From Spirogloea muscicola (lineage: Eukaryota; Streptophyta; Zygnematophyceae; Spirogloeales; Spirogloeaceae): DNA of 64,000 nt. This document shows, piece after piece, positions 1-64,000 of the stretch (positions within the stretch are counted from its first letter, which is position 1; each line of letters begins with the position of its first letter). Both the position numbers and the translations under genes were made by a program. Under the pieces are notes generated by a model. That model was given only the letters and a program-made list of their open reading frames with translations. It was not told the DNA's origin and did not search any database. Location: the NCBI GenBank assembly GCA_009602725.1, contig WELB01000025.1, positions 1,012,699 through 1,076,698 on the forward strand, read 5' to 3'.

Positions 1-620
1 GAAGGAGAAGAAGCGCCTCTGCAGGCACCTTGCCGTGATACGTTCACACAGCTTGGACCAATACTCTTTTCATGCCTGCAGAAAGAAGCAGAAGTCAGCT
101 GACTCTTGAGAGTCTGTTGACATGGTCATATGCCAGGCCTGCAGCGTTCAGTATCTGGACCAACACTGATGAATTACTGATGGATCACCACTTTAGAATG
201 CTTAGACAAATATCGTCTTTCCTTGTTGTCCCCTGCATCACGTTGTCTCGCACGACGACCTTCCATCTTTCTCTGCCCGTGTAGGCAGATCTACTGCCCC
301 ACACTGCCTGCTGAGGTGCCTAGCCTCACCAAGCATCTGTAGCTGTCTTCCCACGGCATCGACATTTCGAGTCATTACAAGTATGACAACATGACGATAT
401 TGACATTGCGCACTGGTGCTGGCGGAGGTGGCTCAGGTGAGGCACGCTCCATGATAAGCAACACCGGCTTGAGACAGCTCCGTCCCTAGGCCGGCGGCTG
501 CCGTCACACAAATACGAGAAAGGCATCTTGCGACCGCCAGGGCGTAGGCGTCTCTTGCGCGCCTCCCATGCGTCTGCTTCCGATTTAGAGCCCGCGGCAC
601 AGACCAACTGATTCTACGAG
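1..620. other. No gene recognised
   Basis: Several short open frames occur on both strands, but none is longer than about 90 codons and none matches a family I know. No repeat shared with the rest of the window was noticed. It may hold a non-coding flank or old transposon remains. Confidence 0.4.
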
Positions 621-820
621 CGGTGGCCAGCGGCAGCCACCGCCGCAGCGGGCGGAAGCTTGGGCGAAGGAGACAGTTGGCGCGTCCCTGCGGTGCTATC
701 GAAGGCGTGGTGGGCCGGGGGGTTGGGGCTGCCGGCCGGCCTGCCGGCGGTCAGCCCGTGCGCCGCGGCTGAGGGGAGGGAGGCCGGAAAGAGACTCGGG
801 GAAAACAGACCCGGAGGAGC

Positions 821-880
821 GAGAGGGAAGGCGCGCGGGGCGCATGGAATGAAAGGGAGGCCAATTCAAGCCAATTCATT
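821..880 (+). repeat. GC-rich dispersed repeat (GCGCGCGGGGCGCATG core)
   Basis: A block with the core GCGCGCGGGGCGCATG followed by a GAAATGAAAGGGAGGCC-like stretch. Clear further copies lie at 38567-38605 (+), 57343-57400 (+) and, inverted, 33496-33560. A shorter trace ends near 15104. At 33496-33560 it directly follows a retrotransposon 3' end, so it may be a tail or UTR piece of such an element. Its function is unknown. Confidence 0.6.
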
Positions 881-959
881 TTTTAAAGAGGGAGGGCGGA
901 CCCCCCGGCGCCCTCCTGCCGGCTTCAACTGCTCCTTCTGCAGGGCCCCAACTTATAAG

Positions 960-1050
960 AATTCCGTGTATAAGAAACAAATGTAGGCCAATGGCCAAGT
1001 TCAAAGGCAAGCATATCTAAAGACCTATATAACCTACAGCAGATTGACCC
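960..1050 (-). repeat. Family 2 retrotransposon 3' tail, solo copy
   Basis: This is the inverse of the roughly 90-bp sequence that follows the family 2 stop codon at 41097-41188 and, on the minus strand, at 29905-29998. It holds the conserved blocks GAAACAAATGTAGGCC and GGCCAAGTNCAAAGGCAAGC. No coding remnant of the element is attached here, so this is a tail-only copy on the minus strand. It also sits just upstream of a family 1 3' end at 1109. Confidence 0.65.
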
Positions 1051-1108
1051 TAATAAGGCGGGGCGCAGCCCTTGCCGGTGGCTCGGTGCCTTTGGGTCTT
1101 GTGTCCTG

Positions 1109-1372
1109 CTACCGAATGCGTCTATCCATGTCCCTACAGCGGTCCCATGCGTTTCTTTGCATCGCCGGGCTGGTCGCACCCTTGCAGCAGCCTCTGGCTT
1201 GCGCAGCGGGGTTGGTCTTCCTCCCCTCAGCTCATCTGACTTCCTACTGCTGACACGGGGGTATTGAGGGCGCCCTGTCTGCCTAGCCTTTGGCTCCGTT
1301 TTGAACACCTATATGCATCTGGCTGGCATTCTACTGCCGATTCTTTTACATCAGCAGCCGCATTCAGATTTT
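1109..1372 (+). mobile_element. Family 1 LINE 3' fragment (C-terminus and tail)
   Basis: This stretch encodes the last part of the element ORF, an RMRLSMSLQRS-like helix and the closing peptide SSDFLLLTRGY with stop at 1265-1267, then about 100 bp of 3' UTR. The same unit, nearly identical, recurs at 11185-11447, where it lies inside another element. The reading frame is broken between the RMRLSMSLQRS helix and the terminal peptide. A 5'-truncated insertion is the simplest reading. Confidence 0.75.
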
Positions 1373-1559
1373 TTATACGCGCGCTCTGAGAGGCTTGGAG
1401 CAAATGCATGGAGCAGGAGTGGGCGGGCGGCCCGCCCCCAGAAGCGGTCGGACTTGACATGCGGCAGGAGGGGGGGGTGGGCAGCCGCGGCCACGGGGTG
1501 AAGTGCAGGGGGGTGGGTCTGCGAGGCCCACTTTGAAAAGAGCTCCAAGACATCCGCGC

Positions 1560-1955
1560 GTGCGCGCCCGCTCCTCTCCCCCTTGGCCTCGGCCCTCTTG
1601 GGCTGCCCCTCTCAGCCCACTGTTTCACAGCGGAGAGCTGCTTCTATCCCCGTCCCTCGAAACGGAGAGTTGCTCCTGCTCGGTCAGTGGCGCCCACGGC
1701 CTGCAGTTGCTGCCTGGCGGCGCGCCACTCCCCGGCTCGCGGGCCCCCCGCCGCGGCGTTCCGACGAAGCGGGTCACCATTCGCCAGCCTCTTCTTCGAG
1801 CCACGAAAGCGGGTAGACGGGCGCGCCACTGGCTCCCATGCCGGCACGTTCACTATGCAGGCCCCTGCTCGTGCGAGCGCCGCGGCTGGCTCCGCGCCCG
1901 AGCTCGCCTCGCGTTGTTTTGCAGCACTGCCGTCATGGCCAACTTACCATTGGTA
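1560..1955 (+). repeat. GC-rich repeat, partner of inverted copy at 38225-38650
   Basis: The stretch from about 1690 to 1955 aligns by eye with the reverse complement of 38225-38500. Shared blocks include GGCGGCGCGCCACTCCC, CGAGCTCGCC and TGCCGTCATGGCCAACT. The two copies are separated by 36 kb and inverted. Long frames here come from high GC content and are not supported as genes. Confidence 0.6.
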
Positions 1956-2014
1956 CACAGAAACAATAGCGTCCCGGTATTGACGGTCATCTTAAACTGG
2001 TGATCTAGCGATGT

Positions 2015-2560
2015 CTAGATAGACGCTTAGTGCTCCAATAAATCTTCAAGCAGTCGACTGAACCTCTAAGTGCAATTCTGGCCATTCTAAACAATCTGAA
2101 ATATTGGACAGTTGGCTTCAGGAAATGAGCGCAGTGGCTTGTGCAGAAGGCACCGACTGCTGTTTTGGATGTCACAGACATTCTGCCCACGGATGACGAA
2201 AGAGGCTATCATGCATCTCAACTGGACAACCTCCTGCACACATGGCAGCAACTGCAAAGCTGGCTAAATAACGGGTTGATACCATATCTGTAGATTCCCA
2301 GCAAATACTGGCTGCTACTGATGTCATCTGTTGATTGCTATAGAATGCCAGTGGGACTGTCTTCAAAGCCATTTCTAAGACAAGGAATGGTCTCAGTGGT
2401 AGACAAGACGCAGAGGTGCTTATTATTGTACTTCACTAGCTTCAGTTCCTGGCTTGGTCTGCCAGCCGCATGTACACAAGCTTTTAGCTGAAGTTGGTCA
2501 GGGCAGCTATAAGCCGCCTGCACTGCCAGCGTCCTGAGATTAGAGATTCTCCGTACATTG
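2015..2560 (-). repeat. Diverged dispersed repeat with coding-like core
   Basis: On the minus strand this copy encodes GRPSQELKLV and STTETIP followed by DSPTGIL. The plus strand at 37265-37515 encodes the matching GRPSQNVKLV, STTETIPWFRNG and DSPTGIL. A third, weaker trace (about RPSQKMKLV) lies near 8765-8830 (+). Homology continues into flanking non-coding sequence of the 37-kb copy up to about 37760. The protein family is not recognised. A transposon or a duplicated gene fragment is possible. Confidence 0.55.
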
Positions 2561-2994
2561 GCGGTTAAATTGACGTCACAGCGCATACATTTGCAGAGAG
2601 AGCTGCTACAGAGAGGCTGAGAGGAAGCTTTATGTGTGTCACAGATGCCGGCTGGCAGCGCTGCCGCCCCGAGCTTGCCCCCGTGGCGGCCACGCGCCGA
2701 TGATGGATTCCACCTTTCCTGGTCAGGGGTCCTCGCGCCAGGGCGTACAACCTGGCGAAGGCCCACGAGCCTTGGTGGATGTGGTGGTGACCGAGGCATA
2801 CAAGAGTTCCGCTTCCACACATAGCTGGCCACGCAGTGGGAGATGCTGAGCACAGATAGCTCCGACACTACTCTGACTAACCCCGCAGCGATCACCTTCT
2901 CCCGGCCGCAATCGACACTTTAGGCTGCTTGGGTCCTCGCTTCCATACCCTACTTGAGAACGCGAGTCTGGGATATGCAGGAAGTGAGGATATG

Positions 2995-3262
2995 CTTCCA
3001 GCCCAGATGCCGGCAGCCTATCTGTCATTTTTGCGACGTCGAGTGTCATCTTGTCTGCAGCGAGCTCAGGCTCATGCGTTGCATCAGAAAGCTGGTCGAG
3101 CCTTGGCTGGTAGTTCAAGAGCTTGTCGATTGCCATCCGGTATTCGAGCATCAGTTAGCGACCTCTATGTACTGACTCATGGTTACTGAGCGGGTCAGCT
3201 TAGCAGCAGGTGACGTACATTTGTCAATGTGCTTGCCTTTGTACCTGGCCACACATGGCCTC
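2995..3262 (+). mobile_element. Family 2 LINE 3' fragment
   Basis: The frame from about 3008 reads AAYLSFLRRRVSSCLQRAQ, then a HQKAGRAL block, and ends SVSDLYVLTHGY with a stop at 3187-3189. The closing peptide parallels that of family 1 (SDLxLLTRGY), but the upstream residues and the 3' tail differ. The tail at 3190-3262 carries GTGCTTGCCTTTGTAC. Related pieces lie at 29905-30245 (-), 33556-33670 (+) and 40960-41188 (+). The reverse transcriptase part is missing in all of them. Confidence 0.65.
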
Positions 3263-3289
3263 CCCATCTCTTGATACACGTGTTTTCTT

Positions 3290-6200
3290 TTCAGCCAGCC
3301 TAGCTCCTGGCCCCCGGCTCGGCCACGTCAGGCGCAGCGCACGAGAACCTCCAGGTGACCCCTCAGTTTGGCATTGTCGTGAGCCCATCAATGACTCCTT
3401 GCCGACCGCAGAGTATGCCAGTCCGTCCTCCCCCCCTCCTCAGCTCCAGCAGTGCACTACTGCACCAGTCCCCGCCTCCGAGCGGGGCCCCACCTTCTCA
3501 TCCACCTCCTCCGCTACTCCAGCCGCCTGTGGTGGCTGCCACAGTGCCGGGGCCGCCAGAGGCACCCTTGCACAATGCAGGGCTGCTCTCCTTAACAGCG
3601 GCCTGCCAAACGTGGCCGCCCCGGTGTCCCAGGCTCGCGGGTCTCCTGCCAAGGTTGCCAGCGCCTTCATCATAAGCGGGGTATGGCAGCACACGCTGGG
3701 CACTGCAGCTGATAGCGAACTTGCCATGAGCTGATGGCCGCGCCGCTCCTGCAGATGTCGTCCGGCCCCACCATCTCCGTTAGTGGAAGGCTGGCAGTGG
3801 GAAGCCACGGTGCACCTACTCCCCCTCATCCCATCAGCCTTCACAACCGTCGGCAACACTGCATAGGCTTAGCCTGAGCGCTGCAAGGTGCTGGCTGCCA
3901 TCCTCTCACGCGTGGTTTCTGCTCTAGCAGACGAGCCGGCCTGCACATGTACCGGCTCTCTTTCAAGCCTGGTTTCTGGCCTTCTTTTCTCCTATGGTGG
4001 GGACGGCCGCAGCTGCCTCCTGCACAAGCTTGCTTATCTACAAGCGGCCAATAAGAACGACCTGGCCCACCAGCGTGCTGCATCGCTCGGGCTGCTCGGG
4101 CTGCGAACTCAGAATCTTTTTGTGTACATGGCGGCGCAGTCAACCACCCAATCTGCATAGGTCCTCATCTCTACCACCTATTTGAACAAATTGCCACCCC
4201 TGGCTATGCTCATTACGCGGATGTCTCTCTGGTCGAGATTGGCTTGCCGGCAGAATCTCTTGCTCTCGAGCAGCCAAGTGCCCCTATGCCTGCAGCGAGC
4301 TCAGCCAGGTGCTCTCCACTGAAAAGCTGGGAGGCCTTACTTTGTGGCAGGGCGGCTTGTGACCTGGCGTTTGGCCTTGCTAGCAGCTTCTATGCGTCGA
4401 CCGGCGGCGTGGGTCTGTATAGCAGCAGGCGGCCTACAACTTTCCATGTGCTTTACTGTGTATATGGCCGCTTTTCCTTTCTGTCACTTGGTGCACGCTG
4501 TCCTCCTCAGCACCACTGGGCTTCGGCTGATAAGATGGACCAATCAGCGGCTTTGTAGGAGCTTGGCACACTCTTCCTGCGGCACATCCCTCAGAAGGTG
4601 TGGTCCTCACATGTGCATAATACTTCGCAGTGAAGGTAGCAAAGAAACCAACTTCCCAAATGAGGCGGCCTTGAGCCATTATCCCTGTCCTCATGGCACG
4701 GCCCTTGCTGGGCTACTTCCCTGCGGATGCGCAGCCTGTCTGCCAGCAGCTTCTTTACTGCCTGTTGCTCAGGCCAGGTTGTGGAGGGGAGCTCTTGGGC
4801 TCTTGGCGGACCTGGAAGCTGCGCTACAGCCTCCTCCGCCCTGATTGCAACTTGCAATTGGGGCCGCGGCAGCCCCCCAGCAGCAGCCTTGCTCAAGCGT
4901 GTCCTTCGCTTCGCCAGTGCAACCAAACCCTTGCATGCCGTGCAGGCCTTCGAGCCCTCCTCTCCTGATCTGGCAGATGACACAGCGGGGCTGGCCCTGC
5001 AGGAGCTCCACCAGCTGATGGAGGATGACCTGGACACTGCAGTTCTCTCATGGGCAGCATTGCAGCTGTGCGCAGCTGTAGGGGCCCTTCGGGCATACAT
5101 CTGGAGCATCTGAAGAAGCTGTAGCTGGCGGGCGATGAACACATCGGTGCATTTCTGCCACCACATTGCAAGTGGGCCTCAGCTCCTCCGCAGGCTCTGT
5201 GTGCTTCTTACCAGCCTCCTGACAGATTCGAAGGGGGGGGGGAAATGGTAGCCCCTCACTCTGCGCAAGGTTTAAGTTACTGGATATGTCTTCCATATTG
5301 TCCCCCTACATCCACTTCAGGTCCCGTGTACTTGGCACTGGCCTGTACGGCAGGGGCGAGGCTATTACCTCTAGCACACAAAGTGCATTGGAAGAACACC
5401 CCAATCTCAAGGTGCTACCTGGCAAAAAAGAGGAGATGCTGCCAACACCATCAAGTGCCGCATGGGGTAGAAGCTCGGTGCTGCCTTTCCCAACCTTGTC
5501 TGAATTCTCCTGGCAATGTAGGGCAAGATTGGTACGCATTGGTGGTGGCTTGGGGCATACTGCCTAGCGCTGTTGACCACAGGCACACGGATGCCTGTGT
5601 TGACTTCTCTATTACTCTGGCGCACCTCTGCATCCTCTGGCTGTCTGCCGCCAGCCATCCTTGCGTCCTCCTCTTGGCACTTGCTACTAGGGTCTTCCTT
5701 GTTGCCCCCCACCTACCTTGTCCCCATGGCCATGGCACCTTGCTCTAGGAGTTGGCACTCTGGGCCTCACATGAGATCCTCCAAGTACTTCTCGTGGTTA
5801 GGATGGGTCTTGCTAGCCTGCCTCCTGCTACTCGAGTAGTGCCAGTCCCTGCAACAGGTCACCATCCTTGTTGGACGCTGGACGCCCAATGTGTGCTCCT
5901 CCAACTTGTGCAGGCCAAGTTGGAGGAGCATCTCCAGTATTACTCATGTCTATGGGCTCGACTATCAGGCCTCCAGGTCTTGCAGAAGCGTTGCCATCCC
6001 TGAACGCTGCAGCATGCAACGCCCGACATCATCACTTGAATAGGGCCTTTCTTTTCACGACGACCTCAGGTATGCCACTTCTGACTTCGTAATAAGTTCA
6101 AGCGATGGTTGACCGAGAAATTTTGTTGTGGATTTACCTAGTCAGAGTTCCAAGCAGACCTACCCTGCTGCTGCCATTGAGGAGCTAATGGCTTGTGCAA

Positions 6201-7600
6201 CACTCTTGGCCGTCCTCCTCACAGCCTACCCTCTGCAAAATCCTCCCCAGCAGCCTCGGGCGGCTTGCATTGACGCCGTGAGGACCAGACTTGCAGGCCC
6301 GTCTACCTTAGCAGCTGGGCAGCTTCTGCGGCCCACAATCTCATCTCTATTATCCAGCCATGGCTGGCGCACTATTGAGGCAAGCATGATTGAAACTGCT
6401 GGATCATATCGGCTTCCAATTGACCTGCCCACTACCACCTCTTCCGAGCTCGGACTGAGCTGCTCCACATACTTTTACAACAAATGTGTGCACGCGGATG
6501 GCGGTGATTGCAGCAGCATCAACTTCAGGAGAGAAGTCAGGCAGGTTCCAACTAGTTGCCAATTGCTGTGGTGGTTAATAACTGGGGTCAGAATCACTCC
6601 CTCTTTGTTTCTCTCTTGGTGCATCGGTATGTGTTTCCTGCCACTCTTGACGCACCTGCATGTAACAAAATTAGCTTACTGATTGGCGTGTGCTGCTGCA
6701 CCTGGGCCCTCCTTTCATGAAGCAAGATGGCAGTGTGTATGCACGCTCCAGTAGGCAGATGCAGTCTTCAATATGATTGACAAGGTTCGTGCGGCAGGAA
6801 GTAGTATGATGGCCGTCATGACTTGTGTAAGAGCATGTTTGGCATCTTCTCATCGGGGGGGGGTTTGCTAAGCATCACTGAAGAAGTCAGTATTAGTGCC
6901 AATACAGGTGCGTGCAGACAACCTCCACCGAGCAGACGACTCCCACAATAGGAGGGTCTTGTTGGGGTACTACTTGGCGGTGACCTTCACCTCTTGGTTG
7001 TTCTTGATGACCACCAACTGCCAGATAAATATTTCTGCCGATGTGTCTGCACCAGATGAGTGCTGAGCGGTCTGTGCTTCAAATGTTGAAAGGAAGCTAA
7101 GTACGCCCAACACCGCCCCCCTTCGCTGCTAGATACACTCTTCAGCTATGAGTTTCATTGTTCAATTGGCAAGTTCCGGCCCTTGCGCTCGCCTTGAGCG
7201 GCAGTCAGTGTCTGTGGCCACTGTCAACATAGCGAGTATCCGAGTTTGTACACCCCTCATTCAACAGTCCTACCTTGAGATACTTGTCCTGCTCCTTACA
7301 GCACTTGCAAGCTATGCCCTTGCATTTACATGCTCTGCGGGCTGCCACGTCTGTGATTGATGGGGTCTAGCTCGTTGGAGGTGTGGTTCTGGAGCTGTGG
7401 TTATCTGAGCTACATCCAGCTCCACTCATTGTTATCAGAAGGGAGGGCCAGTATGCAGCCCTCTGCCTTTGCCATTCGTTCCCACCTCAATATGCCTGTC
7501 AGTCCACAAGCCACGAGCTGGTGGAGCTGGGGTGGGACCTGGTGGCTGAGAGAGGTGGGTGATGTCTGCAGCTTGCCCCTGCCAGTTGCCCTTCGTATCA
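3290..7600 (+). repeat. Diverged segmental duplication, copy 1
   Basis: Blocks in the same order as 21250-25100 can be matched by eye. The best-preserved is 4650-5270 against 22660-23290, with conserved CTTTACTGNCTG, a TCGCCAGT/TCGCCAAT block and GTGCAGGCC. Further matches are 5600-5660 with 23910-23960, 6300-6370 with 24375-24450, 6690-6760 with 24700-24770 and 6905 with 24915. One plus frame in both copies (AALLxxxLxFAS then VQAxEP) may be an old coding region, but copy 2 has stops. The type of element is unknown. No terminal repeats were identified. Confidence 0.5.
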
Positions 7601-9000
7601 TTTGACCCACCACCATGACACCGTAAGCAGCTCCGCAAATGCATCGTGTATCAGGTGAGCTTGCGAGCTCCACGAGAAGTCACAGATGTGAAGAGCCACC
7701 CTGCAAAGAGGCGAACGAAATCGTGAGGACAAGAGAACGAGATCTCCTGATGTTTGTGGCAAGGGCCAGGCTTATGCAGAAGAGGGCCCTGTTGAAAGGA
7801 GCACAGGCATGTGCGCAGAACAGATGGTCTACGTAAAACGGGCACAGATCCTGGATAGCTGCCAGGTGGAAGTCTTAGTAGAGCCTGTCGAGCAACAAGC
7901 TAGAAGAGTGGTGGTGACGATGATGGCAAAGGTGGTAGCATGACCGTCACAAGCGTCTGGCCAAGCATTCAAATAAATGGCCAAGGTCATGCGGAAGCAT
8001 CAATGTACGGAACGGACATACTGGCTTCTAACAGCTAGTAGTGACACCGGAAAGCACATAGGTGGACCGAGAAAGGACACAGCATGCAGTGCTGGTGGTC
8101 TCCCCCAGGCAGGAGTGACTGCTGAAGCAGTGCAAGTGCAGACGAGTGCACTAGTGATACTTAGATTTGCAGGTGTTCAAGGCTTAGAGTGTACTCTGCA
8201 CTCGACAAATGGTCTCAGTAGCAATGTTGAGCCCCTTCCTCATGATTCTGGCAGTACTGAATGAATCCTCCATAAGAAAGCAAAGATCAGACTACAGTGC
8301 TAAATTATGTTGGCCTCCACCTAGCTAGCTTGACTGGCACGCAAGAGGATTCAAGCAAAGACGTGCTCAAGCGAGTCACAGTCTAGCTCCAACAATCAGC
8401 TCCAACAAACAAATGAGACGACAACCAAAGATGAGACGATTGTTGGCACCGCAAAAAGCTCATTCTTGCATACCAGTTGCCCGCGTTCTAGGTCGCACAT
8501 GTGAATTCTAAGTCTGTGTGGAAATTGTAAGTACAATGTGATGCCACTTCATCGCTTGTGACAAGCAGGTAAGCTTTCGTGCACTTGCAGAACCACTCGC
8601 GGTCAATGACCTGTTAATTGTGAAGGGTGATAATGATGAAACAATCATGCGAGTCAGTAAGGTCCAGCCCCACGACTTGCAGGTCAGATCTCAGGACGGT
8701 GCCAGTGCAGGGTATAGAGGATGTGTTATTCTGACCAGCGTCAACATTGAGGTCCTTATTGTGCGGCTGGTAGAAGACCAAGCCAGAAAATGAAGCTAGT
8801 GCAGCTCAAGCTTCACTAAACACCTCAACGTCCTCACTCCATAATCACCTCCATAAGAGGAGGGATGTTGTACGACCTTCGTACATCGATATGAAACGAC
8901 ATCCCTAGCAGTCAGTGGTTTTCATGATTGTGATGAAGCAGCTCTGAACAATGCTCAGGTCCACGTTTGATTTTACCGGCATTGCAGATCTTTCCAGTCA
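7600..9000. other. No gene recognised
   Basis: Only short open frames without recognisable motifs occur here. A weak match to the repeat pair at 2015-2560 and 37265-37515 lies near 8765-8830. Base composition is near balanced and AT-richer than the transposon blocks. Confidence 0.4.
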
Positions 9001-9020
9001 AGCATAAGGTTCTCATGGCC

Positions 9021-9596
9021 TCAAATGTCACTGGCAAAAGGCAGGTCGTCATTGCAATATCCATGCAGTAAGGCAGTTGTTGCCTGCCAAGTCACGAACC
9101 CTTTTATAAAGGTCAGAAGCCAATGATGTGTTGATATGAAGTGAACTATGCTTCGAGTTGTGAGCTGACTGACAGCAGTGAATTTAGATATTATCACAAA
9201 TCGTCCCAGACTATGGATTGCTATGATTACCTCAGGTGAAGCACTGAATTCTGCATACACAGTCCAACATCCAAAAGCTAGTAGCATTGCTGTGAAGGCC
9301 CCAAGGACACCGGCTGCAATGTGAACGGTTCCCCTCATGGAGATGGGAGGGGGACTGCTTGCAGGCATCCAAAGCTTTAATAAATTCCCTGCTCTTGACA
9401 AGTGGTCCCAGCTGCGGCACTGTGCCCCTTCTTCATGTTCCTGGAGCTGTCAGCAATGCATTCATGGTCATGGTCACACTCAAAATATCTGACCATGGTG
9501 GCCTCCACAGCTCCACCTGTTAATGGATGCACAGACGTGCTCAAGGTGTTGCATGCTGGCTCTCACCTCCCCAAGAGAGATGTTCGCCTGCGCCAT
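9021..9596 (-). CDS. Candidate three-exon gene, small membrane protein
   Basis: I propose exons 9596-9517, 9393-9231 and 9164-9021, giving 128 residues from an ATG at 9596. The introns are GT-AG (123 and 66 bp) and the phases agree: exon 1 ends in phase 2 and exon 2 restores an Arg codon, and intron 2 is phase 0. The second intron is itself open in frame, so it might instead be coding. The protein has a hydrophobic segment around residues 51-74 (start HIAAGVLGAFTAMLLAFG), consistent with one membrane helix. No family is recognised. The GC-rich stretch upstream (9650-10800) could hold a promoter. Fairly uncertain without transcript data. Confidence 0.4.
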
Positions 9597-9963
9597 GAAG
9601 AGCGGATCCTGGGCGCTGTGCGGCGCTGGTAAATATACGATGTTGGTTGAGCTGCAACGCGGGCCAAGAGCTTCAGCGAGACATTGACGAGAACAAGACA
9701 TGGTGCAGCATGAAGTTGCAGGACCCAGGGCACGGTGCGCGTGAGTCTACCGGCTCTCGAAGGAGGCGAAGGCCGACGTCTTCGGCGGCGGGGAGGGCGC
9801 CACTGCGAGTGACTCGCATGCCTAGAAAGAGGCGCCACAGAAGAAGAATGCGACTGCTGATTGGAAGCGCACAGGATGACACGGTACTGGCAAGAAGAGC
9901 GGCCAAAAAGCGGGGGGCCGCAGGCGACGGTGGGCGAGGCGCAGCAAGTGAGGCAGCTCTCGG

Positions 9964-9964
<1 letters not shown>

Positions 9965-10005
<41 letters not shown>
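9965..10005 (+). repeat. Homopolymer run of 41 G
   Basis: An uninterrupted G run followed by a short GC-rich stretch. It lies about 370 bp upstream of the candidate gene start at 9596. Such a run can form G-quadruplexes and is also prone to sequencing and length error. Confidence 0.95.
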
Positions 10006-10824
10006 CGATGGATTTGAGCGCCGGCTTGGAGCATCCAAGGCACAGACGAGCTCAGGAGAGTCAACAGTGTGCCTCTGACCGTATGTAAGATGATGATTGA
10101 CCACAGCGCGGAGAGCGCAGTCGTGGCTTTGAACGGCACCGGCAGGGTCGCCGGATGCGTGGCCATGGCGGTGGCGCTGCGAGACGACGGCGGGCGAGCC
10201 TCAGTGTGGAGCAGGAGAGGCGCAGCGTGGAATTGAACGAATGTGGCCCGAATGGCGACTTGCGCGTCAGCCTACCGGCTCGAGGAGGAGGCGAGAGCAG
10301 CCGAGCTGGGCTGCGACCCGACAGCGGCAAAGGCGGCGCCGCGGCGAGGGTAAGGCTGCTCGGCGGCGGCTGCGGCGGAGTGTGGTTGTGGGAATGTGGG
10401 CACAACGCTGAGAACTGGATGCAACATAGACGACGCCTCCGTTCCTTGCCATCGCCTCCAGCCCTTCGTTTCTTTTACCGAGAGTCATTCTCAGTCACAC
10501 TGCACGGGGCTTTCAGACTGCAGGAAGCCAGGACAAATTCCGTGTGTTAGAAAGGGGGAAGCCCAGGCTCCTGGTGGCTGTACCTGTTGGCCCGCCTTGC
10601 GCTTCTGGGCCGCCACCACTGGGCAGCCACCACAAGTTCACACGGCTGCCCGGGCGCGGAGAAAAAGAGGAAAGTGCTCGCAGGTTAGGGGGAGGGGGCA
10701 GGCGCGCCGCGAACCCCATAGCGGGCGCCGCCGGCAGCGACGCCGGCGGCGGCCCGGGGTTTAGGAGGGGTGGCGGCGACGGCGGCGGCGCCCTCGACCT
10801 AGCGCGTTCAGATTTAGGCGCGTT

Positions 10825-10864
10825 CCAAAACCTAAACCCTAAAACCCTAAACCTGAACCCTAAA
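10825..10864 (+). repeat. Interstitial telomere-like tract (CCCTAAA type)
   Basis: About 40 bp of slightly degenerate CCCTAAA units, with variants such as CCCTAAAA and CCTGAA. This is the plant-type telomere repeat. It lies just before two inverted retrotransposon 3' ends that start near 10885. It is too short and degenerate to be a chromosome end. Confidence 0.8.
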
Positions 10865-10884
10865 GGACAAAATCCAAAGAGCTA

Positions 10885-11025
10885 CAGGAGAATCACTCAG
10901 TAACCTCTGCTAAGCAGCCGCAGGTCGGACAAAAAGACAAGCACACAGAGAAACAAAGCAGCTACGAATCACGCAGTAACCCCTGCTTAGCAGCCGCAGA
11001 TCAGAGAAAGAGGAAGCGCGGCCAC
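10885..11025 (-). mobile_element. Two stacked family 1 LINE 3' ends, minus strand
   Basis: On the minus strand the sequence twice reads the element's terminal coding piece (CTGCTTAGCAGRGGTTACTG-like) followed by its tail start. One copy covers about 10964-11025 and the second about 10885-10925. Both are severely 5' truncated. They lie head to head with the plus-strand element that starts at about 11026. Confidence 0.7.
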
Positions 11026-14000
11026 ATTGACTGGTGGCGGCGGGCGGCCGCGGCCGCGGTGGCAGCCCAGGCCGGCGTGTCCCACCAGGGCCGACCCCTC
11101 CAGGTCCCCACCACTGGCAATGGGCCGCGGACCTTGACCTAGATGCGGTCCACCGGCAAGAGGCTCTCCCACTCCTGCGCTTTGCTACCGTATGCGACTG
11201 TCTATGTCCCTGCAGCGCTCCCAAGCGCTTGCTTTGCACCGCCGCGCTGGTCGCGCCCTTGCAGCAGCCTCTGGCTTGCGCAGCGGGGTTGCTCTTCCTC
11301 CCCTCAGCTCATCTGACTTCCTACTGCTGACACGGGGGTATTGAGGGCGCCCTGTCTGCCTAGCCTTTGGCTCCGTCATGAACACCTGTATGCATCTGGC
11401 TGGCATTTCACAGCCGATTCTTTCATATCAGCAGCCGCTTTCTTCTTTTTCCTGCGCCATGTGCCGCGGTGGGCGCGCCCACACCTGCGCCGCGCCCTCC
11501 GCCCCGTTCTGCAGCGAATCGTGGTCGACCACAGGGACGCGGCCGCCTGGAAAGTCTTCATCCTCTTCCCCAGGCTGCTGCTCGGGCGAGCACCCCCCCC
11601 AGGGCCACGGCCAAGGCCGCCAGCTGCTCCTGGACCGCATCTACCTCTTTGAGTGCGGGCAATGGGAGGAGCTCCTGGCGCGGCACGACGCTGCAGTGGC
11701 TGCGGCCTCGGCAGGCCGCCGCACTTCGCAGACAGCGCCTTTGTCTGACAGGGCGGCCAGTGTCCGCCGCGCTCTCCGGTATGGCCATGCCGGGGAGCTC
11801 TCAAGAGCCGTCCAGGCGCTCGATGATTCGGTGTTGGCGCCGGCAACCTGAGGCCACGCGGGAAGCCCTCTCCTCCACCCCCCGGCGCGCTCTCCCCTGC
11901 CTTCGTGGTTGGCTTCCTACGTCCCGCAGGCGGAGGTGGCCCTTGATGCGGCAGCCTTCCGCAAGGCCTTGCAGAGCAGCCGGCGCGCAGCTGCAGGCCG
12001 CCCCTCGTGCATGTTCACGGAGCATTTGAGGGAGCTCTTCCTCGAGGGGGACGAGGCGGACTTTCGGGCGTTGCACCAGGTTTGCCAACACATGGCCCGG
12101 GGTCACAAACCTGCCAGCATCCGCGGTCTGCTCTGCGCCAGCACCCTGCTAGCCCTCAGCAAGGTCAATGGCGGCGTCCGCCCCATCGCCATCGGCGAGG
12201 TTCTGTACCGCCTGGTGGGACGGGCACTCTGGCAACAGCACGCCGACGCGGCCCAGACACACCTGGTCCCACACCAGTATGGCGCAGGCCTGCGGAGCGG
12301 CGGCGAAGCAGTGGTCCATGCGGTGCGGGCTCCCTCGACTTGCACCCCGAGTGGTGGTGTTGGCAGTGGACGTCCGCAACGTGTTCAACTGCGTCGACCG
12401 TGCAGCTGTCGCCGAGGAGCTCCGTGACGCCTTCCTCACCCTGCTGCCGTTCTTCGGGCTGGACTACGGCCAGCCCAGTGATCTCCTATGGCGGCTTGGA
12501 GCCGTAGGGGTGGTGGTCCTTCAGTCTTCCACAGGCTCGCGTCAGGGGGACCCGCTGGCCGGGTTCTTCTACGCGCTGGCCCACGACCGCGCCCTGGCCA
12601 CGGCAGCTGCTCACCCGGGCGTCCTCATGCCCACGTATGCCGACGACACCACCCTAGTCGGGCCAGCAGACAAGGTCTTGGCTGCCTTTGCCACCCTCGA
12701 GGCGCAGCTGAAGGAGATTGGCCTGGACATCCGCGCGTCGAAGTGCAGCGCTTGGTCCCCACAAGGGTTGCCAGCCCTCCTCCACCTACCTTCCGGCTGT
12801 CAGACACCAGCGCGGGGCCTCACACTCCTCGGGGTTCCCTTGGGCTCACCATCCTTCGTGGACGAGCAGCTGCGGAGCAAGCTGCAGGAGCACCTCAAGC
12901 CGGCGGCCCGCCTCCCGGAGCTGCACGACATGCAGCTTGGGCTCGCCATGCGGACGCGCAGCATTGCGCAACGTCCCCTGTACCTGGCTCGAGCCCTTCC
13001 CCCCCTCCCCAGCGGCGCAGGCCGCCTATGCAACCTTCGATGCAGGTATCCTTGCCAGCACAGCGGCCCTGGTCCAACACCCGGCCTTCCTGGCGACGCC
13101 GGCTGCCGTGCACCAGGCCTCCCTGCCGGTGAGCCGCGGGGGTCTGGGCTGCCGTCCGCTGGCTCGTGCCTGCCGGGCAGCACACCTGGGGAGTTGGGCG
13201 CAGGTTGCGGCTTCGGTGGCCCAGCGTTTCATCCGGCATGGGGGTCGCCTTCTGGAACAGGCGGCAGCGGACGTGGAGACTGGCACGTTGCCCTTCCAGG
13301 CGGCTCTTTGCTCAACCCGGGATGCGCTGCTTGCAGATCACCCCGCCCTGGTGCCACGGGCCGTCCCGTTCGCGCACCTCGTGCGCGCGGCCGACCTCCG
13401 GGCCCAAGCTCGCTTCATGGCAGAGGTTGATGCGGCCTCCTCCACCACGTTGATGGGGCTCTTGCCATTGGCCGACCTCCGGGGGCGCGCGCGGTTGCTC
13501 TCGGCATCCTCACCAGGGGCGGCAGCTTGGTTGTCTGCCCTGCCGTTCCACGACGCGCTCCGAATGCCCGATGACGCCTTTCCGTACGGCGGTGCACCGC
13601 CTTCTCGGCCTCCACCCACCCTGCCTCAGTGGCGTACAACAGTGTGAGTGCGGAGAGCGCAGTTCCGACGCGGCATCGTTGGCAGCTCACATGCTCAGGT
13701 GCGCATGGGGCGGGGAGCGGACAGGAACACACGACTTGCTGCGGAATGCCTTGTTTGGCATCTTTGTCGAGGCCGGTTATGCGGTGGCGCTCGAGAACAC
13801 CAGCGTCATGCCTCTGACCGCTGGGGCGGATGGCCGCATCCACACCCGGCGCGCCGACCTTGTCGCCAGCGCGCTCGGCGGGGGGCCTCGGCTCATTGCC
13901 GACGCTGTCACGATTGACTGCTTTGTTTCCAGCAGCGCCAAACGCTCGTCGGAGGAGGCGGGCTATGCAGTCGGCCAAGCGGCGGGCGAAAAGGAACGGA

Positions 14001-14338
14001 AGTACTCGGACCACCCGGTGGGAGACGAGTTTGTTCCACTGGCAGTCGACGTGCACGGAGCCTTTGGCACTAAATGGCTTGACTTGCTTCACCACCTTGG
14101 GCGGCGTGCAGCGGCCCGCCGCCACGGGCAGCAGGGCGAGCAGCCCGGTCTCAATTTCGCTGGGTCCCTCGCTCAAGTCTTCCGAATGCGCTTGGCCATC
14201 TCGATGCAGCGGTCCCTTGCCTTTGCGGTTCACTTGCGCGCCGGCTGAGCTTTGGCGGCGGCCTCCGGCTTCCGTCAGGGCGACGTCTTTCCGCTGGCTA
14301 GCTACTCCGATTTGCATCTTCTGACTAGAGGTTACTGA
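11026..14338 (+). mobile_element. Family 1 LINE, longest plus-strand copy, frame-broken
   Basis: This non-LTR retrotransposon copy encodes, over several frames, an N-terminal part (HWQWAADLDLDAV near 11115; WARPHLRRAL near 11482; ELLARHDAAV near 11685). A reverse transcriptase follows, with motif A AVDVRNVFN near 12368, motif B SRQGDPLAGFF near 12538, motif C YADD at 12636-12647 and motif E LTLLGVPLG near 12820. Then come a zinc finger C-X-C-X12-H-X3-C from 13643 and a RRADLV...D...K region from about 13850 resembling a restriction-like endonuclease. It closes with SYSDLHLLTRGY. Frameshifts fall near 11610, 12335, 13020 and 13575, and an in-frame stop lies at 14246-14248. A foreign 3' fragment interrupts it at 11185-11450. 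No apurinic-type endonuclease domain was seen. Inactive. Confidence 0.85.
11185..11450 (+). mobile_element. Nested family 1 LINE 3' fragment
   Basis: A second copy of the unit at 1109-1372, ending TSDFLLLTRGY-like with stop at 11342-11344 and then the same 3' UTR. It separates two parts of the surrounding element that are contiguous in the minus-strand copy at 32580-32710. It was therefore probably inserted after the host element. Confidence 0.7.
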
Positions 14339-14818
14339 GAGAAAGTGCTCGCCCATTGAGGATAGGGGCTGGAAAAACCAGCCCAAAAACGAATGAACAA
14401 AGTACGAGAAGGGGGCCAGGGGAAGAGCGAAGAATAACAAGCACACACAGAAATAAAGCAGCTACGAATCACTCTGTGATCCCTGCTAAGCAGCCGCAGA
14501 TCAGAGATGCTAGGCTCCTGGAAGTGGGTCCCCCGGCCAGAGCCAGCAGCGAGACGGCCAGGCGTATGCGGTACACTTGCGTCAGCGACCCGGCTGCAGG
14601 AAAGTCCACCGGCTCCCTAGTGAAGCGCCGGGCGATGGTGTGGCAGGCGAGCTGGGTGAGCAGCTCGAGCCACCGAGCGCCCAGCGCCCCATGGGTGTCA
14701 ATTGCCAACGGGAAGACCTCGTCTTCCCGCGGATGATTGGCGTACTTGAGCTCTTCAGCCCGAGCAGCGCAGGCGACCGCATACCCAGCCTCGGTGGCAC
14801 ATTGGGCTGGGTGTGAGC
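14339..14818 (-). mobile_element. 5'-truncated family 1 LINE, minus strand
   Basis: Reading on the minus strand, a C-terminal coding part (RWLELLTQLACH..., FPAAGSLTQVYRMRLAVSL) runs from about 14818 to 14480. It is followed by the terminal peptide region, 3' UTR and the hairpin tail (GGGCTGG/CCAGCCC type) whose end lies at about 14339. The tail end abuts the last bases of the plus-strand element (its GGTTACTGAG end), so the host element has lost or never had its own tail. The coding part is closest to the copies at 15564-16142 and 17832-19142. Confidence 0.75.
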
Positions 14819-15104
14819 GATGACTTCGCGGCCCTGGCCATTGTCGTTCACGGGGCCTTCAGCAGTGGCTGGTTCTCCTCCACTCCATTGGCTCTTCATG
14901 AACGTGCAGGGCGCGCTCTAAGTCAGGCCTCCGGCTTCCGTGGCGGTTCTCCAGCTCCCCAGGTTAGCTTGTCAGACTTGTTTGTGCTCACCCGTGGATA
15001 CTATTGTCAGCTTAGGCACCTAAATTTAGGTCTCCGTATTATGTAGCCTTGTTAAATTTGCACTTGACTCTGCCTGAACATTGGCTTGAAATGGCCTCCC
15101 TGCG
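14819..15104 (+). mobile_element. LINE 3' fragment, divergent subfamily
   Basis: The frame reads AIVVHGAFSSGW, HERAGRAL and SLSDLFVLTRGY, then continues past the usual stop position into tail sequence. The tail matches 33385-33530 (shared GGTCTCCGTATTATGTAGC and CTCGACTCTGCCTGAACA-like blocks). It represents a separate subfamily with its own 3' end. Confidence 0.65.
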
Positions 15105-16290
15105 AGCCCGCCTTGCGGAGCATCTTCAGCCTACGGCCCGGCTTCCCGAGCTGGACGACATGCAGCTGTAGTTGGCCATGTTGACCAAGGCCATTGGGCA
15201 GCGGCCCCAGTACTTGACGCGGGCCACTCCGCCGTCCCCAGGGGCGTTGGCGGCGTACGCGGATTTTGATGCAGGCATGGTGGCGAGCTTGGCGGCCCTG
15301 GTCCGCCACCAGGGCTTCCTCCAGTCGCCAGCCGCTTTCCACCAGGCGGCGCTACCCCTCAGCCACGGTGGTCTCGGCCTGCGCCCGCTCGCCCGTTCTT
15401 GCCGGGCTGCATACCTCGGCAGCTGGGCGCAGACTGCCGCCTCCGTGGCCCAGCGCTTCATGGTCCACGGCCGGCGTGCATTGGAGCAGGCGGTGGTGGA
15501 GGTTGACATAGGCGCGCTGCCGTTCCAGGTGTCGCTTCGCTCCGCCCACCAGGATGCGATGCGATGCATGGCATTCTGGTGGAGGCTGGCTTCTCGGTGG
15601 CAGCGGAGCACTCCAGCGTCATGCCGCTCCAGGAAAGGGCTGACGGTCCCCACGCCCGTCGCGTAGACCTGGTGGCCACCCCACAGACCGGCGGGCCACG
15701 TCTTCTCCTGGACGTGGTGACCACCGACGCATACGACCGCTCGCACCCAGCCCAATGTGCCACCAAGGTTGGGTATGCGGTCGCCTGCGCCGCTCGGGCT
15801 AAAGAGCTCAAGTACGCCGACCATCCGCGGGAAGACGAGTTCTTCCCGCTGGCGATTGACACGTATGGGGCGTTGGGCGCTCGGTGGCTCGAGTTGCTCA
15901 CCCAGCTCGCCCGCCACGCCATCGCCCGTCGTTTCCATGGGGAGCGGGTGGACTTTCCTGCAGCCGGGTCGCTGGCGCAGGTGTACCGGATGCGCTTGGC
16001 CGTCTCGCTGCAGCGGTCAATGTCCCGCGCGCTGCACCTGCGGGCCGGCAGAGCCCTCGCTGCTGCCTTTGGCTCTGGCCAGGGGACCCAGTTCCAGGAG
16101 CCTAGCGTCTCTGATCTGAGGCTGCTTAGCAGGGGTTACTGAGTGATCCATAGTTGCTTTGTTTCTTTGTGTGCTTGTTTTTCTTTGCGCTTCCCTGGCC
16201 CCCTTCTCGTCCTTTGTTAATTCTTAATGGCTGGCTTTTTCAGCCCCTATTCTCAATGGGCGAGCACTTTCTTCTTCTTCGCCATAGCAC
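15076..16290 (+). mobile_element. Family 1 LINE copy with internal deletion
   Basis: The first part (15090-15550) encodes the thumb-like region (LPELDDMQL, ..RGLGxRPLARSCRAAYLGSWAQ) with a stop after DDMQL. At about 15550 roughly 420 bp are missing compared with the copy at 17832-19142, which removes the zinc finger. The second part (15564-16142, frame-shifted) keeps the ILVEAG..., RRVDLVATP and AAGSLAQVYRMRLAVSLQRS blocks and ends SVSDLRLLSRGY. The 3' UTR with the hairpin follows at 16228-16275. The breakpoint lies near a shared GCCCAC, suggesting microhomology. Not functional. Confidence 0.8.
16228..16275 (+). repeat. Family 1 tail hairpin (attached to element)
   Basis: GGCTGG...CAGCC hairpin followed by CCCTATTCTCAATGGGCGAGC. 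Here it is contiguous with the 3' UTR of the preceding retrotransposon, which shows that the widely scattered hairpin block is the element's own 3' end. No poly(A) follows. The end is a CTTTCTTCTT-like stretch. Confidence 0.8.
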
Positions 16291-16321
16291 GGCCTGCTCT
16301 TCAGGAACACGTGTGTATTAA

Positions 16322-16376
16322 GAGATGGGGAGGGCATGTGTGGCCAAGTACAAAAGCAAGCACATTGACAAGTGTA
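16322..16376 (-). repeat. Family 2 tail, solo copy
   Basis: Carries GTGGCCAAGTACAAAAGCAAGCAC, the inverse of the tail that follows the family 2 end at 3190-3262. The flanking matched bases (GAGATGGGGAGGGC) also agree. No coding part is attached. Other solo copies in this orientation lie at 25198-25250, 40855-40890, 51960-52015 and 60045-60085. Confidence 0.65.
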
Positions 16377-16414
16377 CATCACCTGGCCCCTTCGTAGCTG
16401 CTAAGCGGATTTTG

Positions 16415-16965
16415 CCAAGCTTCAATGCTGCCGGCTCCCTTGCGCAGGTCTTTTGAATGAGGCTGGCGGTCTCGCTACAGGCGCTCTTTGGCGTGCTTTG
16501 TAGTGTAGTCCTTTCTTGGCACTTTCTTTGGCTTTGGACATTGTCCATTCTTTTTGGGTTGGCTTTGCCAGCCCCTCCTTGTTTTCTTCTCTATGGGCGA
16601 GCTTTTCTTCTTTAGCTTATGCGGTTCACGCGCGCGCTGGCCGCGCTATGGCTGCTGCTTCCGGGTCTCGGCTGAGTGCCGCTTTTCAAGAGAACTCCGT
16701 GTATTAGAAACAAATGTAGGCTTTTCCTGCTTCTAGTTACTCTGATCTGCTGTTGCTCACACGTGGATATTCAGCATCCATCTGAATCTCAGAAGAATCT
16801 CCCTCTGCACCGTCTCGTGCTTTGTAGTGTAGTCCTTTCTCGGCACCTTTCTTTGGCTTTGGACATTGTCCATTAACTAAAAAAGACTTCTTTTTATTAA
16901 CGGGCTTTTCTTGGATTGGCTTTGCCAGCCCCTCTTCTCTATGGGCTAGCTCTTCTTCTGCAGCA
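16415..16965 (+). mobile_element. Cluster of two truncated family 1 LINE 3' ends
   Basis: The first piece (16415-16610) reads FNAAGSLAQVF then MRLAVSLQALF and runs directly into a hairpin tail at 16556-16610. The second (16618-16960) reads AVHARAGRAMAAASGS then SYSDLLLLTRGY, with its own tail hairpin at 16910-16958. A fragment of family 2 tail (about 16688-16716) interrupts the second coding piece. The same second subtype recurs at 39915-40190. Confidence 0.7.
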
Positions 16966-17060
16966 AAACGGCGCATTCGGTACACTTGCGCAAGTGCCGG
17001 CTGCAGGGGAGTCCACCGGCTCCCCATGGCCTCCCCATCTCTTCATACACACGTACGGAA
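16966..17060 (-). mobile_element. Short family 1 LINE C-terminal fragment, minus strand
   Basis: On the minus strand it reads HGEPVDSPAAG then a VPNA block, matching the GEPVDFPAAGSLAQVYRMR region of intact copies. It lies between tail-type repeats of both orientations. Confidence 0.55.
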
Positions 17061-17140
17061 GCGAAAAGCCAGCCCGAAAAAATTGACAGTGGTGCGAAGG
17101 GGCCAAAAGCGTTTTTGGCCCCTTCGCACCCACATGCTGC
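17061..17140. repeat. Inverted pair of tail segments forming a long hairpin
   Basis: GGTGCGAAGG..CCAAAA on the left (17092-17108) pairs with TTTTGGCCCCTTCGCACC on the right, separated by a few bases, with a single-base bulge. The arms are the GAAGGGGCCAAAA piece that precedes or follows many hairpin tails. The structure therefore likely arose by joining two tails head to head. Confidence 0.6.
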
Positions 17141-17335
17141 GGTGTTCCACAGGCCCTGAAGTGGTGGGCGTCCACAATCTCCTATGAGACGCCCTGGCGG
17201 GCTTGATGCGCGACGCCGGCTACAGCGCCATTGTGGAAGCAAGCAATGTAATGGCCATCACCACGGCTCCTCAGGGTCGCCATCACCGTCGCACCCTGGA
17301 CATTGTGTATAAAGATTTACATGGCTGGAATGTCA
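17131..17335 (+). mobile_element. Divergent LINE fragment: zinc finger and endonuclease-like region
   Basis: The frame reads HMLRCSTGPEVVGVHNLL, a stop, then DALAGLMRDAGYSAIVEASN and RRTLDIV. This matches the second half of the zinc finger and the start of the RRxDLV region in the better copies, but is clearly more diverged. It is a lone fragment of another subfamily. Downstream at 17350-17460 a roughly 72-bp segment beginning AGATGCCTGGAGAC occurs twice. Its inverse recurs near 35630. Confidence 0.6.
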
Positions 17336-17831
17336 ATGCAGCAGTAACGTATTGATAGATGCCTGGAGACTAGACACCTCATCCGGCTGACAAATAAATT
17401 GACTGTCAGTGCCGCAGGAAAGGCTTAACAGATGCCTGGAGACGGACAATTTCACCAGGCTGGGCAGCATGGCTTCAACCTAGAGCTGAGAGCGGCGCAA
17501 CCCGGAGTCGTGACACGCGAGACAGCATGGTGCTGGCGCTGGAACGGCGACGGGAGGTGGCAGCGCTGTAGACTGCCTTGACGGCGTTGTTAGCCGTTAG
17601 TGTTGACGGGAACGATAGTACGGCTGACGATAGCCTGGGGGTAGTGACCGTCAGCTGCGAGTGACGGGGGATCGTCAGTATGGGGGTGGAGGCCAATGGA
17701 TGGGTAGTTTGTCGGTGGTAGCCCGTTGATGGCCGTCGACAGTTCGTGGACGGGTCCTCAACGAGAAACTGGGTTCCAAATATCCCCACCCGGGCCCGCA
17801 TGGCCGGGCCACCCCGCCGTCCCCAGAGGCA

Positions 17832-19142
17832 TTGGCGGCGTACGCGACTTTCGACGCGGGCATGGTGGCGAGCTTGGCGGCCCTGGTCCGCCACCAGGGC
17901 TTCCCCCAGTCGCCAGCCGCTATCCACCAGGCGGCGCTACCCATCAGCCACGGGGGTCTCGGCCTGCGCCCGCTCGTCCGCTCATGCCGGGCTGCATACC
18001 TCGGCAGCTGGGCGCAGACTGCCGCCTCCGTGGCTCAGCGCTTCATGGTCCATGGCCGGCGTGCACTGGAGCAGGCGGTGGTGGAGGTGGACAAAGGCGC
18101 GCTGCCGTTCCAGGTGGCGCTTCGCACCGCCCACCAGGAGCTGCTCGCGGCGCACCCCGACATGGCCGGCCAGGCGGTCTCCTTTGCGCACCTCGCGCAC
18201 ACCGCTGACCTGCGCGTCCAAGCGCGCTTCGCGGCCGTCGTCGACAAGGCCGCCTACACCACCGCCGTGCTGCAGCTTCCTGAGGCTGACCTGCGCGGGC
18301 GCGCGAGACTACATTCGGCCTCCTCCCCGGGGGCAGCGGCGTGGCTCCAGGCACTCCCCATCACTGACGCCCTGACCCTCCCAGATGAGGTGTTTCGCAC
18401 TGCCGTCCACCGGCTCCTGGGGCTGCCGCCTCCATGCCTCCAGGGCGTGCGTCAATGCCAGTGTGGCGAGCGAGGGGCCAAGCCTGGCGAGCTGGCTGCT
18501 CACGTCCTGCGCTGTTCCCATGGCGGCGAGAGGACGGCGGCCCACGACCGCCTCCGGGACGCGATGCACAGCATCCTGGTGGAGGCTGGCTTCGCGGTGG
18601 CAGCGGAGCACTCCGGCGTCATGCCGCTCCAGGCCAGGGCCGACGGTCTCCACGCTCGTCGCGTCGACCTGGTGGCCACCCCACAGGCCGGCGGGCCACG
18701 TCTGCTTCTGGATGTGGTGACTACCGACGCATTTGACCGCTCCCACCCAGCCCAGTCTGCCACCAAGGCTGGGTATGCGGTCGCCTGCGCCGCTCGGGCA
18801 AAAGAGATCAAGTACGCCGACCATCCACCGGAAGACGAGTTCTTCCCGTTGGCAATTGACATCCATGGGGCACTGGGCGCTCGGTGGCTTGAGCTACTTA
18901 ACCAGCTCGCCCGCCACGCAATCGCCCGTCGCTTCCATGGTGAACCGGTAGACTTTCCTGCAGCCGGGTCGCTGGCGCAAGTGTATCGCATGCGCTTGGC
19001 CGTCTCGCTGCAGAGGTCCATGGCCCGTGCGCTGCACCTTCGTGCCGGGAGAGCCCTCGCTGCTGCCTCTGGCTCTGTCCAGGGGACCCACTTCCAGGAC
19101 CCTAGCCTCTCTGATTTGCGGCTGCTTAGCAGGGGTTACTGA
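17832..19142 (+). mobile_element. Family 1 LINE C-terminal ORF, 436 residues, intact frame
   Basis: A 5'-truncated copy with the longest uninterrupted coding part of the family. It starts downstream of the reverse transcriptase. Residues 208-228 form the zinc finger (C209, C211, H224, C228). A region with R276-R277-V-D279, D294, D299, K324 and K327 resembles the catalytic layout of restriction-like endonucleases in LINEs such as R2. Near the C-terminus come AAGSLAQVYRMRLAVSLQRS and the end SLSDLRLLSRGY. An earlier methionine is unlikely to be a true start, because homology to other copies continues upstream of the truncation. Its tail follows to about 19290. The endonuclease assignment is by motif spacing only. 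Confidence 0.8.
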
Positions 19143-19240
19143 GTAATTTGTAGCTGCTTTCTTTCTTTGTGTGCTTTGGTTTCTTAGCGCTTCCTCTGGC
19201 TTCCTCTGGCCCCCTTCTCGTTCTTTGTTCATTCTTTTTT

Positions 19241-19290
19241 GGGCTGGCTTGTCCAGCCCCTATCCTCAATGGGCGAGCCCTTTCTTCTAT
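19241..19290 (+). repeat. Family 1 tail hairpin, reference copy
   Basis: GGGCTGG-CTTGT-CCAGCCC forms a perfect 7-bp stem with a 5-base loop, followed by CCTATCCTCAATGGGCGAGC and a pyrimidine-rich end. It is contiguous with the coding copy at 17832-19142. Near-identical blocks are at 40525-40565 and 57259-57300 on the plus strand and at 28660-28722, 29815-29875 and 14349-14400 on the minus strand. Confidence 0.85.
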
Positions 19291-19604
19291 ATAGAGGGCA
19301 CCCGAGGTAGGAGAGGGGGTGAGTTCTTCACCCTACATCGGACCCCTGGACCCTTGCCACTGCAGTAACCGTTGCTCAACTTTACCGTTGCAGCCCCATC
19401 CCAATGCCTCCCCGCTCTTCCTTGCCACGCCGGCAGCCCGGGCTTGGCGATATCCAAGGCATTCATTACACTTTTGCTCTTGCCAAAACTGCCCCCAGCG
19501 CCGCCGCCGCCGTCGCAGCATTGCTGTCGGGCGTCTTCGCTGCTGTCGAGGCACGCCTGGAATGAGTGGGCTCACAGGACGGGCAGCCGCGCTGCCAAAA
19601 AGCC

Positions 19605-19690
19605 TTACACCGGGCGCTGTGAAAAAGCCAGCCCGAAAAGAATTCAAAAAGGTTCGAAGGGGCCAAAACCATTAGCAGCTACGAAGGGGC
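19605..19690 (-). repeat. Family 1 tail, solo copy, minus strand
   Basis: Contains AAAGCCAGCCCGAAAAGAAT followed by GGTTCGAAGGGGCCAAAA. This is the inverse of the tail order GGCCCCTTCGAACC...GGGCTGGC seen at 29695-29765. No element coding sequence is attached. Confidence 0.65.
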
Positions 19691-19866
19691 CTGAAGAGGA
19701 AAAGAATGTCTGGGGTGACTTCGCAACGGTCGCGTCAGGATCGGTGACGCAGGTAAAGCACGAAACATCGTGACCTTGTGTGAGGTGCAAAAATCGAGCA
19801 CTGCCTCCATCTGCTCTGAGGCTGTCGTTTACAGTCTTGCGTCATTAGCTTGTCCATCACTACATC

Positions 19867-20051
19867 TTGTGACTGGGACTGGTAACCGGTTCTTTGCGCT
19901 GTTGCGCTGGGTTACTGGGACCTGGTTCTTGCGCTGTTGCGCTGGATTACTGTCAATTGGAATTTGCGCTGCTGCGCTGGATTACTGTCGACTGAAATAT
20001 ACGCTGCTGCGCTGGGCTACTGATGACTGGTTTGTGCGCTGTTACGCTGAA
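19867..20051 (+). repeat. 35-bp tandem repeat
   Basis: The unit contains GCGCTGTTGCGCTGG then a TTACTG block. Unit starts fall at 19896, 19931, 19966, 20001 and 20036, exactly 35 bp apart, with a degenerate partial unit before the first. It is not open in a shared frame. It does not recur elsewhere in the window as far as I can see. Confidence 0.85.
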
Positions 20052-20189
20052 ATAGTGCATCAGGAACCATCCAGAAATAGTGAATTAGGACCTCATCAAG
20101 GACATACTATTGCTTGGTTTGGGCTGCACTGAGTGCCGTGTATTCTGTTCCCAACATCCTCTCCATTTTGGGGCATTTTTTCTCTTTCA

Positions 20190-20965
20190 TGCCGATTATC
20201 CAACTTGCGGCTGCTGACTGGGGGTCACCGAACAGGCATTCTTAGCGGGCCCTACGCTTTGCGACGCCTCTGGACCTTGTTCATAATACTTGTGGGCTGG
20301 CTTTCCACAGCCGTGCCCCGTTTGGGAAAGCTGCTTCTCCTTCTTATTCAAGCTGCTGCAAGCTCCAATTGCGACCGCTGACTTAGGCATGCTGAGCAGA
20401 CATCCTTAGTTTCTACGCTTCTTGACTCTTTTGGACCTTGTTCATGCTTTTGTGACCGGCTTTTTACGACCCTTGCACCCTTTTAAAGAGCTGGTTAATC
20501 TTTTCTGGAGTGCTCTGTCCCGCTCCGGACCTCCTGCACGTTACACTAGCATCACCCTGCATCCTCGAGCTTCCATTTTTTTGCAGGCTACCACAAATGC
20601 GTCCATCTGTTGGGGCTAGCCTGTCACAGCCTCAACCCCTTCAGAAATTCTCCTCGTTCACAGCCACCTTGTTCTTCCTGGAAAGAGCTTTCTGTTTCTC
20701 TCAGCATTGGCAGACTGATCAAGTCACGTTGTTACCGATAATCTTCATAGCCACTTGCACTGCTGCGTAGTTCGCATCTTGCCCACTTGGTACTCTGTCC
20801 ACTGCATTAGGCATCCTCACTGATCACTTGTTCTCTCCTCAGCCATCAGTTCTCCTGAGCTATACGTCTTTCGACTCCTCTGGACCTTATTCACTCTTTT
20901 GTGGGCTTGCGTGTCGCAGTCATCCCCCACTTTTAGAAGAGCTGCTTCCCTTTTGGACTGGCCTT
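20190..20965 (+). mobile_element. Three truncated family 1 LINE 3' ends in a row
   Basis: Each piece starts with the remains of the terminal peptide codons (such as SNLRLLTGGH near 20196) and runs into a GGACCTTGTTCAT...GGGCTGGCTTTCCACAGCC-type tail. The pieces cover about 20190-20345, 20355-20500 and 20835-20965. All are on the plus strand, are diverged and carry no other coding sequence. Confidence 0.6.
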
Positions 20966-23360
20966 TCGGTGCCATTGCTGCCTTTGGACGAGCTTCATCC
21001 CTCACTCATGCAACAGGCAGGGCAGGATATAGTGTCGTCAAATGACCGTCATCCGTCCGTTTAGATACACTTTCTAGTATTTGACAATCGCAGTATCTGT
21101 CTCGACTGACTCTCAATTAGCTGGGCCCAATCCACTAAAGATTTGGGAGCACGTGGAGACGAGATAGCCACGAGAAAGTTGCCACAGAGGTAGCCATGCC
21201 CTTTTTCAAATGCTGCGCCGCTTGTACTTGCTTACAGATCAGTAAGTGATGGCCCGGAATCTTCAAGCCTTTATCCTCAATGGGCGAGCCCTTCTTCATC
21301 TAGCATCAGCGACTTCTCAAGCGGAGTCTACGTACCCAGTGTTGCGCTGTTGCCGTGCAATGAGAGACAGGCCAGCTCAGACGAGACTTCGACCCATCAA
21401 TCAACGTGTGAGCGCATTATGCCGCCGCCGCCGCTTCGGCCGCCGCCGCGCCGCCGCCATCAGAGCCGCTGGATCGCCATTGCCGCCGCCGTCTCCACCA
21501 TCAGTGCCGCCCCACCGTTGTTGCCGCCATGGCCGCCCACCCCATCGTCAGCGGTATTGCCGACGCTGCTGCCGCCACCCCTCACTGGCATTGCCACCAT
21601 TGCAAGTTGCCATTGCAGCCTCTGCGGCCGCCCTTCTCCCTGCCGCCAGAGGCGCGTCCAGTCTGCCACCGCCGTTGCTGCCGCTTTCTTCCACCTGTGT
21701 GGAATGTCTCTGGCAGCTTGCTTCCAGGCGCACAGTAGCCACTGCGCCGGCCTCTGCTCACCTCTGGATACACCACCACGGCTACTCTTGCCACCCAGCG
21801 TCGCCACTGCTGCGCCCCTCCTCATGGTGCTTGCTTACATTGTCGCAGGCAGTCCTTTGTTACACCCTGCTCCTAAGCATACACAAAATCACCTCCACCG
21901 CTTCGACTCCCCACCTCACTGGCTCTTGCCATCATACCCTGTGCCTGCATCAGCACTGCCCCCACCCCACCCCTTGCTGCTTGCACTGCTGCTACCAGCT
22001 GCACCATCACTTCCGAGGTCGTCACTGACCTCCTTGCCCGGTACCTGGCACAGATACCACCACGCCATCAAAGCAGCTAAAATCCCCACGCCATCAAAGC
22101 AGCTGAAAACCCAGCCTGGTGTCCACCAGCTTGAGACCGCTTGCAAGTCGAGCAAACCAAGTTGCAACTGCCTGCTAGCTGCAAGTTTCAAGCCCTTTGC
22201 TACATCCCTCGGTGGCGTCTTCAGCTGCTGCGATAGGTGTGCTGCCTTTATTGCTCCTCGGTTTACTACTCTGGCAGCTGCAGGTCCTTCCATGGAGCCT
22301 CCCCACGTTGACATGGATGGCAGGGCTCCTCCAGTGCCCCGTAGCTTTGCGTCGTCCCTGTTCTTATATCAACCTGGCACGCTATTGATCTGACAGTTTT
22401 GCCGCTGATCATGCTGCCGACTCTGACCTCTCCTTCCACGTGCGTGCCTGTGCTCGTCAGATGAGCAGCAGCTGATGCTGCCCTTCCCTCCAGTCACATG
22501 CAGCCTTTCCCAGCCGTCCCCCAGCTCCATTGCAGAAGGGCTGCCAGTCTACGATTTAGTCTCGTGCTTATCTCTAATTAAGCAGCGCATCCTAGCGGCG
22601 CGTCCCTCAATAAGCGCAGCCACATGTGCACTGTGCTTGACGCTGAATAACGGCTGTTCTTAATGAGGCGGTCTTGACCATTTACCTCTTTGTCCTCATG
22701 GCTCTAACTTGGCTGCTCTTTGTCGGCGGCGCAGCCTTCTGCAAGCAGCTCCTTTACTGTCTGGGTTTCTTGAAGGTGGGCTGCAGAGAGGAGCCCTTTG
22801 TGGACCATGAAGTTGTGCTACAGCCCCCGCAAACCTTGGTGCAATCTGCTGAGGCATGGCAGCCTACCAGTGGCTGCCTTGCTCGTGTGTGCCCTCCACT
22901 TCGCCAATTCAGGCGAGCCCTATTATGTCGTGCAGGCCATCGAGCCCTTCTCTCATGCTCTGGCAAGTGACGCTACGTGGTTACAACCAATGCCAGCCCC
23001 TTGTCCCCTTGCTAATAGTAGCTGCGCCCACAAGGAGGTGGACATTGACAGAGTGATCTCTATCACACCGGCAAGAGCAAAGCTGTCAGGGGCCCTCTAG
23101 CATGGATTTGGAGCACCTAAGAAGCTGTAGTTGGGAAGCGATGCAGTGGCCTCACCACCTTCATGCATGTTGGCGAACACGTCACATGTGGGCACCTGCT
23201 GCTCTGCTTACTGTAAATGCTGTCTACCAGCCTCCTAACGGCCCTGGCGGAGAGACTCTGTGGCACCTCGCTAAAAAAGTCAATTCTCTGAGCGATGTAT
23301 TGCAGGCCAAGGCATAGTATTTCTAGCAGCATGGGCATGCGTGATTCTTGTCTCTCTCTG

Positions 23361-23374
<14 letters not shown>

Positions 23375-23446
<72 letters not shown>
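23375..23446 (+). repeat. (GT)n microsatellite, 36 units
   Basis: Uninterrupted GT repeat preceded by a CTCTCT tract and ended by the single N at 23447. The N and repeat length suggest a difficult assembly spot. Confidence 0.95.
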
Positions 23447-23447
23447 N

Positions 23448-23783
23448 TATCTCCAGTTACCAACATTAGCATAAAAAAAGTAAAAATTGAAAGATAACAC
23501 ATAAATCGAGGACTGTGTGTGTGAAATACTACAAAGCAGCCCATAATTCCTAATGCCAGGCCAAAATCTCCTACTCGATTCACAAGCATTGCTTTAATGG
23601 CAGCTTTGTTAGCTTGAAGACGAGTAAACCAAAAATTAATGAGCAAATAAGAAGCAAGACCAACCCCTTCCCAGCCTAAAAACAGTTGAATTAAATTATC
23701 TCCAGTTACCAACATTAGCATAAAAAAAGTAAAAATTGAAAGATAACACATAAATCGAGGACTGTGAGGATCATGAGACATGT

Positions 23784-23784
<1 letters not shown>
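23448..23784 (-). pseudogene. Mitochondrial nad5 fragment in nuclear-type context
   Basis: On the minus strand it reads [36 protein letters not shown] and [16 protein letters not shown]. This is the conserved core of plant mitochondrial NADH dehydrogenase subunit 5, a proton-pumping membrane subunit of complex I. Only about 85 codons are present (23781 to about 23523). The [18 protein letters not shown] segment is present a second time at 23448-23513, joined through a short GT tract. The fragment has the standard code and no stops, so the transfer looks recent. An assembly chimera is the main alternative, given the N and flanking GT repeats. Confidence 0.85.

Positions 23785-23785
<1 letters not shown>

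Positions 23786-23855
<70 letters not shown>
23786..23855 (+). repeat. (GT)n microsatellite, 35 units
   Basis: Second GT repeat, flanking the nad5 fragment on its other side. Together with the tract at 23375-23446 it brackets the organellar sequence. Confidence 0.95.
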
Positions 23856-23858
<3 letters not shown>

Positions 23859-25197
23859 ATTTCTGCTGTTGGCCACAGGGCACGCGGCAAGTTCATGCTC
23901 TTGCACTTGCCTGTTGTGCACCTCTGCATCCTCTAGCGACTGCTGCCACAGTTGGGCGTCATCATCTCGGTCTAAGCCAAAGTAACACTCTGGGTGCCCC
24001 TACTCAACCTTGTTGTAGCTCAAAGCACCTTGCTCCTGGGCGAGCCAGGGTGGTTCTGGGCGCCCTCATTATCTGCAGGCTCAAATGCACGAGCACCTCC
24101 TTGACATCGTTTCAAAAAGGGCGTGGTTCTTCGTCCTCCAGGCTTGCAGGTGGCTTCGGCATTCTTGATTGCTGCATGGAGCTTGATGTCTCTTTTCACA
24201 TAGCCTATCCTTCTGAGTATGCTAGCTTTCACGTAGCACATAATAGCACAATAGTAGGGGCTACCTCGTTCAACACCCTCGATTGTTGGCCTACCGGCCT
24301 TTGGCAGTCTCGCCCAGTGGGCTCGGGGCTCGGGGCGGCTTGGGTTATGCCCTGTGGTTCAGGCTTGCAGGCATACCTACTCTAGAAGCTGGGCAGCTCT
24401 CACTGCCCCAGACTCATCTCTCTTCTTTTCGCCACAGTGGCGTACCCTCGAGGCCTGGTGATCTTCTTGCAACCTGGGCAACTGGCCTCTACTACCTCCT
24501 CCAAGCCCATCCAGAGCTGCTGAAGGTATCTGTCACAACATCCGCATGCAGTAACGACATGGGGGGCGCAGCAGCGCTACTTCAAGGAGGGGTGTTGGCG
24601 ACTTGCGACAAAGTGCAAAATGTGCCGCTGCTGACTAGACCAGAGCCAGCTCAATGCCATTTCTCCTGGCGCACTGTAATGCTTCCCAATTGGCTGTGCA
24701 GCAGCGCCTGGGCACTCTGTGCTTCCTGAATCACTATAAGATGGCAGTGTAAGTGCACAATTCAGGAGGCAGATGTGACTAAGGCCTATTGCTTGTGGTA
24801 GATGCAGCTGGAAAGTGGAGTGGGTGGACGCTCATGACTGCATGACACTACGTATAGCTTTTTCTGCGAATCCTAAGTATCCTGTGCCACCTCATTCTTG
24901 GTTTCGATTGTAGGTGCGTGCTGACGGGCCCACACTTGATGAGCCGATCTTGGTGGTGCCGATGCTAATAATTTGGCTGCAGGACCTGGCACAGCCAAGT
25001 ACAAGCCATGTTGTAACAGATGTTCTCTCTTCAGTTTTCTATCTACATGGTCTGCTCAAAGAGAACAAGGTAGGTAGATGGTGGCTTGTGAGGTATTAAG
25101 GTATCTACCTGGATAATGTGCCATTTGACAGGACTAGTCGTTGCACTACAAGCGCTTGGAGTTACAAGCCTTGCCACTCCAAGAAAAAAGTTGAGTA

Positions 25198-25250
25198 TAT
25201 TAAGTGATGGAGGGCCTGAGTAGCCAAGTACAAAGGCAAGCACATCGGAA
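25198..25250 (-). repeat. Family 2 tail, solo copy
   Basis: GATGGAGGGCCTGAGTAGCC followed by AAGTACAAAGGCAAGCAC, the inverse of the family 2 tail. Almost the same 45 bp recurs at 51960-52015, which suggests recent amplification of this tail subtype. Confidence 0.65.
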
Positions 25251-25299
25251 GAGGAGATTAGAACAATCGATCCAGTGGCAGATTCGACATGAGACAGAT

Positions 25300-26640
25300 G
25301 TGATCTGCCCATTTGTTGCTCTGCCATACCTGTAAGTCAATTGTAGCCACCTAACCGCCTCTGTAGCAGCTTGTACTCGGTGGGATGCCACTATGACACT
25401 CGTGATTCAATAAGTAGCCTTGCTGCCCATGTAAACCTATCAGGTCCAAGACAAATTGAAATGAACATGTTCACTCGAGGTACTGAATGAACATAAGAGA
25501 CAGATATAAGTAAATTACAAAGAATGTGCAATTGTGGGGTCAACACCCACATCGTGCGGTTAAAATTGTTGCACCTTAGGATGCCACCAGTGCAGGCAGT
25601 CGATGTATTGTGCAGACTTGTCTAGACATTGAGTAGCTACACAAGCGGCTGGCATGAGACCAGGTCCTCTTGTATATGCGAGCGACCCTTGTAAGAGATG
25701 TATGTATGTACAATGCACTTACAGAGGTGTCATAGGTGTGTTGTACATACATTCATGTTCTGACATGCTAAGCAGCAAGAGCTTGCGTCATGAATGTGCC
25801 GCTTGCTGTCTACAGCACACAACTCGGCTGGTGGGGTGAAATATACATACACTAATCAAGCAGTAGCAGCAAGTGGCTGCAACAATGTGGAGCTTGCTCT
25901 ACTCTGCTCTACTCTGCTGTACATAAAAATCCCCAATGCTGGTGCATGCGGTGAAGACCTGGGTACCCCACCCACGCCAGGTCATTTGGCTCGAGCAATG
26001 GCACCTCTGGTACCTGCACAAGGTGTTGAGCTCTTGACTGTATGTCAATTTGAAATCTTACCCACCTTTGTTTTCTAAAGCTCAGGGGAAGAACCCAGAG
26101 CTAGAGCTAACCAATGGTTGAGGCTGTCTTATGGCACCGCAAATTTACACAGCATCTTCACTAAATAGGTGACCTTAGGACTTGACATTAAGTGCTGAAT
26201 TTGGCTTCAAGAGCTCGTAACATTTCTACATAGAATCAAAGTCGCACCTCGACTTCAGAGCAGACAATAAAGCAGACAATCACATTCACAACACTTGATA
26301 TGCAGGCGACAAAGGCTTGAGCGTAAGCCATGCAGGTATGCCAAGGAGTCCTAGCTGCAGCAATGTGAGCCTTCACCATATTTCCCAGGCAGTCAACTTG
26401 TAGCATCCCGACAAGGACACAGAATCGCACCTCCTGACAAGAGGGAGTGCGGGTGTTTCCCCCCTTGTTTAGGTAGAAGATTGTGAGAGCCTACAGGGGA
26501 TCAGAGCAGACGAACGCATCAGCGACACTTAACAAGCAGGCATTGAAGGCCATAGCAGACACCATGCATGCTTGCCAAGGGATTCTAGCTACAGCAGCTT
26601 GCCCCTTCATCATGTTTCTCAAGCAATCATCGCGCACTTG
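25300..26640. other. No gene recognised
   Basis: AT-richer sequence with short frames only. No family motif, spliceable long frame or shared repeat was seen. A pyrimidine-rich low-complexity tract follows at 26640-26745. Confidence 0.4.
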
Positions 26641-26959
26641 CTCTCGCTCTCGCTCTTGTTCAAGCTGGGGCTCCCTCTCTCCCTCCCTCCCTTCCCTCCT
26701 CCCTCCCTCCTTCCCTCCCTCGCACCCTCTCTCTCACTTTCTGTGCACTTATGGTCGACTGAATTGAAGCTCACACTAAACAATCGCTCTTCGCCCTCCA
26801 CATTTGCTAGCTGAAATTGCACTCCATGTGATGGATACACAGAGGTGAGGTTGAAGCGTGTCGCATATATGGGCTCTGACCTCGCAGAAAGCCGCTATGA
26901 AGTGCCCCACAAATCTCAAAAACCACGCCTTGACTTCTGGCATTCCTCCGAGCAGCGCT

Positions 26960-27760
26960 TACTATGTCACCAAGAGGGGGTGGGAACTGCGGCGGGTCGG
27001 AGCCTACGCGTCAGCGCCAGGTGAGAAACGAGGCCACAAGAGGTCAGCAGGCGCCAATTGTACGGCCGCAGGCAGGAAACAGCCAGTTCTGTGGTGGGTT
27101 TGCGCGTGCTGGCAGGAGTGTGCGAGCTGGTGCGGCGCCAGGACGGCGTAGGAAGCAGGACGCAGTAAGGCCCGCAGCGAGGCAGGCCTTGGCTCCGGTT
27201 GCTTCCAGCCGTGTCAGGGCCAGCGAACGGAGTGGGTATCGAGTGATGGCCAGGAAGCCGGAGCGAGGCCCCGGCACCGTTAGAGCGTGCGAGCGCATCA
27301 CGATTCGCATTGGGATTGGCGCATTGTTGCGCGGCGGCGCAGCACCTCGCGGGAGGAGGCGGGTTGCCGTCGGCGTCGTCGCGGCCGGCGAGGGCCCCGG
27401 CGGGCGCCCCGGCTGGGGCGCCGCTGGCGGCGGCGGCGGCGGCGGCGGCGGCGGAGCGGGAGGTGGAGGGGCAGATGATGAGAAGGGGCTGCGCTGGTGG
27501 CTGGGAGCCACGCCCGGGCGAGCGGGCAACGGAGCAGCAAGTACGATGCGCGGGAAGAGGCGCGCGGCTGGGTTGGGTGCGCAAACCGGTGGGCGAGGCT
27601 CCGTCATGCCTCGTCTGCCCCTGCCATCGCTTGGCCACAGCAGCTGAGGGCGTCGGGAGGCGCGGGAGGAAGGTCTTCCAAGGCGGGCGAGGGCCGTGAT
27701 ATGCCAGCCCACGAAAGATTGACCGAAGGAGGAGGCGGCTGAGAAGGCAGCAATCTGTGG
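26960..27760. other. GC-rich island with GGC repeats
   Basis: Very high GC content with a (GGC)n run near 27422-27455. Open frames of more than 200 codons exist in several frames on both strands, which is expected from composition alone. They encode Ala/Pro/Gly/Arg-rich sequence with no recognisable domain. It may be a promoter-type island like those upstream of the gene models at 42605, 49692 and 63626. Confidence 0.45.
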
Positions 27761-28389
27761 CCGTGGAAATGATGGGGATAGGAATCGATGTCTTGAGAGG
27801 GAGAATGTGCGTGGGCCGCTGGCGGGGTGGCGGATGGAGACCGCTACCCTGCCCACCCTTTTGCACGGGACACATCAGGTGGAGGGCAACAGCGGGTCTT
27901 CTGTCTTGCAAATCAAGACAAGGAGTCATTAAGTTTAGGTGTTAAATGTTCTTTGTCATAACCGGCACATGCGGACCCCACTGCGCGGCGCCCTTCTCGC
28001 AGCTTGTCCTCAGCCAGCCGACAGCCGAAGCGTGGCGTAAATGCGCTGCCGCCCCTATCTCAGGGATTCACAGCGCTGTTTCTTTGAACTCGCAGAGTTG
28101 CCGAGAAGCCAGACCCTGCCTGCTGCAAGCCTCCTACATCTGCATCAGCATCCGTGTGTGTAGCCCATCGGCCCGGTCTTTCGGCTAGCGCGGATGCCTG
28201 GAAAGTATCAGCGCTTCCCCAGTCCAACCAATTTTGCAAAACGTAGGCAAAGTCGCGCGGTCGTGAATAGCGGGACGGCACCAGCAGGAGCCGAAGGAAG
28301 AAAGCGGCTCTTTTCAAGAAGGCGAGGATGAACAAGGTCCAGAGATGTCGGACACTCGTACTCAAAAAGAGGGAGGGGCTCCGTTAAAG

Positions 28390-29130
28390 AATACGTCCAT
28401 CATGCCTATCCTGCAGAAGGCGGATGGACTCCATACTTGGCGGGTCGACCTGGTGGCCACCATGCCGGGCGGCGGTCCGCGCATCATCGCGACGTGGTCA
28501 CCACAGATGTGGTGGACCCTTCCGGGGATTCTGCCTCAAGGGCTGGCCATGCAGCGGCGCACGCTGCTTCCGCAGCAAAGGGAGAAGCACGCAGATCACC
28601 CGGCAGGGGACGAGTTCGTCCTCCTAGCCATCGATGTGCACGGGGCTCTCTCTTTTTTGAGAAGGGCTCGCCCATTGAGGATAGGGGCTAGAAAAGGCCA
28701 GCCCGAAAGAGAATGAACAAAAGACATTTGTGGTCCCAGGCTCGACTTGTTGGCCCAGCTTGCGCGACGTGCTGTGTCCCGCAGGCGAGGCGAGCAGGCC
28801 GACTTCAAAGCTGCCGGCTCGCTAGCTCAGGTCTTTTGTATGTAGCTCTTCATCTCACTCCAGCGGTCCATGGCCACACGCCTTGCATCTGCGTGCTGGC
28901 CGTGCTCAAGCTGCAGGCTCTGCCTTTCGCCAAGGGGATTGTTTTCCGGCAGCTAACCTGTCGGTTTTGAGGCTCCTCACTTGTCGCTACTGAGTGGTCC
29001 ATCCTCCACCCGTTCTGACATAGTACTACGGGCCCCTCCGTCATTTGGCTCCTTAGAAGCTTTGGCAATTCTTTTCGGGCTGGCTTTTCACAGCCCTTGC
29101 CCCCATTGGTAGAGCCACTTCTTCTTCTTG
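28390..29130 (+). mobile_element. Family 1 LINE 3' portion, interrupted by a tail insertion
   Basis: The first coding part (28390-28655) reads VMPILQKADGLHTWRVDLVAT and continues to AIDVHGAL. Sequence resumes at about 28738 with LDLLAQLARRAVSRR, KAAGSLAQVF and a degraded terminus with stop near 28992. A tail with hairpin follows at 29075-29125. Between the two coding parts lies an inverted, tail-only block (28656-28722). Frameshifts and stops make the copy inactive. Confidence 0.75.
28656..28722 (-). mobile_element. Tail-only insertion inside a LINE copy
   Basis: About 67 bp containing the inverted reference tail: GAGAAGGGCTCGCCCATTGA..., then the GGGCTAG..CCAGCCC hairpin, ending GAATGAACAAAAG. 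It interrupts the coding sequence between the HGA and LDLL blocks. In the copy at 11026-14338 these blocks are joined by only about five codons. The insertion is therefore short and in opposite orientation, and carries nothing but the tail. Confidence 0.7.
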
Positions 29131-29554
29131 GTGTAGTGACGGGCAAGAGGTCCAGGAAAATGATTGCTGGAACAGCGTCGATGAAAGCCAGCCAGGTGCA
29201 TATAGAGGGTCTTCATGATTACATAGCGCAGCCACAACGGAGCCAGGGAGGATACGGTACCTGGCAGGATGTGACACCCGCCCGCTTCCCGGCATTCAAG
29301 GTCATTGACTGTTACATTGTCCGCTCCCGCTGACTGCTGATTATCGCTTAGTCCGATCTTGCTACACTACTCCCCCCATTAGCTGGGCGTTCCCGCGTCT
29401 CCAACGTCCGCCGTCGCGTCAAGGGGCACATCAACAGGCTTCAAGGCGTCGAGGAGGGAGGTCCTGTGGGGAGCACGCCCCACGCCAGGCTGCGTTCCAG
29501 CCACCTCCGCTGCACTCGAGGCCTTCGCCCGCCTGGGCCGTCTGGTCAGGCCGC

Positions 29555-29770
29555 TCTCCCGCTATAGCTGCAGCCTCTGGCTTTCGTCAAGGAAAGACGC
29601 TTCGTCAGGGGGATTGCTCTCCGGCTAATTAGTTCTTCTGAAATGCGGCTCCTCAATGGAGGTTACTGTGTGATTACCTTACCGGGAAGCGCTTTTGGCC
29701 CCTTCGAACCTTGTCTTTTCGGGCTGGCTGTTCACAGCCCTCGCCCTACTTTGGAGAGCCACTTTCTCCC
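29555..29770 (+). mobile_element. Family 1 LINE 3' fragment with tail
   Basis: Remnants of the C-terminus (AAASGFRQG..., RLLNGGY with stop near 29668) are followed by GGCCCCTTCGAACC and a GGGCTGGCTGTTCACAGCC tail at 29718-29765. Confidence 0.6.
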
Positions 29771-29814
29771 GCTGGGACTGACCGCCGCCGAGGTCAGCGC
29801 CCCTCAAAGGAAGG

Positions 29815-29875
29815 AAAGTGCTCGCCCATTGAGAATAGGGGCTGGAAAACCAGCCCGAAAAAGAATGAACAAAGG
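29815..29875 (-). repeat. Family 1 tail hairpin, solo copy
   Basis: Inverse of the reference tail: GAAAGTGCTCGCCCATTGAG, then GGGGCTGG and CCAGCCC, ending GAATGAACAAAGG. Closely similar to the insertion at 28656-28722. Confidence 0.75.
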
Positions 29876-29904
29876 AGCTCCTTTGCTCGGCCCCCGCTCA
29901 AGGT

Positions 29905-30245
29905 AAGGTTTTGTGTATTAGAAACAAATGTAGGCCAAATGGCCAAGTCCAAAGGCAAGCACATCTAAAGATCTACATAATCTACAGCAGATTGACCTGT
30001 TCAATAACCACCGGTCAAAGCATAAAGGTCACTAATCGATGCTGGAATACTAGATGCCAGAAACGGAGCCCTTCTGCCACAACTAGAGCTCGCCCAGCTT
30101 TCTGGTGCAAGGCACTAGCTGAGCACGCTGCAAACAGGCCGAAACTCGTCGTCGCAAGAGCGACAGATATGCAGCTGGCAAGCCCATCTCAGCCGGAAAC
30201 ACATCTGCACGTCGAGTGTAGCCTAAATTGGCAATGTTTTGAAGG
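29905..30245 (-). mobile_element. Family 2 LINE 3' fragment with tail
   Basis: On the minus strand the coding remnant reads LPAAYLSLLRRRVSACLQRAQ, then KLGEL, and ends SDLYALTGGY at about 30001. The tail (29998 to 29905) follows directly and has the GGCCATTTGGCC mini-hairpin. This copy, together with 40960-41188, ties the scattered GAAACAAATGTAGGCC repeats to family 2. Confidence 0.65.
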
Positions 30246-30399
30246 AGTGTGGAAACGAGGACCTCGACAGCCAATTATGTCGAAAGGGGGCTGCCCGTGC
30301 GCCTCCGGGCCTCCTTCCCGCCCTCTCCGGCCCCTTCATTTCCTGTTTGTAGAGAATCACTTTTTGTCAGAGTGGACGGGGCTTCCAGAGGGCACGGAG

Positions 30400-33157
30400 C
30401 ACGCGGCTTTAAGAAGAAAGCGCGGCCAGATTGACTGTGGCTGGGAAAGGCCAGCCCAAAGGAATGGACAAGGTCCGAAGGAGCCGGAGTGCGAAGGACT
30501 AGGACTAAGACATCAGCCAGGAGACGCTCAGTAACTTCTAGTAAGGAGATGCAAGTCGGAGTAGCTAGCCGGCGGAGAGACGTCGCCTTGACAGAAGCCG
30601 GAGGCCGCCGCCAAAAGCTCGGCCTGCGCGCAAGTGAACCGCGAATGCAAGGGCCTGCCAGGTCCGGGTGCGCCGCGAGCAGCTCCTGGTGGGCTGAGCG
30701 AAGCAACACCTGGAACGGCAGCGCACCCATGTCGACCTCCACCATCGCCTGCTCCAGTGCACGCCGGCCGTGGACCATGAAGCGCTGGGCCACGGAGCGG
30801 CAGCCTGCGCCCAGCTGCCGAGGTATGCAGCCCGGCAACAATGGGCGAGCGGGCGCAGGCCGAGACCACCGTGGCTGAGGGGTAGCGCCGCCTGGTGGAT
30901 AGCGGCTGGCGACTGGAGGAAGCCCTGGTGGCGGACCAGGGCTGCCAAGCTCGCCACCATGCCTGCATGAAGTACTGGGGCTGCTGCCCAATGGCCTTGG
31001 TCTAACATGGCCAACGACAGCTGCATACGCCGCCAATGCCCCTGGGGACGGGGGAGTGGCCGGCGTCAAGTACTGGGGCCGCTGCCCAATGGCCTTGTCA
31101 ACATGGCCAATGACAGCTGCATATCGTCCAGCTCGGGAAGCCGGGCCGCAGGCTGAAGATGCTCCGCAAGGTGGGCTCGCAGCTGCCCCTCCACGAAGGA
31201 CGGCGCGCCGATGGGGACCCCCCAGCAGGGTGAAGCCATCTGCTGGAGTCTGGCAGCCGGTGGGCAGCGTCAGGGTGGGTGGGAGGCCGCAGGGAGACCA
31301 AGCTGCGCACTTCGACGCCCCGGTGGACTGGCTGAGGGTGGCCAGCTGCAGCTCAAAGGTGACAAAGGCCGCCGCCACGTCTTCCGGAGGGCCGACTATG
31401 GTGGTGTCGTCCGCGAAGGTGGGGAGTAGGACTCCTGGGTGTGCCACCGCGGTATCCTGCAGAGCCCGGTGGTGAGCAAGCGCAAAGTAGAAGCCGGCGA
31501 GGGGGTCCCCTTGCCGCGTGCCCGCTTGGGACTGCAGGACCTCCACTTGATCACCCCCTGTCCGCTAGAGGAGGTCGCTGGGCTGACCGTACCCCAAGCG
31601 GAAAAAGGGTACCAGGGAGGGGAAGGATGCCCGGAGCTCCTCCGCAATACTGGCGCGCTCCACAGTGTTGAAGGCATTCTTCACGTCAACAGCCAGCACC
31701 AGCCACCCCGGGTGCTGGTCCAAAGTCGCACGAACCCCATGGACGACGGCCTCGCCCCCACTCCGCAGCCCCGCGCCGTACAGGTGTGACGCCATGTGCA
31801 CCTGCGCCGGCCCCACATGCTGCTGCCAAAGTACGCGATTCACCAGGCGGTACAGGACCTCCCCATGGGCAATGGGCCTGACTCCCCCTCTCGGCTTGTC
31901 GTGGGCGAGCAGCGTGCTGGTGCACAGTACGCCGCGGATGCTGGCCGGCACATTGTCTTGGGCCATATGCTGGTAGATCTGCAGCAGCGCGTTGAAGTCT
32001 GCCGCCTCACCCTCGAGGAAGATCTCCTGCAGGTGCTCAGTTAGCATGCGGGAGGGGCCGCCGGCGGCTGCGCGATGGCTGGTCTGGAGAGCCTTCTTGA
32101 GGGCGTCGGCTTCCAAGACCACATCTCCGGTGGGGTGAACGCGGCCAACCACGGTGGCAGGGGGGAGCTGGCCGGGGGGTGGAGGGAGTCCAGAGCCGCC
32201 CTGGTTGCCGCATTGGTTGGCGCCAGCATCGCATCGTCCAGGGCCTGCACAGCCCGGGAGACCTCACCCGCGTGGCCGTAGCGAAGAGCCCTGCGGACGC
32301 TGGCGGCTCGGTCGTGTGTTGCCCCTCGGCCACCACGATTGGCCGCGGACGCCGCCACGGTGCGTCGTGCCTCGCCAGGAGCTCCTCCCAGTGCCCGCTC
32401 TCAAACAACTGGACGCGTTCCAAGAGGGGCTGCTGGCCCTGCTTGCGGCTGTCGGGAGAGACCTGCCCGAGCAACAGCCGTGGGAAGAGGATGGACAACT
32501 TCCACGCCGCCTCGTCCCTGTGGTCCGCGACGATCCGCTGCGTCACCGGGTGGAGCGCACGGCGGAGGTGTGGGCACGCCCAGCGCAAAATAGAATTGCG
32601 GCCAGGTCAAGGCCTGCCAGCCACTGCCAGTGGTGAGGCGTGGGCGGGGACGGTGCGGGAGGCCTGCCTGGTCTGCCCCGACGACCACCCGCCGCCACTG
32701 CGCTCCGCGCCTGCTCCGCACGGTTGCTGTTGCACGTGCGAGTTTCCTGGTGGTTGTACCGGCCTTGAGGATGGGGGAGCGTGGTCACCTCGTGGGTCCC
32801 ATCGCATCTCAGGGGTGGAGGCGATAACGCCTGACACTTCTCTCGGGCGGGAGGCGATAGAGTAGTGGCCTCCATGAAATGCTCCGTGGTATGCTCCGCC
32901 TGAGTAGTTGCCAGGGCCGTGACGATGGGGCTGCAACCCGCGATGGCCGCTGCGGGCGGAGTGCCGGTGGGGCTGGCATGCCCCTTGCAGTGTCGCCGAT
33001 GCACGGAGACCCCATGGGGAGGTGCGAAGTCCCGCGGGCGGGTGGGGCACGGCGCGCGCGGGGGCTTCGCAGGCGAGGGTGGCGACGCGGAAGAAGGGGG
33101 GGCTGCGGCGGAGGTGGCGTGGTGGCGGCATGGAAGGCGGCGAGGGCGAGAAACCGC
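30400..33157 (-). mobile_element. Family 1 LINE, minus-strand copy with RT, endonuclease region deleted
   Basis: On the minus strand, coding blocks run HHWQWLAGLDLAAI (about 32630), WACPHLRRALHPV, AWKLSILFPRLLLG, then an RT with motif A AVDVKNAFN near 31680, motif B TRQGDPLAGFYFALAHH near 31515 and motif C FADDTTIV near 31420. The end is SYSDLHLLTRSY near 30530, and the tail hairpin lies at 30430-30465. Near 30665 a HPDLAG block is joined to the LRAGRA block, so the zinc finger and endonuclease-like region are missing. A 65-bp segment is duplicated (30968-31032 and 31069-31130). Frameshifts split the rest. It is probably close to full length at the 5' side, judged by the upstream repeats. Confidence 0.8.
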
Positions 33158-33290
33158 TGCTTCGCCTCACACAGAACCGCCGCGCACACAGCGCCGCCTT
33201 GCCACACACAGAGCCGTCGCGCACACAGCGCCGCTTCGCCTCACACAGAGCCGCCGCGCACACAGCGCCACTTCGCCGCACTCAGAGCCA
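33158..33290 (-). repeat. 37-bp tandem repeat at the 5' side of a LINE copy
   Basis: About 3.5 units containing CACACAGAGCCGCCGCGCACACAG-like sequence, with starts at 33158, 33195, 33232 and 33269. It lies just upstream (on the minus strand) of the N-terminal coding region of the copy at 30400-33157. Tandem 5' repeats are common in LINE promoters, so this may be a 5' UTR. Only one example exists in the window. Confidence 0.75.
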
Positions 33291-33299
33291 CAAGATTGT

Positions 33300-33555
33300 T
33301 TGGGCCTATCCTATCTTCTGCCGGGGCCTCCCTTATCTAGCTCGGGCCGCATACCTCTTTCAGCGGCGCTCCAGCTCCCCAAGTTAGCTTGTCAGATTTG
33401 TTTGTGCTCACCCGTGGGTACTAATGTCATCTTAGATACCTTAGATTAGGTCTCCGTATTATGTAGCATTGTTTAGTCTGCACTCGACTCTGCCTGAACA
33501 ATGTATTGGCTTGAATTGGCCTCCCTTTCAATTCATGCGCCCCGCGCGCCTTCTC
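33300..33555 (+). mobile_element. LINE 3' fragment, divergent subfamily
   Basis: The frame ends VSLSDLFVLTRGY near 33422, followed by the same tail as at 14995-15104, and then by the inverted GCGCCCCGCGCGC repeat at 33496-33560. It is the second copy of this subfamily's 3' end in the window. Confidence 0.65.
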
Positions 33556-33670
33556 TCTCTTTCAGCCTGCTCAGGCTAATGCTTAGCACCAGAAAGCTGG
33601 GCGAGCTCTAGATAGTGACCCTAAACCCTAAACTTTAAACCCCAATCATGTATTGACCCGTGGTTACTGA
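33556..33670 (+). mobile_element. Family 2 LINE end containing telomere-like DNA
   Basis: Starts with a CAGGCTAATGCTTAGCACC block, then AGAAAGCTGGGCGAGCTCTAG as at 40975-41010, and ends TTGACCCGTGGTTACTGAG. Between AGTGACC and the closing codons the related copy has about 12 bp. Here CCCTAAACCCTAAAC and degenerate units are found instead (33619-33643). Confidence 0.6.
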
Positions 33671-33749
33671 GAGGGTCTTATCTAGGGAGACTCCCATCAG
33701 CCTAGCAGAATGAGCAGAGTGGGTGCTTCTACCAACCCACTGATTCACC

Positions 33750-34110
33750 CTATTTCTATATTCAACAGGCACACCACTTGCTGGCGCTTGTCGGAGAGTT
33801 GCTGGCTCGACCTGCTCCAGCAGCTTGCACCGCGTGCTGTAACCTGCGGTCAAGAGCAGCAGAGCGAGCAGCCCGGCTCCAAAGCTGCCGAGTCGCTCGG
33901 TCAGTTGTACAGTATGCGCCTTGCCATCTCTCTGCATCGTTCTCTGGCTGGTGCTGTGCACTTGCGTGCAGGCCGCACCTTGTCGCTGGCTCCCAGTTTC
34001 CACACCGCGGGCAGGTCGCGCCTTGGCAGCTAGCTCTGGGTCTCGACAGGGCCACAATTTGCCGTCCTCTTCTTACTCCGATATGCTTTTGTAAACCAGA
34101 GATTACTGAT
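33750..34110 (+). mobile_element. Family 1 LINE C-terminal fragment
   Basis: Reads CWLDLLQQLAPRAVT, then GSKAAESLGQLYSMRLAISLHRS and AVHLRAGRTL, with a degraded SDMLL..TRDY terminus near 34108. It matches the WLDLLHHLGRRA and AGSLAQVFRMRLAISMQRS blocks of the copy at 11026-14338. No good tail is attached. Confidence 0.65.
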
Positions 34111-34384
34111 TGTCCCATTTGCAGAAGTCACAAAAAGTATTTCGGTATTTCTGCAACAACCGGCCCTGTCCAACCTTGTTGAAGGGATTTGGGCTGACCT
34201 CTTACTAAGAATCTGCCCCTACACACAGTGTTACTGGTGTGTTGTCCTTGTGAGTTCAGCTGTAGAGGACTCAAGGATTACGCGAACGGTGCGGGTAACG
34301 CAACACTTACAGGCATCCCTTACTTCAGAAGAGCCCTCTTTTATTCCACGAGGGGGTGAGCCCAAAAATCACTTAATAAGCAGC

Positions 34385-34470
34385 TTTTGAAAGGTGAAGC
34401 TTTCGAAGTGAAAGATGTTCCCCAAGTACTCCCGAAGGGGGGCAATGGCTGTGAAAAGGCCAGACCTTTA
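34385..34470 (-). repeat. Family 1 tail, solo copy
   Basis: Contains CCCGAAGGGGGGCAATGGCTGTGAAAAGGCCAGACC-like order, the inverse of the GGGCTGGC...CAGCC...GCCCC tail type. Similar minus-oriented solo copies lie at 39355-39420, 41690-41730, 41745-41830, 50211-50240, 51340-51405, 59845-59920 and 61140-61190. Confidence 0.55.
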
Positions 34471-34989
34471 GTAATGAAGGACAGAGCACTTCGAACATTT
34501 ACTGGGACCGTGGATGTCGGTGTTACAGGTTCAGTGGTGAGGCGACGCCTGATCCAACGACCCATGGAGCACTAGGAAATCCTCAACTTATTCAAAGAAG
34601 AGTGTCATGCATATCCCGTTGATGGCTAATGTGTCGTTGGCAGAATAAACAGCTTCTCAAAGCACGGCAATAGCGGTTGGACTCAGAAAGCTGACCTGGC
34701 TTGATAAGTGGATTACTCAGGCCGTGCTTAACGAGCCGGGGATGGGGGACTTCTTCCAGATCAGAGAACGAGAGCCACGTCATCAATACGCGATCATGGA
34801 ATAACGACAAGCACCAAAGCATGACATACAATTGCATTCATGGCTTTGATACTCTGAATTGTCTCACTGTAGGGTGGCGCTTGATGCTTTCAAAGACGGC
34901 TTGCCCGGGCCACCTGGGCTGCCACGTCGTAAACTCGGGTGCAGTTGATTCAGCCATACACGTGCTGGTATATACGAGGACGCTGGCTC

Positions 34990-35115
34990 AGAGGACATAT
35001 CTGGGCGGGCCCCTTGGCCCCTTCGAAGTTTCTGTGGCCCCAACGTACTTTGTTATTCTTTTCTCTGGGCTGGCCTCTCACAGTCATCGCCCTCTACTGG
35101 AAGCGTCTTTCTCCT
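34990..35115 (+). repeat. Family 1 tail, solo copy
   Basis: Order GGCCCCTTCGAAG, CTGGGCTGGCCTCTCACAG, CATCGCCCTCTACTGG. The same subtype recurs at 57705-57760, 41275-41320 and 40425-40520. Confidence 0.6.
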
Positions 35116-35119
35116 TGGG

Positions 35120-37090
35120 CCGAACTCTTCGAGCAGGCCCCTCGGGCTGTCCACGCCCTCGGGCCACCGCTCTCTGTGTGTGAGCAGATCCCGTCGTCGT
35201 CTATATAGAGGACAATGAGCCGGTGCGCACTCACTACCAATAGGGACCACCCATGCCAACTTCCTTGGTTACCTGCCAGCCTGCTTCTTTGGAGTCTGCC
35301 AGCACCATGATGGGCAGAAAGCGAGGAAGGAGCGCGGCAACCCGTCAGAAGAGAGCCGCTTCTGCATCGCCAAGCCCAGCTCGGTGATGGTGATACTTCT
35401 CTACCTGAACTCTTATATTGCTCTGAGCGAGCAGAAATAGTCAGTCCACAGCGGTCGCCGCCAGTCGCGTTCCAGCGTTCCGGCACCTTGCCGTCTCGCG
35501 CCACTACTCTGAGTTGCGCTGTGTCCAGCTCGAGGAAGCAGCCAACTTCCCCCGGTCGTCATCCTGGTGAGGCACTTCTCTCCGTTGCCTCCGTACTGTG
35601 ACAAGCCTTTTCCTGCTACATTGACATTCTATGACCGCCTGGAGAAGTTTCCGGTCTCCAGGCATCTGTCAAGCCTTTCTCACGGGAGTGACAGTCCACT
35701 ATGTGAATAACATTACAATCCGCTTAAACAATTCGTCTCACATCCAATAAGTCTGTGTGCAACCACAAGGCAATGTGCAAACATCGATTCCTACTATCCT
35801 TGCAGAATGATCTTCTTATAGTCGAGGGCAATGCATCTACTGCTTGCATATTTGCTCTTACATGTATGCTTGCATTCACACGAACCAAGATAAGCTGCGG
35901 GCTTGTTCAAAAAGTAAGCTTGGCCCGGCGGTCCAATGACTTCTCTTCATGGAGTCTCGTTAATGAGTTCTTGTCCACCACATTTGACGAACTATCGCCA
36001 CTTGCCTATCTGAAGTGGGTCGTTTGGCCAGTTCGCATCACTTTACTTGCACAGCAGAATCAAGTGAGCAAGGTCGTGTCAAGTAGGTTGTGGACCCTCG
36101 CTTGTGCTCCCAGGAAGCTTCAGCTTCAGCAGAGTACTCAATAATAGTCCTTGACTAGGACATTCGTTTGATCACTTACTGTCCGTTGTCACTGTGATTT
36201 TAGTTGTCATTATTGGCCTCACATCAGACTGCCTATCCCGCAGAAAAGCAAACCGAATCTACTGCGAAAGAAAGGCAGCGCAAGAGTAGAGAATTGCCTT
36301 TTGAAGTATGTAACAAGTACACATGTGGCAAAATGCTCTGTCAATCCGTGTTTTAGTCGTACTTCACGATTAGATGACTCAGCCCCGGCCCTGCGCTCCC
36401 TGTAACCTCGATGAGGTGAATATTCACATTGTGTGTTGGGGCAGGCCGTCTGGCCTTTTGGCTCCCCACGTCCCCATGGCCAGTGTCGCCCAGGAACTGC
36501 ATTTCTACCAATATCCATACCCCACATGATGGCCGACCGATTTTTGCCATGGCGAATATGAGTCAAAACTTGCGTCCTCACTGCGCACATGGGACCTCCG
36601 ATTTGCTTCAAGGGCCTCTCCTGAAGTGCCGCGTGCACCACGGTGGGTTGATGCGCCGATGCTTTTTCTGGCACAGCAAATGCAGTATTCTCCCTACCGA
36701 CACTGAGCTGAAGGTACCGTGCTCGCAACTCCCTTTACATCAGACCCACCCATTAGTCCACCTTATACATCTACCTGTGCAGCCACCTCAGCATCCTTGT
36801 CAGATTGTATGAGCCACCGGCGCAACATCGCACGAAAAGTGGCTTGCTGGAGCACAAGGCCAGACCCTTCAGTAGAGATTTAGACAAGCCACTGTTCTTC
36901 GCTATGCTGTGATGACATGTGTGACAACACTGATCAAGCGTTGGATCTCAAGAAGGTCCAACACAATAGGACGAACGGCAATAGTGTCGTTGACACTCTG
37001 CACATCTGCTACTCGTCTGCTTCGTGACACATGAACTTCTCTCAGCCACTTTATAGGAGCTTGAATAGCGGGCGCTGTGACGCTAATTCA
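35120..37090. other. No gene recognised
   Basis: A few frames of 100-170 codons occur (35755-36144 plus, 36219-36728 minus) but show no recognisable domain, no partner exons with matching phases and no duplicate in the window. TATATAG sits near 35200 but nothing downstream supports a promoter call. Near 35630 a short inverse match to 17350-17460 is present. Confidence 0.35.
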
Positions 37091-37094
37091 AACG

Positions 37095-37760
37095 TATTGG
37101 AGGCGCAGGAGAGTATTTCTGTGTTTGCATTACATTGGTCAATTCGTACTACTGTGGGGAGTTGAAACTGTTCAATCTGAGCAAGCAAGTCATGGAGGTC
37201 CTTATTCACGTCTTGCAGATACTGTCTAGCTTCAGGACGCTGGTAGTCCACGCGGCTTGAAGTTGCCCTGACCAACTTCAGCTAGAAGGTCCTTGGCATG
37301 CCGTTGGGAGGCCAAGCCAGAATGTGAAGCTAGTAAAGCAAAGGAACAAGCACCTCAGCGACTTGTCTACCACTGAGACCATTCCTTGGTTTAGGAATGG
37401 CTTAAAAGACAGTCCCACAGGCATTCTTCATCAACCAACAGACGACATCCTTAGCAGCCAGAATCTGCTGGAAATAGCCAAATCTGCTATCTACACATTA
37501 CTCAGCCAGCTCTGAAGTTCCTTCCATGAATGCAGGAGGTTGTCTAAGTAAAAGACATGGTACCCTCCTTCGTCATCCGCGGGCGGATTGTCCGCGACAT
37601 CCATTACTGCAGGTGGTGCCTTCTGCACAACCCACTGAGCTCAATCCCAGAGCCAACGGTCCAAGACTTCTGAATGCTTAGGATGGCCAGAAATGCACTT
37701 GGTAGATACAGTCGACTGATTGGAGCACTAAGCGTCTACCTAGACTTGACTGATCGCAGG
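37095..37760 (+). repeat. Diverged dispersed repeat, copy inverted to 2015-2560
   Basis: Coding-like core at 37265-37515 (GRPSQNVKLV, STTETIPWFRNG, DSPTGIL, ending in YTLLSQL and a stop). Homology to the minus strand of 2015-2350 then continues through AGGTGGTGCCTTCTGCAC and CAGTCGACTGA blocks. The two copies are about 35 kb apart and inverted. Identity of the protein is unknown. Confidence 0.55.
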
Positions 37761-38224
37761 CTCACCTGGAAAAAGTTGCATATGTAAGAGACGGTCCGCT
37801 TTTCGAGGGCTGGTATCGATCCTACGAAGGCAGAGAGGTGCATCCCAGTGGCCCCAACAACTTGGGCGGTCTCCCTTCCCAATGCAGTAGCTTTCGCAGC
37901 CTACAAAATAGACAGAGGCGCCCGATTGCATCAGCGACATTCGACTGCAGGCAATCAACGCTGGAGCGACCCTCTGCAGTTGACTAGCAATTGCCTGCTG
38001 AAAGAGAGTGCGCCTTGCCTTTCATCATTCTGAGGCATCCATCCAAGCATATCAGGGAAAAGAGATGATCACACTCAAAGATTGACAACTTGGAAACCCA
38101 TAGCCAGCTGACTGGCATTGAAGCATTTTGATGCCCAGAAGTGCTCACGTGATTCGCATTCTGGCTGAATGCAACTCACCACGCAGGTCAAGATGACCAT
38201 GAACTCCTGGACGCCGTCGTTTCT

Positions 38225-38650
38225 GTGCACCATTGGTGAGTTGGCCATGACGGTAGTGCTGCAAAACGACGCGGGGCGAGCTCGGGCGCGGAGCCAGCCG
38301 CGGAGCTCGCACCAGGGGCCTGCATTGTGAACGTGCAGGCATGGTAGCCAGAGGCGTGCCCGTCTACCGGCTTATGTGGCTCGGAGTAGACGCTGGCGAG
38401 TAGTGACCCGGCTTCGTTGCCGGGTCACTACGCGCCGGAGGGGATCCGCGAGCCGGGAGTGGCGCGCCGCCGGGCAGCGGCTGCAGGCGGGGGGCGCCAC
38501 CAAGCGGGCGGGAGCAGCACTCGAGATTGGGAAAGGGGGAAAGGAAGCAGCTCTCCACCGCAAGAGAGAAGGCGCGCGGGGCGCATGAAAGGAAGGCAGT
38601 GGGCTGAGAGGGCCAGCCCAAAAAGGGGGAGCGGAGCGGGCGCGCACGCG
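38225..38650 (-). repeat. GC-rich repeat, inverted copy of 1560-1955
   Basis: Aligns with the reverse complement of 1690-1955. It ends with the GCGCGCGGGGCGCATG repeat at 38567-38605. Inside it a perfect 13-bp palindromic pair (38400-38412 and 38419-38431, GTAGTGACCCGGC) surrounds a TTCGTT loop. The other copy has only one arm. Confidence 0.6.
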
Positions 38651-38929
38651 CGGAGGTGTCGGAGCTTGTTGGAGTAAAGCCTCGCCGACCCATCCCCCTC
38701 CACTTCAACCCGCGGCAGCGGCGGGCCTCCCCTCTCTCCTCCTGCCGCGTGTAAAGTCAAAAGTCCCACGGCTTCTACGGGCGGGGCGCCCGCCCACTCC
38801 GGCTCCACAACGTTCGCTCCGACCCTCTTACAGCTCGCCACGTGTTCCGGAAGGGGCCTCGCGGAAGTAGCAGCCGGCGCGGCGACGGCGACGGTGAGGG
38901 GGGGGCCCTCCCTCCCCTCCCGGCGTTAA

Positions 38930-39340
38930 GGGAATGATTTCCCCGCATCGCTTCCCCGCCCTTCCCCCCCCTCTCTCCCGCCCGCCCGTCCGTGCGCCAC
39001 CGCCGGCCGCCGACAGAGCCAGCCGGCGGCCGTCTCCGGGACCGCCATGTGGTGCACGCGCGAGGGCTACCGTCAGGACGCGCGAGTGGCTCTTTCCGCC
39101 CAAGCTTCAGCGAGGGGGCCTCCTCGCGACGGTGGCTGCCTTCGGCACCGCTCCCAATCCTCACTGGGCGATCACTGTCTTCTTCGGCACCTCTCTTTTG
39201 GGGCGGCCGTCCCTCCCTCCCCCTTTCGCGCGGCCGCGGCTTCGCCCACCTCCCTTCCTTCACAAGCCCGTGGTACACATCTTATGCTTGCCTGGGAACA
39301 GAAGTGACTTCTCCAAAGGAGCCGGGGGCTGCGTACGAAA
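38930..39340. other. GC-rich stretch without recognised gene
   Basis: High GC, CCGCC-rich, with several overlapping open frames and no domain. It resembles in composition the upstream regions of the gene models elsewhere, but no downstream gene was found. Confidence 0.35.
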
Positions 39341-39354
39341 GAAATGGCTCTCCT

Positions 39355-39560
39355 GAAGGGGGCAAGGGCTGTGAACAGCCAGCCCAACAATGAATGACAA
39401 AGTCAAAAGGGGCCGAACAGCGTGCTATTCCAGAGCTTTCCCGGTAGTATAGTCACTTTTAAGCTCTAGGGAGCAGCCGCAAGTCAGGGAGACAAGCCGC
39501 CGGAAGCAATCCCCTCGACGAAAGCCAGAGGCTGCAGCTAGAGCACGGGCAGCACCCAGA
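39355..39560 (-). mobile_element. Family 1 LINE 3' fragment with tail, minus strand
   Basis: Minus-strand remnant HALHLGAARALAAASGFRRG then a frameshifted terminus, followed by the tail with CAAGGGCTGTGAACAGCCAGCCC read on the plus strand at 39360-39390. The tail and coding parts keep the order seen at 28990-29125. Confidence 0.6.
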
Positions 39561-39914
39561 TGCAAGGCGTGGGCCATGGACAATGTGAATGGCCAGCCCA
39601 GAGAGAACGAACAAGTAGGTATGGCCCTCATGGCCACCCCCATCACTCCTCACTCAGTGCAAGCTTTTCACCTCACCCTCAGCCCGCGCCCTCCCTCCAG
39701 TCCCTCCCTCCCTGCGCGGCACCCGTCGGCGGAGCAGCGCCCCTCCCGCCGCCGCGCAGGCCGGCCCCCTCGCGCTCGCCTATCACGGGCAGCCCGAGAT
39801 CCGCGGCCACGTGATTTTTGTCACGAGTGGCTGGGTGGTTCGCGCTTGCCAACCGCTGTGGAGCCTGTTGGCTCCTTCAGACCTTGTCCAGTCCTATGGC
39901 CTGGCCTGGCCTTT

Positions 39915-40190
39915 CTTTGGCTCATGCGGTCCACGCGCGGGCTGGCCGTGCTATGGCTGCTGCTTCCGGGTCTCGGCAAAGGGCCGCTTCTCCTGCTCCG
40001 AGTTACTCTGATCCGCTGTTGCTCACACGTGGATACTGAGCAGCCATCTGCATCTCCCTCTGCACCATCTTGCACTTTGTAGTGTAGTCCTTTTTCAGCA
40101 CCTCTTTCTTTGGCTTTGAACATTGTCCATTCTTTTTGGGTTGGCTTTGCCAGCCCCTCTTCTCAATGGGCGAGCACCTTCTTCTTTCCA
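39915..40190 (+). mobile_element. Family 1 LINE 3' fragment with tail
   Basis: Reads AVHARAGRAMAAASGSRQRA then SYSDPLLLTRGY with stop near 40039. The 3' UTR (CTTTGTAGTGTAGTCCTTT, GGCTTTGAACATTGTCCATT) leads to the tail hairpin TTGGGTTGGCTTTGCCAGCC at 40135-40160. It is the same subtype as 16618-16960. Confidence 0.75.
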
Positions 40191-40700
40191 AGCCACCAGT
40201 CAACCTGGCCGCGCCTTCTTCTTTTGGAGCCTATTCCTTCAGACCTTGTCCAATCTTTGGGCTGGCCTTTCTCAGCCACCAGTCAATCTGGCCGCGCTTT
40301 CTTCTTTTGGAGGCTGTTTCTTCTGAAGAAACAGCTCTTACAATTCACGGCAATGGCTGTGAGAGGACAGCCCCAAGGAACGAATCTTCCATAGATGGGC
40401 GATGGCTGTGATGGATAAATCTGAGGGCTGGCTTCTCTCAGCCCTTGCCTTCCTTGCGGCCCTTTCGGACCTTGTTCTCTGTCGGCCTATTTCTGGGCTG
40501 GTCAATCTTAGCCATCGCCCTGGCTTGTCCAGCCCCTATCCTCACTGGGCGAGCCCTTTCTTTCTTATGAAAGAGTCCTCCTCTCTCTTGGGCTGGCCTC
40601 TCGCAACTACTGCCGGTACGTTGCAGAGCCCTCTTTCATGGAATAGCTGCTTCTCTTCTCCCAGCCCTCGCACTCAGTGAAAGTGCTGCTTCTGTCGGGC
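40190..40700 (+). repeat. Cluster of family 1 tail segments
   Basis: At least five partial tails in either orientation: CTGGCCTTTCTCAGCC near 40260, GAGAGGACAGCCCC near 40360, GGGCTGGCTTCTCTCAGCCC near 40425, CTTGTCCAGCCCC near 40525 and GGGCTGGCCTCTCGCA near 40590. No coding sequence intervenes. Confidence 0.6.
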
Positions 40701-40959
40701 TGGCCTTACCACACCCTTCGCCCCTCGGAAAGCGTGAGGCCTCAGCGGCGGGCTTCCTCGAAAAGCCGGCCGCGCTCGACTGCCCAATGCCTGTCGGAGA
40801 TCGTCGCGGGTCGGCGCGCGCGGCTCCCGGCCCCGGGCCGCGGAAGGGAAATATAAAGAAATGGAGGGCCTGTGTGGCCAAGTACACGGGCGTTAGGCGA
40901 TCTGCTACTGCGCTTTAGCTAAAAGAGCAGCTGTGTGGTCTTGATTGTAGCGATGTCCA

Positions 40960-41190
40960 GCCCCCTGCTCAGGCTAGTGTCTTGCACCAGAAAGCTGGGC
41001 GAGCTCTAGTTGGTGGCAGAAGGGCTCCGTTTCTGGCATCTAGTATTCATGCATCGACTAGTGACCTTTCTGTTTTGACTCGTGGCTATTGAGCGGGTCA
41101 ATCTGCTGTAGGTTATGTGAATCTTTAGATGTGCTTGCCTTTGTACTTGGCCATTTGGCCTACATTTGTTTCTAGTACACGGAATTACCT
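40960..41190 (+). mobile_element. Family 2 LINE 3' fragment with tail
   Basis: Coding remnant with HQKAGRALxx-like and STSDLSVLTRGY-like frames ending TTGACTCGTGGCTATTGA at about 41093. The tail follows at 41097-41188: ATGTGCTTGCCTTTGTACTTGGCC, ATTTGGCCTACATTTG. This is the clearest link of this tail to family 2. Confidence 0.7.
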
Positions 41191-42099
41191 CCAGACCTTG
41201 TCGTCCTTCTTTACGCTCCTTGCGCTCACTCCTTGCGCTTTCTCTAGCCCCTTGAATTTTTATTCATTCTTATGTAGGGCTGGCCTCTCCTAGCCACCGC
41301 CCTCTCCTCGAAGCGTCCTTTCTTCTCTACGCTAGCCTTTCACAGCTTCTTCTTCCTTCAGCTTTTTCTTCTTTACCCTGTCTTGCAGAAGCTGCTTCTC
41401 CTTTTGAGAAGTAGTTTTGTCCTCTTTGGCGCACAAACTCGAGGGCGACTTTGTGGGCTGGCATTTCCCGCCCTCATGCCCTTTAGGTGCGGCAACTTCC
41501 TCTTACTTAGCTCAGCTGAGTAGCGGTTACTGCGCAGGCAACATTAGTGGCCTCCACGTTTTTCCGACTCGTTTGGCCTTCCTTTCATTTCTTGCGCACT
41601 GCGTGCCTTCTCTCTTTCCTCTGAGTCTTAGTCATGAGCAAAATTGCCCACGGGGGATAAGATACAGTTGTACCGGGATGTTCTTGCCAAGCGGGGGCTA
41701 TGGCTGTGACAGGGCAGCCCAAGTGAAGACGCTTCCAGGAGAGGCGGTGGTTGTGAGAGGCCAGCCCAGAAAGAAGATCATCGAGTTCATCCTAAAAGGT
41801 ATGAACTAGGTCCGAAGGGGCCACTTAGCGCTAAACCACGCAGGTATGCAAGTGGCTGACATGAATGGCTGCATACTTATCAGTTGACAGGGGGGTGGCC
41901 TCCTTAGGGGGTGCTCCTGCGCCTTGCGGCCCCTTCAGACCTTGTTGAATCCAATTTCCCTTACGAATTTTTCCTGGGCTGGCGGATCGCAGGCATCGCC
42001 CTTTACTAGAATTTACTGGATTGGCTCTCACAGCCTCTGCCTTATGAGCTATTCCTTTCGGTTGCCCTGTCATACGCTGGGCCCCGTACGCCGCTGAGA

Positions 42100-42230
42100 A
42101 CCTAGAAGTCCGCGGAATTCCCAGCTGACTGCACTCCAGGTCGTGGCGCAGCCGCCAGAGCGGAGTGGCGGCGGCGGGCCACCACCGCCACCGCCAACCA
42201 CCACCACCCGCCCCCCATCGCCAGTCAGAA
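42100..42230 (+). promoter_or_regulatory. GC-rich upstream segment of the six-exon gene
   Basis: A short GC-rich, CCACCACCGCC-containing stretch about 400-500 bp before the ATG at 42605. GC-rich pockets lie at a similar distance upstream of the WRKY and 62-kb genes. No TATA box was identified. Regulatory role is inferred from position only. Confidence 0.25.
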
Positions 42231-42604
42231 TGACCCACCTAGAGGCTGTGAAAAACGGGCAAAACAAGGACTGCGCTGCCTTCCATGCGGGCTGCAAGGA
42301 GGGGAGTTGCTGGAGGATTCAGTTTTTGACGAGAGTGCCGCCACAGGACGGAGGCAGCTGAGAAGGCAGTGTGAAAGAGCTGACCTTCACATCGCCCTTG
42401 CGCCGGCTAGGTCCGCGCACCTTTTATTTGTGCCACGGACATGTGGAGCTCGGGTAGCCAAGGGGCAAGCAGACGCCTCGCTGTTTCCCTTTACTCACAC
42501 CGTCTTCTCGACTTCTCACGAGGCCTCCACTGAGCGCCTGACCTATTGTGGCTGATGAGCCTTCTCATAGCCTGAGGGTCCTGAGTACCTAGCACACTCT
42601 TCCA

Positions 42605-44789
42605 ATGGGCAACCCCTTCAGCAGACCAGCGGAGACTGTAGGTAGAGCTATCAACGACTCTGCTGATCAACTCAACGGAACAGCACAGACTGTAGGTAGA
42701 GCTATCATCGACTCTGCTGACAAGCTCAACGGAACAGCCTCATGGGCCGCTGGTATGGCTGTCTGCTCGCTTCATTCGAAGAGGTTGCCCAGTCGACAAA
42801 CCAATGTGGAATGCAGTGCCTCCACCTTTGGCTCTTATGCAACTTGACGACACATCTAGTACTCACACGAGCTGCCCTTCCTGTGCAGCCCGATTCGGGG
42901 AGTCAACGGAAGCAGCAAAAGCTACAATGGCACAGATGAATGTTGCGGCCAATGCCATTTCCAGTGCAGCCACTCATACTGAAGCAGCCGCATATTCGGC
43001 TCAGGTTGCTTGCACCAAGGCTGGTGATGCAAGCAATGCCATAGAAAAACTAGCCAACACAACAGCATCAGTGGTGGGAGAGCTTGGACCAAGGCTTAGT
43101 ACGGCATTCGATGGAGCATCTTCAACTTTTGGTTCTATTCAGGATTCTGTCAACCAGATCACACCACAGGCAGCCTCGACTTTGGAGACGGTCCAAAAGT
43201 CTGTCCAGGACTTGACGCCCACTGCACAAAGTGCACTGCACTCGTTGAGTGCCACAAGCGAGGCAGTGGGACAAAACATTCCAGCCTTGGTGCAAAGCTG
43301 TCAGGTCATTAGTTTGGCAAGCCTGCTTTTGCTTGTTGACTCAAGTGCTGCTTGCTGCATTATTGGCACGCTTGATCTAGTATACAGGTTGTGCTCACAC
43401 TAGGCACAAACCGCTGTTGGAAGCAACAGAAAGTCATGAATCTCATGGTCTGTATGGTCCTAGCCTCGGACGAACTTTTCTGTTGGATACATTTGTGTTG
43501 CTTGACAAATTGCTTTGTCAGTGTTCCTTGACTAATCGCTATGTTTCTCTTCAGGCTGCAGCTGTAGCAACTGTCGCAGGCGCTGCAGCTCTGGCTAGTA
43601 CAGCTCAGAGTCTGAAAACGATTGCTGTGAACTCTACGAAATTGGTTGCTACGAAAGAGGCCAGCTTGGTCTTCCGAGCAGCTGATAGAGTTTCCAACAG
43701 AGCAGGCGGTTTCTTCAAGGCTTTGAAGGATGTCCAGCATGGTATATTCATCCCTGCTACTGACCATGCTTACTTGATGTGCTGCGACGACTTCACCAAA
43801 GAAATGGAAGAGCGTCACTTTGCAAGGTAAGGTGCAACACATCTCACGAATGGCACACTGCCACCTCACACTACGCGATCCAATCATTCGTGCTGTGCTT
43901 TCAGTACAATGCATTACCCAGAAATCCTGGCCCGCTTCTCACTCTATGTAAAGGCTTTGCAGCGATCCAGTCTAGCTGACAATCCAAGGTTCAGTGACTC
44001 TTCTCTGTCGTCAGGCTGGGCCATGAGTCATTGAAGACACGAATGAAAATGTGCGTCATATGCTGCAGGACACTTAATGAAGCAATACAGAAGGTCAAGG
44101 CAATGCGCCGAAGTGGTGTGCTGCTAGAAGAGAAGGAGGTTGCCTACCATCGCGATGTCATTGTTGCCACCTGTGATAAAGACATCATCGAGATGCCAGA
44201 AGGGTTGGGTCGCTTTATAATCTGTGGCAGCACTGACTTGCATGGACAGCCTTACATCCAGCTGAAGGGGATAATTTGTGACATGGACAAGTCTGGTGCA
44301 CCAATGGGGAAAGTTATGAATCTAGGATGGCAACCTCAACATGCTGCACTGGAGGTGGTCTTCAACTTGCTTACCTTGATTTACAATTGCCATACACACG
44401 TGTAGTATTTTGGATCAGGTGTACGTATTTGTCTGCTCGTCCCAAGAACGCAGAGATGAAGAAACCTGAACTCCTCAAGGAACATATCTTGACCTGACCG
44501 TCCAATATCTGTTTGTCATACTCTTCTGAAGGGAGCAATGTGGTCTGGAGCTGGAGCCGTACTTGGAGGTGCCTCGCAGGCAATTTCTATAAAGTTGTTG
44601 GGCACAGGGTTGATCAAGCTTGCACTCAGATCCTGCCTAGTTAGTGTACTTCCAGGATATGGCATAGTGATAACAGGAACAGGTTTGTTGGGATTTGCTT
44701 TCTGGGCGTGCAAGGTGCCAAAACACAAGCAGGTGGAGAGAGGGCTGTTCCATGGCGGCAATCCTTTACCAGTATGCGAAGCGAGTTGA
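42605..44789 (+). CDS. Unrecognised six-exon gene, 487-residue protein
   Basis: Proposed exons: 42605-42752, 42889-43304, 43555-43826, 43905-43988, 44069-44354 and 44532-44789. All five introns (136, 250, 78, 80 and 177 bp) are GT-AG and every phase matches, giving one frame of 487 residues to a TGA. The start MGNPFS has Gly2, Asn3 and Ser6, as in N-myristoylated proteins. Residues about 10-45 hold two 18-residue repeats with core TVGRAI and SAD, encoded by a 54-bp tandem repeat. The next part is Ala/Ser/Thr-rich and helical. Later come an HYPEILARFSLYVKAL block, a block with GRFIICGSTDLHGQPYIQLKG, and a C-terminal hydrophobic helix (GYGIVITGTGLLGFAFWA). I recognise no domain. A membrane-associated protein is inferred from the two lipid-facing features. 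Exon boundaries are predicted, not confirmed. Confidence 0.75.
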
Positions 44790-44799
44790 GTGCGAGCTA

Positions 44800-47740
44800 A
44801 GCCACCAAGATTAGTAATGACTATAATAACACAGTGATACAGCTGGGCTGGGAACCCACTGACTCAGCCCAGTGGTCAACTAAAGTGCTTTTCTTTGTCA
44901 AGAGCGCACCAGTACATCGGACTCATTCATTCCGAAGCCAACAACTCTCAATGTTACTGAGGCGAGCGAGTCTGCGTGCATGCCCTAGCTATTGCTGCTA
45001 TCCACCATGGGCGCGAGCTGAGCCTGTAAGATTTTGATTTGTCTGCCGCCATAAGCGGTGCTGCGTCTGTACCCCTTGGAAAGGAAAATGGCAAGCTGAG
45101 TAACTTTTGTTGGGAAAGAGAAAAAGCGGCGGTGGCGGTTTTCGAAGCCAATCTGGAGATGTAACTTGAAGTGTAGCCAGCTTCGACTAAAATCAAGTTT
45201 GGGCCCACTGGGCTGCTCGCAGCCCGTCCTCTCCTAAGCTGTCACGTCATGCATAATAAACAATCTGGAGATACAAGGCCACAGAGCTGCTTTACATTAG
45301 GGGCGTATGGGGGTGTTGTAGAATTTTAGCAGGTTCAGGGCTTTGTCAGCCAACCTCTGGGGAGAACGCTCTAGCTGCGATCATAGTAGTCAATTCATCA
45401 GAGGACTAGCTGGTCGGCATCGTCAATAAGCCACTCGCTAGCGAGATAATATCTGAATGTAACGGCACATTTGAGAACAGAAGAAGTGACAGCACGTTCC
45501 TGCATGTAACTGGCGAGCATTAATGTTCAGGAAGACGAGCCTGTACGGGACTTTGTTAAAAGTGAAGGCTTTGGTGCTACAAATTGCGTAACATTGAAGC
45601 GGCAGTTCTAGCTAGGCATTAGCTGCTCACCGTCCTCATGGGGCTTCCACCTGAATGCAGAGCTCTGTACGACTCCTTCCAGATGGTAGCTGGGGAGCAT
45701 TAGACGCTACACTATGTGCTGGCTTGCCTAATTCGCAAAATGTAACAAGAGAGTTGAAGGAACTAGGGTGATTTACCAGACAGCACATCGACCAATCCAA
45801 GTGGACGCAATTCAGCAACAAGGCATACACATGCAGATGTCAACGTACCGCCGCAGCCAAATGCCATAGTCAAAGAAGACGTCACATATCTGTGATGAAG
45901 GCTGCCACTCTCTACACTTCCATCTTTCTACTCCACCTGAATCCTAAGCTGAAGCCATGACTTATACATTCATACCGAGCAGGTGATTTACTGAAGCAGT
46001 GGTTGCACGAGGCCACATGATCTTTGGACACGAGACAAGCCCACCGTTGCCCATCATAGGGTGTTCGGCTTTTGTGGGTGGATGCGCAATCCAATTGGAA
46101 TACAACACGACTTGCAGCTCGTCAGTGTGTTATAGTAGATTATAGAAAGCAAGTAAAGACACCTTGATCTTGGGCAAAGAAATATGGGTATACAGCAAAG
46201 TTGCAGTTTTTGGATGAGAAGGAGGTCCAAATGACTCCGCCTGTCTCCTTAGACCTTCAAGATAGTAGGTGACATACAATAGTGGCCTGCACCTGACAAA
46301 TCTAAGCTTGTAGCGAATGAGGAGGCAGGAGATGAGACTGGCGACTGAGTCGAGTGAAATGCAAGGTGTTGACAAATTCGGGCTGCTGCATTAGTGAGAG
46401 ACAGGCCGAGAAGCTGAAGAGGAGGTAGCCAGGCTATACACGCCAGCGTTGAGTGAAGCTAGTGCTCTTGCTAAATGCTGTTTTTCTTGAGCCTCTTAGC
46501 ATGTAATGAGCCATGAGCAGTGCTGATGCTACGAAGCAGGCTGCTATCCCCAAGAACTCACACAGTGAACGGAGAAATGCTCATCCATGCTGGCTATCGA
46601 TGAGTGTCACCTTTTCCACCCGCTCACTGGCATGGTAATACTGAAACTTGTCAGATCCATCTCGCTTTCGCAAGGCTCCCTTTTATGATCGGGCAGATCA
46701 GAGCGCCCAAGAGCACGGCTACGCAAGAAAAGTTGGAAGGCAGTGGGTCGGCTGAAACCAAGACCAAGCAACGAAGTCCTCAGGCGTCAGATAGTGGAAG
46801 AGGAACTAACTCGCCCCCACACACACACGTTGTCCCCTTCACAGCCTCCCTAAGCTTCCAGCCTCAAGTACACCAAATTGTGATCTGTGATAAGTAAGCA
46901 TCAACTATCTGCCATCACCGGCGTACACCTACGGCCCTACACCGACCATCTACCCTTGGTGTGCTGCCACCGGAAGCTGTATCAGCATTTGTTGATGAAA
47001 CCCATGAAGGCGTCGTTCCTGCACAGTGTCGTCTAGACCACTGGATTTGTGAGTATTTACCTGAAGTGCTGCTGTCTGTAACATCTGGCAGTGGCCCAAC
47101 CTATCTTGCTTAGTAGCCTTCACAGCCACAACCGGGATCATGAAGTATGTCAAATAGTTGCTATTGCATTTCTTCAACACAACCAGAGTACACTACAAGA
47201 AGGCCTAAGCACTCAAATGTTTAACATCTCAGGAATTTTGAAGCAGAGCTTGCTGGAGGTGCTACTCGTCGTTGAGTGACATCAGGCAGTTCAGACCGAA
47301 CAGGTCAGATGTGATGAATGACTTTGACACTCTGTAAAGCATGAAGTGTAAACATCTGCACGTAAAGGTGGAAGGTTGGACGTGCATGTCACGGATATCA
47401 GGGTTGGCAAAATAAAAGTATCTCTAAGGCGCTTCAAAGTGCCTCAGGATAAAATGTCTAATAGAGTAATGCCCTTGTGGAGGGAAACGGAAGCCTGTGT
47501 GCCCATTACACAGAAAGTGCAGCCACATCGTTGCTTGGAAGTAATCGTTCAATGGGGTTGAAATACTTTCAAAGCAGAGTCTGGACATTGGATCACTTCC
47601 AAAGCAGAGTCTGGCCATTGGTAGCATCTCAAAACTCCACTAGGCCTAGTCTTGTCACCAAGCTAGAATGCACACGCGAATATGTACTAGAAACCACCCT
47701 GTATGCTATTGACATCCGTGCGTATGATCATTAAATCTGT
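44800..47740. other. Intergenic, no gene recognised
   Basis: Nearly 3 kb between the two best gene models, AT-richer than the transposon blocks and free of the shared tails. Short frames only. A CAATCTGGAGAT motif recurs at 45150 and 45262. At 47570-47620 a 24-bp AAAGCAGAGTCTGG-containing segment is tandemly repeated. Confidence 0.4.
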
Positions 47741-47751
47741 TGAACCATAGG

Positions 47752-49692
47752 TTAGCTCCACATATCGCTGAAGTCTAAGGGACCTAGCGGTGCAAAGCCA
47801 TTTCCTGGTTCTGCTGTTTCTTCATAAGGCAGACGGCAGTGATCTTGCCAGTGCAAGACATCTGCCTTCTCTGGACCTGCTTCTGACTGGGAGCTGAAGA
47901 AGGAATTGACAGCCTCAAATTCAGGAGAAAGTTCTAAGGACTTGCTGGAGCTTGGTGTAGAAGTGTCCTCCATGTCTTCCGCCCCTGAGCCCGCTGCAGT
48001 GACATCCGCATGGCCTGCATCCTGTCCCTTGAAGATGGCTGCGATGTTCATGTTGTAATCTGCATCAGCCTTATGTGTGTACTGCTCACATGTGATCCAT
48101 GGGTCCACGGGTACACCACTTGATGCTTTTGAAGTTGCTGGTGCAGGCCCTAATACCTGATGAGCTCTCGTTTGCGGAAGTGCGGCAGTGCTTGGTCCTC
48201 CTCTGGGTGGCGGATGGGGATCTCTTGGACCGATGTCAATGGGCGGGCCCCCAGTCTGGCTGATGAGAGAGATCGCAATTGGCTTTGGAGGGGCAGCGTG
48301 GGTATGATAGCCTATGTAGGTGACGACAAACACATTCTTGTCGACCTTAGAAACCTCCACTTTCTTCTTTGCCAGGCATGGCTGGTCAGAGTCCTCCAGG
48401 CTGCAGCGGAAGTAATTGCGAGGATTTGGCGAGCTCTTGATGGGCTTCCTGCCGTATTTGCGCCAACTCCAACCATCGTCAGGGATGTGCTTCTCGTCGA
48501 AGGGCTCTTGGACTATCACGTGTATCTCCTTAGTGGGCACCTTTGGTCTGCAAAAGTTGGGTGTCGAAGGTGTTGATACAGATGTGGATTGAAAAATTGC
48601 CACAGCTAGCTGCTCACACACCGTGCCAGCTACTCTTTTTGAGATGACGTCCAAAGTCGATGCAATGAGACAGTGTTGTCAAGTCGATGTTGATGAGCAG
48701 AGTTCTGGTGGTGAGCAAGCTCATGCAATGTGGCTCAATGCGATTGACCACACACAAATGCATGTAGCACTCACTTTCTTGGAGATTGGCGACTGCCATC
48801 CATCCTGTTGCCGTTGGAGCATCTGGTCCGCTTGGCTCCGGCACTTTTTGCAGCACACTGGTTGAGAATATCAGCACCCTTGTCGCAGTGTGATTCATAC
48901 GACGCTCTCCTGGCACTGGCTTGCATACGGACATCCTCCTCCATCTTCAGGGGTAGCAGGGCTGAGTATCCATCGAGGTAAGCCGTGCTCTTCTCACTGG
49001 AGGTTGTCGATGCAGACATTGGGCTAAGGGGTGCCGTATGTGGGCCAAGGGAGGAAGGTCCTTGGCTGCTGCATGCTCCCAGATGGACCCCTCGATCAAG
49101 GGCGAGAGAGGGAGAAGAAGCTTGTGTACTGGCAACTTCCAGATGGCCTGCAAGGAGACGGAACTCCTGTAACTGCTCTTGGGCTTGCAGCAATGTTTCC
49201 GTGAGATCCGCCAGCTGCCTCTGCCCATTGCTTATTGTACTCGTGGCTGCTGATGCCTCGGAAATTCTGCATTAAGTAGGAGAGGACGACAGGTTGAAGG
49301 AATCGCGAGTGCCGGCCACTGGAGCAGCTTAATTGCACAATGTACCACACTTGAGCACAGTAAAGTTCCAGGTAGCAACTGAGCAGATGGGCGGGTATGT
49401 TCAAGCAGCCATGAGGAGGGCTTTACAAAAGACTTGCTACTGCAAAGGGCAGTCTTGTGCCCAAGTGCGGAGAGCTGTACCCAGCTGCAGCTGCGCATGG
49501 TGCCAGCTGAGCGAGGTCGTGGCACATCTCCTGCTGGCAAGCAGAGCTCCTCTGGAGCCACAGCAGCTCCGCGAGAGCCGCGAGGTTGCCGACGGTGAGG
49601 CTGAGAGCGGAGGCGGCCTCCATGAGCCGGCGCGCAGCATGAGCGTGGAGGTCCGAGCCGCCGGCGGGGCTTCCTTGGGACAGCCGCGCCAT
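47752..49692 (-). CDS. WRKY-domain transcription factor, atypical
   Basis: Exons 49692-49481, 49266-48775 and 48547-47752 give 499 residues. Both introns (214 and 227 bp) are GT-AG in phase 2. WRKY factors are plant nuclear proteins binding W-box DNA (TTGACC/T). The domain lies at about residues 258-318, all in exon 3. The signature is WRKYGRK (263-269), with Arg for the usual Gln. The zinc ligands are C283-X8-C292-X23-H316-X-H318. PIKSSPNPR after the signature recalls groups IId/IIe. The long Cys spacing, CLAKKxV and TYIGYHTH recall group III, which however ends in HXC. The intron usually found inside plant WRKY domains is absent. Exon 1 is helical, exon 2 is Ser-rich with a QAQEQLQEF helix, and the C-terminal third is Pro/Ser-rich and acidic, possibly activating. 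The start is the first ATG in the GC-rich exon. DNA-binding specificity cannot be read from sequence. Confidence 0.88.
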
Positions 49693-49699
49693 TGAGAGG

Positions 49700-50200
49700 A
49701 GACGGCGCAAGGGCTTGGGCGAAGCGGGGGCGCTCGCTCGGCAGGGGCTCGCTTAGCTGGGCCCTCCGCAACGAGGGGGAGCGGCCGGGGAGGCGTCGCG
49801 GCGGTAGGTGGGCAATGCAGGACTGTGCTGCGAGACGGGGCCTCGCGACGCCTATATGGGCGCGGCGGCGCGGCGGCGGCGGCAGCCCGCTGCGGAGCTC
49901 GTCCTCGGCCGGCCGGGCTCCGCCACTGCCACCGCCGCTACCGCGTATCCGTCGTATCTTGGACTCCGCCTCGTGGGCGGGGGGGGCCCCCGGCCCCGCC
50001 GCTGGGGTCAACGCCCCGCTCGCTGGCCGCCACGTGGAGCTGGCTCGAGGTCTCCGCTTCCCGCCACCGTACTGTGCGCAATACCCGGCCCCGCTTCCCG
50101 GCATCCTTCCGATACGCGTCGGGATTGCCAGTTCTTTCTTTGCGCAGACAGCAGCCCCTCCTCGAGACGCGGCGCTTGCGTACGATAGAAGAAAGGCTTC
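49700..50200 (-). promoter_or_regulatory. GC-rich upstream region of the WRKY gene
   Basis: High-GC island directly 5' of the WRKY start, in which several long frames are open by composition. A TTGACC W-box core lies on the minus strand at 50006-50011, about 315 bp upstream of the ATG, so autoregulation is possible. A single six-base match is weak evidence. A family 1 tail solo copy follows at 50211-50240. Confidence 0.3.
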
Positions 50201-50779
50201 GTCGCTGGCGGGCTATGGCTGTCACTGGCCAGCCCAGGACCATATGGAACAAAGTTGCGTCAAAACCACACAGCCTCGCTTTCCCCGCTTCTGCCGGGCC
50301 ACTTGACAGGCTACCCGCGTATCTTGCGGTCACACATGCGACATCTTTTCCGGCCCGAAGGTGATTCACCTTCACGAAGCATGGCGAGCTCCCGTTCCAT
50401 CTCCGCTGTCCTTGACCGCCAACGCACAGCGCTTTTCGAAGCTTAGCTGGCTTTACCATAGCCACTGCCCTCTAAGAAAACGTCTTCTGCTTGAAAACCA
50501 GCAATGATAACCATGCTGGTCCAGAGGACATACCGTCGACTTGCATAGTATAGGGTGGCAGCAAGCGCACATCCTCGGATCTGGCGGCAGTCTTGACACG
50601 ACCACATGACAGGGTGACGACATAAGTGCTGGCATGTGCAATCTGCTGCAGCTGCATCCAATGGCTGCAGCATGTCAACTACATGTGGGCTAATGCTTCT
50701 GCTCCCTTTGCAACCTGGCTGATGGTGTCAGGTGACTTGTGACTAAGCGGTATAGTAGGTATAAGGTACTGGGCTAGAT

Positions 50780-51046
50780 CTATAACTGTACAAACACTAG
50801 GAACTGCTGCTTGATGTGAAAATTAAGATGCAGGCTACCACATCTTGCATGCGTGAAGAACCTGCACCAATAAGACCGCTTGTTCTTGAAGGTAGGGAGT
50901 GGATTGATCTGACGAAGGAAGAATGCTTCACCGAGCCTATTGTGACCCTTCTTCAGCAGACCAAGATTCTGAAAGATTCTGGCCCTAATAGACCTTGTCA
51001 ATTGCGACATTGGCTTCACAAGGTGGCCTCGATGGTTCCTGCCTAG
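50780..51046 (+). CDS. Possible exon, 76-89 codons
   Basis: An open stretch reading KIKMQATTSCMREEP, then LEGREWIDLTKEECFTEPIV, LLQQTKILKDSG and RHWLHKVASMVPA before a stop. The residue mix is that of a soluble helical protein and is not low-complexity. No partner exon with agreeing phase or known domain was found. It may be a terminal exon or chance. Confidence 0.3.
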
Positions 51047-51645
51047 TGCGGCAGAGAGAATTTTGTGCCTCAATAGGCCCCCATCCTGCTCAACATGCAT
51101 AGCGCATGGCATGCGCAGCTAACAATAACAACGATCTGATGGATCAGTTGAACTGATGCACGACGACATGAGACCAGTGTTCACTGTCACAACCGTGACT
51201 CCGTCCATTGAGCTACAGCACATGGAGCTGTAATTGTCATGAAGGGCACATAGCTGTCAATGCATGCAGACACGAGACCGAATCTGATAAAACTTCAGTC
51301 TTCCCAGCGCTCTGTATTTGCGAGAGGCAGCGCTTTCAGTGGGGGACAAAGGCTGTGACTGGCCAGCCCACAGAACGGATTGAAGCAAGCTCGAAAGGGC
51401 CAGAGAAAACGCTCAAGCACACATTGACACAGATGGCCACGATGCACCGAGTAGTCCCTGTGCATTTGCAATCATGCTTGATACAAAGAGTGCAATAGTG
51501 ACAGGACAGTCCTCTTCCTTCTGGAGGGTGGCTGTATTAGGACAGCACAAATAGAGGCCCGGAATGGACGAGCAGGAGGGAGGGGGGTGAGAGAGCGCGA
51601 GCGAGCGCGGGAGTGAGTGAGAGAACGCCGAGCGAGCGCAAGAGA

Positions 51646-51650
<5 letters not shown>

Positions 51651-51690
<40 letters not shown>
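51651..51690 (+). repeat. (AG)n microsatellite
   Basis: About 20 uninterrupted AG units in a longer purine-rich stretch (51560-51750). Confidence 0.9.
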
Positions 51691-51694
<4 letters not shown>

Positions 51695-51959
51695 GGTGGG
51701 GGGAGGGGGGGGGAGAAGAGAGGGAGAAAGAGGAGAGAGAAAATGAGCTGAATGAGATGAGGCACCTCTCCTCCGACGCTCTCGCTCAAGGCCTTCTCTT
51801 TCCTCCCAATGCTGCCTCTCCGCTGCAGCAATCAATAAAGTGATGGTCTTGGCCAAATACTGGAGCCATCATTGGCGTGCTTGCGTGCTACCTGCTTGTC
51901 GTTATTATGGTGGGAGGCGTGGTTGTAGGTCATGGTTCAGTACTGCACAAAGATATCAC

Positions 51960-52015
51960 ACATGTTAAGTGATGGAGGGCCTGAGTGACAAATAACAAAA
52001 GCAAGCACATGTACA
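51960..52015 (-). repeat. Family 2 tail, solo copy
   Basis: GTGATGGAGGGCCTGAGT then CAAAAGCAAGCACATGTACA, close to the solo copy at 25198-25250. Confidence 0.6.
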
Positions 52016-52524
52016 TTGCGCAGGGCACAGCACAAGCAGGTGAAGAGGGAGCAGGCGAGAGCAATAGGAGCCCGGCGATCTTGTGCAGCAGCAAGCCCCG
52101 TGGTGCAGCCATAACGTCGGTCACAAAGTATGGGCTCGAGAAGGTGAGGCTTTACCTGCATCAGCAGTATGCTTGCCCAGAGGCAACCTTCGTCTGCCCC
52201 GCCTCGCCCACATTCGGTACAACGCTTGGCCCGTGCGCTCTGCTGTGGACGCCGCAGGTTGCTCAAAGGCCGCTTGCTTGCTGCCGGAAAAGATTGCAGT
52301 CGTAATGACCTTCATCCACTGTGCGCCTCCTGGGGTGCCGCCAATTTGGCATCGAGCCTCGACCCTGACGGGGCGGCCGATCTGTCGCCCTAAATCACTC
52401 CCCGCGCTCAGACTTGTACAGCGTTTCCAGCAGCCTGCACTCCGAGTAGACGGCGAAGCTGAGATGATAACTAGAGCCGGCGGCGGCCATGGCTGCGGGA
52501 GCGCGTCGCGACGAGCTTAAAGGA

Positions 52525-52580
52525 ATTGCGGCTAATGACTTTGAAAGAGCGGCTGTAAAAGCCAGCCAGGTGCATTGAGC
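52525..52580 (+). repeat. Short dispersed repeat with AGCCAGCCAGGTGCAT
   Basis: GAAAGAGCGGCTGTAAAAGCC then AGCCAGGTGCAT. The same order is seen at 63765-63822, and the AGCCAGCCAGGTGCAT core alone at 29183-29200. At 63.8 kb it lies just upstream of a gene model. Origin unknown. A third type of retrotransposon tail is possible. Confidence 0.55.
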
Positions 52581-52599
52581 AGAGTGCTGCCTGGACGAC

Positions 52600-52665
52600 A
52601 TACGGCCCACGGCCCACATCGGGCCCACGGCCCGACATCGGGCCCACGGCCAGCCCAGCTTGTCG
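52600..52665 (+). repeat. Short tandem repeat CCCACGGCC...ACATCGGG
   Basis: A 20-bp unit with GGCCCACGGCCCGACATCGG order occurs about 2.5 times, next to the dispersed repeat at 52525-52580. Confidence 0.6.
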
Positions 52666-52894
52666 GTGGTGCGTTGACCCCTGCGCGCGGGGTGACTGCA
52701 CGTGATTGGGCGAAGGTCCTCGCCCGGCCGCCCGTTGACCTCCAAAAGGGAGCTTGTGGGAGGGCGCGGTTACTTCGAGAAAGACTTCACCTTCAAATTG
52801 GAGCGCACATTTCTCCAGCTATTCGGTGCCCTCCTCGAGGAGCTGGATGCAAGGTGCCCGCCTTTGTCTTGGATGGTGCTGAGTTGAGCAGCTC

Positions 52895-54471
52895 ACTGCT
52901 GCCGCATGCAGCGCTGCGGCAGCAGCGGCAGAGAGGCGCAGCTCACACTCACCGCTCGAGAGCACACTCCATAGGTCCACATGCGATGTAACGGGCTGCA
53001 AAGGCTCTGCGTGTGTAATGTCAACAGAGTAATCCAATCAGCATCCGACACCATTGACCAGATAGTTTGTAGCTTGTAATTTCCGATGCTGAGGACTGCA
53101 ATGCAGAGTCAAGCGTGGCACATGCTCACGCATCAGTAGATGCTGTGTCACTTGATGATAAGGCAAGAATGTGAATTGTGGCTGGATCACACCTGAACAA
53201 TTAACCACGACCAAAGTACCATACCTTATGGCTGCTCTTGCTTGTGAAGCTTCAAGAACCGCACACTCACTATGAAGCAAGTACGAACATGCTTAGAAAC
53301 AGTCCATGCAAGTGAACCACCTTCTTGACTAATATGCAGCAACTCACATTGACAAAGCACGAGATGTAAGATCACTGTTCCAGTAGCACACACAATGCAT
53401 GATCCAAATTAGAATAAAACTTGCAATACTCGCAAGAAAGCACTTCCTATCCACGAAAAGTAGTAATCTTACTGAAGTCCTGCTCCTCATCGTGGTATAA
53501 GAAGGTGGTCATGTCCATCAGAGATCTCAGCACCGCCGCAGCAGCAGCGGCAGAGAGGCACAGCTTACACTCCTCGCTCGAGATCACACTCCATAGGTCC
53601 ATATGGCGATGTGATGGGCTGCAAAGGCTCTGCGTGTCATCATACGAATTCACATACGCATCCGACACACTGACCAGATACATGTTTTTCCGATGCTGAG
53701 GACTACAATGCAATAGTCAAGCGCGGCTCGATGCTCACGCTTCAGGAGATGCTGTGTGCTTGACGATCCACCAAGGATGTGAACCACGGCTCGATTACCC
53801 CTGAACAATGGACCACGACATCAGTACCATACTTTGTGGCTGCTCTTACTTGTGAAGCTTCAAGCTCGTCCACCTGATACAAGTGCGAAATTTCAGCCCA
53901 TGCAAGTGAATCAACTTTCATTCGACTGGTCTGCAGCACTCACACTGGCAAAGTACTGGATGACAGGGTCACTGTTCCAGTGGCACACACAATACATGAT
54001 GTAGAATAGGATTGAACTTGCATACATGCAAGAAAGCACTTGCTCTCTCCCAAAAGTAGTAGCCTTCTTGAAGTCCTGCTCTTCATCGTGGTATGAGAAG
54101 GTGGCCATGTACATCAGGGAGCTCAGCGCCGCTGCAGCAGCAGCGGCAGAGAGGCACAGCTAACACTTCGCGCTCGAAATCACAATCCATGGTTCCATAT
54201 GGTGGTGTGATGGGCTGCAAAAGTTGTGCAGAAGTACCGTTACCAGAAAAATCCACTTACGCATCCGAAATACTGACCATATGTAGTAGTCAAGCGTGGC
54301 TGGATGCTCACGCTTTAGAAGATGCTGTGTCACTTGGATCATACACCAAGGATGTGAACCACGGCTGGATTACCCCTGAAGAACTGACTACGACAAGAAT
54401 ACCATTATGTGTGGCTGCTCTTATTTGTGAAGCTTCAAGCACCTCTACTTGCTATGATACTGCTTTGATAC

Positions 54472-54519
<48 letters not shown>

Positions 54520-54780
54520 CGAACATGCGAAGATGCGAAGATCCTAAGAAGCAGCCCATGCAAGTGAATCAACTCCTTGACTGGTCTGCAGTAACTCACT
54601 TTGACAAAGCACTAGATGACAGGGTCACTGTTCCAATGGCACATAGAATGGATGATCTAGATCAGATAGAACTTGCATTCCTGCAAGAAGGCACTTGCTT
54701 ATTTGCAAAAAGTAGTCATGTTCTTGAAGTCCTGCTCTTCGTCGTCGCCTGAGAAGGTGGTCATGTTCATCAGAAACCAC
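52895..54780 (-). repeat. Tandem array of about 600-bp units with exon-like content
   Basis: Three diverged units plus a partial. Landmark CAGCAGCGGCAGAGAGGC occurs near 52920, 53538 and 54137, and TCCTGCTC near 53476, 54072 and 54733. On the minus strand each full unit holds two coding-like pieces. One resembles LEASQVRAATKYG then SGVIxPWFTSL, and the other resembles DLWSVISSEECKLCLSAAAAA then LMDMTTFxxxDEEQDF. These are kept in all units despite divergence elsewhere, which suggests former or current exons in a gene with duplicated exons. Stops interrupt some copies. No family recognised. Confidence 0.55.
54472..54517 (+). repeat. (CA)n microsatellite inside the 600-bp array
   Basis: About 23 CA units present only in the third unit of the array. 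The corresponding positions of the first and second units carry no such expansion. Confidence 0.95.
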
Positions 54781-54789
54781 CTCGGCAAG

Positions 54790-55420
54790 CTAGATGCAAA
54801 TTTTGCTGAGAGTTGGTGATGAAGTCTTGCCTTTCCTAGACTGTGCACAACAGGCTTTTCCAGACAAGAGTTCTGACCAGAACATAATAAACTTCTACCA
54901 GGAAGATACGCAGCTAGCACGCCTTGTGACATTGAAGTCGGTCATAGAAAAGGTGGTGCATGACTACATCGTGATATTGAAGTCGGTCATGGAAGTTGTG
55001 GTACATGACTACATCGTTGGAAAATTGTAGAGCTGACTGCTTCTGCTTCTTGCTTTCAGGCCTAGAGAAGCAGACATCGCCATCATTGCTCTTGTGTCAC
55101 ACCTGATGTTGCAAGACATGGTGGAGCCAGTTGTTCGCAAGTCAGTTGACTGCGGCTGCTGTAAAGCTCGCCAATTACCGGCTGTCAAATTTCCAGAGTC
55201 CAACAAACTTAAGGGCACTGCAGCCCAGCTTGTTACGACCCGCAAGGCAATACACTAGAAGCTACAGTAAGTCTGAAAACGGTCGGTGTTCTTGATAGGC
55301 AACTCTTTGCTTACTGCACAGCAGCACAAGGAACAGCACTACATCACCAACTTTCCAATATCCAACACTGATGATGTCCGTCAATTTATATGCGAGTTGT
55401 TGTCAGACAGTAAATGATAA
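54790..55420 (+). CDS. Exon-like pieces of an unassigned gene
   Basis: Three stretches look coding. The first, 54794-55027, ends with a duplicated 15-residue unit (LKSVIEKVVHDYI, LKSVMEVVVHDYI) from a 45-bp tandem repeat. The second, 55061-55257, follows a TTTCAG acceptor and reads EADIAIIALVSHLMLQDMV then SVDCGCCKARQLP. The third, about 55326-55418, follows CACAGCAG and reads HYITNFPISNTDDVRQFICE. A good GTAAGT donor lies at 55267, but in my frame a stop precedes it, so the pieces could not be joined cleanly. It is either a pseudogene or a gene whose splicing I misread. Confidence 0.3.
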
Positions 55421-56116
55421 CCACAAGATGAACTTGACATTGCATAGAGCCACAACCACCTGGCAACCAGTTCCTTAAAATACTTTGGTAGGTGGTGGGA
55501 CGTGCTAGGCTGCTACCTTCGCACCTTGCACCGAGCAGCCTTACCTTCAGTCGGTCCGGCACCGCGAGCTGTTCTCTGTGTGCGACACATGCAGTGACTT
55601 GCAGTGACGTGAGGTTGTAGGTGCTGCTGTACCCGAACTGGAGAACAGCAGGGCCAGCATATGCTGCTTGGCTATGCACAAGAACGTCGTCAAGTCCATG
55701 TATTGTTGCATGCTCACCTGCACAGTATGTATGCAGATTGCTCTATGGGTTCGCTCCACGCACCTGCTGCTTGTACCTCGCTACATTCTCAGAGCAGAAG
55801 CAGCGGACCCAGCATTCTCTGGCCAGACTCCTCTCAGCCGAAGGGGCTGCCCTTCAGACCTGTGATGACAGAGGTGCGAGCTGTCTGCTCTGCTTACAGT
55901 AGCTGAAGAATCTGAATGTGAGCACATGTAAGCATACGTAAGGTGGGCTGCAGGTCTTAGGTGGCGTAGCATGTAATGGAAGTAAGCATTTGTCTTGAGA
56001 CTCCTTGACTACGAAGTGCTGCGGCACAACTGCTTAGTACTGGCAGAAGCCTTGAGCAAGCTGGGCAAATGCAGCATGTACTGAGAAGGATGCATGTGTG
56101 TCGCCACTGGCAGTCA

Positions 56117-56309
56117 CCTGCAGTTTGTGGCTATTAAGAGACAGGTAGTCAGAAGTTTCGGCCCCCTTCCTGGGACAGATGATGCCCTCATACAGAAAAT
56201 GAAGGCACTGGCAAGCCTGCTGGCGGTGCTTTCAGATCTGGCTACGACCGCAGTCAGCACATGTGTGGGTGCTTCTGCAGGCGGGCCACTACTGGGACGG
56301 CTGAATTAG
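56117..56309 (+). CDS. Possible 3'-terminal exon
   Basis: After a CACCTGCAG acceptor-like site, a frame reads FVAIKRQVVRSFGPLPG, then MKALASLLAVLSDLATTAVS and GGPLLGRLN before a stop. A helix-forming segment with ordinary composition. Upstream partners are unclear. It could belong with the pieces at 54790-55420. Confidence 0.3.
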
Positions 56310-56319
56310 ATGGTGCACC

Positions 56320-57240
56320 TGCAGTATAGGGGAGGCGAGGCTGGCCTTTTCCTTCTCACCACCCACAAGCAGGAGAGGTGCATGGGCACATGCGAGCCTT
56401 AAGGGGGAAGGTGCCCATTTGCAAAAGGCGGTGGCTGAGGGTAGCCAGCCTGAAAGCAGGGACATGTGTCTGCAAGGAGGCCATGACAAAAGCGAACACA
56501 CACTCTGCATAGCGTGTGGCTATTGCAGAAGCACTTATACCCACGAGTCACGACTGCAAGTCAGATTACGAATGCAGCAGGAAGAAAGAAGGAAGACGCG
56601 AGTCCCAGAGGCGGCAGTCAAGGACAGAGGCTGCCATAGGTGTTGCACGCAGAAGGCCAGATTGTGAAACTCAAGAAGGGCTGCGTACGATACAAGGAGC
56701 GTAAATGCTGGCAGAGGCGCCGTGCAGGCCAGGATAGATGTGTGCATGGTAGATGCATGATGGGGATGGGCAAAAAGCCGTTAGAATCGGGGAAGGACCT
56801 TGGGAATTGCCTCGAAGACACATTCTAGCAGCCATTTACGTACTTGCCTCACCTCCACTTACATTGAGACTCACACTGTTGTGGGACTCAAGCGGCTTGC
56901 GGCAGCGTATGTGAGTGCCATCTGTGTACGTCCATCCTATCTCTTCCCTTCTCATAGCCTCCTCTCACAAACCGTCTCTCGCGCGCTTCGCTCCATGCGG
57001 GTCATCGGACTTGGTGGGATGCGCTTGCATCCGGACTGAGCAGATGGTAGTCATGACTCCTTGTCGGTACACGCCGCATGACCGCCTCAATCGAGCTTAA
57101 GCTGCTCAGCGACAGCGCGGGAAGCTCCAGAGACCCCCGATCGCGGTCGACGACCGCACGGCAAGCGGCTGTGGGCGGTGCAGGCGCACCAGGAGCCCGG
57201 GAGGGACCCGCCTGGCCCGGCCGGCCGGCGGGGCTGGCAG
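56320..57240. other. No gene recognised
   Basis: Short frames only. No shared repeats until the GC-rich and tail-type repeats that begin near 57240. Confidence 0.35.
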
Positions 57241-57254
57241 AGGCTTCTTTGTTC

Positions 57255-57300
57255 ATTCTTTTTTGGGCTGGCTTGTCCAGCCCCTATCCTCAATGGCAGA
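57255..57300 (+). repeat. Family 1 tail hairpin, solo copy
   Basis: TTTTTTGGGCTGGC, CTTGT loop, CCAGCCCCTATCCTCAATGG, almost identical to the tail attached to the element at 17832-19142 but without coding sequence upstream. It is followed at 57343 by the GCGCGCGGGGCGCATG repeat. Confidence 0.8.
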
Positions 57301-57454
57301 GGCCCTCTTGCCGTGCCGGAGCCCGCCCGCTCTTACAACGTAAGAGAAGGCGCGCGGGGCGCATGAAATGAAATGGAGGCCGATTCAATCCGATACATTG
57401 TTCAGGCAGTCTAGGGCAAACTGAACAGGGCTACACAATGCGAAAACCAATGTA

Positions 57455-57960
57455 AGGCAATGGCTATGAGAGTGTGGCCAGCCCTAAAATCTACAAGGTG
57501 AAAGCGAAGTGGCTCTCCAAATGTGGGCAAGGGCTAGAGAAGTCAGCCCGAACGTAATTGACAATGTTCAACAGGGCCGGCCTTGAATTCTTGTCGGGAC
57601 GACCGTGGGCCGACCGCCGGGGGACGACCCAGCCTTGACGACCTATAGAAAGACGGCGTGCATGAGCAGGTGCTCCTTTCTCTCTCCTTTCTCTCAGCCC
57701 TTTCATTTTTTTTTCTGGGCTGGCCTCTCACAGCCATCGCCCTCTACTGAGAGCGTCTTTGTTTCTTGCATACCTTTGTTGATCCCATTCTGGGCTGGCC
57801 TTTCACATGCCCCCATTGGGAGAGCCTTCTCTTTCACAGCCATCGCCCCATCCTGGACCTTGTCCGTTCTTTGCTTCTTTCCTTTCTTCTCTTGGGCTGG
57901 CCTTTCAAAGAAGAAGTGCTCGCCCATGAAGAAGCTGGCTGGCAAAGCCAGCCCAAAAAG
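57455..57960. repeat. Mixed-orientation cluster of family 1 tails
   Basis: Tail blocks lie at 57455-57490 (-), 57505-57570 (-), 57705-57760 (+), 57790-57830 (+) and 57890-57910 (+). The inverted tail of the element at 57895-59518 follows. Each carries the GGGCTGGC/GCCAGCCC half and a CATCGCCC or GGGCAAGGGC half. Confidence 0.6.
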
Positions 57961-59518
57961 AATGGACAATGTCCAAAGCCAAAGAAAGAGGTGCCGAAAG
58001 AAGACTACACCACCAAACACAACAACGCACTAGGGAAGCTCAATACCCTCGAGTGAGCAACATCAGGTCGTAGTAGCTCGAAGCCGGGAAGGAGGCACTC
58101 TCGAGACCCAGGGGCAGCGGCCAAAGCACGTTCTGCTCGCGTGTGGACGGCGTGGGCAAGGGATCGTTGGACCATACCGCCAGGCGCATGCGGAAGACCT
58201 GGGCTAACGAACCGGCGGCGTTGAAGCCGGGCAGCGCCCCTGGCAGACCCGGCCGCCGGTCAATGGCCTGACGGGCAAGCCGCTGGAGGAGATCCAGCCA
58301 GCGGCTGCCGAAAGCTCCGTGAACGTCATTCGCCAGGGCCGCGATTTAGTCACCAACCGGGTGGGATTGGCGGAGTCGAAGCAGTCAGTTGTCACCACGT
58401 CGGCGATGATGCGGGAACCGCCGCCGGGAGGGATGGCGACCAGGTCAGCGCGGCGAGTATGGGGCTGGCCATCCACGCCCAGCTGGATTGGCATCACTGA
58501 GGCGCTCTCTACCGCCACCTTGAAGCCCTCCTCCATATACACCCACTGCAAACCATCGCGCAGGAGATTATGGGAACCGGTCCGCTCGCCGCCGTGCGCG
58601 CAACGGAGCATGTGCGCGGCCAGCTCCGCAGGGTCGGCGTGACGGGCGCCGCACTCGCACTGAGTGACGCCCACGAGGCAGGGAGGGAGGAGGCTCAACA
58701 GCCGTTGGACTGCCGTCCTGTAGACCTCATCTGGCATGGTAAGTGCTGCGTGGAGTGGGAGCGCGTTTAGCCACGCCGCCGCCCCAGGGGAAGAGGCTGA
58801 AAGAAGCCGGGCACGCCCGCGAAGATCGGACGGAGTGAGAAGCTCCACCACCTGGTCAGAGGCCGCCTTCTCAACTGACGCCGTGAAGCGTGCCTGGGCC
58901 CGCAAGTCGGGGCGAGGTGCATGCAAGGAACAGCCTGCTCGGACATGGTAGGGTGGACCCGCCAGGAGCCCGTCGCGGGCAGAGCGGAGGGCGACCTGGA
59001 AGGGTAGCTGGCCTGTCTTCACGTCAGCTGCCGCCCGCTCCAGGGCGCGCTGGCCGTGTACGAGGAACCGCTGGCACATGGGGGCTGCAACCTGAGCCCA
59101 GCTCCCCATGTAGGCCGCCTCACAGACGCGGGCAACCAAGCGGCATACCAAGCCGCCACGACTGGTCGGCAGGCTGGCCTGCAGCTGCGCAGCTGGTGTG
59201 GTGAGGAACGCGGGGAGCTGCACGAGGGTGGCTGCGGACGCCAAGATGCCGGAGTCGAATGCCGTGTACGCTGCCTTCATCGTCGGTGAGGGAGGGACGG
59301 TGCGGGCCAGGTGGTGTGGCCGCTGCGCGATGCAACGTGTTAGCATAGCGGTGGCCAGCTGCATGTTTTGCAGCGTGTGGAGGCGGTCGGCCGGCCGAAG
59401 TGATCCTGCATACGCACCTGCAGCTGCTCCGCCACAAAATCAGGTGCGCCTAGGGGGACGCCGAGGAATGTGAGGCCCTCGGCCGGTGTCTGGCAACCCA
59501 CGGGCAGGCCCAGGTTTC
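57895..59518 (-). mobile_element. Family 1 LINE, 5'-truncated minus-strand copy with tail
   Basis: On the minus strand it begins in RT motif E (GCQTPAEGLTFLGVPLGAPDF near 59500) and reads through a thumb-like region (AYTAFDSGILASAATLVQ). A zinc finger CECGARHADPAELAAHMLRC near 58640, and RRADLVAIPPGGGSRIIADV with the following D near 58430 follow. A break near 58350 shifts the frame. The end SYYDLMLLTRGY lies at 58040 and the hairpin tail runs to about 57895 (GGGCTGGCTTTGCCAGCC). A 386-residue frame (59364-58204) is uninterrupted. It is closest to the copy at 11026-14338. Confidence 0.8.
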
Positions 59519-59571
59519 AAAGCCGTCGCCTTCCTCCACTTCCTCCTCCTTTTTCGGTGCTTTTCCAGCTG

Positions 59572-59920
59572 CAAACTCCAACTTGCGACTGCTGACTCAC
59601 GGTCACCAAGCGCCCATCTCAAAGTCACTTGCAGAGCTTGTGTAATTCAAGCGCATGTCAGCCCTCTTGGGCCTTGTCTATCCCTTCTGGGATGGCCGTT
59701 CACAGCCCGCGCCCCCTTTGGTTCATTCTTGATCTGGGCTGGCCAATCACAGCAATCGGCCTCAACTTGAAGAAAGTCTCTCTCTCTCTCTCTTTGGACG
59801 AGCTTGCTTCATTCTCTTCATTCTTTCACAGAAAGATAGTGGCTCTCCCAGAGGGGGCAAGGGCTGTGAACAGCCAGGCCGACAAACATTGACAAGGTCT
59901 GACGGGGCCAAAAAGCGCTC
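59572..59920. repeat. Family 1 LINE ends, both orientations
   Basis: Plus-strand remnant of the terminal peptide (LQLATADSR-like frame near 59575) is followed by tails at 59680-59715 and 59730-59770. An inverted tail, CAAGGGCTGTGAACAGCCAG then GGGGCCAAAAAGCGC, lies at 59845-59920. Confidence 0.6.
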
Positions 59921-60044
59921 TCCCAAAGCTTTCCCGGTTCACAGAGGACTGAGAAGAGCCAGCCTCAAGAATTGTCTGCGGTAAGTGTCTGCGAGGAAGC
60001 CGGAACGAGAAGGACAACCTCAGCCAAGCGAGTCGCCGCTTTTG

Positions 60045-60085
60045 AGTGACAGAGGGCCGGAGCGGGCAAGTACAAGGCAAATGTG
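60045..60085 (-). repeat. Family 2 tail fragment, solo
   Basis: GAGTGACAGAGGGCC then GCAAGTACAAGGCAAAT. This is a degenerate form of the tail at 51960-52015. Confidence 0.5.
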
Positions 60086-60144
60086 GTTACGAATGCACGT
60101 TGTCGAGGTACACTGCGATCTTTGATTACCTGGTGGATGCTGAA

Positions 60145-60491
60145 CTAGCGTCGCCCGCTCACTTGGGCACCGTGGCAGCAAGAGTGTGATTGCTGGCCCT
60201 GTCGCGGTTCCGCTTCTGTTGCCGCCTGCTGAAGCCCAACAGACATGCCCTGGCCGCTTTGACCTCGGGCTTTTGTACGCCAGCTAAATCCCTGAATGCA
60301 GTTACTAAGCAACCAGGAGTTTGATTTAGCAGTTTGTCTAGTCTGCCTTTGATGTTCATTGTCATTTCCTCTTGCTGCCTCAGGCATGTCATTAATATAC
60401 TCTGCAAACTGCGGGGAAACTGGGCGAGCCCGTGTTTGATGTGATGATGATCGGTGCTGTCGTGTGAAGTGAAACTCGCCTCAATGTCCAT
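60145..60491 (-). CDS. Possible single-exon ORF, 110 codons
   Basis: From an ATG at 60491 the frame reads MDIEASFTSHDSTDHHHI, QSILMTCLRQQEEMTMNIK and RLDKLLNQTPGCLVTAFRDL, then a basic SRRQQKRNRDR stretch, to a stop. Composition and codon use look coding rather than GC-driven. A stop precedes the ATG by a few codons after an AAG that could be an acceptor. No domain recognised. Next to retrotransposon tails on its 3' side. Confidence 0.35.
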
Positions 60492-60739
60492 CTTGAAGCC
60501 CGCCCTTCAAGGCCTAACGTGGGGTGGTAGACAATGTGAGCAAGTGTTGCATGCGCTCACACATTTACAAAATCTGAGGTGTCAACTTCGACAGAGGGCA
60601 AATTTTTGCTTCGGACTCATTTATGGGAGACCGCATAGCGCACAGTCGATGTCAGCCTGCAGTTGTTAAAAATCTGGCAAGCTGTTCTCACATGGTCAAC
60701 TGCTGAAGCTTGTACGCTTTGGCTTCTTGCGCAGCACAG

Positions 60740-60860
60740 GCACGAAATCTACCAAAGAACCACAGGCATGAAAATTTCAGCAGTCAGAATGAAAGCTCCA
60801 CCCCACTTCTAGAAGAAGCGAAGCGACGACTTTCTCAGGACCTCCTCAACAATTTGACAA
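60740..60860 (+). CDS. Possible internal exon
   Basis: GCAGCACAG acceptor-like site, then ARNLPKNHRHENFSSQNESS and LLEEAKRRLSQDLLNNLTS before a GTAAGC donor near 60864. The residues suggest a disordered part followed by a helix. No matching partner exon found on either side. Confidence 0.25.
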
Positions 60861-60899
60861 GTGTAAGCCTGCAAGGGGGTATAGAAGCCTAGACACGCC

Positions 60900-62300
60900 G
60901 ACTTACAAGTTGGCCATATTCATGATGCTCAAGATAGGAGAGTCACATATCTTGCTTGCTTCATTACAACCTTGCTGCTCTACTGAATTACTCTCTCCTT
61001 GCAATTACATTGCTGAGACGTTGTACTGCAAAGATGTGGGCAGCTTTACTCCGTTCACTGTTGTCTAAGACTTGGCACTCAAAAATATTACACTAATCAC
61101 GTCTTTCTGTTGTAGCAATGCTCCAGATAGCCATCCTCCTCAAGTAAGGTAAGAGCTGTGAGAGGCCAGCCCAAAAGCAATGAACAAGGTTAAAAATCGC
61201 TGGAAGGTGCAAAAGCAGGTGCCTCTGTCACTTCTGCAAATGGGCGCTCAATAACATTTAGTCAATAAATTCAGATCGGAATAAGCAGTGGGCGGAAAGG
61301 CTCCAAAAATGCTCCAACATATGCTGAGGCAATCACACTTCCCTTCAGTGCATTGTGCAAGCAACATCAAGAGCAGACTCTTAAACTTGTAAGAGCATAC
61401 ATCTTGCCCAGTGCCTGTCGCTTGCAAATGCTAACTGATTATAGCTGCGGCCCATGGCCTCGTTGAGAGTGCCTGCTCCACTTTTCGACGAATTACGGAC
61501 ACAAATTCTGATGGGAAGCGTCAGCAGATGAGGCTGGCATCGACGTCCATAATTATGTCTGTGACCTTTCTAAAGATGCGGTCTTCAGACAGCTTGAGGT
61601 CCTTCAGGAATTATGAAAACACTCTCGAGCGCGGCAGGATGGGTACACGCGGAATGGCAAGCCCAAAGACCATGGGAGCTGACTACTGTTGCTTATTCTC
61701 AATAGAGATGTGTACTCAGGGAGAAATGAGTCATTGAAAGGCTCAGCAAAATAGGCACCACGGTTTGTGGTGCCTATTTTCTGGTGCCCCCTTCCATACA
61801 TAAATCAATGTACCTTGCGCAATTACTAGCACTGATGTGAGTGCGACTTGCTTATGGTGTTAAATCATCTTATGACTACTTGTCAACCTAGGACAAGACG
61901 GCAAACTACTGCTGTGCTGCTTTGTAAATCTTGCCTTCTGTGCCTGAGAGGTACAAGCAGAGCTGACACTGGGCTTGCATAGAACACCTAGAAGCACGTG
62001 CCCTTCAAGGGTGATCACAAAAGAGAAGGCTCGCGGTGCTTATGATATTCAAGGGAGGCCAAATCGAGCAAGTTAATTAATTACACACAAAATCGTCAGA
62101 CCTTGCTACTAAAAGTGCAGTTCGGCCTTGTATTTAGAGGATAGAAAGGAGAGCCTGTAGAACCAAGTTATCCAGGCAGCAAAGAAAGGATGGTTAGATA
62201 TGTATATGATGTGCTGGACTAGCTGGTGTGTGAATATCGTAAATATCGTACATACGTTGAACCATCCACGTGATAACTGCATACTGACTGCAGCCCCTTC
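60900..62300. other. Mostly non-coding, one tail copy and one hairpin
   Basis: Apart from the solo family 1 tail at 61140-61190 and the hairpin at 61748-61780, no feature is supported. A frame at 61528-61737 (+) and its shadow on the other strand lack recognisable content. Confidence 0.4.
61748..61780. repeat. Perfect 14-bp hairpin
   Basis: AAAATAGGCACCAC and its exact inverse GTGGTGCCTATTTT, separated by GGTTT. It is not related to the retrotransposon tails. No coding region ends next to it with confidence. It might be a tiny inverted-repeat element or a structured RNA 3' end. Confidence 0.85.
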
Positions 62301-62320
62301 GCTGAGGCCAAAGATATTTG

Positions 62321-63626
62321 TCACTGAGAACGACTGGCCAGAGCAATCAGTGCCATCAAAACACTGAGAAGGCCCACAATAACAGGCCCCAAATATTGCG
62401 CGTGCCTGTAATACAGACAAACAAGATGAATTGGGTCAAAGTAGCTCTTTGAACAGCTAGACAGCTGCGAGAGACTTAGCACAGGCAATCGGCAGCACCA
62501 ATGGTGAAGCGCACTGAATGTCCACTGGACAGGACCGGAGTGCTCCTCACATCTTTTAGAACCCTTCTACAGAGAATGAAATCCAGCTTGTGCACCACAG
62601 CTCGAGCACACATTCTTGTTAGGACGTTGTGTAAGCAAGCCGCTCACCAGGATGGAACTTGCACTTGATGGAGAAAGGGCTCAGGCAAGAGATACTGCTT
62701 ATAACCCTTTGCCTCAACGTCAAGAATTCTGAGGGCTAGGAAGAGTTGAACAGCATAGTCATTTCGTGCTGCTTTCAGAGCTTTCAACGGGACCCGTGAC
62801 AAGGTAAGCGTCTGCTCATGATAACATAACAGCATCAGCTCACTGTCTTCAATTTTTGACAAGATTAAAAGCGTTGAAAGCGTGGCCAAGAAGGTTGTGC
62901 TTGAGTTATCTGGAAAGGTTGAGAAGCTAGACTGCTGACAGGTGGGAACAAGTCTAGCAGTAGATAGTAGCCTTTGGCAGCACACAACATCTTAGCACAA
63001 GTACTTTCAGGCAGTAAGTAACATATACCTTTCCGCAGGCGTAACTTGCATCATAAGTAGCAGCCACAAAATTCTCAACCCCAATTTTGATCCCAGTGGA
63101 AGGAGCTATGTCTCCTTTACAGGATTCCACTAAGTTGTGCAATATAGGTCTGGTAGCCTGCAGCACGAGCTTTCCGAACTCTTGTGATTGCTGGCGACTG
63201 TCAGGCCAGTTGCCCAGAACCTTTTCCCCGGCTTCTTTGATAAACGTGTACAGCTTCGTACACAAGCAGAAGATTGGATTGGTCAGCTCAAGAGAGAGTG
63301 CTGTCTACAAGCACTCCAGTGAGTTGCAGAGCATAGCCATGGGGTCGTTTTGAAGGTAATCAGAAGCAGTCTGTCCTGTGCCTCGGGCAACCAGCAACAA
63401 GATGCAAGCTCATGAAGGCAGTGCCAGTCCGTTGTCACGTGAATGCCACCACTTTCAGTGACAATGCAGGTTCGGAGCCTTGTCGCTGACATGGGAGCAT
63501 CTGTTCAGGAATTGCATCCTGGAATGGCTCGCTTACAGTGGGTGGAGCGCTGTTAGGAGGGCGTTGACCGTAAGCCACACTGCTTTTCATTGACGCGGGC
63601 GGCTGCCCTGAGATCACGGGCTTCAT
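62321..63626 (-). CDS. Unrecognised four-exon gene, predicted C-terminal membrane anchor
   Basis: Exons 63626-63453, 63304-63029, 62931-62648 and 62405-62321 give 272 residues. The introns (148, 97 and 242 bp) are GT-AG, with phases 0, 0 and 2 all matching. The N-terminus (MKPVISGQPPAS) is Pro/Ser-rich. The middle is helical (KLYTFIKEAGEKVLGNW, LVLQATRPILHNLVESC, VPLKALKAARNDYAVQLFLA). Exon 4 encodes LGPVIVGLLSVLMALIALAS, a single hydrophobic helix only four residues from the end, as in tail-anchored proteins. If the last donor is not used, a stop follows immediately and the anchor is lost. Exon 4 is also open in another frame, but that does not fit the phase. No domain recognised. GC-rich sequence upstream (63640-63950) may be its promoter. 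Confidence 0.6.
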
Positions 63627-63639
63627 GTGAGGGCCTCGT

Positions 63640-64000
63640 CGGATCGCCAGATGCACCGACTGCGACCTGCGGAGCCGTCAGAAGTCAGGAGGGCGCACGA
63701 GAGGGCGAGCCTCCGGCAGGAGAGGGAAAAGGGCGTGGGCTGCCTACCCGGCGGCTACGGAGACTGCGGCTGCTGATTTTGAGAGAGCGGCTTGTTGTAG
63801 AAGCCAGCCAGGTGCATCCACCCGCTAGTGCTGGAGAGGTCAGAAGTGCAAAGCCCTGCGCGGCCGCTTTCGTTGAGCCGCCGCCGCCGTCGCCATGGGG
63901 GGGGGTGGGGGGGGGGTGGTTGTAACCGCTTTTCCCGACGGGGTTTAAGAGTTGAGAGGCTACACGAAGCCGTCGCTTCCTGACCGTCCGATTAAAGATA
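63640..64000. other. GC-rich upstream region and dispersed repeat
   Basis: High-GC sequence 5' of the gene at 62321-63626, containing the AGCCAGCCAGGTGCAT repeat (63765-63822) and G-runs near 63895-63920. No coding frame is supported up to the window edge. Confidence 0.35.

Follow-up and report, generated by a model that had tools for sequence, protein, structure and literature searches.

Hairpin tails in the Spirogloea muscicola genome: probable 5'-truncated copies of an R2-like LINE family

LINE copies and hairpin tails in the window

The window, a stretch of 64,000 nucleotides of Spirogloea muscicola contig WELB01000025.1, contains degraded LINEs that end in a tail of about 90 bp. The core of this tail is a GGGCTG..CAGCC hairpin, and the tail lies 3' of an SDLxLLTRGY stop. 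It is also found solo, without coding sequence, on both strands. The tail profile has 51 matches in the window (30 plus, 21 minus), 17 of which have SDLxLLxRGY, with up to three substitutions, within 200 nt upstream. The initial annotation, which counted about 25 more solo blocks, was right about the two strands, but with 51 matches its number is an undercount. An Rfam scan of the window gives no match at the gathering score. Chlorophyll-binding genes and a WRKY domain, also detected in the examined DNA, point to the green lineage.

The leftmost element is a degraded, frameshifted plus-strand LINE copy at 11450..14338 (PF00078, E 8.6e-8, and tblastn with the C-terminal protein; the left end is approximate, by eye), with an RT region at 12153-13430 and a C-terminal finger/endonuclease-like region at 13454-14335. 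Its stop is adjoined by the 3' end (14336) of a minus-strand LINE-A copy at 14336..14819, made up of a coding end (14819-14476) and a tail (14418-14336). The initial annotation's account of the feature at 14336-14418 is amended accordingly: it is the 3' end of the minus-strand copy, set against the stop of the plus-strand one. LINE-A is seen again on the plus strand at 15115..16278, where the SDLRLLSRGY* coding end at 16142 is followed by a tail at 16196-16275. Two plus-strand LINE-C type tails follow, both found by the tail profile, at 16531..16610 (with a GGGTTGGCTTTGCCAGCCC hairpin) and at 16854..16958 (with SDLLLLTRGY upstream). A 470-aa open frame at 17730..19142 (+) is the C-terminal half of LINE-A, also ending in SDLRLLSRGY*. 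It has a CxC..H..C finger and an RxDLV..DVVTTD..K..KY endonuclease-like motif, for which the fold evidence is weak, and it is followed by the LINE-A 3' UTR and hairpin tail at 19143..19291 (+; tail 19205-19291, stem 19241-19259).

Further along, the tails belong to several types. The tail profile identifies a LINE-B type tail at 29039..29125 (+), a GGCTGTTCACAGCC-type tail at 29692..29767 (+) and, preceded by SDPLLLTRGY, a LINE-C tail at 40112..40185 (+). Two more GGCTGTTCACAGCC-type tails, at 39336..39423 (-) and 59832..59919 (-), read GGCTGTGAACAGCC on the plus strand. The degraded LINE body at 30275..31564 (-) retains an RT remnant and carries a tail of another subfamily at 30408-30493. A LINE-C type tail at 57905..57980 (-) ends a minus-strand LINE with its body at 58204-59439, and a tail at 61139..61210 (-) has SDLNLLTKCY upstream. 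The hairpin tails that the initial annotation had placed behind coding ends are real at 16196-16275, 19205-19291, 30408-30493 (-), 40112-40185 and 57905-57980 (-), each 3' of a coding end of the SDLxLLTRGY type that departs from it by at most one substitution. The annotation described a single hairpin block; the hairpin is indeed present, but in several subfamilies, and the tail at 30408-30493 is unlike that at 19205-19291.

Four tail-only copies of LINE-A illustrate the short end of the range. The copy at 28660..28721 (-) is about 60 bp long, and that at 40520..40565 (+) starts within the hairpin. The one at 29812..29874 (-) has a possible 7-bp duplication, TCCTTTG, which is ambiguous because the LINE sequence itself has CCTTTG there. 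The copy of about 50 bp at 57247..57307 (+) has a CAGAGGC direct repeat on both sides (by eye GGCAGAGGC) and stops ~15 nt short of the usual tail end.

The intact element and its likely relatives

One intact copy, L091, has a single 1,299-aa ORF with the tail directly 3' of its stop. A longer copy, L089, turned out to be truncated inside the RT. The 3' UTR of the LINE extends only ~125-150 nt beyond the stop. The L091 ORF contains an RT domain (PF00078, RVT_1, E 7.9e-16 with Pfam), and in a phmmer search of PDB sequences its only significant matches are the R2 proteins 9nl3, 9nl2 and 9dou (E 6.8e-7 to 1e-6; the next match has E 0.79). Judged by these matches, the RT appears closest to R2-type RTs among PDB sequences. 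The N-terminus has two C-x2-C...H..C-like motifs by eye, with Pfam C2H2 models at E 0.09-0.4, below the cut-off. The C-terminal motif resembles a restriction-like endonuclease and is presumably similar to that of R2. When the PDB was searched with the C-terminal protein, or with a profile built from it, no LINE protein was matched (best E 2.5 in one search and 0.014, to a designed helical protein, in the other). Dualen elements encode two endonucleases; Pfam, at E up to 10, lists no second endonuclease domain in L091.

The domain plan may resemble that of the Utopia/NeSL-type RLE LINEs, which are described in the cited part of PMC4640811 as having N-terminal zinc fingers, a central RT and a C-terminal finger with the RLE. 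Utopia targets U2 genes, and the same part of that source notes that in certain families the junctions seldom show recognisable target-site duplications, whereas here the flanks differ and target-site duplications are common. With R2 and R2-like elements of Blattella germanica, the S. muscicola family shares an R2-like RT and 5'-truncated copies (the latter described there for R2), and with the R2-like group a dispersed insertion, as far as the cited portion of PMC7650587 goes. It differs in its 3' UTR (~125-150 nt against 600 bp in the B. germanica R2, same portion), in its green-lineage host and in its thousands of exact 3' anchors; its copies are mostly below 200 bp. A literature search for RLE LINEs in green algae, with those exact terms, found nothing. 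The family seems to be of a known type, an RLE-type LINE with a hairpin tail, set apart by the abundance and shortness of its copies.

Abundance, hairpin conservation and copy ends

An iterated nhmmer profile (E<0.01) was searched against 288 kb, made up of the window, 20 systematic 10-kb loci and eight hairpin-fetched loci, two of which overlap. It gives 214 tail matches, and none in the same 288 kb reversed. Seven duplicates in L006 that overlap L005 were removed (214 to 207) before the direct-repeat search on short matches of mixed age and before the alignment-set and outer-stem analyses. The systematic sample has 94 matches in 200 kb, strongly clumped, with 9 of the 20 loci free of them; crude extrapolation from this figure gives ~72,000 tails genome-wide. 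The GGCTGTGAACAGCC word occurs 605 times in the genome and its reversed pattern not at all, and exact matches to two 25-nt 3' anchors number 2,568 and 1,679.

The hairpin arms show 95% majority over 11 columns against 67% elsewhere, or 93% with the variable outer partner (column 41) and 90% with the 7th pair too; these values may be inflated, because the copies were retrieved with a hairpin-centred profile. The tail thus appears to have a 3' stem-loop that is conserved as sequence, and since conservation is higher in its arms than around them, it is plausible that the hairpin acts as the recognition signal of the LINE protein. Covariation, which the initial annotation proposed to look for, is weak in the inner stem, and a possible outer stem shows none. 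In the inner stem 83.9% of cells are paired against 83.8% after shuffling, and the covariation score is matched by 101 of 500 shuffles. Four pairs have one double change each; 0/500 shuffles reach four pairs and 36/500 reach four cells. The outer stem UUGUCCAUU/AAUGGGCGA, hinted at by single folds, was rejected on comparing matched with swapped arms (p=0.73 for 29 cluster representatives; p=0.85 for the seven clusters with at least two members). Compared with shuffled sequences, the tail RNAs fold only slightly better (z -0.2 to -2.2; seven folds, six tails). RNAalifold predicts no pairs in 74 divergent tails (alignment A3 holds 74 of the 78 distinct copies listed), perhaps due to a stem that is broken in old copies.

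Conserved 3' stem-loops are also described, in the parts cited, for zebrafish ZfL2 (PMC4176376) and a monocot L1 lineage (PMC3747384), which are L2- and L1-clade elements. The last 45 nt of the monocot elements are far more conserved than the remainder, with CGAG 3' of the stem, and this word is also present in LINE-A (same part of PMC3747384). Compensatory changes are reported there for the monocot stem, whereas here they are weak.

Copy ends were read in 60 + 60 copies of two subfamilies, taken in list order, and in 19 copies of a third; three locus pairs between the two larger samples overlap in sequence. The 3' end is near-fixed in the 120 copies, with the junction C[ACT]CTT(T)C in 102, and the 5' ends are variable. 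Poly(A) is absent, as the initial annotation had it: A6 within 25 nt of the anchor occurs in 0/120 copies. The 5' breakpoint lies within 150 nt in 82/120 copies, and these breakpoints fit a constant hazard of 0.0080 per nt (0.8%; KS p=0.52; L067 entered as full length, and L035 and L154 censored at the N stretch before them). Extents of 149-167 nt are bunched in the second set, with eight copies against two in the first; they lie mostly beyond the fitted range, and a single constant drop-off rate does not explain this cluster. Among 100 copies of a young variant, 58 extend 48 nt upstream and 5 extend 641 nt, and 24/54 reach 121 nt; these are exact-word survival counts, in which truncation is mixed with divergence and subfamily differences.

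Direct repeats of at least 8 bp flank 15/44 copies of the first set (shuffle mean 2.0, max 6) and 12/43 of the second (mean 5.4, max 11; 500 shuffles each). At 7 bp or more the second set is within chance (15/43; mean 9.3, max 16). For 75 short matches of mixed age the enrichment is mild, with 15 repeats of at least 7 bp against 7.5 (max 14, 200 shuffles), the search without fixed boundaries being noisy. All 120 downstream flanks are distinct, with a 14-mer common to 12 of 7,140 pairs, so that insertion into one 28S rDNA site, as in R2 proper, is not what is seen in this sample. Seven of 44 empty sites lie inside other tails. A preference for inserting into tails was rejected as their cause: clumping suffices, because tail coverage, 3.3% in the sample, is 13-26% within 0.1-2 kb of a copy.

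Origin of the solo tails

Most probably an R2-like LINE family has this hairpin as its conserved 3' end, and the solo tails are extreme 5' truncations of its copies. This reading was among those offered by the initial annotation, and it holds up on variable 5' ends, target-site duplications and a constant drop-off. Tail-only copies, here those below 50 nt, make up 44/120, and extreme truncation explains them because they form the short end of a constant-rate distribution. The alternative offered, a SINE-like minimal non-autonomous element that borrows the LINE hairpin and starts at a defined 5' end of its own, is improbable. Tail-only copies are indeed very common, and green-algal and plant SINEs with LINE tails are described in the cited part of PMC3747384. 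Yet the breakpoints of the 60 + 60 copies are scattered over 1-150 nt without a hot spot (p=0.56), and no 5' boundary is shared in these 120 copies or in the 19 of the third subfamily. In the latter, 12/19 readable copies are truncated at differing points within 90 nt (L171 skipped, seven long copies picked by eye as references, no shuffle control). Solos of 38-48 bp start inside the hairpin or at its base and so have no 5' body. With no shared boundary, and a fitting constant rate in two of them, the minimal element is unsupported in the three subfamilies examined, and the tail-only copies there look like ordinary copies that were left unfinished and are extremely short, not like a mini-element of their own. 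The smooth distribution and the lack of shared boundaries are outcomes that the initial annotation had set against its own proposal, yet they occur together with target-site duplications and a high tail-only share. Chlamydomonas Dualen/RandI LINEs and SINEX, as described in the cited parts of PMC3747384 and PMC8226300, are likewise a LINE family of the green lineage accompanied by short elements with a shared tail; a separate SINE such as SINEX was not found here in the three subfamilies.

It is a little less probable still that the RT is specifically blocked by the hairpin, the tail-only copies being products stalled at the stem-loop. Solos with direct repeats that start in the loop or the 3' arm would fit such stalling (L029, L030, L038, L060, L086, L001:1251-1208 and L002:2368-2413). 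Against it, the hazard over the 10 nt just 5' of the anchor, where the hairpin loop and some of the 5' arm lie, amounts to 0.58% per nt and does not exceed the values found elsewhere (0.45-1.26%); this measure is blind to copies of less than 25 nt, the anchor length. The short size, the palindromic core and the occurrence without coding sequence could also point to a DNA element (MITE or Helitron-like) or a host 3'-processing hairpin with a secondary LINE link. This is very improbable, since a LINE coding end lies upstream of 66/214 tails over all loci against 83/2000 random positions (~4%), the intact LINE has the tail right after its stop, and direct repeats flank copies. A MITE has two fixed ends; here the 5' end varies and the 3' end alone is near-fixed.

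If the solo tails are truncated LINE copies, the LINE protein would bind the LINE RNA at its 3' end, presumably by the hairpin, and nick the target. Reverse transcription, probably target-primed, would start at the fixed pyrimidine-rich 3' terminus, and over the first 150 nt the RT would leave the template at a rate that stays close to 0.8% per nt. Most copies would therefore be tens to a few hundred bp long, with more than a third little beyond the tail. It is possible, though rather doubtful, that diverged RLE LINE lineages share a nearly identical hairpin together with a memoryless RT that is lost at ~0.8% per nt from the start, even through the hairpin. Because the hairpin is nearly identical, their proteins may then mobilise each other's RNAs. 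If so, the hairpin would be released before being copied, and the tens of thousands of tails would directly record LINE processivity in vivo.

In the plant lineage, the stringent or shared tails in the cited parts of PMC3747384 and PMC8226300 belong to L1-clade, RTE or Dualen/RandI elements. In S. muscicola, a cloud of hairpin repeats is reduced to one measurable process. From the distribution of copy lengths one can estimate the distance that the reverse transcriptase of an RLE-type LINE covers in vivo, and a hairpin common to many diverged lineages provides natural material for tests of how such proteins select their RNA.

Abundance and truncation of the tail

The tail, the conserved 3' end of about 90 bp found on the R2-like LINE copies, has a profile consensus near GGCCCCTTCGGACCTTGTCCATTCTTTTTGGGCTGGCTTTTCACAGCCCTTGCCC..GGGAGAGC..TTTCTT and is repeated on both strands. 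The profile has 214 matches at E<0.01 in 288 kb, versus zero in the same 288 kb reversed; the window holds 51 of the 214, 30 on the plus and 21 on the minus strand. Twenty systematic 10-kb loci contain 94 matches, which are clumped, and 9 of the 20 have none. Crude scaling to the 153 Mb genome (471 contigs) gives some 72,000 tails, with a wide margin.

An open frame on the minus strand of the window, at 47752-48678, encodes a WRKY DNA-binding domain (E 2.6e-21 to PF03106) and is probably an exon of a host gene. LINE remnants lie on both sides of the interstitial telomere-like repeats at 10825-10875 (CCCTAAA and its variants), and a run of about 40 consecutive G at 9967-10006 is possibly an assembly or replication oddity. 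The genome has 68 chlorophyll a/b-binding matches, and one of these, translated, matched chains of chlorophyll a-b binding proteins whose structures are known. Together with the WRKY domain, these matches mark it as a green-lineage genome.

Two 25-nt 3' tail words used as anchors have 2,568 and 1,679 copies that match exactly. From each list the first 60 places were taken at 250 nt per place, and 5' breakpoints were placed by extension against long copies; three pairs of loci from these two sets share overlapping sequence. With one copy (L067) set to full length and two copies beside N censored, the breakpoint lies at most 150 nt upstream of the anchor in 82 of the 120 copies, and at most 50 nt in 44. 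The breakpoints fit a hazard that stays constant at 0.80% per nt (p=0.52 by KS parametric bootstrap). Among the 120 copies, no 6-nt breakpoint hot spot exceeds simulation (p=0.56), and no raised hazard was found across the loop of the hairpin together with some of its 5' arm (7 events over 10 nt). Eight extents in the second set and two in the first fall at 149-167 nt, mostly past the fitted range, a bunching that one constant rate does not account for; the second-set cluster is a possible second boundary outside that range. Its members are L098, L123, L137, L139, L141, L147, L152 and L154, several of them ending near GGGACCCACTTCC, and L154 is preceded by N.

Truncation seems to go on further upstream, perhaps at half the rate, since among the listed places of one young variant 58 of 100 reach 48 nt upstream, 24 of 54 reach 121 nt and 5 of 100 reach 641 nt, with divergence and subfamily differences mixed into these counts. 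A third subfamily, LINE-B, has 523 exact anchors. Of its first 20 listed copies 19 were readable; 12 stop at differing points within 90 nt and 7 extend for at least 179 nt. Loci at C14:291450-291578 and C2:1532046-1532174 (genome G000) have an identical layout, in which a tail is separated by 12 bp from a partial tail in inverted orientation; the two may be copies of a duplicated composite.

Marks of insertion

Direct repeats of at least 8 bp flank 15 of 44 truncated copies in the first set (shuffle mean 2.0, maximum 6 in 500), and repeats of at least 7 bp flank 20 of 44 (mean 3.7, maximum 9). The second set has 12 of 43 at 8 bp or more (mean 5.4, maximum 11 in 500), and its 15 of 43 at 7 bp or more is not significant (mean 9.3, maximum 16), perhaps because nested tails have TTTCTTCTT in common. 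Clear cases among the tail-only (solo) copies with repeats include L060 (TACGAGTGGC), L038 (CCATTAGCCTGG), L086 (GATAAAGGG), L030 (TACGTTC) and the 38-bp insert at L002:2368-2413 (CTTTACTGG), and CAGAGGC flanks window 57247-57307 on either side. Of the 120 copies, 102 carry C[ACT]CTT(T)C at the 3' junction, and none has an A6 run within 25 nt.

The hairpin

The hairpin's sequence is strongly conserved, and its structure is a candidate, rather than a proven, conserved feature. This reading draws on several measures. Across 74 copies the majority base is kept at 95% in the 11 arm columns first chosen versus 67% in other columns (permutation p<1e-4); the arm value becomes 93% when column 41, the outer partner, which is variable (64%), is counted and 90% with the seventh pair too, and it may be inflated, as a hairpin-centred profile chose the copies. 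Pairing holds in 83.9% of 510 pair cells versus 83.8% in shuffles. Each of four pairs has one double change, a pair count matched by no shuffle and a cell count matched by 36 of 500, and the covariation score was equalled by 101 of 500. The outer stem was tested and has no support. Six tails, folded seven times in all, outdid their shuffles by 0.2 to 2.2 sd.

The source LINE and its proposed mode of recognition

LINE copies inside the window are degraded. An intact copy outside it, at locus L091, has a single ORF of 1,299 aa whose N-terminus carries finger-like motifs. The ORF also has an RVT_1 domain and, at the C-terminus, CxC..H..C plus a motif like that of a restriction-like endonuclease (RLE). 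The ORF ends SDLRLLSRGY*, followed by the hairpin tail. Its only significant matches among PDB sequences are R2 retrotransposon proteins. The RLE assignment rests on motif and position, because the C-terminal fold predicted from a window copy has low confidence and the R2 endonuclease region matched it no more closely than unrelated folds did.

The window reverse transcriptase (RT) was used for a scan in which 128 of 1,899 candidates were scored, giving a list of 129 matches. The family appears to have been active recently, since 20 of the 129 listed matches sit in open frames of 1,324-1,433 aa, with no stop in the matched part. Three RT matches lie in frames far longer than the source ORF: C120:368846-369577 (4,532 aa), C6:94427-95167 (4,071 aa) and C71:415815-416534 (3,138 aa), all in G000.

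Directly before the intact LINE (L091:200-4224), L091:1-112 is the 5' half of another tail of the LINE-A subfamily, stopping at the hairpin apex (GGGCTGGCTG). No duplication was seen by eye around the junction, and the arrangement could be an insertion into a hairpin or a 5' chimera. One and the same non-LINE repeat (near CCTGGACCCTTGCC..CTGCAGTAACCGTTGCTCA) was also seen by eye just past the 3' ends of two separate LINE-A copies, at window 19343-19460 and L091:4224-4345.

The RT is R2-like, as judged by PDB sequence matches. R2-type insertion at a single site was not found, as the downstream flanks are distinct in all 120 copies. A search of limited literature coverage found no published description of the hairpin-tailed family. 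R2 copies itself by target-primed reverse transcription, which initiates at a fixed 3' end and breaks off early. From the anatomy of the copies, the same process would begin at a fixed 3' end here and stop early, and PMC7650587 likewise traces truncated R2 copies to reverse transcription that stops early. For zebrafish L2 elements, PMC4176376 gives stringent recognition of a 3' stem-loop as established, and PMC3747384 argues for it in a monocot L1 lineage that has CGAG after the stem. LINE-A is like the latter in having the CGAG word. By analogy, the LINE protein may recognise its own hairpin, and the family would work like a stringent-tail RLE LINE.
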